From positions 1 to 44,461 of the forward strand of contig CAJCBL010000112.1 in NCBI GenBank assembly GCA_903960515.1: a stretch of DNA of 44,461 nt, read 5' to 3'. This DNA is from an uncultured Verrucomicrobiota bacterium. GTDB lineage: Bacteria; Verrucomicrobiota; Verrucomicrobiia; Opitutales; Opitutaceae. A program made the position numbers and the translations under genes. Below are positions 1 to 44,461 of the stretch, one piece after another (the first letter of the stretch is position 1; every line of letters begins with the position of its first letter). Below the pieces are notes generated by a model, which saw only the letters and a program-made list of their open reading frames with translations, was not told where the DNA came from and did not search any database.

Positions 1-263
1 GCCCGGGCACTGGAATCCGGGGGGAAGAAAAACCACGCAAGGAAGAAGACTCTTCTTTGAGCAATGAGGGAAGAAGATCGACCCAAGAAGAGGTGACTTC
101 CTGCCCGCCAGAAACCGAACACTTCATGCCCGCCGCTTACAGGGTAGTCGACGCTGATCTTGCCCTGGGCCTTTTCGCTTGGCGCGACAGGATCGGGCGG
201 GGGATTTGGCAGGGCAACGGGGCAGGCACAGCAAAGCAGGAGCGCTGCAACAAGTGTCTTCAT
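1..263 (-). CDS. Fourth STN-family paralogue, start only, apparently truncated
   Basis: An open frame with no stop runs from an ATG at 263 to the window edge (87 codons). Its ATG overlaps the TGA of the preceding gene (ATGA at 263-260), exactly as the upstream genes of this array overlap each other. It begins with an export signal (MKTLVAALLLCC) and reaches KISVDYP at residues 35-41, matching the first strand of the secretin-N domains in its neighbours (RISVDFP, RISLDYA). After residue 42 the similarity stops: the expected amphipathic helix (DEEIRTVL in the neighbour) is replaced by a Gly/Ser/Phe/Arg-rich stretch that is not STN-like. I read this as a paralogue broken near position 140 by a frameshift or insertion. 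The alternative is a different mature domain continuing past the edge. The start and overlap are seen directly; the truncation is inferred. Confidence 0.55.
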   Translation of the reverse strand, partial: MKTLVAALLLCCACPVALPNPPPDPVAPSEKAQGKISVDYPVSGGHEVFGFWRAGSHLFLGRSSSLIAQRRVFFLAWFFFPPDSSAR

Positions 264-874
264 ACGGGCGAGGTTCTGCCTGGGTGCGCGGCCAGTGTCG
301 AGTGGTGCATCAGCCAGTAGGCCAGCAGCGGCACGAAGCCGCCGCCCAGGACGAGCAACAACCAGAACGGCTTCGGTGCGAAGCGGGTCTTTGTCGCCAG
401 CCGATCTCGGGCCACAGCACCGCAGAGAATGAGATGAGCGAGGAGTAGCGGCATCATTGTGAGGTAGGGGAGCGAGCGGAAAGCCAGAGCCACAGCCCAG
501 GGCAAGTCGGAGGCGGAGCCGCGTCCATTGAATGGGAACGCAGGGGCCGGCTCGGTGCTGAGCGATACCACGCAGATGATGTTCTCCTCCTCGACAAAGT
601 CATAGCCGATAGGGTACAGGGCACGGCGGAAGATTTGTCGCCAAGTTGCATCGCGTAGCGTGACGCTGGTGCGCCCCTTCAGTTCCTCAGGAATGAGCAG
701 GTTGAGTTCATAGAGATCGGCGACATTGCGCAGGACCGTGCGGATCTCCTCGTCTGGGAAATCGACGCTGATCCGGTCGGTGTCGCTTTTGGGGTAGCTG
801 CTCGAAGCGGGCCCGGGGCTGGCGGTGGCGAGCAAGCTGACCCACATGAAAAGCAATGACGCGAGGGTTCTCAT
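260..874 (-). CDS. Secretin-N (STN-like) domain membrane protein, single domain
   Basis: A 204-residue protein. The chosen ATG at 874 overlaps the TGA of the gene before it (ATGA) and gives a signal peptide or anchor at residues 1-22. Residues 34-104 form one STN-like unit: RISVDFPDEEIRTVL, then NLLIPEEL, then the TWRQIFRRAL and PIGYDF blocks typical of the short beta-alpha-beta repeats at the N-terminus of secretins and TonB transducers. Two hydrophobic segments follow (about 133-155 and 168-189), the second containing GGGFVPLLAYWLMHHS. That C-terminal pair is shared with both upstream neighbours, so the three genes arose by duplication. No secretin barrel is present. The function is not known. 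The location is probably envelope, with the STN unit in the periplasm. Confidence 0.7.
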   Translation of the reverse strand: MRTLASLLFMWVSLLATASPGPASSSYPKSDTDRISVDFPDEEIRTVLRNVADLYELNLLIPEELKGRTSVTLRDATWRQIFRRALYPIGYDFVEEENIICVVSLSTEPAPAFPFNGRGSASDLPWAVALAFRSLPYLTMMPLLLAHLILCGAVARDRLATKTRFAPKPFWLLLVLGGGFVPLLAYWLMHHSTLAAHPGRTSPV

Positions 875-1818
875 GGCTTGCGGCCGGCTTTTGAAGCTGA
901 GGGAACGAGCGAGGAGTGGTGCATCACCCAGTAGGCCAGTAGCGGCACTACGCCGCCGCCGAACACGAACAGCACCCAGAGCGGCTTCGGCAGGAAAATG
1001 GTTTGGCGACCCAGGCGGCAACGGGCGACACCGATGGCGAAGACGATGTGTAGCAGTGCAAGCGGCACGACCACAGCGGAGGCCAGCAAGGGCCAGCGCG
1101 CAACGAATTGAAGCAGTGCGGCCTGGGCGAATGTTGCTGGCGGCTGGGGCGACACGTCGGGCAGTTTCGGGCCAGGGCGGACGGTCACGGCATCGCCCTC
1201 GTCATCCGCCTCGGCGAACGTGTAGCCGTGGGTGTTGAGCACCGCGCGGAAGGCTTGGCGCCAAGTCACACCGGTGAGGTGTACTGTAGCGGTGAAGTCG
1301 AGTTCGCAGGGTATACTGAGGCTCAGATGACTGGCTTTGGCGATGTGGTTGAGCACCTCGGACGCCGGCGCATCGGTGAAGCTCACGGCGATGCGCGGCT
1401 CGCCGGGGCCATCGGCTTGGGGAAAGAGGATGTCGGGCGTCCAGGACTGGGCGAGATCCCCGCGGTTGACGACTCGCACCAACCCACCCCGCTCGATACC
1501 AACGAACCCGATTGGCGAGAGCACCTCACGGTAGATTTGGCGCCAAGTAACGTTGCGGAGCTTCACGCTGGTGCACCCCTGGATGCGCGAGGAGATGACC
1601 AGATTGATACCGGCGGCGTCGGCAACCTCCGCGAGGATGGTGACGATCTCCTGGTTCGGGAAGTCGACCCTGAACAATGGATCGCTCGTGCCCTCGTGGG
1701 CGACTTGTGTGATACGGGCCGGGGCGGCCGCGGAGGCCCGGAGGCAGGCTGGACCTATGGCGATGAAGGCTAGCGCGACAAACACTGCGTGGTGGAGTGA
1801 TGCGAAGGAGCGTTTCAT
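871..1818 (-). CDS. Secretin-N (STN-like) domain membrane protein, two domains
   Basis: A 315-residue paralogue of its neighbours. The ATG at 1818 overlaps the preceding TGA (ATGA at 1818-1815), and its own TGA overlaps the next ATG. Residues 1-31 look like a signal peptide. Two STN-like units follow at about 48-118 and 142-214, each with the RVDFP or RIAVSF strand, a helix, a CTSVKL-type strand and a TWRQ motif. Two membrane segments at about 243-266 and 281-299 end in VVPLLAYWVMHHS, the family signature in this cluster. It belongs with Pfam Secretin_N/STN-type folds. Such units normally sit in front of a secretin channel, which is absent here. A scaffold or sensing role in the envelope is only inference. 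Confidence 0.7.
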   Translation of the reverse strand: MKRSFASLHHAVFVALAFIAIGPACLRASAAAPARITQVAHEGTSDPLFRVDFPNQEIVTILAEVADAAGINLVISSRIQGCTSVKLRNVTWRQIYREVLSPIGFVGIERGGLVRVVNRGDLAQSWTPDILFPQADGPGEPRIAVSFTDAPASEVLNHIAKASHLSLSIPCELDFTATVHLTGVTWRQAFRAVLNTHGYTFAEADDEGDAVTVRPGPKLPDVSPQPPATFAQAALLQFVARWPLLASAVVVPLALLHIVFAIGVARCRLGRQTIFLPKPLWVLFVFGGGVVPLLAYWVMHHSSLVPSASKAGRKP

Positions 1819-2717
1819 TGCGCGGAGCTTTCGTTGCTCGGGTCGAATTGCGGCGGGCTGGGCGGAGAGTAGTGGAAGACCCAATAGGCGAGCAACGGGA
1901 TCACCCCGGCTAGGAGGATCAGCAGTGCCCATAGCCACTTCGGGGCGAATAGGGCAGGGCGGGGGAGCGGAGTGCGAACTACGCCGACCATGAAGATGAA
2001 ATGGACACAAAGGCCAAGGATGGCCGCCCCAAACGGGAAGAGCTTGGGCGCTAGCGTCGTTGAGTAGAGCCGGCTCAGTGGGCCGGTATCCGGCTTCTGC
2101 GCTGCGGCAGGGATCGCGGCTGGGTAGATGCGTACGACGCCCTTCGACTCGGCGAAGGTGAAGCCGATCGGGGTGAGCAATTCGCGGAAAATCTTCCGCC
2201 AAGTGGCGCCGCGCAGTGTGATTGTTGTCAGGCCCTGCAGTTGAATCGGAGCGGCGATCTCGAGGCCGGCTCGCTCGGCAATGTCGCGCAGGACATCGCG
2301 AATGGGCTGGTTGATCACTTCGATTGAGAGCGGCTTCTCGTCGGGAGCATCCGGGGAGGGGAAGATGCAGTCGAAATCGAACTCAGGAGTATCGAAGAGG
2401 TCGATGGGGTAGACGCGCAGGATGCGGCCATCAAGCTTGATGCCGGCATTCATGTGCTTTGTGACCAGTGTTAGGGCTGTACCCAGCGGGACATCCTCCA
2501 AAAGAATACCGATCTTCCCCCGTACTGGATTTATGACGGAGAGGTCCATGTCGCAGGCCTTGGCGATTTCGGCGAGAACAACCCCGGCCTCCTCTTCGGC
2601 GTAATCGAGGGAGATGCGCTGGGTGTCCGGATTGTAGCGAGCCCGGGAGGCGACCGCCGGGCTTGGCGTGATGCAGGCTGCCCCGAGAAGAAGCAGTAGG
2701 CAGGGGAGAAACTTCAC
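1815..2717 (-). CDS. Secretin-N (STN-like) domain membrane protein, two domains, first gene of the array
   Basis: The frame is open to a GTG at 2819. I prefer the GTG at 2717 because it puts the signal peptide (VKFLPCLLLLLGAAC) at the N-terminus, giving 300 residues; no clear ribosome site decides between them. STN-like units lie at about 34-103 and 129-198; the second carries TTITLRGATWRKIFREL and TPIGFTF. Membrane segments lie at about 226-247 and 261-282, the latter with GVIPLLAYWVFHYS. The stop overlaps the next ATG, so this is the head of a translationally coupled operon of three complete paralogues plus a fourth start. The first unit is the most divergent of the set and lacks the TWRQ motif. 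The function is unassigned. Confidence 0.65.
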   Translation of the reverse strand: MKFLPCLLLLLGAACITPSPAVASRARYNPDTQRISLDYAEEEAGVVLAEIAKACDMDLSVINPVRGKIGILLEDVPLGTALTLVTKHMNAGIKLDGRILRVYPIDLFDTPEFDFDCIFPSPDAPDEKPLSIEVINQPIRDVLRDIAERAGLEIAAPIQLQGLTTITLRGATWRKIFRELLTPIGFTFAESKGVVRIYPAAIPAAAQKPDTGPLSRLYSTTLAPKLFPFGAAILGLCVHFIFMVGVVRTPLPRPALFAPKWLWALLILLAGVIPLLAYWVFHYSPPSPPQFDPSNESSAQ

Positions 2718-2946
2718 GCCTGCAGTAGTGGGCGGCTGAACCTCACCGTCAATGTCACCGCCATTCGAATTCGCGGCCGTGTTTGGATTCCGCTCAAGTG
2801 CCCGATCACCCGCAGCCACGCCTGGCGGGCAGGCGCAGCGCCTGTGGTTGGCCCGCTTAGCCGATGTCCATCGCGTGAACGCCCGCTGGCCCGCAGTTAC
2901 GGCAACCCCGCCCTCTCAACCCCGTTCCTCCAAATCGTCGTCCCGC

Positions 2947-3642
2947 TCAGCCCTCCTCGCGGAAGACGACACGGCGTTTCAGCAGCCAGCGCACACCGAA
3001 CAGATCATACAGCCCGCGCAGCGCCCGTCCCCAGTTCGTGTATTTCGACACGCCCTTCTGCCGCTGGCGGTGGCGCACCGCCACCTGCTGCACGGTGAAA
3101 CCGGCCCCGCGAAACAGCGCTGGCATGAAGCGGTGCATGCCGTTGAACGCCACCAGCGCCACCCGCGCCTCGCGACGGAAAACCTTCATCGGGCAGCCGG
3201 TGTCGCGGGCCCCGTCGTGGAGCACCGCCTTGCGGATCGCGTTGGCAAACTTCGAGGCCGCGCGCTTGCTCCACGTGTCCTCGCGCGTCGCCCGGTAGCC
3301 CACTACCGCATCCACCTTCTCCCGGCGCAGCGTCTCCACCATCGCAGCATAGTCGGCCGGATCGGTCTGGCCGTCGCCATCCATCGTGCCGATCACCGCC
3401 CCGGTAGCTGCCATGATTCCTCGGAACATCGCCGCGCTCTGGCCCATGTTGCGGGGCAGCCGCAGCCCGCGCACGCCGGCCACCGTGCCGATCTTCGCCC
3501 AGGTGCCGTCGCGGCTGCCGTCGTCGACAGCGATCACTTCGGCCTCGGGCTGCGCCCTCAGAATTTCGGCCAGCACGGATACAACGTTTTCCTCTTCATT
3601 GAAAAACGGCACTACGATGGACAGCTCGGGCACTCGGGTCAT
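2947..3642 (-). CDS. Family 2 glycosyltransferase, dolichol-phosphate-mannose synthase-like
   Basis: A 231-residue soluble GT-A enzyme. The ATG at 3642 is chosen because the fold begins immediately (ELSIVVPFFNEEENV, residues 6-20). The nucleotide-binding pair is VDDGS (39-43), and the metal-binding DxD is in TMDGDGQTDP (87-96). The later MKVFRREARV segment and a short basic end resemble DPM1/GtrB-type transferases that move a sugar from NDP-sugar to undecaprenyl phosphate. No C-terminal membrane pair follows, so it resembles the soluble DPM1 form. The gene stands alone on the minus strand with about 230 bp before the STN operon. The substrate cannot be told from sequence. Confidence 0.85.
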   Translation of the reverse strand: MTRVPELSIVVPFFNEEENVVSVLAEILRAQPEAEVIAVDDGSRDGTWAKIGTVAGVRGLRLPRNMGQSAAMFRGIMAATGAVIGTMDGDGQTDPADYAAMVETLRREKVDAVVGYRATREDTWSKRAASKFANAIRKAVLHDGARDTGCPMKVFRREARVALVAFNGMHRFMPALFRGAGFTVQQVAVRHRQRQKGVSKYTNWGRALRGLYDLFGVRWLLKRRVVFREEG

Positions 3643-3802
3643 TTGGTGCAGTGTGGAAACCGGCCGCCGTCTGGCGAGCCGCAAGCAATCCCCGGACCGG
3701 CCTTTCGATCTCTCCGATCCCGGCCACTCCTGCAGCGAGCGCCTGATCGGCGGCCATCACCGGCGAGTCCAGCCGCGGTTCGGATCCCGGCCGGGGAGTG
3801 GT

Positions 3803-4009
3803 TCAATAGTGCGGCGGCCGCTCGTCGGGAATGGTACCGCCATCGGTTCCGCGCTCGACGCGTTCGCGCAACTGCTTTTGTCGCGCCTCCAGCAGGTCCA
3901 GGCGCGCCGCCATCTCCAGCATGGCCCGATCCTGTGCCGCCACGTGTTTCTCCAGAAACGCGTAACGAGACTCCAGGATACCGAGGCGTTCGCTCTCTTC
4001 GTTGGCCAT
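3803..4009 (-). CDS. slyX: SlyX family protein
   Basis: A 68-residue protein, the usual SlyX length. It is almost entirely one coiled coil (heptad leucines through LESRYAFLEKHVAAQDRAM to LLEARQKQLRERV) and ends in the diagnostic PPHY tail. SlyX proteins are short coiled-coil proteins of unknown molecular role, first named next to slyD in enteric bacteria. Here it lies between a DUF255 protein and a glycosyltransferase, with 52 bp to the former, and may share its transcript. The identification rests on size, coil and the PPHY end together. Confidence 0.85.
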   Translation of the reverse strand: MANEESERLGILESRYAFLEKHVAAQDRAMLEMAARLDLLEARQKQLRERVERGTDGGTIPDERPPHY

Positions 4010-4061
4010 GGCTCCGATATCGCCGGCCGGTGGCCCGCAGGCAATCCTTGTATTCGCCCGT

Positions 4062-6176
4062 TCAGCCCAGCAGCCCGGCCACCTGCGCCGCCTCGGTCAC
4101 CGGCGGCAGGCACATGGCTCCGCGGCAAAGATACAGGGCCGGCTGGCCTCCCACCGGCCTCATCGCCGCAAGTTCCGGCCTCAGGCGCTCGAGCCACTCC
4201 TGCCCGGCTCCACCGCCACCCGCCCAGAGAATCACCCTCGGCCGGGCTAGGCGACGATGCGCCTCCCTCGCCAGCGCGCGCAGCGCAGGGTCGCCCGGCG
4301 GCCCGGCGAAGACCCACTGCTGCGCCGGCTCCAGAGTGAAATCCACCGCCACCAACAACTGGGGCAACACCTGCGGGACCGCTGACCACTGCGCCCGCAT
4401 ACTGGAGATCGTCTCCTCCTCCTGGAGCCGCCAGTCCTCGCGCCCGAGCAGTGCGGCCAGCCGCAGCAGATTGAGCGCCGCCACCGAGCCGGCCGCCGGC
4501 TCCGCACCGTCGTAGCGTTCTTTCAGGCGCACTAGAATCGTGGGATCGCCGGCCGCGCTGCCGAAATAGCCGCCGTCGGCGGCGTCGCGAAACAGCGGAT
4601 CCATCTGCTCCTGCAACTCCGCCGCCCAGCGCAGCCACTCCGCATCGCCGCCCGCCTCGTAGAGATCGATGAGCCCGGAGATCAGGCAGGCGTAGTCCTC
4701 GGCGAACCCCGGGGCCCCAGCCACGGAGCCGCAACGGCTGCGCAGGAGCCGTCCGCCGGCAGCATCCACCAGTTGCGCACGCAGAAACCCTGCGGTGCGC
4801 CTCGCCCCCTCCAGCCAGTGGGGCTCGTCCAGCATCTGCGCCGCCCGGGCGAAGGCGGAGATCGCCAGTCCGTTCCAGGCGGTGACAATCTTGGAGTCCC
4901 GCCCCGGCCGGGGCCGGCGCTCCCGCGCGGCGAACAGGGTCGCCTTCGCCCGTTCCAGGCGAAGGGAGCTGTCCCGATCCCCTGCCGGCTGCGCGACATG
5001 GAGGATGTTGAGCCCCTCCAGTTCACCCTGCGGATCGGCGCCCGGCGGCGCGTTGCCTTCCAGCTCGATACCGAAATGGGAGCAGATCAACCGGGCGTCC
5101 CCGCCGCACAGCCTCTCCACCTCGGCCTGAGTCCATACATAGAATGCGCCCTCGCCGTGCTCCACTGGATTGTCCGGGCGGGCCGAGTCGGCATCCTCCG
5201 CCGCGAAGTATCCGCCCTCCGGTGAGGCGAGATCGCGCTCCAGGTAGCCCAATGTCTCCCGGGCTACCCGGGCATGGCGCTCGTCGCCGGTGGCCTGCCA
5301 GCCCTCCAGGTAGTTCACCACCAATTGGGCCTGATCGTAGAGCATCTTCTCGAAGTGCGGCACGCGCCATTGGGCATCGACCGAGTAGCGGTGGAAACCG
5401 CCACCGACCTGGTCATACACCCCGCCCTCCGCCATGCCCACCATCGTGGCCTGCGCCATCCCGCGCCACGCCGCGGCTTGGGCGCCGCTGCACCGCGCCA
5501 GGGCGCGGAACAGGAGGTTGAGGTTGACCGGCCGCGGGAACTTCGGGGCCGTGCCGAAGCCGCCGCTGGTGGGGTCGAACTCGGTGCCCAGGAATTCCAG
5601 ACAGCTCGCAATCGCGCGTGCACCTTCTTGGGCATCGCTCGGCTCCGCCGCGGCCGGGGGCATGCTCCGCAGCGCCTCTACGATTCGCGCCCCCTCACCG
5701 CGCACCTCCTGCGCTCTCGTGGCCCATGCTTGGGCGATGCGCCGCAGTACCTCGGGGAAACCGGGCCGCCCCCAGCGGTCGGCCGGCGGGAAATAGGTGC
5801 CTCCAAAGAATGGTTCCAGCTGTGGAGTGAGCCACACGCTCAACGGCCAGCCCCCTTGCCCGGTCGAAGCCTGCACGTACGCCATGTAGAGGCGGTCGAC
5901 ATCGGGCCGCTCCTCGCGGTCAACCTTCACCGGAACGAAGTGCTCGTTGAGCAGTGCGGCCGTGGCCGGGTGCTCGAAGGACTCGTGCGCCATCACATGG
6001 CACCAGTGGCAGGTTGAATAGCCGATCGAGAGGAAGACCGGCTTGCTCTCGGCGCGGGCGCGGGCGAAGGCCTCCTCTCCCCACGGCAGCCAGTCGACAG
6101 GGTTTCCGGCGTGCTGTTTGAGATACGGAGAGGCTGTCTCCGCCAGGCGGTTGCGGGGGGAGGGCGGGAGCTTCAT
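4062..6176 (-). CDS. YyaL/DUF255 thioredoxin-domain protein
   Basis: A 704-residue protein. The ATG at 6176 is chosen over an upstream one because the family opens with [14 protein letters not shown], found at residues 8-21. The thioredoxin-like domain follows with the STCHWCHVM redox motif and the family block [11 protein letters not shown]. The remaining 500 residues resemble the alpha/alpha toroid of six-hairpin glycosidases ([22 protein letters not shown]). Homologues are bacterial YyaL and human SPATA20; the biochemical activity is not established. It is of full family length with no lesion. It is probably cytoplasmic, since no signal peptide is seen. Confidence 0.9.
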
Positions 6177-6295
6177 CGCCGCCAAGCAAGCTGCGGGCGT
6201 GCCGAAGACAACCCTGGCCGTGGCTTGCTGCACTGGACACAAGCGCGGCGGGCTCTGGGCCCGCCGCAGCATTACCGGAAGTTGTGAGCCGGAGG

Positions 6296-9200
6296 CTACT
6301 TCTTCCCGAACTTGAAGATGCCCTTCACGCTCTTCGCCTCGCTGGCGCTTGGGGGAGCCGCCTCGCCGTCGGCCAACTGGGCCAGCATGTCCTGGAACTT
6401 CTTCTGGTCGACTTCGAGCTTGCCGGCTTGGGCGCGGATACGGTCCTCCTGCTGCTTGAGCATGCGTTCCTGCTCCTGGAGGGCGAGCAACTCGCTTTCG
6501 AAATTCTTGCGCTCGCTCTCGAGGGCGGCGGTGGCCTTGTTGAGCTGGTCCCAGCCGGTGCGCACCTTCTCCTCGCCCACGGCCGCTGCGGCCGGCGCTG
6601 CTGCGGAGCGTTTCTGGAGCAGCACCTTATCGGCCTCCAACTGGGCCTGCTGTTTGCGCAACCGCTCCTCGTAGCCCTTGAGATTGGCTTCCTGGATTTG
6701 CCAGGACTCGATGTCCTGCATGAGCTCCTGGCGTTCGCGCTCGAGCTGGCCGGTATTCTCCTTGTGCTTGCGCTGCTCGTCCTCGAAGACGCGCTGCTCC
6801 TCTTGCAGGCGCAGTTCCTGCGCCTTGAGCTGCTTGCGCTGGTCCTCGAGTTGTTTGAGATCGGCCTCGGAGGCCCCGGTCTTGCCGGCGGGGGCTGCCT
6901 TGCGGGCTGCCTCGAGTTCGGCGCGAGCGGCATCAAGTTCGGCGCGGGCGCTCTTGCGGGCTGCCTCGAGCTCGCTGCGGGCGGTGGCGGCGGCCTTCTG
7001 CTCGGCGGCGAGCGCCGTGCGCAGGTCGGCCTCGCTGGCGGCGAGTTGGGCCTTTTCCTCTTCGAGGGCCACGGCTTGGCGGGCGAGCTTGTCCTTCTCG
7101 GCCTTGAGGGCGGCGGCCTCGCGCTCAGACTGTACCCGGCGTGCGGCGACGTCGGCGGGGGTATGCCGGCCGCTGCCCAGCTCGGCGCGCTCGCGGTCGA
7201 GGGCGGCGGTGCGGGCTGTGAGCTCGGCGGACTGCTGCTCGATCTCGGCGCGCTGGTCGGCCAGCGTGGAGTCGAGTTGGGAAAGTTCCTCGCGCTGGCG
7301 CCTGTTCAGCGCCGACTGCTGCTCGATGGTGGTCTGCTGCTCGTGCAGGGACCGGCGAAGGCTCTCGACCTTGATGGATTCGCTGCGGTGCTTGGTTTGT
7401 GCGGACTGCAGTTCGCCGCGCTCCTGCTCCACGAGTTGGCGCTCCTCCTCGATCTGTTTGAAAAGCTGTTCGCGCTCGGCCACCAGCCCGGCGCGCTCCT
7501 TCTCCAGCATCGCCTCCAGTTGGTTGGCTCGGCTCTTCTCGTTGCGCACCGTCGCTTCGGATGTCTTCAAGCGCGCAATGCGCTCGTCGAGGGCGACCTG
7601 CTGGGTGGCGAGCTGTTCGGCCTCCTGCCGCACTCGGGCAGCCTCCTCCTGAAGCCCGGCCAGGCGCTGCGCCTCGGCCTGCAGTTCGGCGCCGCGGGCC
7701 TCGAGTTCGGCATCTTTGGCCTGGATACTAGCGGCCTCCTCCTTGGCGGCTGCGCGCTCCTTCTCCAGCTCCGCCTTGGCTGCGGCCACTTCGGCCTCAT
7801 GCAGGACGCGGGCTTGGTCGAGGGCGCGTTTGCCCTGCTCAACTTCGGCGAATTTCTGGGCTTCGCCGGCCACGCGCTTGACCTCGGCGTCGAGCTCGGC
7901 CTCCCACTGCTTCTGCTCTCCCTTGGCAGTGGCAAGCTCGGCGGTTTCCTGCGCGAGTTTCGAACGGTCCGCGGCGAGCCGGGTATTGGCCTGCTCAAAT
8001 TCCTTCTGCTGCTCAACCAGCTTGGCATTGCGTGCGGCAAGCTCGGAGGCCTCGGCGTTGGCCTTCTCGGCGGCGGCTTTGGCGGCGGCCTGTTCCAGCG
8101 TCAACTTCGCCTGGTTTGCCTTGAGCTGGGCCATGGATGCCTCGTGGCTTGCCTCGGCGGCGGCCAACTGGCTGGCGCGCTGGGAGAGCTTCTGCCCCTC
8201 GCCGGCGATGCGAGCTTCGTTGTCGCGCAGTGCCTTCTCCTGGGTTTGCAGCTCCTCGAGCTTGCGCTTGGCTTGGGCCACCAGCGCCATCTCTTCGGCG
8301 AGCTTGGCCTCGCGGTCGGCCAGATCGGCCTCGCGCTTGGCCAAGGCGCCCTTCTCCTGCTTGATCTTGGCGTCGGCCACCTTGATCTCGCCATAGAGGG
8401 CAACCTCCTGGGCCAAGCGTGCCTCGGCGGTCTTGAGTTTATCCTCACGCTGGACCAGCGCCTCGGAGTTCTTCTCCAACTGCTGCTTGAGCGCGCGCAG
8501 TCCGTCGAGCTTGGCGATCTCGCTCTCCACGAGTTCGCGCTCGACGGTGAGTTCGCTGCGCTCTTTGGCCAAGGCGGCCTTGTCCGTCTCGTACTTGGCG
8601 GTGGCTGCAGCCTGTTCGGTCTCGCGCTTGGCGAGGGCGGCTTTGCCCTGTTCAAGAAACTTGGTCTGCTGCTCGACTGCGGCCTGATCGGCGGCTACGG
8701 CGGCAGCTTGGTCGGCCTGTTCGGCCTCCTGAGTCTGCAACTGGGCGAGCTGGGTCTTGAGCAGTTCCTGCTGACGGCCCAGGCCCTGGCGTTCGCCTTC
8801 GAGTTGGCCCTGATGGCGGGCGAAATCCTTCTGCTTGGCTGCCAGGGCTGCTGAGTCGCGCTCGACCTTGGCCATGTGTTCGCGCACCCGCTCCTGCTCC
8901 TCCTGCAGACCGGCCACTTCGCGGCGCGCGTTCTCGATGTCGGCCTGCTCGGCGGCCACGGACTCGGCGGAAGCGACCAGTTGTTTCTCGCGGCGGTCGA
9001 GCTCGGTCTCGCGGGCCTTGAACCGCTCCAAGCGGGTAAGCTTGAGGTCGAGCTCGGCGCGCTCTGCCCTGAGCGCCTTCTCCTTTTCGGAAAGGGTGTT
9101 CTCGGTGAGCTGGATACCCTCGCGCTGTTCCTCGATCCGGAGACGATCGTCCTCGATCTGCTGACGCTCGGCGGCGAGCTGGCGGCGCTTCTCCTCGAAG

Positions 9201-10468
9201 CCCTTCGAGCCGGTGAAAAGCGTGGACTCCTGCTCCTTGAGCCGGGCGGTGGCGGTGGCGAGCTCGGCGCGTGTCTTCTCTACTTGGGCACGCTCGTTGA
9301 GGGCCTCCTCGGCCTGCGACTGGAGATCGGCGAGTTGGGTGCGTTCCTGCTCCAGTGCCTGCTCGCGCTTGGCGAGGTCGGCGGCCAAGGAGTCGAGCTG
9401 CTTCTGGCGCTCGAGTTTGGTGGTGAGCTCGGACTTGAGGCGGGCGGCCTCGGCATTGGCCTTCTCAGCGGAGGCCTTGAGCGCGGCCACTTCCTGGCGA
9501 TCGCCGACGAGAGTGGACTCGGAGGCCTTGGCGGCGACGAGTTCCCGCTCGGCCTTGTGTAGGCGCTCCTCAACGTCGAGCACCCGCTGCTCCAGATCGG
9601 CCTTCTCGGCAGCGAGCTCGGTTTCAAGATTCTTGGCGCGCTGGACCACCGCAGAGTCCTGGTCGAGCTTGCCGCGGCTGCGGGTGAACTCGGCCTGTTC
9701 CTTGCTGAGCGCCTCGCGCGCATGCTCCAGCTCGACCTTGTCGGATTCCAGCGCGGCGATCTGCTTCTGCGCCTCCTTGGCGTCGGCCTGGATTTTCTGG
9801 AGCTGGGCGCGGGCGGCGGCCGTTTCGGCCTCGAGCTTGGAGGCCTGCCCGCGGGTCATCTGGAGCGTTTCCACCTCGACATGGAGCGACTCGCGCTCGG
9901 CCTTCAGGTGCTCGGTGTCGGCGGCCAGTTCGCTTTGCTGCTTGGAGAGTTTCGCCAGTTCCGCCTTCAATGCGGCGAGCTGTTGGGTCACCACACCGGT
10001 TTCGGCGGGGGCCGCCGCCTGGGGCTTGGCTCCGGGCTTGGCCGCCACTACCGGGGCGGCGGGAAGGGTTTCGATCTCGCTGGCGGCGTCGGTACCTCCA
10101 AAGGCCTCTCCGGGGCGCAACAGATGGTGTGCCCGCTCCACGATCACCTTGAAGTCTTCGGGTTGGGTGAATACGTCGACCACGCCCATCCGGATGGCTT
10201 GGATGATCGCCGGCAGCGCCAAGTCCTTCGCGCAGAGGAAAACGGGCATTACGGGCTGCTCAACGCGTATGGCAGCGAGCATGTCGCCCTCGGTCGTGCG
10301 CAACGCCTGCTCGATCAAGGCGAGATCGAAGGACTCGTGCTTGGCCAGTTCGACAGCTTCGCTGGCCTTGGAGGCAGCACGTATGTCGAAACCCGTATCA
10401 GCAAGCAGCAGTGTGAGGGTGCGCTTCGCCTTGGGGTTGCTGTGGGCGATGAGTATTTTCTTCGTCAA
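6296..10468 (-). CDS. Giant coiled-coil protein with an N-terminal degenerate response-regulator receiver domain
   Basis: About 1390 residues. The only start that keeps the receiver fold is a TTG at 10468 ([11 protein letters not shown]). No ATG lies between it and the far-upstream in-frame ATG at 10714, whose extension looks non-coding. Residues 3 to about 118 form a CheY-like alpha/beta unit, but the acidic pair (usually VDDD) reads AHSN and the phospho-acceptor position reads LALIEQ, with Glu for Asp. A short Pro/Ala linker follows. From about residue 155 nearly everything is Glu/Lys/Gln/Ala-rich coiled coil, broken near residue 920 by a Gly-His-Thr-Pro segment, and ending in a basic GIFKFGKK tail. 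It may be a cytoskeletal or scaffold protein. No phosphorylation switch is expected. Function is unassigned. Confidence 0.75.
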
Positions 10469-10747
10469 GGCGGGGAAGGAGCTGAGTGTGGGCGGTGATG
10501 TAAACGGCGCGGAGGGGACAAGACAAGTGAGGTTTTCCAACGCGCTGGGCAGTCGGGGCAATTGTCGCCGGCTCCACTCATCGGCTATTCCGCCGAGAAT
10601 TTCGCTGTGAAAATCACCGAGAGGGCCAAATGGCCCTAATGTTAACAGTGTCTTTACCGCCAAAGGACTGGGGGTACCCTCGGGCAAATCCCCCAGTATG
10701 AGGCCGTAAAGCAACCGCCGCCTTTGCCGCAGAACTCACCACCTCCT
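10469..10747. other. Intergenic region with two hairpins between two minus-strand genes
   Basis: No credible gene was seen in these 279 bp. There are two inverted repeats: a 6-bp stem AGGGCC/GGCCCT with a 4-base loop near 10622-10637, and a 7-bp stem CTGGGGG/CCCCCAG at 10668-10674 and 10690-10696 with a 15-base loop. The second may end the exporter transcript that arrives from the right, although no T-run follows on the minus strand. The promoter of the coiled-coil gene must also lie here, but I could not name boxes with confidence. Confidence 0.35.
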
Positions 10748-12013
10748 CTAGCTGCGGAAAAGCACCGCCTCGCGTCGGAACAGCGCCACCGCCCCAGCCA
10801 GCGCTGCCACCGCGTAAAGCGTGGTCGAACCGAAGATCAGGGCGAGGTAGGGCCAGTGCCATACCCCCGAGAGCATCTCCTTGCAGGCCAGGCTGAGGTT
10901 GAGGATGGGCACCAGCGCCAGCTTCGCATCGAGCTCCACGCCCGGCAGCATCCCCATCATCGCCGGCAGGATGATCACCACGATCAGGGGCGACACGTAG
11001 CTTTGCGCCTCCTTCATGCTCTTGGCCAGCAGCGAGAGCGCCAGCAGTAGCGCCGAGAAGAGCACCGCCACCGGCACGATCAACGCGAATACCCCGGCCA
11101 TGCCCCACGGAGATATCACCGCAAACAGGACGCCGGCCGGCGACCCCGAGCCCCCCGGGCCCGCCAACGCGCCTGCGCCGCCACCCAGCAGATGGGCGCC
11201 CACCACCAAGCTTGCGCTCATCGACAACACCGAGAACAGCATCGAGGCCAGCGATGCCGTGAGCACCGTGAGGAACTTTCCCAGTACGATCGCGGTGCGC
11301 GGCACCGGGCTGCACAGCAGCGTCTCCATCGTCCCACGCTCCTTCTCCCCCGCGGTCAGGTCCATCGCCGGATACATCGCCCCGGTGAAGCACAGCAGGA
11401 TGATCAGGTACGGGATGAACCCGCCCACTACGTTGCCCCCGACCTTCTCCGGTGGCGCCACATTCTCCCTGCGCACCGCAAAGGGTCTCACCAGCTCCAT
11501 GGGCAGCCCCTGCACCGCCAGCCGCCGCTCCACGGTGCGGTCGCGCAGCTTGCGGAAAAACTCCTCCAGCGCCCCCACGCCCATGCCGCTGCGCAGCTCC
11601 GACTCGTAGTGGTAGAGGGTGACAGTGGCCGGCTCGCCGCGTACCAGCGCCGCCTCAAATCCGGGCGGCAACTCCACGGCAGCCCTCAGGCGCTTGTCGG
11701 CGATCGCCTCCCGATAGTTCGGGGTGTCCACGATTTGGAAGCGGCCGTCCGCCCTCAGCTCCGCCATTACCGAGGGCGAGTCCGCCCCTCCCACGATGGC
11801 GATGGGCGAAGCCTCCGCCTGGGCCCGGCGCACGACCTTGGTGGCCACCGTGCCGGCGATGAGCATGAGCAGCGGCATCACCAGGGTGGGTACGACGATC
11901 GTTGAGATGAGGGTGCGCCGGTCGCGCAGGGTGTCGCGCAGCTCCTTGGCAAAGACGGTGAGCGTGGCTCGCCCGAGCCTGCCGGAGGGGTGTGAGTGGA
12001 GTTCAGGCAGCAT
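10748..12013 (-). CDS. ABC exporter permease, NatB/ABC-2 type
   Basis: A 421-residue ABC-2 permease. It has an N-terminal cytoplasmic stretch (TVFAKELRDTLRDRRTL), a first membrane helix at about 37-58, and a large extracytoplasmic domain to about residue 215. A C-terminal block of about five helices includes the family motif TAGEKERGTMETLLCSPV (residues 238-255), diagnostic of the NatB/ABC-2 family. Its ATG lies inside the end of the upstream ATPase gene (11-bp overlap), so the two are translated together as a two-gene exporter. NatAB in Bacillus exports sodium, but the substrate here cannot be assigned from sequence. It is intact and of usual length. Confidence 0.88.
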   Translation of the reverse strand: MLPELHSHPSGRLGRATLTVFAKELRDTLRDRRTLISTIVVPTLVMPLLMLIAGTVATKVVRRAQAEASPIAIVGGADSPSVMAELRADGRFQIVDTPNYREAIADKRLRAAVELPPGFEAALVRGEPATVTLYHYESELRSGMGVGALEEFFRKLRDRTVERRLAVQGLPMELVRPFAVRRENVAPPEKVGGNVVGGFIPYLIILLCFTGAMYPAMDLTAGEKERGTMETLLCSPVPRTAIVLGKFLTVLTASLASMLFSVLSMSASLVVGAHLLGGGAGALAGPGGSGSPAGVLFAVISPWGMAGVFALIVPVAVLFSALLLALSLLAKSMKEAQSYVSPLIVVIILPAMMGMLPGVELDAKLALVPILNLSLACKEMLSGVWHWPYLALIFGSTTLYAVAALAGAVALFRREAVLFRS

Positions 12014-12755
12014 GCCGTTCGCCCTCCCCGCCCACGGCCTTCACAAAGACCTCCTCCAAGTCGCGCTCGCCGAAACGGGCGCGCAGTTCCTCCAGCGAAC
12101 CCTCGGCCACCAGCCGGCCGTTGTGGATGATGCCCACGGTGTCGCAGAGCTTCTCGGCCTCGCTCATCACATGGGTCGAGTAGATCACTGTACGGCCTCG
12201 GTTGCGACAGCGGCGCACAAACTGCACGATCGCGCGGGCGGCCATCACATCGAGGCCCAGAGTGGGCTCGTCGAAGATCATCACCGCCGGGTCGTGGATG
12301 AGGGTGCGGGCAATCGAGGTCTTCTGCTTCATCCCTGTGGAAAGCCTGTCGCAGCGCCGGTCGAGGAACTCGTGCATCTCCAGCTCGTCGGCCAGGTGCT
12401 GTAACCGGGCTGCCAGCTCAGGCTCGGTCAGGCCGTGCAGGCGGCCAAAATACAGGATCATCTCTCTCGCCGTGAGCCGGCCGTAGAGCGCTGTGCTCGC
12501 CGCCAGGAAGCCCACCTGCTCGCGCACCCGCTGCGGAGCCGCAGTCACCTCGTATCCGCCCACCTCGGCGCTGCCGGAGGTCGGCTGCAGCAGAGTGGCG
12601 AGCAGCCGCAGCGCGGTGGTCTTGCCGGCGCCGTTGGCCCCGAGCAGGCCGTAGATATGCCCCGGGGCGCAGCGCAGCGACAGCGCATCCACGGCGCGAA
12701 TCTCTCCGCGCTTGCGGTCGCGAAACACCTTCGTGAGCTGGCGGGCCTCGATCAT
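12003..12755 (-). CDS. ABC exporter ATPase, NatA-like
   Basis: A 250-residue nucleotide-binding subunit. Walker A is GANGAGKTT (about 39-47), the signature is LSTGMKQK, Walker B is VMIFDEPTLGLD, and the H-loop is YSTHVMSE. The spacing is normal for ABC-2 exporter ATPases of the NatA/CcmA group, and the family's C-terminal extension (GSLEELRARFGERDLEEVF) is present. It energises the permease encoded immediately downstream with overlapping ends. Its start codon is separated by about 230 bp from a divergent plus-strand gene, so that gap should hold back-to-back promoters. Confidence 0.92.
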   Translation of the reverse strand: MIEARQLTKVFRDRKRGEIRAVDALSLRCAPGHIYGLLGANGAGKTTALRLLATLLQPTSGSAEVGGYEVTAAPQRVREQVGFLAASTALYGRLTAREMILYFGRLHGLTEPELAARLQHLADELEMHEFLDRRCDRLSTGMKQKTSIARTLIHDPAVMIFDEPTLGLDVMAARAIVQFVRRCRNRGRTVIYSTHVMSEAEKLCDTVGIIHNGRLVAEGSLEELRARFGERDLEEVFVKAVGGEGERHAA

Positions 12756-12983
12756 AGGTCTAAGGGCGAACGTGGGGCGGTGGTGGCGGCTGGGCGACGG
12801 AAATCGGCTGCGCGCAGGGCGGTCCTCCTCCGGCGCCCCGGGGCCTCCGGCAGCTCTGGGTGGATTGGGATGGTGGGTGTGAAATTCTCGTCAAACCGGC
12901 CCAATTCCCGCTCCACCCCAAACGAGCACTTCGTTTTCCCTACTTCGGGGTCTAGAAGAAATGCAGACAGCCAACATCCTGAA

Positions 12984-13610
12984 ATGCCCGACGTTCCCAG
13001 CCCGTATTCCCCTCCACTGCGATTGGGTCTTCCCCCTCGCGCCGCCTCCGCCGAACCTGCGGCGCGTCCGGCTGGCAACGTCACCCAGTCCATCCGCGAC
13101 CTGGCCGGCCGCACCGTCCTGTGGCGCCAGCCCAGCCAACTGCGCCAGGAATACGAGTTGGTCTTGGGCGACGAGATCGTAGCCACTTTGCGCTGGCGCA
13201 AGAACGTGGGCTCTGCCGCCGTAGGTCGCTCCCCCGATGGCACTTGGTCCTTCAAGGCCGCGGGTTTCCTCAATCCCCGGGTCACCATTCGCCTGCCCAG
13301 TTCCGACTACGACTTCGCCGTCTTCCGCCCCTGCAACACCGGCACCGGTGTGCTGGAGGCGATGGCCGAGCAGCGTTTCCAATGGCGCTGCGTGAGCTTT
13401 TGGCAGAACACCTGGGCTTTCTTCGACAACGAGGGCGACCGCCTGCTCACCATCCGTCCCGACACCGCGTCGGCCAAGATTGGAGGCATCGTCACCATCG
13501 AAAGCAATGCCTCGTCCCATCAGGAAATCGGTTACTTGGTGATTCTGGGATGGTATCTGCTGGTGCTCATGGCCGAGGACGCCACCGCCGGAGTGCTCAT
13601 CACGAGCTGA
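12984..13610 (+). CDS. Uncharacterised protein, possibly tubby/LURP-one-like beta-barrel fold
   Basis: A 208-residue protein with the ATG at 12984 taken as start; the frame is open far upstream, but that part reads as antisense of the ABC gene promoter region. After a Pro/Ala-rich first 35 residues come strands such as TVLWRQPSQLRQEYELVLGD, GTWSFKAAGFLNPRVTIR and WQNTWAFFDNEG. The pattern of short strands ending in a hydrophobic helix (YLVILGWYLLVLMAE) resembles phospholipid-scramblase/LURP-one/tubby-C proteins. That match is weak and from memory, so the function is left open. It is divergent from the ABC exporter and monocistronic, followed by a hairpin with T-runs at 13789-13815. Confidence 0.6.
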   Translation: MPDVPSPYSPPLRLGLPPRAASAEPAARPAGNVTQSIRDLAGRTVLWRQPSQLRQEYELVLGDEIVATLRWRKNVGSAAVGRSPDGTWSFKAAGFLNPRVTIRLPSSDYDFAVFRPCNTGTGVLEAMAEQRFQWRCVSFWQNTWAFFDNEGDRLLTIRPDTASAKIGGIVTIESNASSHQEIGYLVILGWYLLVLMAEDATAGVLITS

Positions 13611-13713
13611 GCTGTGCCCATTCGGGCGATAGTCCAGAGCAGAGCGCCGAGGGCCTGATCACCGAGCAAGCCCTTGGAAGCGCGCCTGCTTCTGAGCCAA
13701 TCGCTGGTGGTTT

Positions 13714-13741
13714 CGCGACTCGCCACTCAACACTCGACTCC
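13714..13741 (+). repeat. Heptanucleotide array outside the prophage
   Basis: Four 7-bp units in register: CGCGACT, CGCCACT, CAACACT and CGACTCC. This is the only clear array in the chromosomal part of the window. It shows that the heptad habit is not confined to the prophage, although here it lies far from the next start codon. Confidence 0.6.
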
Positions 13742-13788
13742 GGGCTGCATCGACCCGGCTAAGCGTCCTTTCGGTTTGCCCACCAACA

Positions 13789-13815
13789 CCGCCGGCCAAG
13801 GCGGGGTTTTGTTTT
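13789..13815 (+). terminator. Putative intrinsic terminator
   Basis: Inverted repeat CCGCC/GGCGG with a six-base loop, followed on the plus strand by GGTTTTGTTTT. It lies 180 bp after the stop at 13610. No other gene on the plus strand intervenes, so it may end that transcript. Confidence 0.5.
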
Positions 13816-14038
13816 ATAAAAACGGTGCCGGCCAAGACGCGCATACCACCAAGCGTCGGCTGGTGGTGTGGGTGAGAACGAACTCGAGCGAGCGCAGGGG
13901 CACAGGGGCGGGGCGTGCGCCATCCCATCCAGTCTCTTGTTGGCGGGCTGGGCGGGTATCAGGACCAAGCCACCGCAGACTTCGGCCGCAATCTCGGGCT
14001 CGCCTTCGCCCAGCCGCAGCGCTTCGCTGCCGTCTACG

Positions 14039-14779
14039 ATGCTCTCAGCCGCCGAGATCAAACGCCTCAAAAGCCTGCGCGACGACGAACGCGCCCGCCG
14101 CGCCGAGGGCGTCTTCCTCGTCGAGGGCGAGAAGGCTGTGCGCGAGTTTCTCCAGTGCCACCGTTTCGCGGTGACACTCTACGCCACCCCCGCCTGGGCC
14201 GCCGCCCCCGGCCAAAGCGTGCGCGAGGTTACTCCTGCGGAAATGGAGAAAATCAGCCACCTCCCGTCGCCCTCTTCGGTGCTCGCCGTCGTGCAGCGCC
14301 CCGAGCCCGCGCCCTTCGACCCCGCGCAACTGAGCCACGGATTCACCCTCGCCCTGGATACCGTGCAGGACCCCGGCAACGTGGGCACCATCATCCGCAT
14401 CGCCGACTGGTACGGCTTCGCCCGAGTACTGCTGGGCGAGGGCTGCGCCGATCCATTTTCCCAGAAGGTGGTCAACGCCAGCAAGGGTTCGCTTGCCCGC
14501 GCCGAGATCCACCGCGTGGACATGCCAGCCGTACTCGCGGCCGCCGGAGTGCCCGTTCTTGGCTGCGAACTCGATGGGGCCAGCGTCCACACCCTCGCCG
14601 CGCCGCCGGCGGCCGTGGTGGTGATCGGCAACGAGGGCCGCGGCCTCTCGCCAGCCGTGCAGGCCTGTATCACGCAGCGAATCACCATTCCGTCCTTCGG
14701 CCAGGCGGAGTCGCTCAACGCCGGGGTGGCCGCCGCCATCGTATGCGACAACCTGCGCCGACTGGCCGGCGCTGCTTGA
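14039..14779 (+). CDS. TrmH/SpoU-family RNA 2'-O-methyltransferase
   Basis: A 246-residue protein starting at the ATG at 14039. The N-terminal substrate-binding region (KRLKSLRDDERARRAEGVFLVEG) is followed by the SPOUT methyltransferase domain. SpoU motif 1 is LDTVQDPGNVGTIIRIADWYGF, split at about residues 107-128. Motif 2 is VVVIGNEGRGLSP. Motif 3 is ITIPSFGQAESLNAGVAAAI, whose SLN and preceding residues form the SAM-binding knot. Family members 2'-O-methylate a specific nucleotide of 23S rRNA or tRNA; the target here is not determinable. It is monocistronic, with a 7-bp hairpin about 90 bp after the stop. Confidence 0.92.
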   Translation: MLSAAEIKRLKSLRDDERARRAEGVFLVEGEKAVREFLQCHRFAVTLYATPAWAAAPGQSVREVTPAEMEKISHLPSPSSVLAVVQRPEPAPFDPAQLSHGFTLALDTVQDPGNVGTIIRIADWYGFARVLLGEGCADPFSQKVVNASKGSLARAEIHRVDMPAVLAAAGVPVLGCELDGASVHTLAAPPAAVVVIGNEGRGLSPAVQACITQRITIPSFGQAESLNAGVAAAIVCDNLRRLAGAA

Positions 14780-15142
14780 GAAGCAGGGGCGGTCCCCGGC
14801 CGGCCTAACACAAGCGCCAGTTAGCAACAGGCCTTTCCCGGAGAATCGGTCAAGAGGGCTGCGGTGAACCGGTCAAAGACCGGTCCTACACGTAGCCACA
14901 CTCGCGGCACGCTACGTCCCGTAGCTGGTGCGCGTCGCTGAGGCTGATACCAAAGCCCCGAGGCAGGGCGGGCCGAGCAGCCTCCCCATCTCGCGCCTAC
15001 AACCCAGCGTCTCCATTCCACCGGGGCGCCACCCGGTTCTTGTTGAGCTCGGGCCGCGCGTCTCCAACATCCGCCCCGTTCGCGCCGCCCCACCGCTTTA
15101 GGTCGAGGCGTGCAAATCCGGTCAACCCGCTCGCCTCTACCA
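14780..15142. other. Intergenic region with a GC-rich hairpin
   Basis: No gene was recognised in these 363 bp. A perfect 7-bp stem ACCGGTC/GACCGGT with a 3-base loop lies at 14868-14884 and may terminate the methyltransferase transcript, though no T-run follows. The surrounding wording (repeated ACCGGT, then CCTACACG) looks like a dispersed intergenic repeat. Only one copy is visible here, so I cannot confirm that. Confidence 0.35.
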
Positions 15143-16795
15143 ATGAAAAAGTTCCTCTTCGTCGTCGTCTTCCTCGGACTGGTCAGCTTCGGCACTTGGC
15201 GTTGGTGGGGGCGCCTCACCCCGGCCCAGCCAGCCTCGCCCGCTGCTACCACCGTCTCCACTTCAGGGACCGCCGTAAGCTCCGGCGGTGCAACCCTCGA
15301 CAAACTCGCCGGCCGCATCGAAGCCCAAGCCGAGGTGCCGGCACTGGCCCCGGCGGCGCTGTACCCGATGAAGGACAACACCTTCGACCTCGAGCTCAGC
15401 GAGTACGCCGGCTATGCGGGCTTGATTGCCGCCAACGGCGGCCTGGAGCCCTCCGAGAACTCCTATTTCTTCAAGAAGCACGGCTTCAAGGTGCGCCTCA
15501 CACTGAGCGAGGAGGAGAGCTGGAACGCCCTCAACTCCGGCCGCATCGGGGGGGCCGCTACCACAGTCGACGTGCTCGCCGTCTACGCCAAGACCCTGCA
15601 GGCTGTCGTGCCGGCGCAGATCGGCTTCTCGCGCGGTGCCGACGCCATCATCGTCACCAGCGACATCAAGCGCATCAACCAGCTCAAGGGCCGCGTGGTC
15701 ATGGCCGCTCAGTTCACCGAATCCGATTTTTTCATCCGCTACCTCGCGCAGGAGGCCGGATTGGAGACCAAAGCCCTCGCCGCTGGTGAACGCCCGGATC
15801 CGGAGCGGATTAACCTCGTCTACGCCGAGACAGCCTTCGAGGCCGGGGACACCTTCGCAGCCGCTGTGGAAGCGGGCGCTTCGCCCATCGCCGGAGCCGT
15901 CGTCTGGGGATCAAAGATACAGGAGGTGCTCAAGCTCACCACGGGCAAGACCCAGGTTCTCGCCTCCAACCGCAACCTGCTCGTCGTGGCCGACGTTCTG
16001 CTCGTCAACAAACCTTTCGCGCAGGCCAATCCGAAGATCGTCACCGGCCTCACCGACGGCCTGCTCTACGGCAACGACTTGGTGCGCACCAATCCCGAGG
16101 CTCAGCTCGACGTGGTCGCAAAGGCCTTCAAATGGACCCGCGACCAGGCGCGGGCTGAACTTGCCTCGGTTCACTTCAGCAACTGGCCGGAAAACAAGGC
16201 CTTCTTCTCCGGGGCGATCGATGCCGCCGGCAGCTACAACGGCATCTATCAGTCCGCGATATTTGCCTACGGATCGTTCGCCGCGCACTCGGTGCCCGCC
16301 GAGCGTTTCCTCGACCTCAAGCTCGACTCCCTCGCCGCCGGCTACGCCTCACAGCGCATGGAGATCCAGCCGATCCGCGCCGCCGCAGCCTCCACGCTCG
16401 AGCAGAATCCGCTGCTGACCCGCAACATCCGGTTCCTCTTCGCGCCGAACTCCTCGAACCTCGAGGCCAACCCGGACAACGACAAGAACTACGGTTCCAT
16501 CAAACAACTCCTCCAGGTCAGCCCCGGCTCCACCATCCTGTTACGCGGCCATGTCGACAACGGCATGGTCGAGGACTTCCGCAAGCAGGGCGGCGAGGCG
16601 TTCGTTCGCCAGATGGCGCTGAAGGCGATGCAGCTCAGCAAGGATCGTGCGGAATCCGTGCGTACCGAGATGGTGAATCGTTACCAGCTCGACACGAAGC
16701 GTATCGAGGTGATCGGCCGCGGATGGGAGGAGCCGGTCGGCCAATCCGGCGACGAAAACCGCCGCGTTGAGGTTCAGTGGTTCACCGTGGAGTGA
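15143..16795 (+). CDS. Periplasmic solute-binding protein fused to a C-terminal OmpA-like domain
   Basis: A 550-residue exported protein. The ATG at 15143 gives a signal anchor (KKFLFVVVFLGLVSFGTW). Residues about 75-370 form an NMT1/SsuA-type type-2 periplasmic binding fold (ELSEYAGYAGLIAANGG; GRIGGAATTVDVLAVYAK). Residues about 425-550 resemble an OmpA C-terminal peptidoglycan-binding domain: IRFLFAPNSSNLEANPD, LLRGHVDNG, SKDRAESVRTEMV, and the IEVIGRGWEEPV to NRRVEVQWF end. The family would bind a small ligand while tethered to the cell wall. No permease or ATPase of an uptake system lies next to it, so a sensor or motility-related role is as likely as transport. The gene ends at a 6-bp hairpin (CGGCTC/GAGCCG, 16810-16824). 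Confidence 0.8.
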   Translation: MKKFLFVVVFLGLVSFGTWRWWGRLTPAQPASPAATTVSTSGTAVSSGGATLDKLAGRIEAQAEVPALAPAALYPMKDNTFDLELSEYAGYAGLIAANGGLEPSENSYFFKKHGFKVRLTLSEEESWNALNSGRIGGAATTVDVLAVYAKTLQAVVPAQIGFSRGADAIIVTSDIKRINQLKGRVVMAAQFTESDFFIRYLAQEAGLETKALAAGERPDPERINLVYAETAFEAGDTFAAAVEAGASPIAGAVVWGSKIQEVLKLTTGKTQVLASNRNLLVVADVLLVNKPFAQANPKIVTGLTDGLLYGNDLVRTNPEAQLDVVAKAFKWTRDQARAELASVHFSNWPENKAFFSGAIDAAGSYNGIYQSAIFAYGSFAAHSVPAERFLDLKLDSLAAGYASQRMEIQPIRAAAASTLEQNPLLTRNIRFLFAPNSSNLEANPDNDKNYGSIKQLLQVSPGSTILLRGHVDNGMVEDFRKQGGEAFVRQMALKAMQLSKDRAESVRTEMVNRYQLDTKRIEVIGRGWEEPVGQSGDENRRVEVQWFTVE

Positions 16796-17063
16796 TCAAG
16801 AGTTAGTGACGGCTCTTCGAGCCGACGGCCATCTGAAGCCACCCACCAGCATCCGAGGAACATGTTACTAATAGGGGCCTGCTTGCAGGCGATCCACGCG
16901 CATGAGACCCGGAGAAAGTCCTTTTGCAGGGCTAAACAGGATGGAGCAGCGCGTTAGGGAATTGAAAGAGAATGACTTAGAAAATCCGCGGCGGGCTTAA
17001 ATGGCTCAAATCTAGAAAAGGGTCACCGCATAAAGTAGAAAAGGGTTAGCCGTATCAGAAAAA
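16796..17063. other. Junction between chromosome and prophage left end
   Basis: There is no gene here. The first part carries the hairpin at 16810-16824. The region then becomes AT-richer and holds repeated YAGAAAA motifs just outside the 3' end of the leftmost phage gene. The exact prophage terminus and the short target duplication cannot be placed, because the right end is outside the window. Confidence 0.4.
16978..17062 (+). repeat. Iterated YAGAAAA motifs, candidate transposase-binding sites of the left end
   Basis: TAGAAAA occurs at 16978, 17013 and 17036, and CAGAAAA at 17056. The middle two copies are longer matches (TAGAAAAGGGT) spaced 23 bp apart, about two helical turns. Mu-like phages carry several transposase-binding sites at each end. 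The location just beyond the last leftward immunity gene fits, but the role is inferred. Confidence 0.4.
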
Positions 17064-17285
17064 TCAGCGCGGCTTGCTGGCCTCTTGGGGCCTCGCGATT
17101 GAACCAGCGGCGAGGCGATCAGCCCGACCATCTTGTTGGCATCGACCAAATGCTTTGAGGGCCTTGCGGTGGGCCGGCGATGCACTCGCGACAGCCTCGC
17201 GGCGGGCTGGCGGAATATCCGCGACGGCTTCGCGGAGGGGCGGCGGGGCTTGCGCGAGGGGACCGCGAGTGGCAGGCGGAAGCAC
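17064..17285 (-). CDS. Small Ala/Pro/Arg-rich phage protein with 11-residue repeats
   Basis: A 73-residue reading frame whose GTG start overlaps the TAG of the gene before it (TAGTG). It contains three related 11-residue units: PPLREAVADIP, PARREAVASAS and PAHRKALKAFG. The tail is basic. No family was recognised. The coupled start argues for a real leftmost gene of the immunity operon; the biased composition argues for caution. An alternative is that the repeats are DNA sites in the phage left end and the frame is fortuitous. Confidence 0.4.
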   Translation of the reverse strand: MLPPATRGPLAQAPPPLREAVADIPPARREAVASASPAHRKALKAFGRCQQDGRADRLAAGSIARPQEASKPR

Positions 17286-17620
17286 TACTTGCGGCGCTTG
17301 GACCGCCCCACCACCAGCGGGCTATCCTCGGCCAGGTGCGCGGCGACGAGGGCTTCCAGATAGGCGTTGCGCGAGAGGCCGCTGCGCTTCGCACCACGAT
17401 CGGCCAGGCGCAGGATGGGCGGCCTCATCGAGCAGCTCACCACCACCCGCGAGAGCTTCTCGGCCACTTGCGCGCTGAGCGCGGACGGGGCCAGAGAGTC
17501 ATTGCGCACCAGCACGGCCACCAACACCGCCAGATCCAGCCCGTGCTCGGAGGCGCTGCGCCGCAGCCCCTCGGCCAGCGCGGGCAGCAGCTTCATGTTT
17601 GGGGAACGGTTGCCCGGCAT
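17285..17620 (-). CDS. Putative ribbon-helix-helix-like phage protein
   Basis: A 111-residue protein from the ATG at 17620 (an internal ATG at 17596 is possible). The C-terminal half, PPILRLADRGAKRSGLSRNAYLEAL, has the strand-helix-turn-helix pattern of CopG/RHH DNA-binding domains. The N-terminal half has a second amphipathic helix pair. It ends in GRSKRRK. It lies downstream of the repressor on the same strand after a 111-bp gap and probably belongs to the lysogeny transcript. A role in immunity control is inferred from position only. Confidence 0.55.
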   Translation of the reverse strand: MPGNRSPNMKLLPALAEGLRRSASEHGLDLAVLVAVLVRNDSLAPSALSAQVAEKLSRVVVSCSMRPPILRLADRGAKRSGLSRNAYLEALVAAHLAEDSPLVVGRSKRRK

Positions 17621-17742
17621 GCCCCGACCTTGCCGCCCGCACCATCGACCAGCTCAAGGACATCCTGCGCGAGATTGTCGTCTATACGGAGCGCGATTGC
17701 TCCCCGTGCGCGGCCTGCCACGACCCGCTGCCTAGGCGCTAG
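17599..17742 (+). CDS. Possible 47-residue Cys-rich microprotein antisense to the immunity operon
   Basis: On the plus strand a TTG-started frame of 47 codons fills the gap between the two minus-strand immunity genes and overlaps both ends. It reads GCPACPDLAART, then TIDQLKDILREIVVYTERD, then CSPCAACHDPL. Two CxxC pairs with an amphipathic helix between them would suit a zinc ribbon, and codon usage is GC3-rich. Against it, the start is TTG without a ribosome site and the strand is opposite to both neighbours. I list it as a candidate only. Confidence 0.25.
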   Translation: MGNGCPACPDLAARTIDQLKDILREIVVYTERDCSPCAACHDPLPRR

Positions 17743-18439
17743 CAGTGCCCCCGCGATGCCCCTGCTCGCGGCGCTGGCGCTGCTCTTCGCGCAGCCTGCG
17801 CGCCTCGGCCAGATGCCGGGTAACCTCGACGCTGGAGCCACCGTGCAGAAAATGGTCCATCTCGGCCACGGTTTTGGCCGACGCAGATCCGGCGCTGCGC
17901 AACTCGACCAGTTGCCCAGCATACACCTCCGCCAGCACGCAAAACCCCGGCGTTGAGGTGAAGCCGCTACCCTGCAAGCCCAGGTCGTGGAAGGCGTCGG
18001 CCAGCGGTTGCTCGTACTTGGGGCCGATCTTGCCCGCATCGGCCTCCATGCGGCGCACTGCGGCCAAGTGCAGTCGGGCGAACACCACGGGCAACACCGC
18101 CTCCACCTCTTTGGGTGAGTGAGGCATCCGCTCCCACCACTCAGGCAAGCTGGAAACTCGGGGTAACCCGTTCACCTGATGTTCCGTTTTGACTGCGGGC
18201 TGTTCTGATTTTCCAGCCGCTATCTGTTCAGCCTGTTCTAATTTCGCCCAAGTCTTTGCGGACAAGGGAACCTGCCCTGATCTCCCCCCGAATAACGTGG
18301 CTATGGATACCCCCATTCGCGGGGCCAAGTCGCGAAGCGAGATAGTCAACTGTGCAGCCAGTCGATCGGTGTGTTCTAAAAAAGAACGCGATGTTCTGTT
18401 TTTCGCTTGCACTGTTCTGATTTCGTTATGATTTATCAC
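17732..18439 (-). CDS. Phage immunity repressor (Mu c-like position), HTH protein
   Basis: A 235-residue protein; the start is a GTG at 18439, with no ATG available before the DNA-binding region. Residues about 25-72 form a lambda-repressor-type helix-turn-helix (LAAQLTISLRDLAPRMGVSI). The rest is helical (YEQPLADAFHDLG) with a charged Arg/Gln/Glu-rich end. It is transcribed leftward, back to back with the Ner-like gene, the standard place of the Mu-type repressor. Its own first 80 codons contain repeated GTTCT sequences, probable operators, so it would repress both itself and the lytic promoter. Confidence 0.72.
   Translation of the reverse strand: MINHNEIRTVQAKNRTSRSFLEHTDRLAAQLTISLRDLAPRMGVSIATLFGGRSGQVPLSAKTWAKLEQAEQIAAGKSEQPAVKTEHQVNGLPRVSSLPEWWERMPHSPKEVEAVLPVVFARLHLAAVRRMEADAGKIGPKYEQPLADAFHDLGLQGSGFTSTPGFCVLAEVYAGQLVELRSAGSASAKTVAEMDHFLHGGSSVEVTRHLAEARRLREEQRQRREQGHRGGTASA
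18202..18418. promoter_or_regulatory. Cluster of GTTCT operator half-sites inside the repressor gene
   Basis: GTTCT occurs at 18202, 18235, 18373, 18393 and 18414 on the plus strand. The copy at 18373-18377 forms a perfect palindrome with AGAAC at 18383-18387 (5-bp A-rich spacer). Another AGAAC lies at 18651 between the Ner-like and the next gene. Iterated sites around divergent phage genes are typical operators. Which protein binds is inferred. Confidence 0.55.
18407..18432 (+). promoter_or_regulatory. Candidate early lytic promoter overlapping operators
   Basis: TATGAT at 18427-18432 matches a -10 box at five of six positions. TTGCAC at 18407-18412 could be the -35, but the 14-bp spacing is short. 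One GTTCT site lies between the boxes, so a bound repressor would block it. The transcript would begin nearly at the ATG at 18445. Confidence 0.3.
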
Positions 18440-18444
18440 TAATC

Positions 18445-18642
18445 ATGACACGTCACCCCCTCGAAATCAAACGCAAACCCGCGCGTAAGCCCGTGGCTCC
18501 GCGTGGGGCCATCACGGCCGCCTCCGCTGCGCTGGGGGTCACTTGCGAGCACCTGTCCCGGGTGCTGCACGGCCACCGCCAGAGCCGTTCGCTCTCCGCC
18601 CGTTTCGCCCAATGGCTGCCCACTTGGCAGCGCACAAACTGA
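18445..18642 (+). CDS. Small Ner/Cro-like DNA-binding protein
   Basis: A 65-residue basic protein that diverges from the repressor gene with 5 bp between the two start codons. A helix-turn-helix fits AITAASAALGVTCEHLSRVL, where the second helix reads TCEHLSRVLHG. In Mu the first rightward gene is ner, a small protein that turns down early and repressor transcription. Position, size and HTH support the analogy, but sequence identity to Mu Ner was not recognised. Confidence 0.6.
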   Translation: MTRHPLEIKRKPARKPVAPRGAITAASAALGVTCEHLSRVLHGHRQSRSLSARFAQWLPTWQRTN

Positions 18643-18659
18643 ACAAAATCAGAACGACC

Positions 18660-19355
18660 ATGACGACTTCCGCACAAACCCTTACACCCTACGCCCCGGC
18701 CGACTCCGCCATCGAGGTGCTCGATTCCCGCTGGGATCACGCCCGCGCTCTCATGCAGGAGGGCAAGCGCACCGCAGAGGAGTTTGCCTCCGAAATCGAG
18801 CGCCTGCGCAAGCTCTACCTGATCGACAAAACCTCGAACTTGAAGCGCGGAAATTCCCCGACGTCCCAACGTGGGACGTCGGAAACCGATCTCGGCTTAC
18901 AGGCTGCGATTTCCCGCGAGCTGGGCATCTCCAAAAACACCGCCTACCGCATCCTCGACCGCGCCCGCTACACCCGGATGTTGGCCAGCGCGGCCGCCGG
19001 CGAAGAGGTGAAATACCTCACCGGCACGGGCAACAAGAAGCGCGAGGCCTGCTTCTTGCCCTCCGAAGACGCCATGGTGAAAGCCCGCGAGCTGCTCGAT
19101 GATGTGGTGGCCGGCGATGTGAAAGCCTCCGCCGCATGGGCCGGCGTTGTGGGCGAAACCCGCCGCGTGGCCAAGACCGGCAAGAAGGAGCGCTCGGCCA
19201 CCAACCATTTCGGGAATATCCGTGGCGCCCTCATCGCCCTGGCCAACTCGCTGGAACACTGGTCGGCGCTCTCCACTGAGGAGCGCGCCATTCTGGAGGG
19301 CGGATGGGCCCAACTCGCGGCCTCCGGTCTCATCCCCTCGACCTGGACGCGCTGA
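18660..19355 (+). CDS. Early phage DNA-binding protein, unassigned
   Basis: A 231-residue protein from the ATG at 18660, 17 bp after the Ner-like gene. Residues about 14-55 are a charged helix (HARALMQEGKRTAEEF). Residues about 80-105 form a helix-turn-helix (AAISRELGISKNTAYRILDR). The C-terminal half is helical and Ala-rich. A perfect 25-bp palindrome sits in the codons between the two parts (18858-18882). It may act with the transposase or as an early regulator. The palindrome could be its own binding site or a recent insertion. No named family was recognised. Confidence 0.6.
   Translation: MTTSAQTLTPYAPADSAIEVLDSRWDHARALMQEGKRTAEEFASEIERLRKLYLIDKTSNLKRGNSPTSQRGTSETDLGLQAAISRELGISKNTAYRILDRARYTRMLASAAAGEEVKYLTGTGNKKREACFLPSEDAMVKARELLDDVVAGDVKASAAWAGVVGETRRVAKTGKKERSATNHFGNIRGALIALANSLEHWSALSTEERAILEGGWAQLAASGLIPSTWTR
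18858..18882. repeat. Perfect 25-bp palindrome inside a coding region
   Basis: Arms CCGACGTCCC and GGGACGTCGG, 10 bp each, with the 5-base centre AACGT. It encodes the linker between a coil and a helix-turn-helix. It could be an operator, a methylation or integration site, or a remnant of a small inserted repeat. Confidence 0.55.
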
Positions 19356-19381
19356 GCGATCCCCGCCCTCCGCCCGCCCCC

Positions 19382-21118
19382 ATGAAGATGCGCCTTTCCA
19401 CCTCCGCAGCTACCCCAGCGCCCGCCGCTGCTGCCGCATCTTCTCCGGCCCCCATCGGCAGGCCCGACCTCCTCAAGACCTTGGGCCTCGACGGCGAGGT
19501 GGGCGAGCAACTGCGCCTCTTCGCCCGCCGCATGGTGCTGGCCCATAACCGCACCGCCGACTCCGGCAGCTATTCGCTCGCCCTGCGCCTGGCCGCCGCC
19601 AACCCCATCGCCCCCGCAGCCTTCCGTGAGTGGGTAGCCGGCCGGGCCGACACTCACGCCATCCCGCCCTCGCTGCGCGCGTGGATCGATGTTGCCGCCC
19701 ATGTGCAGCGCCACCACCGCGCACCCACCGAAGCCGCCCTGGGCGGTCTCTACTGCCCCGACTCCATGCGCATCCACCACGGCCGGGGCGACCGCCTGCG
19801 CGCCGGCGATGGCAGCGTCAACTTCGTGGTCTACGCGCCATGGCCTTGGGGCGGTTGCCCCTGCTCCGACCGCTACGGCGTGCGCGTGGGCCGCTACCAG
19901 CTCTTGGCGATGCACGACGACGCCACCGGCTACGTGCCCCACTTTTCGTGGATCGCCCGCAGCTCCGATGCCTACCGCGCCGAGGACATCGCCGCCTTCC
20001 TGCACCAGCCCTTCGCCCACCTGGGCTGCTGGGATAGCGCCCTGCTGGAGCGCGGCTCATGGGAGGCCCACCGCATCGACGAGCTCCTCAAGCTCTCCGG
20101 CACCGAGCGCCAGACCGCCTACCAGCCCAACCAAAAACTCGTGGAGGGCTGGTGGAATCGCGCCTGGACGCTCCTGAGCAACCTTCCCGGCCAGATCGGA
20201 CGCTTTCGTGGCGAGGAGGAAGCCGCTGCCAGCATGGTGGAAAAATACCGCCGTGGCTCGCTCGATCCCCGCAAGGATCTCATCTCCCTGCCCGATGCGG
20301 CCAATGCCGTGGCCCGCGTAGTGGCCACGCTCAACGCCACCCGCATGGACTGCGGCCCGATGTGGGGCTCTTGGGTGCCTGCCGAGCGCTGGTCCAGCGA
20401 TCTGGCCGAGCGCCCGCTGCGCCAGTTGCCCGCCTCCACCGAGCCGCTCACCCGGCCCGAGCGCCGCGAGCTTATGGTGCGGCGCATGGCCATCCACTGC
20501 ACAGCCCCATGCCCCACGGGCGACGCGCTTAAGTACGAGTTTTACGACGAAGCACTGATACCCTTCGAGGGCAAGCAGGTGCTGGCCTACTTCGACGTGC
20601 AGGACGATCCCTGCACCGCTGCGATCTTCACCGCTGATGGCGCCACGCTCATCGCCGCCCGAGCCACCTGCATCAGTCGCGCACCGGCCCTCATCCACGA
20701 GGCCAGCGGCTACCGGCTCGACTGGGACGACGGGCAACTGGAGCGCGCCCGCATGGCGAAGGCCGCCAGCCGTGCCGCCGTGCGCCGCGAGCACCGCACC
20801 CTCGCCCCCGATGGCAAGATCGAGGCATGGAGCAGTGAAGTGCGCGATGCCAAGAGCCGCTCCGTGGCGAGCATGGCCCGCAGCGACGGCACCGCCGCCA
20901 CCCAACCCCTTACCACCACGCCGGCCGAGTCGACTGCCGCTCCTTTGGAGCACACCCCGACCGCACCCCGCAGCCAGGACCGCCGGCGTGGTGCAACTTC
21001 CGCCCCCGCAACCCACGAGCGCGCAGCCCGGCCCGATCCTACCGACGAGGATCTGGCCGCCCTGGAGCGCCGCGCCCAGCAGGCCGGCCTCATCCCCTCG
21101 GGCTATCCGCCCCTGTAG
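19382..21118 (+). CDS. MuA-type phage transposase
   Basis: A 578-residue transposase, 26 bp after the previous stop. The N-terminal about 120 residues are the helical DNA-binding part. The integrase-like core has D143 in an AGDGSVNF motif matching the GDG context of Mu, and E255 in NQKLVEGWWNRAW. The position of the second catalytic Asp reads LLERGSW, with Glu at 223. A Mu-transposase C-terminal beta-barrel follows (ALIPFEGKQVLAYFDVQDD, about 400-440), then a Ser/Ala/Pro-rich linker and a short helical end (EDLAALERRAQQAG) that may contact the MuB partner. It drives integration and replicative transposition. Confidence 0.88.
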   Translation: MKMRLSTSAATPAPAAAAASSPAPIGRPDLLKTLGLDGEVGEQLRLFARRMVLAHNRTADSGSYSLALRLAAANPIAPAAFREWVAGRADTHAIPPSLRAWIDVAAHVQRHHRAPTEAALGGLYCPDSMRIHHGRGDRLRAGDGSVNFVVYAPWPWGGCPCSDRYGVRVGRYQLLAMHDDATGYVPHFSWIARSSDAYRAEDIAAFLHQPFAHLGCWDSALLERGSWEAHRIDELLKLSGTERQTAYQPNQKLVEGWWNRAWTLLSNLPGQIGRFRGEEEAAASMVEKYRRGSLDPRKDLISLPDAANAVARVVATLNATRMDCGPMWGSWVPAERWSSDLAERPLRQLPASTEPLTRPERRELMVRRMAIHCTAPCPTGDALKYEFYDEALIPFEGKQVLAYFDVQDDPCTAAIFTADGATLIAARATCISRAPALIHEASGYRLDWDDGQLERARMAKAASRAAVRREHRTLAPDGKIEAWSSEVRDAKSRSVASMARSDGTAATQPLTTTPAESTAAPLEHTPTAPRSQDRRRGATSAPATHERAARPDPTDEDLAALERRAQQAGLIPSGYPPL

Positions 21119-21186
21119 CGCCGCCCTCGCGGCAGCGCCGCCACTCTCCCGCTAGACGACACGAAACGACCACCGAAACGACGACA

Positions 21187-22117
21187 ATGACGACCTCGCC
21201 GCCGACGAACTCTCCGGCCTCGCGGCCAAAGTACGCGCCTTCCAGGAGTCGCGCAGCTTTTCCGACAACGAGCTCCTGCGCCGCTTCCCCGGCCTAGGCT
21301 CGACGAAAACCTACACACGCACCCTCAAGGGCGACCTGGCCGAGCTCGACCTCGACCGCTGGGTGACGGAGTACCGCGCCGTGCTCGCCGTTATTGAGAG
21401 CATGACCGGCCGCGAGCGCGCCGACGAGGAGCTTTCCACCGTGGTGCAGTTGCGCCGCGCCCTGGTTGAAATCTTGGCGGAAACGTCCATCCGCCGCGTG
21501 GTGCTGCTGGAAGGCGATTCGGGCCTGGGCAAGTCCTCCGCCTTGCACCTGCTGAAGCGCCGCTACGGCCAGCGCATCTTGGTGATCGAGGCCACCGCTG
21601 TGTGGGGCGACAGCGCCAACAGTTTCCTAGCCGCCATCCTCGATGCCCTGGGCGTGCGCGAGCAGCCCGCCTACGCAGCTGCACGACCAAGCTGCGCGAG
21701 CACCGCGTGGCCCTGGCCATCGATGAGGCGCACCACCTCGGGCCCATCTGCCTGAATACCTGCAAGACCCTCATCAACCAGACCCCCACCGAAATCGTGC
21801 TGCTGGCCCTACCCACGCTATGGCGCCGGCTGGAGCGCGCTGCCTACGAGGAGGTCAAACAGTTGCTGGGCAATCGCCTGGCCGAGCGCATCAAGGTTGC
21901 CGGCCTGCGCGAGGCCGATGTGCGCCGCATTTTGCACAAGCGCGCCAAGGTCGACGATCCCCGCGCCCCTGCCGCGCTCCTGAAAGAGGCCACCACCCGG
22001 GGCAATCTCGCCTTCGTTTCGGCCGTGTGCGCCCGCATCGCCAGCGCCGAGCGAGACGAAGCGCCTACCTACGAGGATGTGACCGCCGCCATCGCCGCCG
22101 AAATCGCCCGCCGCTGA
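21187..22117 (+). pseudogene. MuB-type AAA ATPase, coding frame broken by two apparent -1 shifts
   Basis: MuB-like content is spread over three frames. An ATG at 21187 is followed by a frame whose residues continue as DLAADELSGLAAKVRAFQES only after a one-base shift near 21190. That frame runs through the Walker A box EGDSGLGKSSAL. Near 21676 the reading must shift again to reach KLREHRVALAIDEAHHLG, which carries Walker B, then QLLGNRLAERIKV and the C-terminal helices to the TGA at 22117. A GTG at 21363 starts the middle part if read alone. Both shifts are in the -1 sense, as expected for single-base deletions; no slippery heptamer is obvious at either. Sequencing error is possible. MuB normally stimulates the transposase and selects targets. 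Confidence 0.7.
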
Positions 22118-22127
22118 GGACCACACC

Positions 22128-22334
22128 ATGAAACGCACCGAAACCATTATCTGGCACGACGCACGCAAGAGCTGGCCCGAAGTAGCGACTACCGTGCTGG
22201 TCCGTACGACATGCGGGGCCGATCGCGTACTACCCGCCTATTGGACCGGCGCTCGCTGGTATCCGTTCGCATGCCAAGAAATCTGGTTGGATGTGGCCTT
22301 CTGGGCCGCTTTCCCGGAGGGCCCCATCGGATGA
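22128..22334 (+). CDS. Small DUF551-like protein
   Basis: A 68-residue protein with several Trp. It opens with a WHDARKSWPEVATTVLVRT segment and ends VAFWAAFPEGP, resembling the DUF551 pattern (W-x-P-x(5)-P, then VLV, then ending in W near the C-terminus) found in phage accessory genes. Its stop overlaps the next ATG (ATGA). Its role is unknown. Confidence 0.6.
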   Translation: MKRTETIIWHDARKSWPEVATTVLVRTTCGADRVLPAYWTGARWYPFACQEIWLDVAFWAAFPEGPIG

Positions 22335-22717
22335 GCGCCCACAACCCCGCCTCGCGCCGCGAGGCCGCAGCCTGCCCCATCGTGCTCTTTGGCACGCAGG
22401 GCCGCACCGTGGAGGGCTACCGCCCAGCCGATGAGGATCTCACTGCCGCCCGGGCCGCTTCGGCCAACGGAGTCGACCGCCATGTGGCCGGCCCGCATCT
22501 GCGCCGAGTGGCTGGCCGCGACAAGCGCTCGCGCTCGTTTTGCATCGAGACGCTCGGCAGCACCGAGGCCAAGCGCCGCGCAGTGGAGTTGCGCCGAGCG
22601 CATCTCAACAAGATCGCCGCCACCATGCAGGAGGTGCAGCATGATCGCCATCGCCTTCGGCCTGATCTTCGCGGCGCCCTGGTTTTTCATCGGCTTTGCC
22701 TTCGGGCGCGTCGCTAG
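22331..22717 (+). CDS. Hypothetical phage protein
   Basis: A 128-residue basic protein whose ATG overlaps the preceding TGA (ATGA). Residues 75-100 form a likely helix (TEAKRRAVELRRAHLNKIAAT). The last 26 residues overlap the start of the small membrane protein at 22641, which has the stronger ribosome site. The C-terminal end may therefore be a read-out of an out-of-frame region after a lesion. No family was recognised. Confidence 0.5.
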   Translation: MSAHNPASRREAAACPIVLFGTQGRTVEGYRPADEDLTAARAASANGVDRHVAGPHLRRVAGRDKRSRSFCIETLGSTEAKRRAVELRRAHLNKIAATMQEVQHDRHRLRPDLRGALVFHRLCLRARR

Positions 22718-22784
22718 CCGCCCAACTTCCGCCTTCCGCCTTCCCCCCTCTGCCTTAGGCCGCCGCCCAGGAGGTGCACGGTGA
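22641..22784 (+). CDS. Small single-span membrane protein with heptad-encoded tail
   Basis: A 47-residue protein. A strong AGGAGGT lies 5 bases before the ATG at 22641. Residues 1-24 form one membrane helix (MIAIAFGLIFAAPWFFIGFA). The tail from about residue 29 is written by a heptanucleotide array and reads SAFRLPPSAL. It ends 4 bases into the next gene, which has its own AGGAGGT. It could be a lysis or exclusion protein; no function is assigned. Confidence 0.6.
   Translation: MIAIAFGLIFAAPWFFIGFAFGRVASRPTSAFRLPPSALGRRPGGAR
22726..22757 (+). repeat. Heptanucleotide array inside a small membrane-protein gene
   Basis: Units CTTCCGC, CTTCCGC, CTTCCCC and CCTCTGC, in register, translated as FRLPPSA. 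Confidence 0.7.
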
Positions 22785-23035
22785 CCGATATCGCCGCCGA
22801 TACGTTGCACAAGCTCGCCTGCGCCGAGCGTATCTTTGCCTGCGAAGCGGCGAAGGCCCGGGGCCTCGTCTTCTTCGCCAGCGCTCTGGAGTACCGCCGG
22901 GAAGCGCAAGCCTTCGCCCGCCCCTGCGACCGCCGTGGGGCTCGCATCCTCATGGGCTATCTTGCTTGCAAGGCCATCCGGCAGGCCCGCCTGGCCGGCA
23001 TGGCCCCCGCCACCCTCTACCGCCCGATTTCCTGA
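22781..23035 (+). CDS. Hypothetical phage protein
   Basis: An 84-residue protein starting with GTG at 22781, supported by AGGAGGT a few bases upstream. It is mostly helical, with residues EYRREAQAFARPCDRRGARI in the middle and a Cys at residue 14. No family was recognised. It is one of the few genes here with a textbook ribosome site and no array in front, while the gap after it is an array. Confidence 0.6.
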   Translation: MTDIAADTLHKLACAERIFACEAAKARGLVFFASALEYRREAQAFARPCDRRGARILMGYLACKAIRQARLAGMAPATLYRPIS

Positions 23036-23041
23036 CCTTTC

Positions 23042-23076
23042 ATTCCGCAATACACACTCCGCAATCCGCATTTTTA
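23042..23076 (+). repeat. Heptanucleotide array before a start codon
   Basis: Five units: ATTCCGC, AATACAC, ACTCCGC, AATCCGC and ATTTTTA. CC and the ATG at 23079 follow directly. The array is nearly the whole gap. Confidence 0.8.
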
Positions 23077-23078
23077 CC

Positions 23079-23540
23079 ATGACCAATACCAAACTCTCCC
23101 AACTCGTAGCCGAGGCCGTGTGCCTCGACCGTTCCATCCGCGACCAGACCGAGCGCCTCAAAGAGCTCAAGGCCGCACTCGCCACCGAGGCCGATTCCCG
23201 TGCCGACGATGCCACGCCCACCGATGGCGGCGGCACATCCATCACCTTCGAGGGCGCCGATGGCTGCTATGCCAGGGTGACCACCAACGGGGCCACGCTC
23301 AAGAGCTCCATCAAGGCCGAGGGTAAGGACATCGAGAAGGTGAAGGCCGCCGCTGGCCTGCACTTCAACCGGCTCTTCGAGACGGTACTGGCATATTCGC
23401 CGGTCGAAGGCTTCCGCGACCAGGCCGCCAGCCTGCTGGGCCGCGATGCCGGCAAGCTGCTCAAGCTCTGCTCCAGCCCCGGGCGCACCTCGGTCTCTTT
23501 CGAGACCAAGGAGAGCGCGGCCGCCGTGGCGGCGGACTAA
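23079..23540 (+). CDS. Hypothetical phage protein with N-terminal coil
   Basis: A 153-residue protein. Residues 1-36 are a coiled coil (DRSIRDQTERLKELKAALAT). A beta-rich middle follows (TSITFEGADGCYARVTTNG), then helices (FRDQAASLLGRDAGKLLKL). Mu-like phages often encode a small nuclease-inhibitor or recombination helper here, but I do not recognise the family. There is no ribosome site; a heptad array occupies the leader. Confidence 0.6.
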   Translation: MTNTKLSQLVAEAVCLDRSIRDQTERLKELKAALATEADSRADDATPTDGGGTSITFEGADGCYARVTTNGATLKSSIKAEGKDIEKVKAAAGLHFNRLFETVLAYSPVEGFRDQAASLLGRDAGKLLKLCSSPGRTSVSFETKESAAAVAAD

Positions 23541-23580
23541 GGCAGAGCGAAGAAGGATGAGAACCAAACACCTAAAAACT

Positions 23581-24153
23581 ATGACGATTACCAAAACCCC
23601 CACCGCAGTGGACATGGATTTCGCGGTATTCACCTCCGGCCGAGCGCTGGCCCTGCTGCGGCAGGGGCAGCGCGAGAAGGCAGCCCGCGCCTTCGAGGGC
23701 CTCGCCATTATCCTGCGCGATGAAGAGTTGCCCGATCCCCTCCATAGCGGGCTTTCTGTTATCAAGGAGAGAGAGACAGCTACTCGATTGCTGAAATGGT
23801 GCATTCACCAGATGGAAGGCGAGTCTGGCGGATCGGTATCCTATTGGGTGAAGTTCCGAGAATATCGCCAGGCTAGGTTCTACCTAGCAACCCAAGCCCG
23901 CCGTTCCGCCATGACTCCCTCCGATCCGCTTGCCGTATATAACGACGCACATCGGGACGCCTTGCTCGTGCGCGATGAGGCCCGCCGCAGCGCAGCAGAT
24001 GCACTGGCGCAGGCCATTGCGTTGGGCACCGATGCATCTGCGCTCATCCCCTCGTTTATGGCTGCGCATGATGCAGCCGACCGCGCCTTCAACGCCGCCC
24101 GCGAGCAGGCCCGGCTCGACTACGAGCAGTGCGTGCTCCGCCCCGCCTCATGA
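23581..24153 (+). CDS. Hypothetical phage protein, helical
   Basis: A 190-residue protein from the ATG at 23581; an ATG at 23557 with a GAAGAAGG just before it is an alternative. The N-terminal part has a TPR-like helix pair (GRALALLRQGQREKAARAFEG). The C-terminal 80 residues are an Ala/Arg/Asp-rich helix (RDEARRSAADALAQ, AHDAADRAFNAAREQAR). Base composition from 23750 to 23900 is lower in G+C than its surroundings. Its stop overlaps the next ATG (ATGA). The role is unknown. Confidence 0.55.
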   Translation: MTITKTPTAVDMDFAVFTSGRALALLRQGQREKAARAFEGLAIILRDEELPDPLHSGLSVIKERETATRLLKWCIHQMEGESGGSVSYWVKFREYRQARFYLATQARRSAMTPSDPLAVYNDAHRDALLVRDEARRSAADALAQAIALGTDASALIPSFMAAHDAADRAFNAAREQARLDYEQCVLRPAS

Positions 24154-24911
24154 AGCCCCTCGGTATGAGCGCCAAGAAGGCGATGATGAAGTCCACCGGT
24201 TTGGTGCGGGTACAGCCCACCAAGCGCAACTATGGCGCGCACTGCCTCAATGCCGAGGCCAAGCGTGAAATCGACAAAGGTTTCCGCCGTTTCTGGGCCC
24301 GCCGTGGCCGCGATATAGCCGACCTCGGCTACTGCGGCACCCTCCGCAGATATTCCGCCTTCCGCCTTCCGCCTTCAGCCTTTCCGTCTATGCCCCTCCT
24401 CTCCAAACTCCAGAAACAGCAGGTCGCTCAGCTCGCCCGCCAGGCGTGGGAGCGCTGGGACGGCCGCGAGGCCTTTATCGAGGCCAACGGTGCCCTCTCG
24501 CTCTCCGCATGCTTCTCCGCCTGGCGGCACTGGCAGCAGGGCTTGGCCTGCGGCCAGCAGAGCCTGCGGCTGGCCACCAGCGAGGGGGATTTCGAGCGCC
24601 TGCGCGCCCACTTCCTCGCCCTGAGTGGCTTCCCTGTGCAGGCCGCCCGCGCACTGGTGCGCCATGCCACCGAGCCCGGCCGCATCGCGCTGTGGACGCT
24701 GCGCCAGGCACTGGCCGAGCGCGGCCTGCTTGAGAGCTACGCCGCCGCGATCTGCCGACGGCAGTTTCGCTGCGAGCTTCTGGAGGCCAGCGATCGCCAG
24801 CTCTGGTTCCTGATATTTACGGTGAGAAACCGGAGGAAGACCGCAGGAAGCACAGGCTCCGAAATCCGCACTCCGCAATCCTCAATCCGCAATGAGAAGG
24901 AGGCCGCATGA
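24150..24911 (+). CDS. Two small phage proteins joined in frame through a heptad array
   Basis: The ATG at 24150 overlaps the preceding TGA. Residues 1-67 are a basic Mu-gp16-like segment (SAKKAMMKSTGLVRVQPTK, NAEAKREIDKGFRRFWARRG). Then an array (24352-24386) is read through as YSAFRLPPSAFPS and leads in frame to an ATG at 24390, which begins a compact helical domain (LLSKLQKQQVAQLARQAWERW). The C-terminal tail SEIRTPQSSIRN is written by a second array. Two interpretations fit: one fusion protein of 253 residues, or two genes with the second starting at 24390 and the array having lost the stop of the first. Neither part has an assigned function. Confidence 0.5.
   Translation: MKPLGMSAKKAMMKSTGLVRVQPTKRNYGAHCLNAEAKREIDKGFRRFWARRGRDIADLGYCGTLRRYSAFRLPPSAFPSMPLLSKLQKQQVAQLARQAWERWDGREAFIEANGALSLSACFSAWRHWQQGLACGQQSLRLATSEGDFERLRAHFLALSGFPVQAARALVRHATEPGRIALWTLRQALAERGLLESYAAAICRRQFRCELLEASDRQLWFLIFTVRNRRKTAGSTGSEIRTPQSSIRNEKEAA
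24352..24386 (+). repeat. Heptanucleotide array bridging two reading frames
   Basis: Units ATTCCGC, CTTCCGC, CTTCCGC, CTTCAGC and CTTTCCG, followed by TCT and the internal ATG at 24390. No in-frame stop is present, so the array is translated. Confidence 0.8.
24863..24897 (+). repeat. Heptanucleotide array at a gene end
   Basis: Units AATCCGC, ACTCCGC, AATCCTC and AATCCGC, then AATGAGA, followed by an AGGAGG ribosome site for the ATG at 24908. Translated as IRTPQSSIRN at the end of the upstream gene. Confidence 0.75.
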
Positions 24912-25363
24912 GCTCCGCCACCCTTGAGGCCAGCGAGCGCCTGCGGCAGTTTCAGGCCGCGCAGGAAAGGCTCACCAGAGCGCACCGCGAGTTGCGCGCT
25001 GCTTCCGATGCCCTGTTTGCGATCACTGTGCAGGCCGCTCCGCTGGCCAACTGCCCGCCCGCTCTGGCTGCCCAGATGGGGAGCATCATCGAGGCTTGCG
25101 CCGCCGCCTGGCAACTCACCCCCGAGCAGTTGTTTGCCCCCACTCGCCGCCAGCCCATCGCCACGGCCCGCCAGATGGCGATGGCCCTGTGCATGGAGCG
25201 CACCTCCGCCACCCAATGGCAGGTGGCCGCCTTCTGTGGCAAGAGCCAGCACGGCACCGTGGCCTGCGCTGTGAGAGCGGTGCGCGCCCATTGCGATACC
25301 GACCGGCGCTTCGCCGCCACCTGGGCAGCGCTCAACGCTGCGCTAACGAAGAGCGAAGAGTGA
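24908..25363 (+). CDS. Phage protein with a DnaA domain IV-like DNA-binding domain
   Basis: A 151-residue protein. The ATG overlaps the preceding TGA and has AGGAGG 4-5 bases before it. Residues 1-45 are a coiled coil. Residues about 72-140 match DnaA domain IV: LTPEQLFAPTRRQPIATARQ corresponds to the family's basic loop and first helix, and FCGKSQHGTVACAVRAV to the helix-turn-helix signature that contacts the DnaA box (usually GRDHSTVLHA). There is no AAA+ domain. A role in recognising host origins or regulating phage replication is inference. The last codons run into a heptad array. Confidence 0.75.
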   Translation: MSSATLEASERLRQFQAAQERLTRAHRELRAASDALFAITVQAAPLANCPPALAAQMGSIIEACAAAWQLTPEQLFAPTRRQPIATARQMAMALCMERTSATQWQVAAFCGKSQHGTVACAVRAVRAHCDTDRRFAATWAALNAALTKSEE

Positions 25364-25379
25364 AGAACGCAGAACTCAA
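25345..25379 (+). repeat. Heptanucleotide array across a stop codon
   Basis: Units AACGAAG, AGCGAAG, AGTGAAG, AACGCAG and AACTCAA. The upstream gene's final residues and TGA lie inside it, and a looser CTAAACC-type repeat continues to the next ATG. Confidence 0.65.
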
Positions 25380-25415
25380 CCCGCGCCTCTTCAACCTAAA
25401 CCTTCCACCTAAACC

Positions 25416-25745
25416 ATGCTTTCCCCCTCCGAAATCCGCGACTCCAACTGGCAGCAGATCAGCGGGCACATGCACGGCCTGAGGCAGGTCGTTTACGAGG
25501 CCCTGCGCATGCACGGGCCCTGCACCACTCGCCAGTTGGCCGCCAAGGCCGGCATGGACATCCTCAGCGTGCGCCCGCGTGTAACCGAACTGGCCGAGCT
25601 TGGCTTTGCCGCATGCTCGGGCCGCGAAGACAAGGAAGGCATTTACCGTGCCTGCACCTACCAGCAAGCCGCCACCGCCCACGCCCAGCGCCAATCCTTG
25701 GCCCGAGGCGAAGGAGTGCAGGACGGCTTCGACTTCGCCTCCTAA
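25416..25745 (+). CDS. Winged-helix phage protein
   Basis: A 109-residue protein. Residues 24-75 form a winged helix: VVYEALRMHGPCTTRQLAA, then ILSVRPRVTELAELGF, then a wing ending in GIYRACT. This pattern is shared by many phage transcription or terminase-accessory proteins. It could be the middle-gene activator of this phage (the Mor/C place), but no sequence similarity to Mor was seen. Confidence 0.6.
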   Translation: MLSPSEIRDSNWQQISGHMHGLRQVVYEALRMHGPCTTRQLAAKAGMDILSVRPRVTELAELGFAACSGREDKEGIYRACTYQQAATAHAQRQSLARGEGVQDGFDFAS

Positions 25746-25748
25746 ATC

Positions 25749-25790
25749 ATTCCGCACTCCGCCATTCCGCAATCAGCACTCCTCATTTCC
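25749..25790 (+). repeat. Heptanucleotide array filling a gene gap
   Basis: Units ATTCCGC, ACTCCGC, (one extra C), ATTCCGC, AATCAGC and ACTCCTC, then ATTTCC directly before the ATG at 25791. Confidence 0.8.
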
Positions 25791-26327
25791 ATGTCCACCT
25801 ACGACCAATGGGCCAACGAGCGCGGCGTACCGGCTGCCCGCCTCATCGCCTTCGAGGAATGGCTGCTGGCGCAAATGCGCTCGCGCCTGGTGTGGCCCAC
25901 CGATCCCGCCGCAGCGCAGCGGCAGGCCGGCCAGTGCCGCGCCTTCGTGCTCGATGCCGTGGCTGAGCTGGGCGCGCACGGCTACCTTTTCCGGCCCAAG
26001 GAGCTCGCTGAGCTGCTCACCGGCAAGCTCGACCAGATCGCCCGCCTGCAAAAGGCCGGGAATGTGCTCGAGCTCTACCCGTATTTTCGGGCCACGTGGC
26101 GCACGTGGGTGCGCTGCTCCTCCGAAGAGTTGCGCGACCGGGCGCTGCTGTGCGGCAGCCATGTGCGCCAGATCACCGAGCGGGCCATGCGCGGCCCCTG
26201 CGCGCCACCCCCGCCGAGCCTCTGCGAGCTCGCCGCGCAACTGCGGCGGGAGCGCCGCAGCGCGAAGGCCGAAAGCGGAAAGTTGAAGGCCGAAACGCTT
26301 CAATCTTCCTTCGATCTTCTCCCGTAG
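25791..26327 (+). CDS. Hypothetical phage protein
   Basis: A 178-residue helical protein (LIAFEEWLLAQMRSRLVWP, LAELLTGKLDQIARLQKAG) with an Arg-rich C-terminal third. Its last 25 residues, SAKAESGKLKAETLQSS and onward, are written by a GAAGGCC-type heptad array, so the original C-terminus probably lay near residue 155. No family was recognised. Confidence 0.55.
   Translation: MSTYDQWANERGVPAARLIAFEEWLLAQMRSRLVWPTDPAAAQRQAGQCRAFVLDAVAELGAHGYLFRPKELAELLTGKLDQIARLQKAGNVLELYPYFRATWRTWVRCSSEELRDRALLCGSHVRQITERAMRGPCAPPPPSLCELAAQLRRERRSAKAESGKLKAETLQSSFDLLP
26264..26298 (+). repeat. Heptanucleotide array inside a gene end
   Basis: Units GAAGGCC, GAAAGCG, GAAAGTT, GAAGGCC and GAAACGC, in register, translated as the C-terminal tail of the protein at 25791. 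Confidence 0.65.
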
Positions 26328-26334
26328 GTCCGTC

Positions 26335-26362
26335 ATTCCGCATTCCGCACTCCGCATTTCCG
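26335..26362 (+). repeat. Heptanucleotide array abutting a start codon
   Basis: Units ATTCCGC, ATTCCGC, ACTCCGC and ATTTCCG run straight into the ATG at 26363 with no spacer. Confidence 0.85.
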
Positions 26363-26620
26363 ATGAGCCAACAGACCGTCTTTTCCTTCATCGCCACGGT
26401 TACCCCCCGGGGCGATGGATCGTTTGTGGTGCAGCCGGGCAAGCCCCAGCAGTGGCTGTGGGTGCGCGATGCCGCGCGCATGTACCAGGTGAGCCCCGAC
26501 GCCGTGCGCGAGTGGCTCTTGAAGGGGCTCATTGTTTCCCGGCGCGTGGGGCTGCTCAAGTACCAGGTGGAGGCCGAGAGCCTCGCCGCCTTCATTCGGC
26601 CGGACAACTGGCGCGAATAG
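26363..26620 (+). CDS. Small excisionase/MerR-like DNA-binding protein
   Basis: An 85-residue protein. Residues 34-75 (VRDAARMYQVSPDAVREWLL followed by LIVSRRVGLLKYQ) form the winged helix seen in phage excisionases and MerR-type proteins, where the helix-turn-helix selects DNA and the wing is a hairpin. It is the last gene before a 146-bp gap that appears to split early from late genes, so a late-gene regulator is a possible role. Confidence 0.6.
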   Translation: MSQQTVFSFIATVTPRGDGSFVVQPGKPQQWLWVRDAARMYQVSPDAVREWLLKGLIVSRRVGLLKYQVEAESLAAFIRPDNWRE

Positions 26621-26666
26621 GGAAGGCTGAAAGGCTGAAGGCTGAATGCTGAAAACTGAAGGCTGA
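26621..26666 (+). repeat. Heptanucleotide array, GAAGGCT type
   Basis: About six units of GAAGGCT and variants (GAATGCT, GAAAACT), one with an extra A. On the other strand the unit is the CTTCAGC type seen in the terminase gene, so both orientations occur. Confidence 0.75.
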
Positions 26667-26706
26667 ACAGGAGCCTAACCCAGCCTGTATATTCCGCGAT
26701 TAGCAG

Positions 26707-26725
26707 GAGGGGCAGGCGGCCCCTC
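26707..26725. terminator. Hairpin at the early/late boundary
   Basis: A perfect 7-bp stem GAGGGGC/GCCCCTC with a 5-base loop. No T-run follows, so it is either a weak terminator or a regulatory structure ahead of the late genes. Confidence 0.35.
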
Positions 26726-26766
26726 ACAGGGGGTGGATTTGTTGTGGTAGGTTCGGGGCGCACCGC

Positions 26767-27828
26767 ATGCGCTCCCTCTACGCTTTCCCGTCAGAGTCGT
26801 CGTCGTCGTCGGCCCGGTCCCTCGAAGGAGGGGCCGGGTTCGGGACGGAATGCGGAACGCGGAATGCGGATTGCGGAATGCCGCAATCCGAAGTTCAGCC
26901 TTCCTCCTCCAGCCTTCCCCCTTTCCTTCAGGCGCGCTACCACTTGGGCTGTGCGGGCAGGCATGTGGGCAAGGCCTTCGATGCCGTGCTCGACTCCCGG
27001 TTTGGCCCCCAGGTGTCCAACGCCCTCGTGTGCGTGCGGCTCTGGGTGCCGCTCTTCTTTCTGCTGATCCTCCTGCTCTCCGGCTGCTCCCTGTTCCGCC
27101 CGGCGCCCATCGTCATCACCCCGCAGCAGGGCAGCGCAGCCGTCCGCGCCGAGGCCCTCGATACTGCCGCCCAATCCCGCGCCGCCGCCGCTGTGAGCGC
27201 CGCCGCCCGGGCCAACGAGGCCAACCCCGCCGGAGCTCCCCGCGAGTCCACGGCCGGCGAGCTGGGCACCGCTGCCGCCAATCTTCCCCAGCCCTCTCCC
27301 GCCGATCTCGCCGCCGCCCTATCCCGGGTGGAGGCCGGCTTGCGCGGCGATCTTGATTCCGCCCGGCGCCAATGGGCCAGCGCCCAGGGCGATGCTGCCG
27401 GCCTACGACTTCAGATCGTAGCAGCCGCTGCCGCAGCGGAGCGCGAGCGCCTCGCCTCCTCCGCCTCGCTGGAAAAGCTCAAGGCAGACTTTGCCACGCA
27501 GCTCACCGCCGAGCGCCGCCGCGCCGAGGCCGATCAGCAGCGCCTCCTGGGCTGGATCTTCTACGGTGGTGGCGCCGTCCTCGTGCTCCTGGGCATTGGC
27601 TGCCTCACCGTCTTCGCCTCGCTGCCCATCGTGGGGCCTCGGGTGGCCGCCTCGCTCATCGCGGCCGGGTTTGCATCGATAGCGTGTGGCCGGGCCGTGG
27701 CGTGGATGCTCGCGCACCCGTGGGCCATCGTGGCCGGCATCGCCATCCCCCTGGCTGCTGCCGCCGCCCTAGCCATGGCCAACCACCACCACCACCACGC
27801 CAGCGCCGCCCCCGCCCCGCCCCTCTGA
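26767..27828 (+). CDS. Phage membrane lipoprotein-like protein, lysis candidate
   Basis: The longest frame starts at an ATG at 26767 (353 residues), but codons 27-55 are a heptad array in non-protein-like wording. The real start is more likely a GTG near 27013, immediately before VPLFFLLILLLSGCSLF, a lipobox-type signal. After it come an Ala-rich region, a coiled coil (about residues 185-255) and two or three membrane segments (about 258-330), and the protein ends with five consecutive His. Lipoprotein plus coil plus membrane segments between early genes and terminase suggests a spanin- or holin-like lysis protein. That is inferred, and no endolysin was found. Confidence 0.5.
   Translation: MRSLYAFPSESSSSSARSLEGGAGFGTECGTRNADCGMPQSEVQPSSSSLPPFLQARYHLGCAGRHVGKAFDAVLDSRFGPQVSNALVCVRLWVPLFFLLILLLSGCSLFRPAPIVITPQQGSAAVRAEALDTAAQSRAAAAVSAAARANEANPAGAPRESTAGELGTAAANLPQPSPADLAAALSRVEAGLRGDLDSARRQWASAQGDAAGLRLQIVAAAAAAERERLASSASLEKLKADFATQLTAERRRAEADQQRLLGWIFYGGGAVLVLLGIGCLTVFASLPIVGPRVAASLIAAGFASIACGRAVAWMLAHPWAIVAGIAIPLAAAAALAMANHHHHHASAAPAPPL
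26847..26930. repeat. Heptanucleotide array that reverses orientation
   Basis: Five units of GGAATGC type (26847-26881) are followed by CGCAATCC and AGCCTTC-type units. The switch point forms a perfect 10-bp hairpin, CGGATTGCGG/CCGCAATCCG with a 4-base loop, at 26867-26890. Confidence 0.7.
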
Positions 27829-27829
27829 T

Positions 27830-27871
27830 TTTCCGCACTCCGCAATCCGCCTTCCGCAATCCGCATTTCCC
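27830..27871 (+). repeat. Heptanucleotide array filling a gene gap
   Basis: Units TTTCCGC, ACTCCGC, AATCCGC, CTTCCGC, AATCCGC and ATTTCCC, then CCG before the ATG at 27875. It begins one base after the upstream TGA. Confidence 0.85.
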
Positions 27872-27874
27872 CCG

Positions 27875-28255
27875 ATGCCCGCCGACTCCCTCGCCCTTGG
27901 CCAATTCGTGCTCTCCCTCAGTGCCTTCCTCGCCCTCTGGCTGAGCCTGCGCAAGGTGGAGAAGGAGATTCGTGGCGGGGCCGAGAAGCGCGAGGTGGGG
28001 CCGCAGCCCTTCGAGATCAAGGCGCATCCCGAGTATGCCCGCCGTGAGGAGCTCGCCTATGTGGTGGCCCGGCAGGACCGCATGGACGCCAAGCTCGACA
28101 CCATCGTGAAAGACCTTTCCGAGGCCGGCGAAGATCGCGCCCGCCGCCTGCATGCCCGGCTCGATCAAGTCATCATCGCCGTCTCCGCCGGGTCCGCCTC
28201 CGTGGCGGAGATAAGCGGCGAGCTCAAGCGCCTCCCCTGCGACCGCTGCCCCTGA
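27875..28255 (+). CDS. Mu gp25-like protein (DUF2730 type)
   Basis: A 126-residue protein with one N-terminal membrane helix (FVLSLSAFLALWLSLRKVE). A cytoplasmic or periplasmic coil follows (RQDRMDAKLDTIVKDLSEA) and a C-terminal short helix ending in CDRCP. Size, topology and place directly before a gp26-like protein and the small terminase match the gp25 gene of Mu-like phages. The function of that family is unknown. Confidence 0.6.
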   Translation: MPADSLALGQFVLSLSAFLALWLSLRKVEKEIRGGAEKREVGPQPFEIKAHPEYARREELAYVVARQDRMDAKLDTIVKDLSEAGEDRARRLHARLDQVIIAVSAGSASVAEISGELKRLPCDRCP

Positions 28256-28265
28256 GCGCTTCCCC

Positions 28266-28300
28266 ACTCCGCACTCCGCAATCCGCCTGTCGTATTTCCC
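28266..28300 (+). repeat. Heptanucleotide array before a GTG start
   Basis: Units ACTCCGC, ACTCCGC, AATCCGC, CTGTCGT and ATTTCCC, then CC and the GTG at 28303. Confidence 0.85.
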
Positions 28301-28302
28301 CC

Positions 28303-28572
28303 GTGCTTTCCGCTTCCGACATCCTCCGCGTGCTCTATCTGGCCGACCCCATCGCTGTGGCCGAGCCCATGATCCGCCGCGACGCCGGCCTGATGCGCAA
28401 CGGCCGCCAGTCGGGCGAGGGCGAGACCGCCGCCGCCCTGCGCCGCCTCGATGCGCTGGGCTTTGCCTGGCATTCCATCGACCCGCTCACCGGCGACACC
28501 ACTTGGCGGCTCACTGCCGCCGGCCGCGCCCAGGCGCGCATGCAGGACGGCCTCCCCGCCACCACATCGTGA
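28303..28572 (+). CDS. Mu gp26-like winged-helix protein
   Basis: An 89-residue protein with a GTG start. Residues 5-75 form a winged helix (ASDILRVLYLADPIAVAEPM; ETAAALRRLDALGFAWHS; TTWRLTAAGRAQA). Its TGA overlaps the GTG of the small terminase (GTGA). In Mu-like genomes gp26 lies in this place. A role in packaging regulation is only suggested by position. Confidence 0.6.
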   Translation: MLSASDILRVLYLADPIAVAEPMIRRDAGLMRNGRQSGEGETAAALRRLDALGFAWHSIDPLTGDTTWRLTAAGRAQARMQDGLPATTS

Positions 28573-29111
28573 AACTGCGCAGCGACAGCTTCTCGGCCCG
28601 GCTCACCGCCGATCAGCGCGACGATATCTTCGCCGCCCTGGCCGGGGGCATCTCGATTGCCGAGGCCTGCGCCCGCATCAAAGAGCTCACCGGCAAGAAG
28701 CCCTCGGGCTCGGCCGTCTCCGTATGGCTCACTCGCGAGGGCGTGCGCCGCCGCTACGAGCTGAGCATCGTGGCCGCAGCGCAGGCCAGCGCCTCCTGCC
28801 CCAAAGATGCCGATGCCCAGGCGCGCCGCGCCGTGGCTCAGGCGAAGTTTGCCGCTGTGCACAGCGCCACCGGCCTCAGCCCCGAGCAGGTCGCCCAGCT
28901 TGAGCGCAACGAAATTGCACGCCAGCGCCTGGAGCTCGACCGCGAGCGCCATGCCACCGACCAGCGCGTGGCCCGCCGCGACATCACGCTCGACCGCGCC
29001 CGGCTGCTGCTGGAGCGCAGCCGTGGAGGCGAGACCGGCGCCGACCTGCAAGCCCAGATCGATCTCGCCCTGGCTGAAATCCAGAACCTCAAGCACGGGG
29101 GCCAGCAATGA
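28569..29111 (+). CDS. Terminase small subunit (Mu gp27-like, DUF3486 type)
   Basis: A 180-residue protein. The GTG start at 28569 overlaps the previous stop. The N-terminal helix-turn-helix (DIFAALAGGISIAEACARIK, then GSAVSVWLTREGVR) is followed by a long helix with conserved Gln/Ala positions. The C-terminal coil is QAQIDLALAEIQNLK. It is expected to bind the phage end DNA and hand it to the large subunit, whose ATG overlaps its TGA. Confidence 0.75.
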   Translation: MKLRSDSFSARLTADQRDDIFAALAGGISIAEACARIKELTGKKPSGSAVSVWLTREGVRRRYELSIVAAAQASASCPKDADAQARRAVAQAKFAAVHSATGLSPEQVAQLERNEIARQRLELDRERHATDQRVARRDITLDRARLLLERSRGGETGADLQAQIDLALAEIQNLKHGGQQ

Positions 29112-30880
29112 AGGCTGCTCTCCCGGGTAGGTCCAGCAAGTCGGGCACGTCGGACAAGTCGGACCCGTCCGACCAGTCCGCCCACCCCAAGCCCCGCAAA
29201 GCCCCCAAGGCGGGCTCCTCCCTGCCGGGGGGCTCCCTTGACCCTGCCCGCAGCCCCAAGGCCACGGCGAAGCGCGGCGAAGGGCCTCCGTGCGCAAGCG
29301 GCACCCCTCTTCAGCCTTCAGTTTCCAGCCTTCAGCCTTCGGCGCGCCCTGCCCGCCGCTGGCGGCCCTACCAGCTCGCGGCCGATGCTGCCCTCAAGCT
29401 CTACGGCATCTTTATCCTGCTCTGGCGCCGCCAGTCGGGGAAAACCGAGGTGCTCTCCACCTGGGCGCTGGAAACCATGCTCTCTCGCCCGGGCGACACC
29501 GTGATCCTCGCCTCGGCCTCGCTCAACGTGGGCGGCGAAGTGGCCCTGCGCGCTGCCGGCGTATTCTGGGCGGTGCTGGAGCGCCTGCGCGCCCGCTTCA
29601 AGGCCCTCGACCTGGGCGACACCCCCTTTGACTTCGACGCCATGACCGCCGCCTTCCAGGCCGGCAAGCTGGAGGTGCGCTTCACCCATCCCGGAGGCCA
29701 GGTGTCCAGGCTCAAGGTGCTCGCCCCCAACCCGGCCACCGCTCGCGGTTTCTCCGGCACCGTGTTCCTCGACGAAATCGGCTTCATCCGCGACTTCCGC
29801 GAGCTCTGGGACGCCGTGGAGCCCATCACCTCCTCCGACCCCACTTTCCGCCTCATCATGTGCACCACGCCGCCCTCCGACGCCGCGCACTACAGCCACG
29901 AACTCATCGTACCGCCCGCCGGGCTGGAGTTCGAGGCTACCGAGCCCGCCGGGGTATGGTATCGCAGCGAGGCCGGCCTGCTGGTGCACCGCGTGGACGC
30001 TTGGGACGCCGACTCCGCCGGCGCCCAGCTCTACCACCCCGAGACCCGCGCGCCCCTCACTACCGACGAGCACCGCGCCCTCGCCCTCGACAAAGAGGCC
30101 TGGGACCGCAACTACGGCCTGCGCCTGGCATCCACCGGCACCAGCGCCGTGGCGCTCAACACCCTCCACCACGCCCAGACCCGAGCGGAGGCCAAGCGCT
30201 GCCTCGCCCTCGAAGGCGAGCTGCCCGGCGACTGGCGCGCCCGCCTGGGCGAAATCTCCGAGCCGGTGACCGTGGGCTTCGATGTGGCCACCACCGAGAA
30301 GAACTCCAGCAATCCCAGCTCGATCACGATCATGGAGAAGGTGGGCACGCTGTATCTGGCCCGCCTCATCTTCCGCTGGAAGACCAACGACCCGAAAATT
30401 TCCCGCGCCTACTTGGGCGAGATCGCATCCGTGCTCAAAGTGCGCCGGCTGTGCGTCGACGCCTCCAACGAGCGCTTCTTCGCCAAGGCCCTGCGCGACC
30501 AGCTCTCGCCCTGGTGCCCGGTGGAGCTGGTTGTCTCCTCCGAAAACATCACCGTCGGGATGGTGGAACTGCCCACCAAGACCTACTTGGGCAACCTCCT
30601 CGTGAACGCTCTCGACGATGCCCAGCTCGCCCTCCCTGCGGATCGCTGGGTGCGGCAGGACTTCCGCCTGGTGCGCAAGGTCTCCGGCCGTTTCGACACC
30701 GAGGTCGACGCCTCCGGTAACCACGGCGACTCCTTCGATTCCACCAAGCTGGCCCTGCATGGGTGGGTGGCCGCCAACGTGGCCGGTGAGTTTCGCCGCC
30801 ACTCCTCCCTCCAACCCGAGCGCACCGCGCGCTACTCCCGTGGCATATCCCAGCGCCGCAACCGCACCGTAACCGCATGA
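29108..30880 (+). CDS. Terminase large subunit (Mu gp28-like)
   Basis: A 590-residue motor and nuclease. The ATG overlaps the TerS stop (ATGA). Residues 1-80 are low complexity: a 9-bp repeat block gives SKSGTSDKSDPSDQS, and a heptad array gives LQPSVSSLQPSAR. The ATPase domain starts near residue 83. Walker A is LWRRQSGKTE (105-114), and Walker B is TVFLDEIGF (about 218-226). The RNase H-type nuclease has acidic positions in VGFDVATTEKNSS, RRLCVDASNE and HGDSFDSTKLAL. It packages DNA by a headful mode including host flanks in Mu-like phages. The unusual N-terminal extension is the only oddity. Confidence 0.88.
   Translation: MKAALPGRSSKSGTSDKSDPSDQSAHPKPRKAPKAGSSLPGGSLDPARSPKATAKRGEGPPCASGTPLQPSVSSLQPSARPARRWRPYQLAADAALKLYGIFILLWRRQSGKTEVLSTWALETMLSRPGDTVILASASLNVGGEVALRAAGVFWAVLERLRARFKALDLGDTPFDFDAMTAAFQAGKLEVRFTHPGGQVSRLKVLAPNPATARGFSGTVFLDEIGFIRDFRELWDAVEPITSSDPTFRLIMCTTPPSDAAHYSHELIVPPAGLEFEATEPAGVWYRSEAGLLVHRVDAWDADSAGAQLYHPETRAPLTTDEHRALALDKEAWDRNYGLRLASTGTSAVALNTLHHAQTRAEAKRCLALEGELPGDWRARLGEISEPVTVGFDVATTEKNSSNPSSITIMEKVGTLYLARLIFRWKTNDPKISRAYLGEIASVLKVRRLCVDASNERFFAKALRDQLSPWCPVELVVSSENITVGMVELPTKTYLGNLLVNALDDAQLALPADRWVRQDFRLVRKVSGRFDTEVDASGNHGDSFDSTKLALHGWVAANVAGEFRRHSSLQPERTARYSRGISQRRNRTVTA
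29129..29182 (+). repeat. Nonanucleotide repeat block in the terminase gene
   Basis: Six 9-bp units of the type NNGTCSGAC (AAGTCGGGC, ACGTCGGAC, AAGTCGGAC, CCGTCCGAC and two weaker). They are in frame and encode three-residue units such as KSD, PSD and QSA. Confidence 0.65.
29309..29343 (+). repeat. Heptanucleotide array inside the terminase gene
   Basis: Units CTTCAGC, CTTCAGT, TTCCAGC, CTTCAGC and CTTCGGC, in register. They end where the conserved terminase fold begins. Confidence 0.75.
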
Positions 30881-32361
30881 ATCTCGACCAGCTCAAATCC
30901 GTAGCCAAGTGGCGGGCGCAGTTCAACCCGCTACGCGGGCTCACTTTCCAGCGCGCAGTCTCCCTGCTGGAGGAAGGCGAGCGCGGGGCCTATGCCGACC
31001 TGCAATGGCTGTACCGCTTCATCGAAAAGCGCGATGCCACCCTGCGCGCCCTGGTGAAGCTGCGTACCTCCGCCATCGCCGGGCTGGATTGGGATATCAA
31101 GCTGGTGGACGATCCCGCCCTGGCCGTAGCCGCGCAGGCGCAGGCCGCCGCACTGCGCGCAGCCTACGAAAAGCTCGAGAATCTCACCGAGGCCATCCGC
31201 TTCCTCGCCCTCGCGGAGTTTCGCGGTTTCGCCCACCTTGAAAAGATCTATTCAGGCGACAACCCGGCCTCCGCCGTGGTGCGCCTGGAGCCCGTGCCGC
31301 AATGGCATTGGGTGCGCGACACCCTCTATTCGCCGTGGTGCTACAACGCCCCTGCAGCCTCGACCAATCGGGGCGAGGCGGTGGACCTGCAGCACTTCGT
31401 CGTGCGCGAGGTCGACAGCCCGATCAACGAAATCGGCCTGCTATGCTTCCTGCGCAAGAACCTCTCGCAAAAGGACTGGGACGGCTTCGTGGAGGTCTAC
31501 GGCATCCCTCCGCTCTTTGCCATGCTCCCGGCCAATATCCCGCCGGGCAAGGAGGGCGAATATCAGGCCATGGCCGAGGGCGTGGTGGCCGATATGCGCG
31601 GCACCATCCCCAATGGCGGCGACATCAAGACCGTCGACGCCGGCGCGCGCGGGGTAAACCCCTTCCGCGAGCACCTCGCCTATCAGGATGAACAGCTCGT
31701 GCTCGCCGGCACCTCCGGCAAGCTCACCATGCTTTCCGCGCCCACGGGCATTGGCGGCGGCGCCACCGATGCGCACCAGGACACCTTTGCTTCGCTGGCC
31801 GAGGCCGAGGCAGCGGAAATCTCCGAACTCTTCCAGGACCAGTTTGACCGCGCTGTGCTCGATGCCGCCGGCTTCGCGGGCCAGCCCGCGCTGGCGTATT
31901 TCCGCCTGGCAGCCGAGGACAAGGCCGACATCGGCCAGATCCTCGACCACGCCGTGAAGGCCAGCCAGGCCGGCTACTCCATCGATGCCGCCGAACTCGC
32001 GGAGAAGACCGGCTACAAGCTCACCGCTGCCGCTCCGCAGCCACTCCCGCCGGGGCCGTTTGGAGCCCCTGAGCCACGTTCCCTCAACCGCGCCGCTCCC
32101 GCCTCCAGCCGCTCGTCCGCTCTGGCCTCCCTCGATGCCGCCCGCCGGCAGGTTTTCGCCCCGCTGCTGGCCCAGCTTGCCGTGGTGGAGCAGGCCAAGG
32201 ACCCCGGCGCCTATGCAGACGCACTTGGGGCGTTCCGCAGCGAAGCCACCCGGCTGGCCCCGAGCCTGATGGGCGATCCCGCCTTGGGTAGCGCGCTGGA
32301 AACCATCTTGGGCGAAGCCGCCGCCCAAGGCGCCGTAGCCACTTTGAAAAAGGCTCTATGA
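30877..32361 (+). CDS. Portal protein, DUF935 family (Mu gp29-like)
   Basis: A 494-residue protein. The ATG overlaps the TerL stop. The N-terminal block LEEGERGAYADLQWLYRFIE and RDATLRALVKLRTSAIAGLD is the DUF935 signature, followed by FRGFAHLEKIY. Central beta-rich portal segments (AMLPANIPPGKEGEYQAMAE) and a Pro-rich linker near residue 390 lead to a helical C-terminus. It forms the dodecameric portal ring at one vertex and couples to the terminase motor. It is intact and of usual length. The protease gene starts inside its last codons. Confidence 0.88.
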   Translation: MNLDQLKSVAKWRAQFNPLRGLTFQRAVSLLEEGERGAYADLQWLYRFIEKRDATLRALVKLRTSAIAGLDWDIKLVDDPALAVAAQAQAAALRAAYEKLENLTEAIRFLALAEFRGFAHLEKIYSGDNPASAVVRLEPVPQWHWVRDTLYSPWCYNAPAASTNRGEAVDLQHFVVREVDSPINEIGLLCFLRKNLSQKDWDGFVEVYGIPPLFAMLPANIPPGKEGEYQAMAEGVVADMRGTIPNGGDIKTVDAGARGVNPFREHLAYQDEQLVLAGTSGKLTMLSAPTGIGGGATDAHQDTFASLAEAEAAEISELFQDQFDRAVLDAAGFAGQPALAYFRLAAEDKADIGQILDHAVKASQAGYSIDAAELAEKTGYKLTAAAPQPLPPGPFGAPEPRSLNRAAPASSRSSALASLDAARRQVFAPLLAQLAVVEQAKDPGAYADALGAFRSEATRLAPSLMGDPALGSALETILGEAAAQGAVATLKKAL

Positions 32362-33386
32362 ACTCCTTCCACGTATCTCCCGGCGAAGCCTTCGCCCTCA
32401 CGCTCAACCGCAGCGAGGCCTCCGGCTCCTCCTTCGCCCTGCCGGCCGATGGCTGGTTCCAGATCGCCGCCTGTGGCAGCGTGGCCAAGGAGCTAGACCT
32501 CCCGGATCGCTCCCAGGTGCAGATCCGGCAGGTGATCGCCCAGCCCGATCTCGACGCCATCGTGGCGCGGTTCCGCGAGCGCGCCGCCGCGCCCCAGTTC
32601 GCCGGCCTGCTGGTGGACTTCGACCATTTTTCCTGCGACCAGGACAAGAGCACCCGCGCTGCCGCCTGGATCGAGGGCGTGGAGCGCCGGGGCAGCGACC
32701 TATGGGCGCAGTTGCGCCTATCCACCAGTGGGCGCGCAGCGCTGGAGGGCGGCGACTACCGCCATTTTTCCCCCGTGCTGGGCTTCGAGCCCAAGCGCTA
32801 CGCCGCCGGCGAAGAGGCCCACCCCGCCGCCCTGCTGGGCGGAGCCTTCACCAATCAACCCACTTTCCGGGGCATGGTGCCCCTAAGCAACCGGCAGGAC
32901 TCTGCCACCATCACCCCAGTCGCCACTATGGACTACAAAGCCAAACTCCTGGCCTTCCTCGGCCTGCCCGATACCGCCACCGATGCGGACATCGAGGCTG
33001 CCCTCGCCCCCGCCACCGAAAACATCGCCAACGGGAAGAAATTCCCCGCCACCGCCTGCCGCCTGGCTGAGCTGGAGGCCGCACAGATCGAGGTCGACCT
33101 CGACGCCCACGGGCTCAAGGGCCCCGCCCGCGACCAGTGGAAGGCCGCCCTAACCAAGAACCGCGAAGAGAGCCTCGCCCTGCTCTCCACCCTCGGTGCC
33201 GATGGCAGCGGCTACGCCCGCACCCACAACCGCGCCGCCGCCAGCACCCCCGGCGGCACCGATAAGCCCAGCGCAGACGCCCAGCGCGATGCCGCCGTGG
33301 CCGCCTACCGCACCACCAACCGCTGCACCTTCCAGCAGGCATGGGACGCCACCCGCGCCGCCAAGCCCGAGCTCTTCGCCGAATAA
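32358..33386 (+). CDS. Head maturation protease/scaffold (Mu gpI-like)
   Basis: A 342-residue protein with the ATG overlapping the portal stop. The first about 185 residues match the Mu I-type protease: VIAQPDLDAIVARF, then LLVDFDHFSCDQDKSTRAAAW, then YRHFSPVLGFEPK and GGAFTNQPTFRG. The remainder is a helical, Ala/Asp-rich scaffold with a conserved-looking C-terminal (TNRCTFQQAWDATRAAKPEL). An internal in-frame ATG at 32928 begins exactly at the domain boundary (MDYKAKLLAFLG). As in Mu, a scaffold-only product may be made from it. The enzyme would cleave the scaffold during capsid maturation. Confidence 0.85.
   Translation: MNSFHVSPGEAFALTLNRSEASGSSFALPADGWFQIAACGSVAKELDLPDRSQVQIRQVIAQPDLDAIVARFRERAAAPQFAGLLVDFDHFSCDQDKSTRAAAWIEGVERRGSDLWAQLRLSTSGRAALEGGDYRHFSPVLGFEPKRYAAGEEAHPAALLGGAFTNQPTFRGMVPLSNRQDSATITPVATMDYKAKLLAFLGLPDTATDADIEAALAPATENIANGKKFPATACRLAELEAAQIEVDLDAHGLKGPARDQWKAALTKNREESLALLSTLGADGSGYARTHNRAAASTPGGTDKPSADAQRDAAVAAYRTTNRCTFQQAWDATRAAKPELFAE
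32928..33386 (+). CDS. Candidate separate scaffold product from an internal start (Mu gpZ analogue)
   Basis: An in-frame nested product of 152 residues starting at the ATG at 32928, where the protease domain ends. In Mu the scaffold Z is the C-terminal part of I made from an internal start. There is no ribosome site at this ATG, so the evidence is the domain boundary and the precedent only. Confidence 0.35.
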   Translation: MDYKAKLLAFLGLPDTATDADIEAALAPATENIANGKKFPATACRLAELEAAQIEVDLDAHGLKGPARDQWKAALTKNREESLALLSTLGADGSGYARTHNRAAASTPGGTDKPSADAQRDAAVAAYRTTNRCTFQQAWDATRAAKPELFAE

Positions 33387-33407
33387 CCACCCAACTCCTC
33401 CGCACTC

Positions 33408-33809
33408 ATGCAAGTCAAAGCCAACGCCATCATCGCCCTCACTCCCGCCGCCGACCAGTCCGCCTACGAAGGCTACTTCGTGGAGCTCGATGGGTCGGGT
33501 AACGCCGCCGTGTGCAACGCAGCCACCGACATCCCGCTGGGGGTGATCCTCGATGGCGAGCCCACCACCGGCAAAACCTCCATCGCCGTGGCCACCGGCT
33601 TCTGTGGTACCGCACTGGTGAAGTGCGCGGCCACTCCGGGCACCATCGTGAAGGGCTCCTACCTCGTGCTCGATGGAACCACCTTGGGCGCGGTGAAGCT
33701 CGATCCGGCCACCGGAGCACGCACCCGCGTGGCCCGTGCGCTCGAAGCCGGCGCGGCCGGCGCGCTCATCGAGGCCGTGCTCATCGACCCGATCCATTCG
33801 GCCTCCTAA
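33408..33809 (+). CDS. Capsid decoration-like protein
   Basis: A 133-residue beta-rich protein with short strands (YFVELDGSGNAAVCNAATD, then IPLGVILDGEPTTGKTS, then IVKGSYLVLDGTTLGAVKL) resembling the DUF2190/head-decoration family. It sits between the protease and major capsid genes, as such proteins often do. The leader is Pro/Ser-type pyrimidine-rich DNA with only faint heptads. Confidence 0.65.
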   Translation: MQVKANAIIALTPAADQSAYEGYFVELDGSGNAAVCNAATDIPLGVILDGEPTTGKTSIAVATGFCGTALVKCAATPGTIVKGSYLVLDGTTLGAVKLDPATGARTRVARALEAGAAGALIEAVLIDPIHSAS

Positions 33810-33848
33810 CCCACCCGCTCCAGCAACTCAGAACCCTCCGCTTCTCCT

Positions 33849-34778
33849 ATGGCAAACCGCACCAATGCGGCCTATAACGGCCGCCTCACCAACTACGCCT
33901 TCGGGCTCTCCCAGGACTTGTCCAGCGCGCTGGCCGAGTTCATCGCCCCCACCATCGTCGTGCCGGCCACCATCGGCCAATACAAGAAGTACGACGACAA
34001 GAGCGCCTTCCAGGTCTACGACACATCGCGCGCCGTGGGCGGGCCGGCCACTCGCCTCAAGTTCGAGTCCTCGGACCCGTTCTACAACTGCAAGCCCCAG
34101 GCGCTGGAGTGCCCGGTGGACGACTCCGAGCGCGATGCCGCCGGCGATTCCGGGGTGGCCCAGCAGGCCCTCGACGAGAGCAAGGTGCAGACCCTGCTTT
34201 CCGGCGCCACCGTATCGCATGAGGACAAGGTGATTGCAGCGATCAAGGCGGCCGTCTCCGCCGTGGGCGCGGTGGGCGTGTGGTCGAATGCGGCCAACAA
34301 CGACCCGATCTCTGAGATCGATGCGCAGATCAAGGCCATCGCCCTTGCCTCGGGCCGCATGCCCAACCGCATCGTCTTCGGCCTGGGCGCGTGGTCGTAT
34401 TTCCGCTCGCACTCGAAGGTGCTGGCCCGCTTCCCCAATGCCGCGCTGGTGGGTGTAACCGAGCAGCAGGCCACCGGCATCCTGCTCAATCCCTCCATGG
34501 ACATCCGCATCGGCGTGCTCTCCAAGGACACCAAGTTCGGAGTCGCTGCGAGCAAGACCAACGTGGTGGGCGACGAGGTGTTCATCTTCTACGCGCAGTC
34601 CAACCCCACGATTTACGACCCCACGTTCGCCAAGACCTTCACCGGCAAGCGTGGCGGTGTCACGGCTGTGCGCACCTACCGCGACGAGCAGGCGCGCAGT
34701 GACATCCATGCGATGGACTGGAGCGAAGACATCCAGGTGGTTTCCACCACGCTGGTGCGCCGCATTACCATCACCTGA
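33849..34778 (+). CDS. Major capsid protein (Mu gpT position)
   Basis: A 309-residue protein, the first after the decoration gene and followed by a strong terminator. It has an N-terminal arm (YAFGLSQDLSSALAEFIAP), a spine helix (SHEDKVIAAIKAAVSAV), an RIVFGLGAWSYFRSH core and a C-terminal strand set (GDEVFIFYAQSNPTIYDPTF, then RSDIHAMDWSEDIQVV). These fit an HK97-fold capsid subunit of the short type without a large insertion. It shares little visible identity with Mu T, so the assignment leans on length, place and architecture. Confidence 0.82.
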   Translation: MANRTNAAYNGRLTNYAFGLSQDLSSALAEFIAPTIVVPATIGQYKKYDDKSAFQVYDTSRAVGGPATRLKFESSDPFYNCKPQALECPVDDSERDAAGDSGVAQQALDESKVQTLLSGATVSHEDKVIAAIKAAVSAVGAVGVWSNAANNDPISEIDAQIKAIALASGRMPNRIVFGLGAWSYFRSHSKVLARFPNAALVGVTEQQATGILLNPSMDIRIGVLSKDTKFGVAASKTNVVGDEVFIFYAQSNPTIYDPTFAKTFTGKRGGVTAVRTYRDEQARSDIHAMDWSEDIQVVSTTLVRRITIT

Positions 34779-34853
34779 GCCCTTGCGCCATCATACGCCC
34801 ACGTCGGTGGGTGCTGCCGGGGCGCAGTAAGCCGGCAGACCGTGTTGCGCCGC

Positions 34854-34890
34854 GCCCGGCGGCGTCCTCCGACGACCGGGCATCATTTTT
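34854..34890 (+). terminator. Intrinsic terminator after the major capsid gene
   Basis: The outer stem is GCCCGG/CCGGGC and the inner stem CGTC/GACG with a CTCC loop, followed by ATCATTTTT. It should reduce read-through into the minor genes and so raise capsid output relative to them. Confidence 0.7.
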
Positions 34891-34952
34891 CCCGCAGGCA
34901 AAAAGCGACCCGGGGCGGGGCGAAGCGCCGCTCCCCCTTCCTTTCCCTCAAT

Positions 34953-34980
34953 AATCCGCACTCCGAAGTCCTCACTCCGC
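34953..34980 (+). repeat. Heptanucleotide array before a start codon
   Basis: Units AATCCGC, ACTCCGA, AGTCCTC and ACTCCGC, one A, then the ATG at 34982. Confidence 0.8.
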
Positions 34981-34981
34981 A

Positions 34982-35326
34982 ATGACCACGATCATTCAGG
35001 GCGAAAATCGCCTGCTCACCCGCCAGCTCGTGTTGGCCGACGGCACCACTCCGCTCGCTGTGGCCTCGCTTGCCGCCGTGACAGTAGCACTTGAGCAGAA
35101 GGGCGTGGTGCTGGCCTCCTACACTTTGGGCACCGACTCGCAACTGCGCGCCGGGTCCGATGCCTCCACTCTCATACTGGAGCTGGTCACCGCCTTCACC
35201 GCCACCAACAAGGGCGCCATCCGCGAGCGCTGGACGCTTACCCGAGCCAACGCCGAGTTCTTGGCCGAGCCCACCCACCAGCAAATCGACCGCATCGTGC
35301 TCGACGATATTTCGCTCACCACATGA
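34982..35326 (+). CDS. Hypothetical virion-module protein
   Basis: A 114-residue protein that is mostly beta-strand (RLLTRQLVLADGTTPLAVAS; SYTLGTDSQLRAGSDAST; IRERWTLTRANAEF). The pattern suggests an immunoglobulin-like or BppU-type baseplate/receptor-binding accessory domain, but that is uncertain. It heads a coupled run of four genes (overlap, overlap, 3 bp, overlap) that includes the collagen-like protein, so they probably act together on the virion surface. Confidence 0.55.
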   Translation: MTTIIQGENRLLTRQLVLADGTTPLAVASLAAVTVALEQKGVVLASYTLGTDSQLRAGSDASTLILELVTAFTATNKGAIRERWTLTRANAEFLAEPTHQQIDRIVLDDISLTT

Positions 35327-35508
35327 CGCTGCTCGCCTCCCCCTCTCTGCCGCTCCTGCGCCGCCTTATGCTTGGCGCTGCTGCCCTGTGCCGCCTTACC
35401 GCGCCAGCCGCCCCGGCCCCCATCACCCTGATCAGCGCCTTCCCCGATATCGGGGTGCTGCCGGAAAATACATGGGAAGCGGCCGCGTGGGAAACGCTTA
35501 CCTGGTAA
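35323..35508 (+). CDS. Small hypothetical protein of the surface-protein group
   Basis: A 61-residue protein with its ATG overlapping the preceding TGA. It has a hydrophobic, signal-like N-terminal half (LMLGAAALCRLTAPAAPAP), then PDIGVLPENTWEAAAWETLTW. The three closely spaced Trp and Thr/Glu-rich end recall a linker or tip peptide. It ends 3 bp before the collagen-like gene. The coupled position supports expression; the role is unknown. Confidence 0.5.
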   Translation: MTLLASPSLPLLRRLMLGAAALCRLTAPAAPAPITLISAFPDIGVLPENTWEAAAWETLTW

Positions 35509-35511
35509 ACC

Positions 35512-36633
35512 ATGGCCACCATCCAAACAGTACAGCCCGGCGCCGCCGCCCCCGGCCGCCTGGTGATCAACGCGAATTTCGAGGCGATCAACCAGGAGCT
35601 GGCCACCCTCTCCGGCACTCCGGGCCCGGCCGGGCCCGCTGGCCCACAAGGGCCCGCTGGCGCCTCCGGTCTGACAGGTCCGGCCGGTCCGACCGGTCCC
35701 GCCGGGGCTGATTCGACCGTGGCTGGCCCGACAGGTCCTACTGGCCCACAGGGGCCGCAGGGGACTACTGGAGCCACTGGCCCGCAAGGGCCGAGCGGGG
35801 CCGATTCCAATGTAGCCGGCCCGACCGGTCCTACCGGCCCTACTGGTCCGACCGGCCCCGCCGGGGCAGACGGGACCTCTCTGGCTAACGCCTCCACCCT
35901 AGCCAAAATCACCGAAGCCGCTGGCGCACCGCTGTGGGATGGCTCCGCATGGCCAGGCGGGGGAGGAGGTAGTGCCCCCACTCGGGCCGCATTTGTCGCA
36001 ATCGAGAGCGATTTCATGTTCACCACAATCCCGGGGTTTACTCAGGCCGCTTCGGCCTCCGGGTCCAGCGCCTCATGGTACGCTGGGGCTAGCCATCCGG
36101 GTATCGCCACGCTGAAGTGCTCGTCGCTCGCAAATTCAGGCTACCAATACTCAGCCGGCGGAAACTCCATCATCATCGGCGGCGGCGAAAAGATGACGCT
36201 GGTGTTCCAGCATTTACAGGTTCGGGCCACGGCCTTTGCCCGCTACGGATTCCAGAACTCGGCCGCGATCCAGACCGCCCCGGCCACCGGGATCTATTTC
36301 GACATCACCGGAAACGGGACTGCGATCACCCTAACCGGCCGCTGCCGCAACAGCGGAACGGAAACCGCTACCGCGACATCCTGCACCCTCACCGCCGGCA
36401 CGTGGTACACCGGAACTATTGAGGTGGCCTCAGGGGTCACGGGAGCGACCTTCACGATCTACTCCGAAGCCGGCGCTCAGCTCTGGCGGGAAATAGTCAC
36501 GACCAATCTGCCGGGCGGGGCCACGCAAACCAGTTTCCAACTGGCGGCCGGCGATACCTCCACGGCTGGAGGAATCGACATCGCTTACCTCGATTACTTC
36601 CGACTCGAAATCGCCCGCACACTCACCCGATGA
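35512..36633 (+). CDS. Collagen-like virion surface protein
   Basis: A 373-residue protein. Residues about 37-120 are Gly-X-Y triplets ([23 protein letters not shown]) interrupted twice by ADSTVA/ADSNVA. A short coil and Gly-rich hinge follow, then a C-terminal beta-sandwich of about 220 residues ([40 protein letters not shown]; the [13 protein letters not shown] end) similar to lectin-like or LamG-type tips. The N-terminal 35 residues ([14 protein letters not shown]) are the usual phage attachment helix. It should trimerise as a fibre and bind surfaces. Its place among head genes suggests a capsid fibre rather than a tail fibre. Confidence 0.75.
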
Positions 36634-37073
36634 ACTGCGAAAACTGCGCCCATCTCCATACCGCTGCATGGGATCCCGGAATCCCCCGCCGCTGCTACCG
36701 CCACGGCTCCGGCATCTGGAGCGATGCCACCTCAGAGCGCACCGGAGGCCTGTCGATCCAGTGCGGCCCGGAGGCCCTCTACCTCCAAGAGGGAGCCCCC
36801 TCTGAAGATCCAGCCCCAGCACCCACCATCCCCGAGGCCGTCACTCCTCGGCAAATCCGGCTGGCCCTGATCGGCATCGGGGTGTTTCCCGAGGCGATCA
36901 CGTCCGCTCTGGGCTCCATACCCGATCAGGTTCCCCGCGCCAAGGCGCTGGCCGAGTGGGAATTTGCTACCGAGGTCGCCCGTGCGCACCCGCTCATCGG
37001 CATGCTCGGCGCCGCCCTCGGCCAATCTCCCGCCCAGATCGACGCGCTCTTCATCGCAGCCGCAGGGCTTTGA
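36630..37073 (+). CDS. Phage accessory protein with a Cys/His N-terminal knuckle
   Basis: A 147-residue protein with its ATG overlapping the collagen-like gene's stop. Residues 1-24 contain CENCAHLH and a later CYRH, a possible zinc knuckle. Residues about 70-147 carry the small phage domain [18 protein letters not shown] to [20 protein letters not shown] and [10 protein letters not shown], which I know from ends of tail-fibre or XkdW-type proteins. It may help assemble the collagen-like fibre encoded just upstream. Confidence 0.55.
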
Positions 37074-37082
37074 TTTCCTCCC

Positions 37083-37117
37083 ATTCCGCAATCCGCAATC
37101 GGCACTCCGCATTTCCG
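37083..37117 (+). repeat. Heptanucleotide array before a start codon
   Basis: Units ATTCCGC, AATCCGC, AATCGGC, ACTCCGC and ATTTCCG, then CTC and the ATG at 37121. Confidence 0.85.
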
Positions 37118-37120
37118 CTC

Positions 37121-37573
37121 ATGGCTTGGCTCCTCCTCACCTCCGACCACATCGCCACCGCCCTCACCGGCCCCGAGTTGGCCGCAGCACAGTCGGCCGC
37201 GCTGGCCAGCGGCCAGAGCGCCCCGCTGGACGACATCCTCGCGCAGGTCTCGCGCTACGTACGCGCACGTATCGCGGCCTGCTCGCGCAACGCCCTGGGC
37301 GAGGGCGACACCATCCCCGACGAGCTGCTTTCCGCCGCCATCGACATCGCTGTGTACCGCCTGGCCAAGCGCCTGCCCGGCAAGGTGCTGGCCCGCCAGG
37401 AGCGCATCGATGCCGCGGCCGCCGCCGAGTCGCTGCTGCAGGACGTAGCGGCCTGCAAGCTCTCGCTGGCCCAGCCGCTCACCGCGACCACCGAGGTGGT
37501 GAGCGCCCCGGCCTCGCCCACGTTCTCCGGCCGCACCCGCCGCTTCACCCGCAGCACTCAAGACGGGGCGTAA
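37121..37573 (+). CDS. Mu gp36-like protein (DUF1320)
   Basis: A 150-residue protein. DUF1320 features are LLLTSDHIATALTGPELAAAQ, then a middle helix (PLDDILAQVSRYVRARIAAC) and a long Ala/Arg-rich helix (LARQERIDAAAAAESLLQDV) leading to a short beta tail. Members lie at the head-tail connector in Mu-like phages, so it is probably an adaptor protein. Arrays lie both before and after it. Confidence 0.8.
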   Translation: MAWLLLTSDHIATALTGPELAAAQSAALASGQSAPLDDILAQVSRYVRARIAACSRNALGEGDTIPDELLSAAIDIAVYRLAKRLPGKVLARQERIDAAAAAESLLQDVAACKLSLAQPLTATTEVVSAPASPTFSGRTRRFTRSTQDGA

Positions 37574-37580
37574 CGGCCCC

Positions 37581-37615
37581 AATCCGCACTCCGCAATCCG
37601 CCCTTCGCATTCCCG
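37581..37615 (+). repeat. Heptanucleotide array before a GTG start
   Basis: Units AATCCGC, ACTCCGC, AATCCGC, CCTTCGC and ATTCCCG, then CC and the GTG at 37618. Confidence 0.85.
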
Positions 37616-37617
37616 CC

Positions 37618-38829
37618 GTGCCCGCCTCCTCAACCATCTCGCCCTTCACAGCCGCCGTGCAGCGCCTGGCCGGCCGCACTCCGGTGGCCTCGGCCCTGGA
37701 CTCCGCCCAATGGCAGGAGCTCGCGATCGGCCTGCGCGAGCGGGCCTTCTTTTCGGCCGGGGTGGAGAATATCCGCACTCTGGCCTCCATGCAGGCCAAG
37801 CTCGATGAGGCGCTCAGCCTAGCCGGTGGGCCCGACCAGGCCTTCATCGACCGCTCCAACTTCGTGGCTCAGTTGCGCAACGAGCTCGGCGCCCCCGAGG
37901 GCGATTCCGGCTCGCTTACCGATCTCTCCAGCACCCGCCGGCTCGGGCTTATCTACGATTTCCAGAAGGAAAGCGCCACCGAGTACGGCCGCTGGCAGGC
38001 CGCGCAGGACCCCGATCTGCTGGGCGCCTTCCCGTGCCAGGAGCTGGTGCGCATGGAGTCCCGCGAAGCCCCCCGCGACTGGCAGGCCCGCTGGGCCGAT
38101 GCCGGCGGCAGCAGCTACTCGGGGCGCATGATCGCCCGCAAAGACGATCCTGTATGGAGCGCGATTTCTCGCTTTGGCACTCCATACCCGCCCTTTGACT
38201 TTGGCAGCGGCATGGGCGTGGCCGATGTGGAGCGTGCCGAGGCCATCGCCCTGGGCGTGATCCCGGCCGACGCCGTGGTGCAGCCCCAGAGTGAGGACTT
38301 CAACGCCACCCTTGAGGCCAGCCTGCCCGAGGCCAAGCCCGAGGTGCTTGAAGGTTTCAAGCAGCTCTTCGGCGACCAGGTCGACGTTGACCGGGCCGGG
38401 AAGATCACCTGGCAGGGAAGCCGCATCGCCAAGCTCTACGATGCCGCGCTTTCGGATCCCTCGGCCAAGTGGTCGCTGGATCTGGGCGGTGCCACCCCGG
38501 CCGCGCAGATGGCGGCGAAAGCCGCTGGAGCAGACCTTGCCGACTCTCGGCTCATGCTTGATGCCGACCACGTGCGCCATATCGAGAACCGCCATGGAGC
38601 GGAGGGCGAGACACAGGCAGACCAGCGCCCGGTCACCCGCCTGGATCTGCAACTGGTGCCCCATGTGTGGCGCGAGCCCGATTCGGTTGTTGTGGGCAAA
38701 CAACCCGGTTCTCTGGTGTTCACAAAGAACCTCCTCGGCAGGTCTATGATGGTCACATGGCAACGTGAGTCCAATGGGACCGTCCGGGTAAACACACTAT
38801 TTGTGAAAAAAGAAGGGGGCCAGCCGTGA
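37618..38829 (+). CDS. MuF-type head protein with C-terminal PBECR nuclease-like domain
   Basis: A 403-residue protein starting with GTG at 37618. Residues about 40-215 match the Mu F/SPP1 gp7 head-morphogenesis domain (LRERAFFSAGVENIRTLASM; SATEYGRWQAAQD; the ISRFGTPYPPFDFGSGMGV end). From residue 312 comes a separate module: HIENRHG, then LQLVPHVWREPDSVVVGKQP, LVFTKNL and RVNTLFVKK. This is the pattern of the phage Barnase/EndoU/ColicinE5-D/RelE-like (PBECR) nucleases that tail many MuF proteins and are thought to be injected. His318, His321 and His326 are candidate catalytic positions. The TGA overlaps a 34-residue gene. Confidence 0.82.
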   Translation: MPASSTISPFTAAVQRLAGRTPVASALDSAQWQELAIGLRERAFFSAGVENIRTLASMQAKLDEALSLAGGPDQAFIDRSNFVAQLRNELGAPEGDSGSLTDLSSTRRLGLIYDFQKESATEYGRWQAAQDPDLLGAFPCQELVRMESREAPRDWQARWADAGGSSYSGRMIARKDDPVWSAISRFGTPYPPFDFGSGMGVADVERAEAIALGVIPADAVVQPQSEDFNATLEASLPEAKPEVLEGFKQLFGDQVDVDRAGKITWQGSRIAKLYDAALSDPSAKWSLDLGGATPAAQMAAKAAGADLADSRLMLDADHVRHIENRHGAEGETQADQRPVTRLDLQLVPHVWREPDSVVVGKQPGSLVFTKNLLGRSMMVTWQRESNGTVRVNTLFVKKEGGQP

Positions 38830-38930
38830 GGCCAGCCCCCATCCATGCCGCCGGGTGCCCGATGTTGTTACACCCCGAGCTGTACGCCCAAGACGCCTTC
38901 CGGCGCGCAGCGGAGACCGTACACAAATGA
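38826..38930 (+). CDS. Coupled 34-residue microprotein between MuF-nuclease and gpG
   Basis: A GTG start at 38826 overlaps the MuF stop (GTGA), with an AAGGGGG ribosome site before it. Its TGA (38928-38930) overlaps the ATG of the gpG gene (ATGA). It reads MRPAPIHAAGCPM, then LLHPELYAQDAFRRAAETVHK. The second half is a plausible amphipathic helix. Exact coupling on both sides argues that it is translated. Its place directly after the nuclease domain makes a cognate inhibitor one possibility; a simple coupling peptide is another. Confidence 0.5.
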   Translation: MRPAPIHAAGCPMLLHPELYAQDAFRRAAETVHK

Positions 38931-39514
38931 GCGCAGAAATCAAGATCCTGCGCGATGAGGCGACTCCCGCCCTATCGTCCCTCCACGCCAGCCTGGCACC
39001 GGCCCGCCGTCGGGCGCTGTGCGGCGTGCTGGGCAAGAAGCTCGAAGGCGTGTACCGCGCCTGGTTTCGCAGCCGCGAAGCCGATTCGCCCAACAAGATG
39101 GGCTGGCCTCGCCAGCATTTCTGGTCGCGCATCGCCAAGGCCACCGCCTTCGATCCCTCGCAAACCACGGCCGAGCGCGCCGTCGTTGTCGTCTCCGATC
39201 CAGCTATCGGCATGAAAGTGACCGGTGGCACCATTCGCCCCAAACAGGCGAAGTTCCTCGCGATCCCGCTGCGCCCCGAGGCCTACGGGGTGCGCCCCTC
39301 CGCCCGCACCATCCCCGGCATCTTCTTTGTGCGCTCCAAGGGGGCCAACGGTGGATTTCTGGCCACCCACGAGGGCAAGGCCCTGCGCGTGTACTGGCGC
39401 CTGGTCGCGAAGGTCACCCAGCAGGCCGATCCTCGTGCGCTGCCTCCCCAAAGCCAAGTCGCCGCCGAGCTCCTGCGCACCGCCTCCTCTTTCGTCGCCC
39501 GGCAGCGCTCCTGA
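38927..39514 (+). CDS. Virion morphogenesis protein (Mu gpG-like)
   Basis: A 195-residue protein. The ATG at 38927 overlaps the microprotein stop. Family features are LRRALC-type helices at the start, KMGWPRQHFWSRIAKATAFD in the middle, and the phage_tail_S/virion-morphogenesis core (VVVVSDPAIGMKVTGGTIRPK, then KFLAIPLRPEAYG). In Mu-like phages gpG follows gpF and is needed for joining heads and tails. It is intact. Confidence 0.75.
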   Translation: MSAEIKILRDEATPALSSLHASLAPARRRALCGVLGKKLEGVYRAWFRSREADSPNKMGWPRQHFWSRIAKATAFDPSQTTAERAVVVVSDPAIGMKVTGGTIRPKQAKFLAIPLRPEAYGVRPSARTIPGIFFVRSKGANGGFLATHEGKALRVYWRLVAKVTQQADPRALPPQSQVAAELLRTASSFVARQRS

Positions 39515-39556
39515 CCCTCATTCCCTTACTCCTTCAGTCCCTCACTCCTTTTCCCC
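39515..39556 (+). repeat. Pyrimidine-rich heptad-like array
   Basis: Looser units CCTCATT, CCCTTAC, TCCTTCA, GTCCCTC and ACTCCTT fill the gap up to the GTG at 39557. The 7-base phase is less strict than in the TCCGC arrays. Confidence 0.5.
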
Positions 39557-40030
39557 GTGAATCCTTTCCTCCTTCTCGAAACCCGCTTGGCCGCACTGCT
39601 CGCCGCGCACCCGTATTTTGCGGGCGTGCCGGTGATCACCGAAGCCGGGCAAAACATCGAAGCCGCTATCGAGGCCGAGCTGGCCCGCGCGGGCTTTTGC
39701 GCCGTGATCACTCTGGGGCGTGGCGACTGCGGGGCCGAGCCCAGCGCCAACCGCGTATCGCTGGCCGACCGGCTGGAGTTCACCATAGCCCTCGCCCGCA
39801 ATAGCGCGCTGGACTCCGCCCATCATACCCTCGACGGCCTCTGGGCTGCCATCGCCGCCATCAACGGCCAGGGCGTGGACTCCGCGCGCGGCGCAGCCTC
39901 GGGGTATTTCCAGGTGGGCGCCCACGACTCCAGTGCCACCGCCGATGCCTCCTCTGGCATCTACGTGCAGCAGCTCACCGTGGTGGCCCGCATCCGCCTC
40001 AACCCCACCACCTACTCGCTGCCCGTGTAA
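39557..40030 (+). CDS. Tail terminator/gp37-like protein
   Basis: A 157-residue protein with a GTG start. It fits small tail-completion proteins of Mu-like phages: an N-terminal helix (LLLETRLAALLAAHPYFAG), strands FCAVITLGRGD and LEFTIALARNSAL, a helix with HHTLDGLWAAIAAINGQ, and a final strand (VQQLTVVARIRL). It would cap or length-gauge the tail between the connector and the tube. Confidence 0.65.
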   Translation: MNPFLLLETRLAALLAAHPYFAGVPVITEAGQNIEAAIEAELARAGFCAVITLGRGDCGAEPSANRVSLADRLEFTIALARNSALDSAHHTLDGLWAAIAAINGQGVDSARGAASGYFQVGAHDSSATADASSGIYVQQLTVVARIRLNPTTYSLPV

Positions 40031-40052
40031 CGTGTAAATTTCCCATCCGAAC

Positions 40053-40087
40053 AATCCGCACTCAACAATCCGCAATCCGCACTAATC
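40053..40087 (+). repeat. Heptanucleotide array before a start codon
   Basis: Units AATCCGC, ACTCAAC, AATCCGC, AATCCGC and ACTAATC, one C, then the ATG at 40089. Confidence 0.85.
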
Positions 40088-40088
40088 C

Positions 40089-40790
40089 ATGGCCCTCCCG
40101 TCATCTCCCTTCGTCTCGGCGAACTCCATTTTCGCCGGGCTTTCCATCATTCAGCTCAAGCTCTCCCCGGCCCTCTCCGGGGTGACTTCCGCCACCACCA
40201 TCGTAACCAAGGTGGCGCACGGCCTCACCGCCGGTCAGCAGGTGATCTATGTGTCGGGCACCGGCTTCACCGGCCTCACTGCCGCCACCGCCTACTACGT
40301 GCTCTACCTCACGGCCGACACGTTCTCGCTCTCCGCCACCAGCGGCGGCTCCGCCATCTCGGTGGGCACCTCCACGGTGGGCGTATTCCAGCCCGTGCTC
40401 ATCTTCGAGGCCGCCCAACTCGACGACGATCCCGAGCAGGAGGTGAAGAGCCTCGCCCGTCCGGACGCCAGGGGCGTGCTGCGCAACGTGCGCAATGTGC
40501 GCACCAAGGCCGCCGACAAGTACACCTTCGGCCTCGATGAGGTGAAGCGCCTGCTGGCCATCTTCTCGGGATCGCTCTCGGGCCGGGTGATCGGCACCTG
40601 CACGCTGTGGATTCCCGACCTCGACGATGCGAGCGGCAAGTGCGCCCTCAAGAGCGAGGCCGATTTCGCCTGCACTGTCACCCGCGACGGCAAGGTGACC
40701 TACGGCAATTCCGACTTCAGCAAGGCCACCATCAAGATCGAGAGCAACAAGCTGGGCGACCTCACCTGGACGCCCGACGCCACGGCCTAA
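40089..40790 (+). CDS. Major tail tube protein with an inserted repeat domain
   Basis: A 233-residue protein. The first 20 and last 110 residues look like a tail tube subunit (LIFEAAQLDDDPEQEVKSLA, then TFGLDEVKRLLAIFSGS and YGNSDFSKATIKIESNK). Residues about 30-95 are an inserted module, VAHGLTAGQQVIYVSGTGFT to ATAYYVLYLTADTFSLSATS, common in phage surface proteins and probably exposed on the tube. It is followed by a terminator-like hairpin, as expected for an abundant virion protein. Confidence 0.7.
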   Translation: MALPSSPFVSANSIFAGLSIIQLKLSPALSGVTSATTIVTKVAHGLTAGQQVIYVSGTGFTGLTAATAYYVLYLTADTFSLSATSGGSAISVGTSTVGVFQPVLIFEAAQLDDDPEQEVKSLARPDARGVLRNVRNVRTKAADKYTFGLDEVKRLLAIFSGSLSGRVIGTCTLWIPDLDDASGKCALKSEADFACTVTRDGKVTYGNSDFSKATIKIESNKLGDLTWTPDATA

Positions 40791-40810
40791 GCGGCTGCCT
40801 AAGGCCAAAC

Positions 40811-40848
40811 GAAGAAGGCGGAACGCAAAAGCGCCCCGCCTTCTTCTT
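40811..40848 (+). terminator. Terminator-like hairpin after the tail tube gene
   Basis: A perfect 11-bp stem GAAGAAGGCGG/CCGCCTTCTTC (40811-40821 and 40836-40846). A small inner CGC-AAAA-GCG stem tops the loop, and the 3' arm is T-rich. It mirrors the terminator after the capsid gene. Confidence 0.6.
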
Positions 40849-40851
40849 CCA

Positions 40852-40886
40852 CTACTCCCTACCCGCTACTCACCACTCGCTACTTC
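40852..40886 (+). repeat. Heptanucleotide array, CTACTCN type
   Basis: Units CTACTCC, CTACCCG, CTACTCA, CCACTCG and CTACTTC, then TTCC and the ATG at 40891. The unit differs from TCCGC but keeps the 7-base phase, so the phase rather than the sequence is conserved. Confidence 0.8.
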
Positions 40887-40890
40887 TTCC

Positions 40891-41337
40891 ATGTCCCAAA
40901 CACTCGATATTCTCCTCTCCGAGCCCGTCACCATCCGTGTGGGCGAACAGATCGTTTCCGTGCGCGAAATCTCCGGCCTGCAGCTCATGGCCTTCGCCGA
41001 AAAGCTCTCGGCCACCGCCACCGAGTTCTTCCGCGCTGGCACCGATGGTTCGGTGCGCCTGGATCTCTCCACTCTGCCCGCCTTGGTGCGCGGGGCCTCC
41101 AGCCTCTCGACCGAGTTGCTCACCTCCGCCACGGGCCTGCCGCCGGAGGAGCTGGGCAAGTTGCCCGCCCGTGCCCTGCTGATCATCCTCGACCAGGCCA
41201 TCGCGATCAACTTCAGCGAAGAGTTCATCGGCGCGGGAAAAGCCGTGGCCGCTCGCCTGCAAGGAATCGTGCCCGGTCTGGGGCAGGCGACATCGGCGGC
41301 CTCCTCGAACTCCTCAGGCACGACGGCCACAGCGTAA
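40891..41337 (+). CDS. Tail assembly chaperone, short form (lambda gpG analogue)
   Basis: A 148-residue protein: TIRVGEQIVSVREISGLQLM, a helical middle (STLPALVRGASSLSTELLT) and a low-complexity Ser/Ala/Thr end. It lies between the tube and the tape measure, where lambda has G. Codons 116 and 117 (GGA AAA) are part of a slippery heptamer that gives a second, longer product. The low-complexity C-terminal 30 residues are what remains if no shift occurs. Confidence 0.75.
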   Translation: MSQTLDILLSEPVTIRVGEQIVSVREISGLQLMAFAEKLSATATEFFRAGTDGSVRLDLSTLPALVRGASSLSTELLTSATGLPPEELGKLPARALLIILDQAIAINFSEEFIGAGKAVAARLQGIVPGLGQATSAASSNSSGTTATA

Positions 41338-41450
41338 ACGAGCTGCGCGGCTACACCTACCGCCAGCTCCTCTGGTGGGCCGACCGCCTGGTGGACCGCG
41401 TGAAGGCCGAGGCGGAGGCCACTGAGCGCGCCTCTAAGCGTAGCCGCTAG
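40891..41450 (+). CDS. Tail assembly chaperone, frameshifted long form (lambda gpG-T analogue)
   Basis: A -1 shift at 41235-41241 after codon 117 adds 69 residues. The extension contains GDIGGLLELLRHDGHSVNEL and GYTYRQLLWWADRLVDRV, a well-formed T-like domain, and ends at the TAG at 41448-41450. The total is 186 residues. That frame is open throughout and has no start codon or ribosome site of its own at a sensible place. In lambda and many siphoviruses the same arrangement sets a ratio of G to G-T needed to load the tape measure. Confidence 0.7.
41235..41290 (+). promoter_or_regulatory. Programmed -1 ribosomal frameshift site with downstream hairpin
   Basis: GGGAAAA at 41235-41241 lies in the zero-frame phase G GGA AAA required for simultaneous slippage. 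It is followed after 11 bases by a perfect 8-bp stem (TCGCCTGC at 41253-41260 with GCAGGCGA at 41283-41290; 22-base loop). Confidence 0.75.
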
Positions 41451-41644
41451 TCCCTGCGGCGGGCCCAAGCCTGGGAGCGATTCCAGGCCCATGCGATCAA
41501 GGCCACCGCCAGCACTCCGCCCACCGGATAGATCACCACCGTAGCCAACGCCCAGCCGCCGTACATGCCCCACATCCAGAGCACGCAAAATGCCGCCATG
41601 AGGCAGCCGCCCACCAGCCGCAAAAAGCTGAACAGTTCCTTCAT
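41447..41644 (-). CDS. Small two-span membrane protein on the opposite strand, moron candidate
   Basis: A 65-residue protein, read against the phage late genes. It has two hydrophobic segments (LVGGCLMAAFCVLWMWGMYG and ALATVVIYPVGGVLAVALIA) and a basic end (RSQAWARRRD). It converges with the chaperone gene and the two share the palindrome CTAG as stop on both strands. Such single genes on the opposite strand in late regions are often lysogeny-expressed exclusion proteins. No promoter was identified; only the position and membrane pattern support it. Confidence 0.5.
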   Translation of the reverse strand: MKELFSFLRLVGGCLMAAFCVLWMWGMYGGWALATVVIYPVGGVLAVALIAWAWNRSQAWARRRD

Positions 41645-41703
41645 GGCGGCAGTATGCCACGCCTGAACCTTCGCGCCAAGTACAGCAAAGCCTCCCGTTT
41701 ACC

Positions 41704-44461
41704 ATGCCCTCTCCTCTAGAAATCGTCGTTACGCTTGCCGGTGCCTCGCAGGCATCTGCGGGCTTGAAATCGGTCGAGACGGCCATGGGCAACGTGGGGG
41801 CCGTGATCGGTGCGGTGGTCCCCGCGTTGGCGCCCCTGGCTGCCGCCTTTGCGGGGTTGCGGCAGGCAGTGAACGCCGGGGATGAACTGGCCGACATGGC
41901 GGCCCGGCTGGGCACCTCGGTGAAGGAGTTGGTTGTGTTGCGCCGAGCCCTTGACCTGGTGGGAGCCTCTGCCGGGGCACTGCCTCCGGCCATTTCCGCC
42001 TTCCAACGCTCCCTCTCCGGCCTGAGCGAGGATGGTTCAGCCACCGGCGAGGTATTTGGCCGCCTCGGGCTGGCTGTAGCGTCGCTGCGCACGCTGCCCC
42101 TCACCGAGCAGTTGGCCGCTGTATCGGCCAAGATGCAGGCGCTGCCCTCGCAGGCCGACCGCGTGGCTGTGGCCATGAAGCTCTTTGGCCGAGGAGGCAC
42201 GGAAATCATGCCCATGCTGGTCGACGGCCAGGCTATCGCGCAGGCTGCGCGGGAGGCCGGCGGGCTCGCTGCGGTGATGGATCGCAACGCCAACGCCTTC
42301 GGGGCGATCAACGACAAGGTGGGGGAAATCGGCCTGCACTGGCAGGAGGTTAACGCCATCGTGGCCGAGCGCACTCTGCCGCTCTTCACGGCGGCCGCCA
42401 ACGCGCTCAATTCCATCGATCCGGCAAGCGCCGCCAACGGCATGCAGCGGGGCATGGAGCTCTCGGTGGTGGTGGGTGGCTATTTGGGCATCCGCAAGCT
42501 CGGTGACTTGTTCTCAGCCAAAGCGAAGACTTGGGGGGAGACGATGCTCGTCTCTTCCTCCTATGGCGCCAGCAAGGTGCAGGAAAAGGTCGCCACCAGC
42601 CTCATCGGTTTGCAAGGCAGCCTGGCCAAGATCCTGCCTTGGGGCTTGGCCGCCGCTGTGGCCACCGAAATCGGGCTGGGCATGTACCAGGCTCGGGCCG
42701 ACGAAAAGAACCGCCTCAGCGACCTGCGCGGAGCGACGGGTGAGGCGGTAATCGCCCGGATAAACAAGCTCAAGGCTATCGGTAGCGCCGAGGAGCTGGA
42801 GGCCTTCAAAGCCGAAACTGCCGCCCGGCTGGCACAGTTGGCCATCGCCGAAAAGGAGGTCCAAACCCGGGTAAAACACAACCGGCGCACCGGCGATTTC
42901 TACTCTCCCGAGGATACGGCGAAGCTGGCCGCCATCAACCAAGAGAAACAGGGTGCCGAATCGAGCCTGCGCGTGGCCTCAGATGAAGCGCGGATGGCTA
43001 AGCAGATAGCCGAGGCCCAAGCGAAGGCCGCAGCAGCCCGCGTGGCGCAAGTGGGTGCCTCCCGCCAATTGTTCGAGTGGGAAACCCAGCTCGCCGCCGC
43101 ACAAACTGCGCGCAATCAGCCCGAAATCGACCGCGTGCAGCGCCTCATCGAGGAGCAAAAGCTCAAGGAGCAGCTCAAGCCATTGGGCGCGGAAGCACCC
43201 GCTCTGGTGGCCGGCCGCCTGGCTGTGGAAGACGCCGCACGCTCCCGAGCCCGGCAGGAGCAGACCGCCGCCCTCGCTCTCACCAACCAGCAAACGCAGG
43301 CCGAACTGGCCGGCAATCGCGCCAAGCAGGACGAGCTCAAGCTCGAAGAGCTGGCGCTCAAGCTGCGCCGCGATGCCCAAGCGCTGGGCCCCGCCGGCGA
43401 AGCCGAGGTGCAAAAGCAGCTCGCGCTGGAGCGCCAGCGGCTCGCCCTGGAGTCGGCCCGGGCCCTGCTCGCCCCCAAACTCACCGCAGCCGAGGCCGCA
43501 CTGGCCCGGGTGGAAGCCACTCGCGGGACCATCACCGCCAACACTCTCCTGGACGAGGCCACCAAACGCCAGCGCCTCACCGAAAACACCAAGGACTACC
43601 TGGCGGCCCTCTCCGCCGTGGTGAACTTGAAGCTCCAGGAGGCCAATCTGGCCAAGGACCCCGCCGAGCTCGCCGCCCTCGACGCTCAGATCACCGCCCT
43701 CAACAACCAGGCTGGCACCTACGGCAAGGCCGATCTCCAGCCCAACCGCGCCGAGCGAGCCCAGGCCGGCTACGACAACCGCGCCAATGAGACCGACCAC
43801 TATCAAAGCGCCGGGGCCGGAATGAAGGGCGGAGCTCAGGACTTTGTGACCAGCCTGGGCACGGCGGCCGACAACGCCGCCGAGGCCGTCACCGGCACGC
43901 TCAACTCCGCGCTCTCCTCGACTAGTGACCTGCTCTATAATGTGATTTCGGGGGCCACCTCGATGAAGGATGCGTGGGGGCAGGCTACCCTCGCCATAGG
44001 CCAGTCGTTCCTGCGGATGATCACCGACATGGTCGCCAAGATGATCTGGCGAAATACCATCGAGCGGGCGCTCACGATGATCGGCGTCACCACCCACGTA
44101 GCCGGGGAGGGGGCCAAGACCGCAGCCACCACCACCGGCGGGGGCATCCGCATGCTCGTCTGGATCAAGGAGGCCCTGGCCAGCGTCTACAAGGGTGCCC
44201 TCGAGGCCTTCTCCGCCCTAGCGAGCATCCCCTACGTGGGTCCGTTCCTGGGTGCGGCCGCCATGGCCGCCGCCATCGGCGGGGGCATCGCCCTGGTCGC
44301 CAAGATCGGCCATGCCGATGGCGGACTCATCACCGGCCCCGGCGGCCCGCGTGACGATCGCGTGCCCGCCATGCTCTCGGCCGGCGAATATGTGATCCCA
44401 GCCCACCGGGTGGCCCAGTACGGCCCGGGCTTCTTCGATGCGTTGCGCAACGGCTCGCTCA
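41704..44461 (+). CDS. Tail tape measure protein, cut by the window edge
   Basis: An ATG at 41704 opens a frame without stops through the last base (919 codons). Residues about 1-65 include a hydrophobic stretch (GAVIGAVVPALAPLAAAFAG), then GTSVKELVVLRRALDLVGAS, typical of the start of phage tape measures. Residues about 430-650 are a long Gln/Ala/Glu/Arg coiled coil (IDRVQRLIEEQKLKEQLKPL). Further hydrophobic stretches lie near 830-870. The C-terminal part carries the family end motif ADGGLITGPGGPRDDRVPAM and SAGEYVIPAHRVAQYG, so only a few dozen residues should be missing. It sets tail length and carries DNA-entry functions. Confidence 0.88.
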   Translation, partial: MPSPLEIVVTLAGASQASAGLKSVETAMGNVGAVIGAVVPALAPLAAAFAGLRQAVNAGDELADMAARLGTSVKELVVLRRALDLVGASAGALPPAISAFQRSLSGLSEDGSATGEVFGRLGLAVASLRTLPLTEQLAAVSAKMQALPSQADRVAVAMKLFGRGGTEIMPMLVDGQAIAQAAREAGGLAAVMDRNANAFGAINDKVGEIGLHWQEVNAIVAERTLPLFTAAANALNSIDPASAANGMQRGMELSVVVGGYLGIRKLGDLFSAKAKTWGETMLVSSSYGASKVQEKVATSLIGLQGSLAKILPWGLAAAVATEIGLGMYQARADEKNRLSDLRGATGEAVIARINKLKAIGSAEELEAFKAETAARLAQLAIAEKEVQTRVKHNRRTGDFYSPEDTAKLAAINQEKQGAESSLRVASDEARMAKQIAEAQAKAAAARVAQVGASRQLFEWETQLAAAQTARNQPEIDRVQRLIEEQKLKEQLKPLGAEAPALVAGRLAVEDAARSRARQEQTAALALTNQQTQAELAGNRAKQDELKLEELALKLRRDAQALGPAGEAEVQKQLALERQRLALESARALLAPKLTAAEAALARVEATRGTITANTLLDEATKRQRLTENTKDYLAALSAVVNLKLQEANLAKDPAELAALDAQITALNNQAGTYGKADLQPNRAERAQAGYDNRANETDHYQSAGAGMKGGAQDFVTSLGTAADNAAEAVTGTLNSALSSTSDLLYNVISGATSMKDAWGQATLAIGQSFLRMITDMVAKMIWRNTIERALTMIGVTTHVAGEGAKTAATTTGGGIRMLVWIKEALASVYKGALEAFSALASIPYVGPFLGAAAMAAAIGGGIALVAKIGHADGGLITGPGGPRDDRVPAMLSAGEYVIPAHRVAQYGPGFFDALRNGSL

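Follow-up and report, generated by a model that had tools for sequence, protein, structure and literature searches.

The window, the whole stretch of 44,461 nt that was analyzed, comes from an Opitutaceae bacterium and contains a chromosomal part and a prophage; gene starts were called by our own home-made caller, without Prodigal. Many gaps between the prophage genes were found to contain tandem units of 7 bases. When each gap of 25-400 nt was compared with 1000 shuffles of itself, a lag-7 signal was detected at p < 0.05 in 12 of the 18 prophage gaps (at p < 0.005 in 11 of the 18) and in 0 of the 8 chromosomal gaps, confirming the heptanucleotide arrays that a sequence-only reading of this DNA had reported in the prophage. 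Shuffled intergenic gaps gave 0.0 arrays in the window, versus 10 observed. The chromosomal array that reading had noticed, at 13714, was borne out in a separate test of its 428-nt gap, which exceeds the 400-nt limit (p 0.006); it lies 102 nt past a stop and 300 nt ahead of a start. The repeat units in the window were NNTCCGC, CTTCAGC and CTACTCN, and a search of the window against Rfam gave no match at the gathering score. The ATGA/GTGA overlaps also mentioned in that reading were found at eight joins by our own gene calls (24150, 24908, 28569, 29108, 30877, 32358, 35323 and 36630).

Seven of the array positions listed earlier (26335, 27830, 28266, 37083, 37581, 40053 and 40852) gave a strong signal, with lag-7 scores of 11-17 and p values of 0.001-0.002. 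An NNTCCGC array (26334..26356, +; score 14, p 0.001) occupies the 35-nt gap before gene 26363, and TCCGCAN arrays occupy the gap before gene 27875 (27832..27865, +; score 17, p 0.001) and precede gene 28303, which starts with GTG (28261..28286, +; score 15, p 0.001). The 47-nt gap before gene 37121 contains a CAATCCG array (37082..37111, +) and the 44-nt gap before gene 37618 a TCCGCAN array (37577..37608, +), both identified by lag-7 score and gap test. Another CAATCCG array lies before gene 40089 (40052..40081, +; score 11, p 0.002), and a CTACTCN array before gene 40891 (40852..40884, +; score 12, p 0.002). Three listed positions were less clear: a weak TCCGCAA array before gene 23079 (23042..23070, +; TRF 23044-23070; p 0.004), an imperfect TCCGCAN array before gene 25791, with a one-base phase slip and limits set by eye (25749..25785, +; gap p 0.003), and a marginal TCCGCAN array, also with limits set by eye, running up to the ATG of gene 34982 (34953..34981, +; gap p 0.025), in whose gap another lag outscores lag 7.

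Further arrays were detected at 22726, 24353, 24858, 26256, 26631, 26846 and 29309. The first comprises five CTTCCGC units in the gap before gene 22781, which also has AGGAGGTG (22726..22761, +; lag-7 score 15, p 0.001). Two lie in the ORF 24150-24911: a TTCCGCC array 7 nt upstream of an in-frame ATG at 24390 (24353..24382, +; score 21) and a TCCGCAN array in the 3' end, before gene 24908, which has GGAGG (24858..24893, +; score 19). Reverse GAAGGCT units follow right behind the stop of gene 26363-26620 (26631..26667, -; score 20), and a composite array of reverse GGAATGC and then forward CAGCCTT units precedes gene 26965 (26846..26926, +; score 26). At 25345, where a pre-start array had been proposed, the array is real (CGAAGAG; 25347..25378, -; score 15) but is not a pre-start array, because it is oriented in reverse, spans the stop of gene 24908-25363 and finishes 37 nt short of the next start; its gap alone gave p 0.066. 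An array end 0 to 4 bases from the start, as described earlier, is obtained only by including a decayed final unit, usually TTTCC. Lag-7 matching places the final repeating base of the pre-start arrays in the window 6-19 nt from the start.

Heptamer arrays were present throughout the host genome, as had been predicted, and in two congeners. After removal of homopolymer arrays (one poly-G contig end), 79 intergenic lag-7 arrays were counted in a 1.04-Mb sample of the host genome (G000), compared with 0.85 expected from gap shuffling; other lags from 4 to 16 gave at most 13, except the harmonic lag 14 (47). Genomes of the same family with heptamer arrays include Opitutaceae VE3 and Opitutae RH-23may17-663.

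We investigated the placement of the arrays, keeping 70 of 89 and leaving out those without two called neighbors or not fitting their gap. In gaps of at least 80 nt, 12 of 62 arrays in G000 ended within 10 nt of a start (3.3 expected), as did 18 of 58 in a second species, G002 (3.4 expected), in which the stretches were chosen for arrays or orthologues and array density is not a genome estimate. Start proximity this high was obtained in 0 of 2000 random placements in either genome. In prophage gaps shorter than 80 nt, 5 of 8 arrays lay within 10 nt of a start, versus 4.8 expected, indicating that array-start nearness in the prophage is what short, array-filled gaps give anyway; the case for start proximity rests on the chromosomes. 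The proposed closeness of arrays to starts is thus real in the longer chromosomal gaps, whereas in the prophage it is explained by gap size. Random array-start distances, which the sequence-only reading had named as speaking against it, were absent in the two genomes of the genus but were seen in a mixed sample of other taxa (28 of 273 arrays near a start, 23.5 expected, p 0.33). That sample was used in preference to phage contigs, whose starts came from a caller with mixed contigs as its training data; there, 10 of 30 arrays lay within 12 nt of a start (5.7 expected, p 0.007), and 13 of the 30 had a stop within the same distance (6.7 expected). Adjacency to stop codons was also enriched on the chromosomes (8 of 62 versus 3.1 in G000; 7 of 58 versus 2.7 in G002), which a leader role leaves unexplained.

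The arrays near starts showed an orientation bias. Where the nearest border was a start within 20 nt, 15 arrays of two dialect groups were forward and none reverse, and both arrays of a third dialect (2 of 2) were in its own fixed orientation; two of the 89 intergenic arrays, fitting no dialect, were left out of these counts. The pyrimidine-to-purine strand ratio in G000 was 14:2 at starts and 4:9 at stops (Fisher p 0.003), and in G002 it was 15:5 and 5:5 (p 0.23), with 17 pyrimidine-sense and 5 purine-sense arrays in the latter genome where a start within 20 nt was the nearest border. G accounted for 13% of the start-proximal array bases in sense. A gene-call-free test of TCCGC arrays found no contrast when any start codon was accepted (48 of 87 downstream versus 42 of 87 antisense); for ATG alone, the counts were 34 downstream and 13 antisense.

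Folding predictions for positions -40 to +20 gave -5.0 kcal/mol for array leaders versus -12.7 kcal/mol for others (22 versus 417 genes, p 2e-7), and in a second set -5.3 versus -15.1 kcal/mol (19 versus 167 genes, p 1e-8). Turned round, the array leaders of the two sets fold more strongly (-15.7 and -18.0 kcal/mol) and would hold an ATG in 41-42% of cases, versus 0-5% as they stand. Most of the low structure results from base composition, since shuffled array leaders are nearly as weak (-5.7 and -6.5 kcal/mol); the effect beyond composition reached p values of only 0.03 and 0.04. Only 22 of the 439 leaders with gaps of at least 40 nt in the G000 sample and the window carried an array, indicating that arrays are dispensable for initiation. 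No Shine-Dalgarno (SD) sequence was found in 22 of 24 array genes, and most non-array genes likewise lacked one: a strong SD was present in 13 of the 414 non-array sample genes with gaps above 30 nt. Among the array genes of the window, two of eight had an SD. The SD signal is therefore small in this genome, and its lack is no special mark of array genes. The suggestion that arrays keep a start open in genes without an SD agrees with the unusually open array leaders, but not with any specific lack of SD in array genes. A 16S search of this assembly, carried out to read the anti-SD, gave no match.

The 7-base phase had been reported to persist while the repeated word changes, and the same was seen between some orthologous genes. 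Gene L230:11032 has a CTTCAGC array, compared with CTTGTCA/CTTGGCA in its G001/G002 orthologues, and at another orthologous start G001 (L375) has CCGTCCA and G002 (L390) TCCGCAN. Sometimes, as at L238:14898, the sister species show a plain pyrimidine-rich leader in place of the G000 array. The 49 orthologue pairs compared are non-independent, as one gene can enter three and many loci were fetched for their arrays, and the strict array call overlooked a clear array in L315 and a possible one in L282. Homologues of gene 37121 carry CAATCCG in the window, CTGAAAA in phage contig L425 and CTGACCT in L416; a scored period-7 array was present in only these 2 of 17 phage homologues, which include the near-duplicate contigs L411/L414 and L427/L428, and a third (AACTCGA in L412) was recognized by eye below the score threshold. 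In L409, L420 and L429, the most closely related phages, the stretches compared contained no array. Coding arrays are included in the array counts for the phage contigs. That the same genes in some related phages bear different words suggests that an open leader, and perhaps the rhythm, outweighs the exact sequence. Comparison of window positions 22001-42000 with G001 and G002 yielded matches of at most 79 bp, nearly all falling on arrays.

The order of units within arrays was examined. Neighboring units of TCCGCAN arrays were less alike than after within-array shuffling (0.256 versus 0.346, p < 0.001), opposite to the expectation for slippage, and four other dialects showed no excess likeness between neighbors. 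Simple recent slippage, one of the origins proposed earlier, is disfavored by these results, and one-unit slippage as a sufficient recent source was rejected, as adjacent units are no more alike than distant ones. Two dialects showed a weak excess of likeness at a unit distance of 3 (p 0.02 and 0.04). How similarity decays along the units was left out of account, since the lag-7 detector biases this measure. Units consist of a fixed core and a free last base, the invariance of the core being partly made by the search, which tolerated no more than a single mismatch in the core of each unit.

The reading we prefer, and to which we give about an even chance, is that degenerate 7-base tandem arrays accumulate in the intergenic DNA of this lineage and of some phage relatives of the prophage, and that they are retained upstream of starts, mostly in one orientation, as they provide a G-poor, unfolded mRNA leader. 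Such a leader would benefit the ribosome where SD pairing is hardly used, and we infer on this basis that the arrays act as translation leaders. They may have originated by tandem duplication followed by loss of identical neighbors, TCCGCAN perhaps in 14-nt steps. The prophage arrays are in the host dialect and were probably formed or remodeled in this host or near relatives.

It is possible, though on balance doubtful, that the arrays are functionless filler: 7-base duplications arising anywhere would survive mainly at gap margins, since promoters occupy the central part, and with whichever orientation creates no false ATG or start hairpin. The enrichment at both stops and starts, the ATG and strong folding that reversed array leaders would gain, and the absence of a start preference in other taxa are all consistent with this. 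So are the junctions of related phages, which measure 3-9 nt where the prophage has array-filled junctions of about 45 nt: 3 nt in L429 before gene 37121 (47 nt in the prophage), and 4 nt in L420, 9 nt in L409 and 3 nt in L413 before gene 37618 (44 nt in the prophage). However, some genes keep arrays across species and phages despite other words, although these genes are few and their loci partly array-chosen, and short gaps are unevenly filled, with arrays in 6 of 13 window genes with gaps of 31-80 nt versus 1 of 67 in the sample.

We consider it improbable that the 7-base rhythm itself, and not the word, is selected or made, by a process re-creating period-7 leaders at the same starts in hosts and phages in the dialect of each lineage, because a component of initiation, or an enzyme that copies, works in 7-base steps. 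A spreading repeat, in which recombination or a mobile process carries arrays from site to site and leaves each genome with a few dialects, is very unlikely. Similar short stretches do recur often in G001 and G002 (e.g., L189 11709-11762; mostly 30-50 bp at 82-97% identity), and prophage arrays match sister-species sites with identities that reach 97-100% across some 30 bp; however, the matches listed stop at or near the array borders, and by our estimate chance matches may suffice, given a 5-6-base core with 1-2 variable positions and about 100 arrays per genome. Equally remote is an array of binding sites for an RNA- or DNA-binding protein (S1-like, Csp-like or a phage regulator) needing 7-base spacing, one per unit. 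The fixed core and free last base would suit such a protein, and S1-, Csp- or Csr-like readers were proposed by MacGregor for TAACTGA repeats (PMC4679880), but the core is partly a product of the search, and the word varies at some orthologous starts within the genus and between phages, so that a single sequence-specific reader could not serve all. Neither Pfam nor PHROGs, each scanned with 10 proteins, named an RNA-binding reader.

Cyanobacterial STRR are 7-nt repeats occurring in heterocystous cyanobacteria, whereas the arrays described here belong to genomes of the Opitutaceae family. Our literature search, judged on titles and abstracts, found no description of heptamer arrays in Verrucomicrobia or Opitutaceae. 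Start-proximal heptamers have already been proposed as translational elements in other bacteria, and a strand rule is known from Xanthomonas and Nostoc. TAACTGA direct repeats in marine Beggiatoaceae and some Cyanobacteria and Bacteroidetes are described as possible translational elements (PMC4679880), a precedent by which the sequence-only reading needs correction. As described there, they have in common with our arrays 7-base tandem units, a mostly intergenic location, few SD sequences, one G per unit, and a forward placement several nt from the start codon, over the expected ribosome site; here this placement is a significant excess, not a property of all arrays. Unlike that system of one exact word, the arrays here comprise several degenerate dialects per genome, with words differing at some orthologous starts, are strong in the prophage and some related phages, and have unlike neighboring units. 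No window unit is TAACTGA or its rotation; the CTGAAAA/CTGACAA units of phages L425/L418 are one base off its rotation CTGATAA. Between two Cyanothece strains, small differences in TAACTGA repeats are mostly 7-nt steps, and one set is reversed near the upstream ORF (PMC4679880). GGGNATC repeats of Xanthomonas and Nostoc are over-represented in non-coding DNA, with the G-rich strand non-coding before starts and coding after stops, mostly within 50 bp, and their G runs form G-quadruplexes in vitro (PMC4692102). Our arrays, too, are over-represented in non-coding DNA, and their strand bias follows this rule in G000 (Fisher p 0.003) but is not significant in G002 (p 0.23). The start-proximal ones contain roughly one G in each unit; by eye, runs of three C or G occur in single units only of the window arrays. 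Slippage was proposed for long simple sequence repeats whose units have 7 nt (Mrazek et al. 2007, quoted in PMC4679880); they differ from our arrays, in which adjacent units are not alike.

The reason why 7-base tandem repeats build up in many bacteria, and whether they have a part in translation, have been questions since at least 2007. Three sequenced species of one genus and related phages now provide orthologous starts at which the rhythm is kept and the word differs, so that sequence recognition can be separated from rhythm and composition, by reporter swaps for example. The CTTCAGC dialect also provides the arms of intergenic hairpins resembling intrinsic (rho-independent) terminators. 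Before gene L238:14898 in G001 and G002, arms of the CTTCAGC type form a hairpin that has a 6-nt loop and a T-rich tail, as in such terminators, the arms here carrying the 7-base repeat; unlike terminators, the pre-start TCCGCAN arrays are, by eye, mostly without a partner arm nearby.

Lag-7 periodicity, the signature of degenerate tandem runs of 7-base units (arrays), was detected at p < 0.05 in 12 of the 18 prophage gaps of 25-400 nt and in none of the 8 chromosomal gaps of this size in the window. The single chromosomal array that the sequence-only reading had placed at 13714 lies in a 428-nt gap, above that size range, and this gap was also periodic (p 0.006). Of the window genes preceded by 31-80 nt gaps, 6 of 13 had an array near the start, compared with 1 of 67 such genes in the chromosomal sample. 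The Mu-like prophage starts at ~22 kb (end points are approximate), and profile scans with Pfam and PHROGs identified a portal (PF06074), a terminase, a head maturation protease and a major head protein. Its genes are separated by ATGA/GTGA overlaps or by gaps, both of which were present as claimed from the sequence. A small phage protein (24908-25363) contains the C-terminal DNA-binding domain of DnaA (Pfam PF08299, E 5e-13), and the C terminus of 37618-38829 matches the phage-encoded nuclease-like domain PBECR3 (Pfam). The tail-region gene 35512-36633 has long Gly-Pro-rich repeats, as seen by eye, and 9/18-bp tandem repeats at 35666-35705 and 35816-35858. The ORF at 24150-24911 carries one array in frame and a second in its 3' end; it may represent two genes, with an internal in-frame ATG at 24390, or the arrays may have expanded into the coding region.

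The window corresponds to contig C112 of a 5.5-Mb host genome in 379 contigs, whose named same-family relatives place it in the Opitutaceae neighborhood of Verrucomicrobiota. The proposal that the arrays are genome-wide was borne out, with 68 matches to TCCGCNN x3 in the host genome versus 2 for the reversed pattern. This pattern was present in 21 of 57 relatives, the same genus being richest (50 and 125 matches) and several same-family genomes also containing it, and in 1 of 20 genomes from other families of the order; the same-family genomes compared included Opitutaceae bacterium VE3 and Opitutae bacterium RH-23may17-663. A dialect-free lag scan of 1.04 Mb (the first 20 kb of contigs C1-C100) detected 79 intergenic lag-7 arrays, versus 0.85 in shuffled gaps, plus a further 14 within coding regions. 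Each remaining lag between 4 and 16 yielded 2-13 intergenic arrays, the harmonic 14 excepted (47). Several unit words, or dialects, coexist in one genome, including CTTCAGC/CTTCCGC, NNTCCGC, ACTCGCT (CTACTCN) and AATCGNN. Heptamer repeats are known to be abundant, and the loci of other taxa agree with this. In these loci, a biased set since each was fetched for one such array (left out of the counts), many taxa had a period-7 excess; for instance, other Verrucomicrobia contained 25 lag-7 arrays versus a mean of 1.0 over five control lags, and Planctomycetota contained 14 versus 0.6.

The arrays had been proposed to lie at a non-random distance from start codons, and this held for gaps of at least 80 nt but not for shorter ones, where 5 of 8 arrays were start-proximal versus 4.8 by random placement. 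For the longer gaps of the host genome, the distance from array end to start was at most 10 nt in 12 of 62 arrays (3.3 expected); in G002, another species of the genus, this was the case for 18 of 58 (3.4 expected). When an ATG of an 80-codon ORF within 12 nt of an array was scored without a gene caller, we found 14/85 versus 6.7 in shifted controls (host), 15/93 versus 7.0 (G002) and 17/46 versus 3.5 (related phage contigs), and no start preference in the named loci of other taxa (28/273 versus 23.5, p 0.33). Therefore, heptamer arrays are widespread, and a tie to start codons was observed in this lineage and in related phages. In a second caller-free test, TCCGC arrays had an ATG downstream in 34/87 versus 13/87 antisense, and no contrast was found with any start codon (48/87 versus 42/87).

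The best-supported reading is that these are lineage-wide, duplication-born degenerate heptamer arrays, of which those in forward orientation before starts serve as, or at least are tolerated as, open leaders free of a Shine-Dalgarno (SD) sequence; distribution, orientation bias, openness and turnover at some genes are observed. The main rival is that gene margins are permissive and the arrays have no function. It explains better than the leader account the arrays within 10 nt of a stop, which numbered 8/62 in the longer host gaps (3.1 expected, p 0.01) and 7/58 in G002 (2.7 expected, p 0.01). Stop-side arrays were reversed in 9/13 cases in the host and 5/10 in G002, a leaning in the host only, and some gaps are ordered stop, reversed array, forward array, start. 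Among arrays whose nearest border was a start at most 20 nt away, sense was the pyrimidine strand in the host sample and window (11:0 for the CTTCAGC/NNTCCGC group, 4:0 for the ACTCGCT group), and AATCGNN arrays held their own fixed orientation (2/2); in G002, 17/22 arrays within this distance of a start were pyrimidine-sense.

For the leaders themselves, 22 of 24 array genes lacked an SD motif. A strong motif was present in 13/414 (3.1%) non-array sample genes with gaps >30 nt, which falls below the 5.4% at random intergenic sites (binomial p 0.04), versus 24/113 at overlapping or ≤4-nt starts. Predicted folding of array leaders versus others was -5.0 versus -12.7 kcal/mol in the host and -5.3 versus -15.1 in G002, and reversing the array leaders gave -15.7 and -18.0 kcal/mol, respectively. 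ATG occurred in 0-5% of native and 41-42% of reversed array leaders, and sense G made up 13% of start-proximal arrays overall (0-15% in each of seven genomes or phage contigs counted). The low structure is mostly base composition. Such an open leader may benefit translation.

Genes flanking the compared gaps are ~80-94% identical among the host, G001 and G002 (the latter two being other species of the genus), and the gaps themselves differ. The gap L238:16143-16255 of the host sample, which we take to be pgk-tpiA by eye, contains a CCCATNA inverted pair in the host; its G001 counterpart has a plain GC hairpin, and that of G002 a different, heptamer-like sequence. The L230:11032 leader has CTTCAGC units in the host and CTTGTCA/CTTGGCA units in G001/G002; one G001/G002 orthologue pair has CCGTCCA versus TCCGCAN; and at L166:16063 AATCGNN is common to the host and G002. 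At L238:14898, CTACTCN units in the host correspond to plain pyrimidine-rich leaders in G001 and G002. Upstream of this gene in G001 and G002, a reversed and a forward array arm fold as a hairpin (16 bp, 6-nt loop) with a T-rich stretch after it, resembling an intrinsic terminator. Among 49 co-placed orthologue pairs, a strict call found arrays in both members of 3, in one of 6 and in neither of 40.

Related phages were IMG/VR contigs with a portal (20 loci) or head protein (2 loci) related to that of the window. No lag-7 array at score 12 was found in 10 of the 22, among them L420, L409 and L429, which are nearest to the prophage in portal or head protein, and five (L412, L416, L419, L421 and L425) contained 6-9 each, coding ones counted, each in its own words. 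Upstream of the gene 37121 homologue, a period-7 array was scored in 2/17 contigs (CTGAAAA in L425, CTGACCT in L416) and seen by eye in L412 (AACTCGA), all unlike the CAATCCG of the window. For gene 37618, CTGACTT units were upstream in 1/10 contigs (L416), and the junction measured 4 nt in L420, 9 nt in L409 and 3 nt in L413. Matches of the queried 20-kb prophage stretch to G001 and G002 were all short, and nearly all of them fell on arrays. The prophage may have taken its dialect from the host. Leader periods of 9 bases (AGACCCATC-like units) and 8 bases were seen by eye before the portal gene (L417 and L419) and the gene 37121 homologue (L410).

Duplication is the putative mode of origin. 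Spread by slippage had been suggested, and unit order argues against a recent origin by one-unit slippage, neighbors being no more alike than expected. In TCCGCAN (341 units in 79 arrays), the free base matched between neighboring units at a frequency of 0.256, lower than the 0.346 of within-array shuffles (p < 0.001), and between units two apart at 0.497, higher than the shuffled 0.347 (p < 0.001), an alternation that speaks for 14-nt steps or loss of identical neighbors; excess likeness between neighbors was also absent in four other dialects. Start proximity, a strand rule and few SD sequences are already found jointly in the passages considered here on the TAACTGA repeats of Beggiatoaceae (PMC4679880) and the Xanthomonas/Nostoc repeats (PMC4692102), so the present arrays are a variant of known repeats. 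Relative to those passages, the many dialects, the differing words at orthologous starts, the unit alternation and the occurrence in phages are new.

Other repeats were also observed in the host sample and the window. A CCTTAGG/CCTAAGG word adjoins heptamer arrays in several gaps, as seen by eye (L160 8503, L166 17590, L199 8366-8428, and window 22751 and about 40800). The 70-base poly-G at a contig end (L194 9705-9774) is probably an assembly artefact. An ~80-bp stretch at L166 11873-11962, with >30 matches in G001 and G002, may be part of a multicopy gene, as a domain or a repeat. A dispersed 57-bp repeat (L189 2079-2135) is palindromic, because both its strands match one place in G002 (C127:4418-4474), and more copies are present in G001 and G002.
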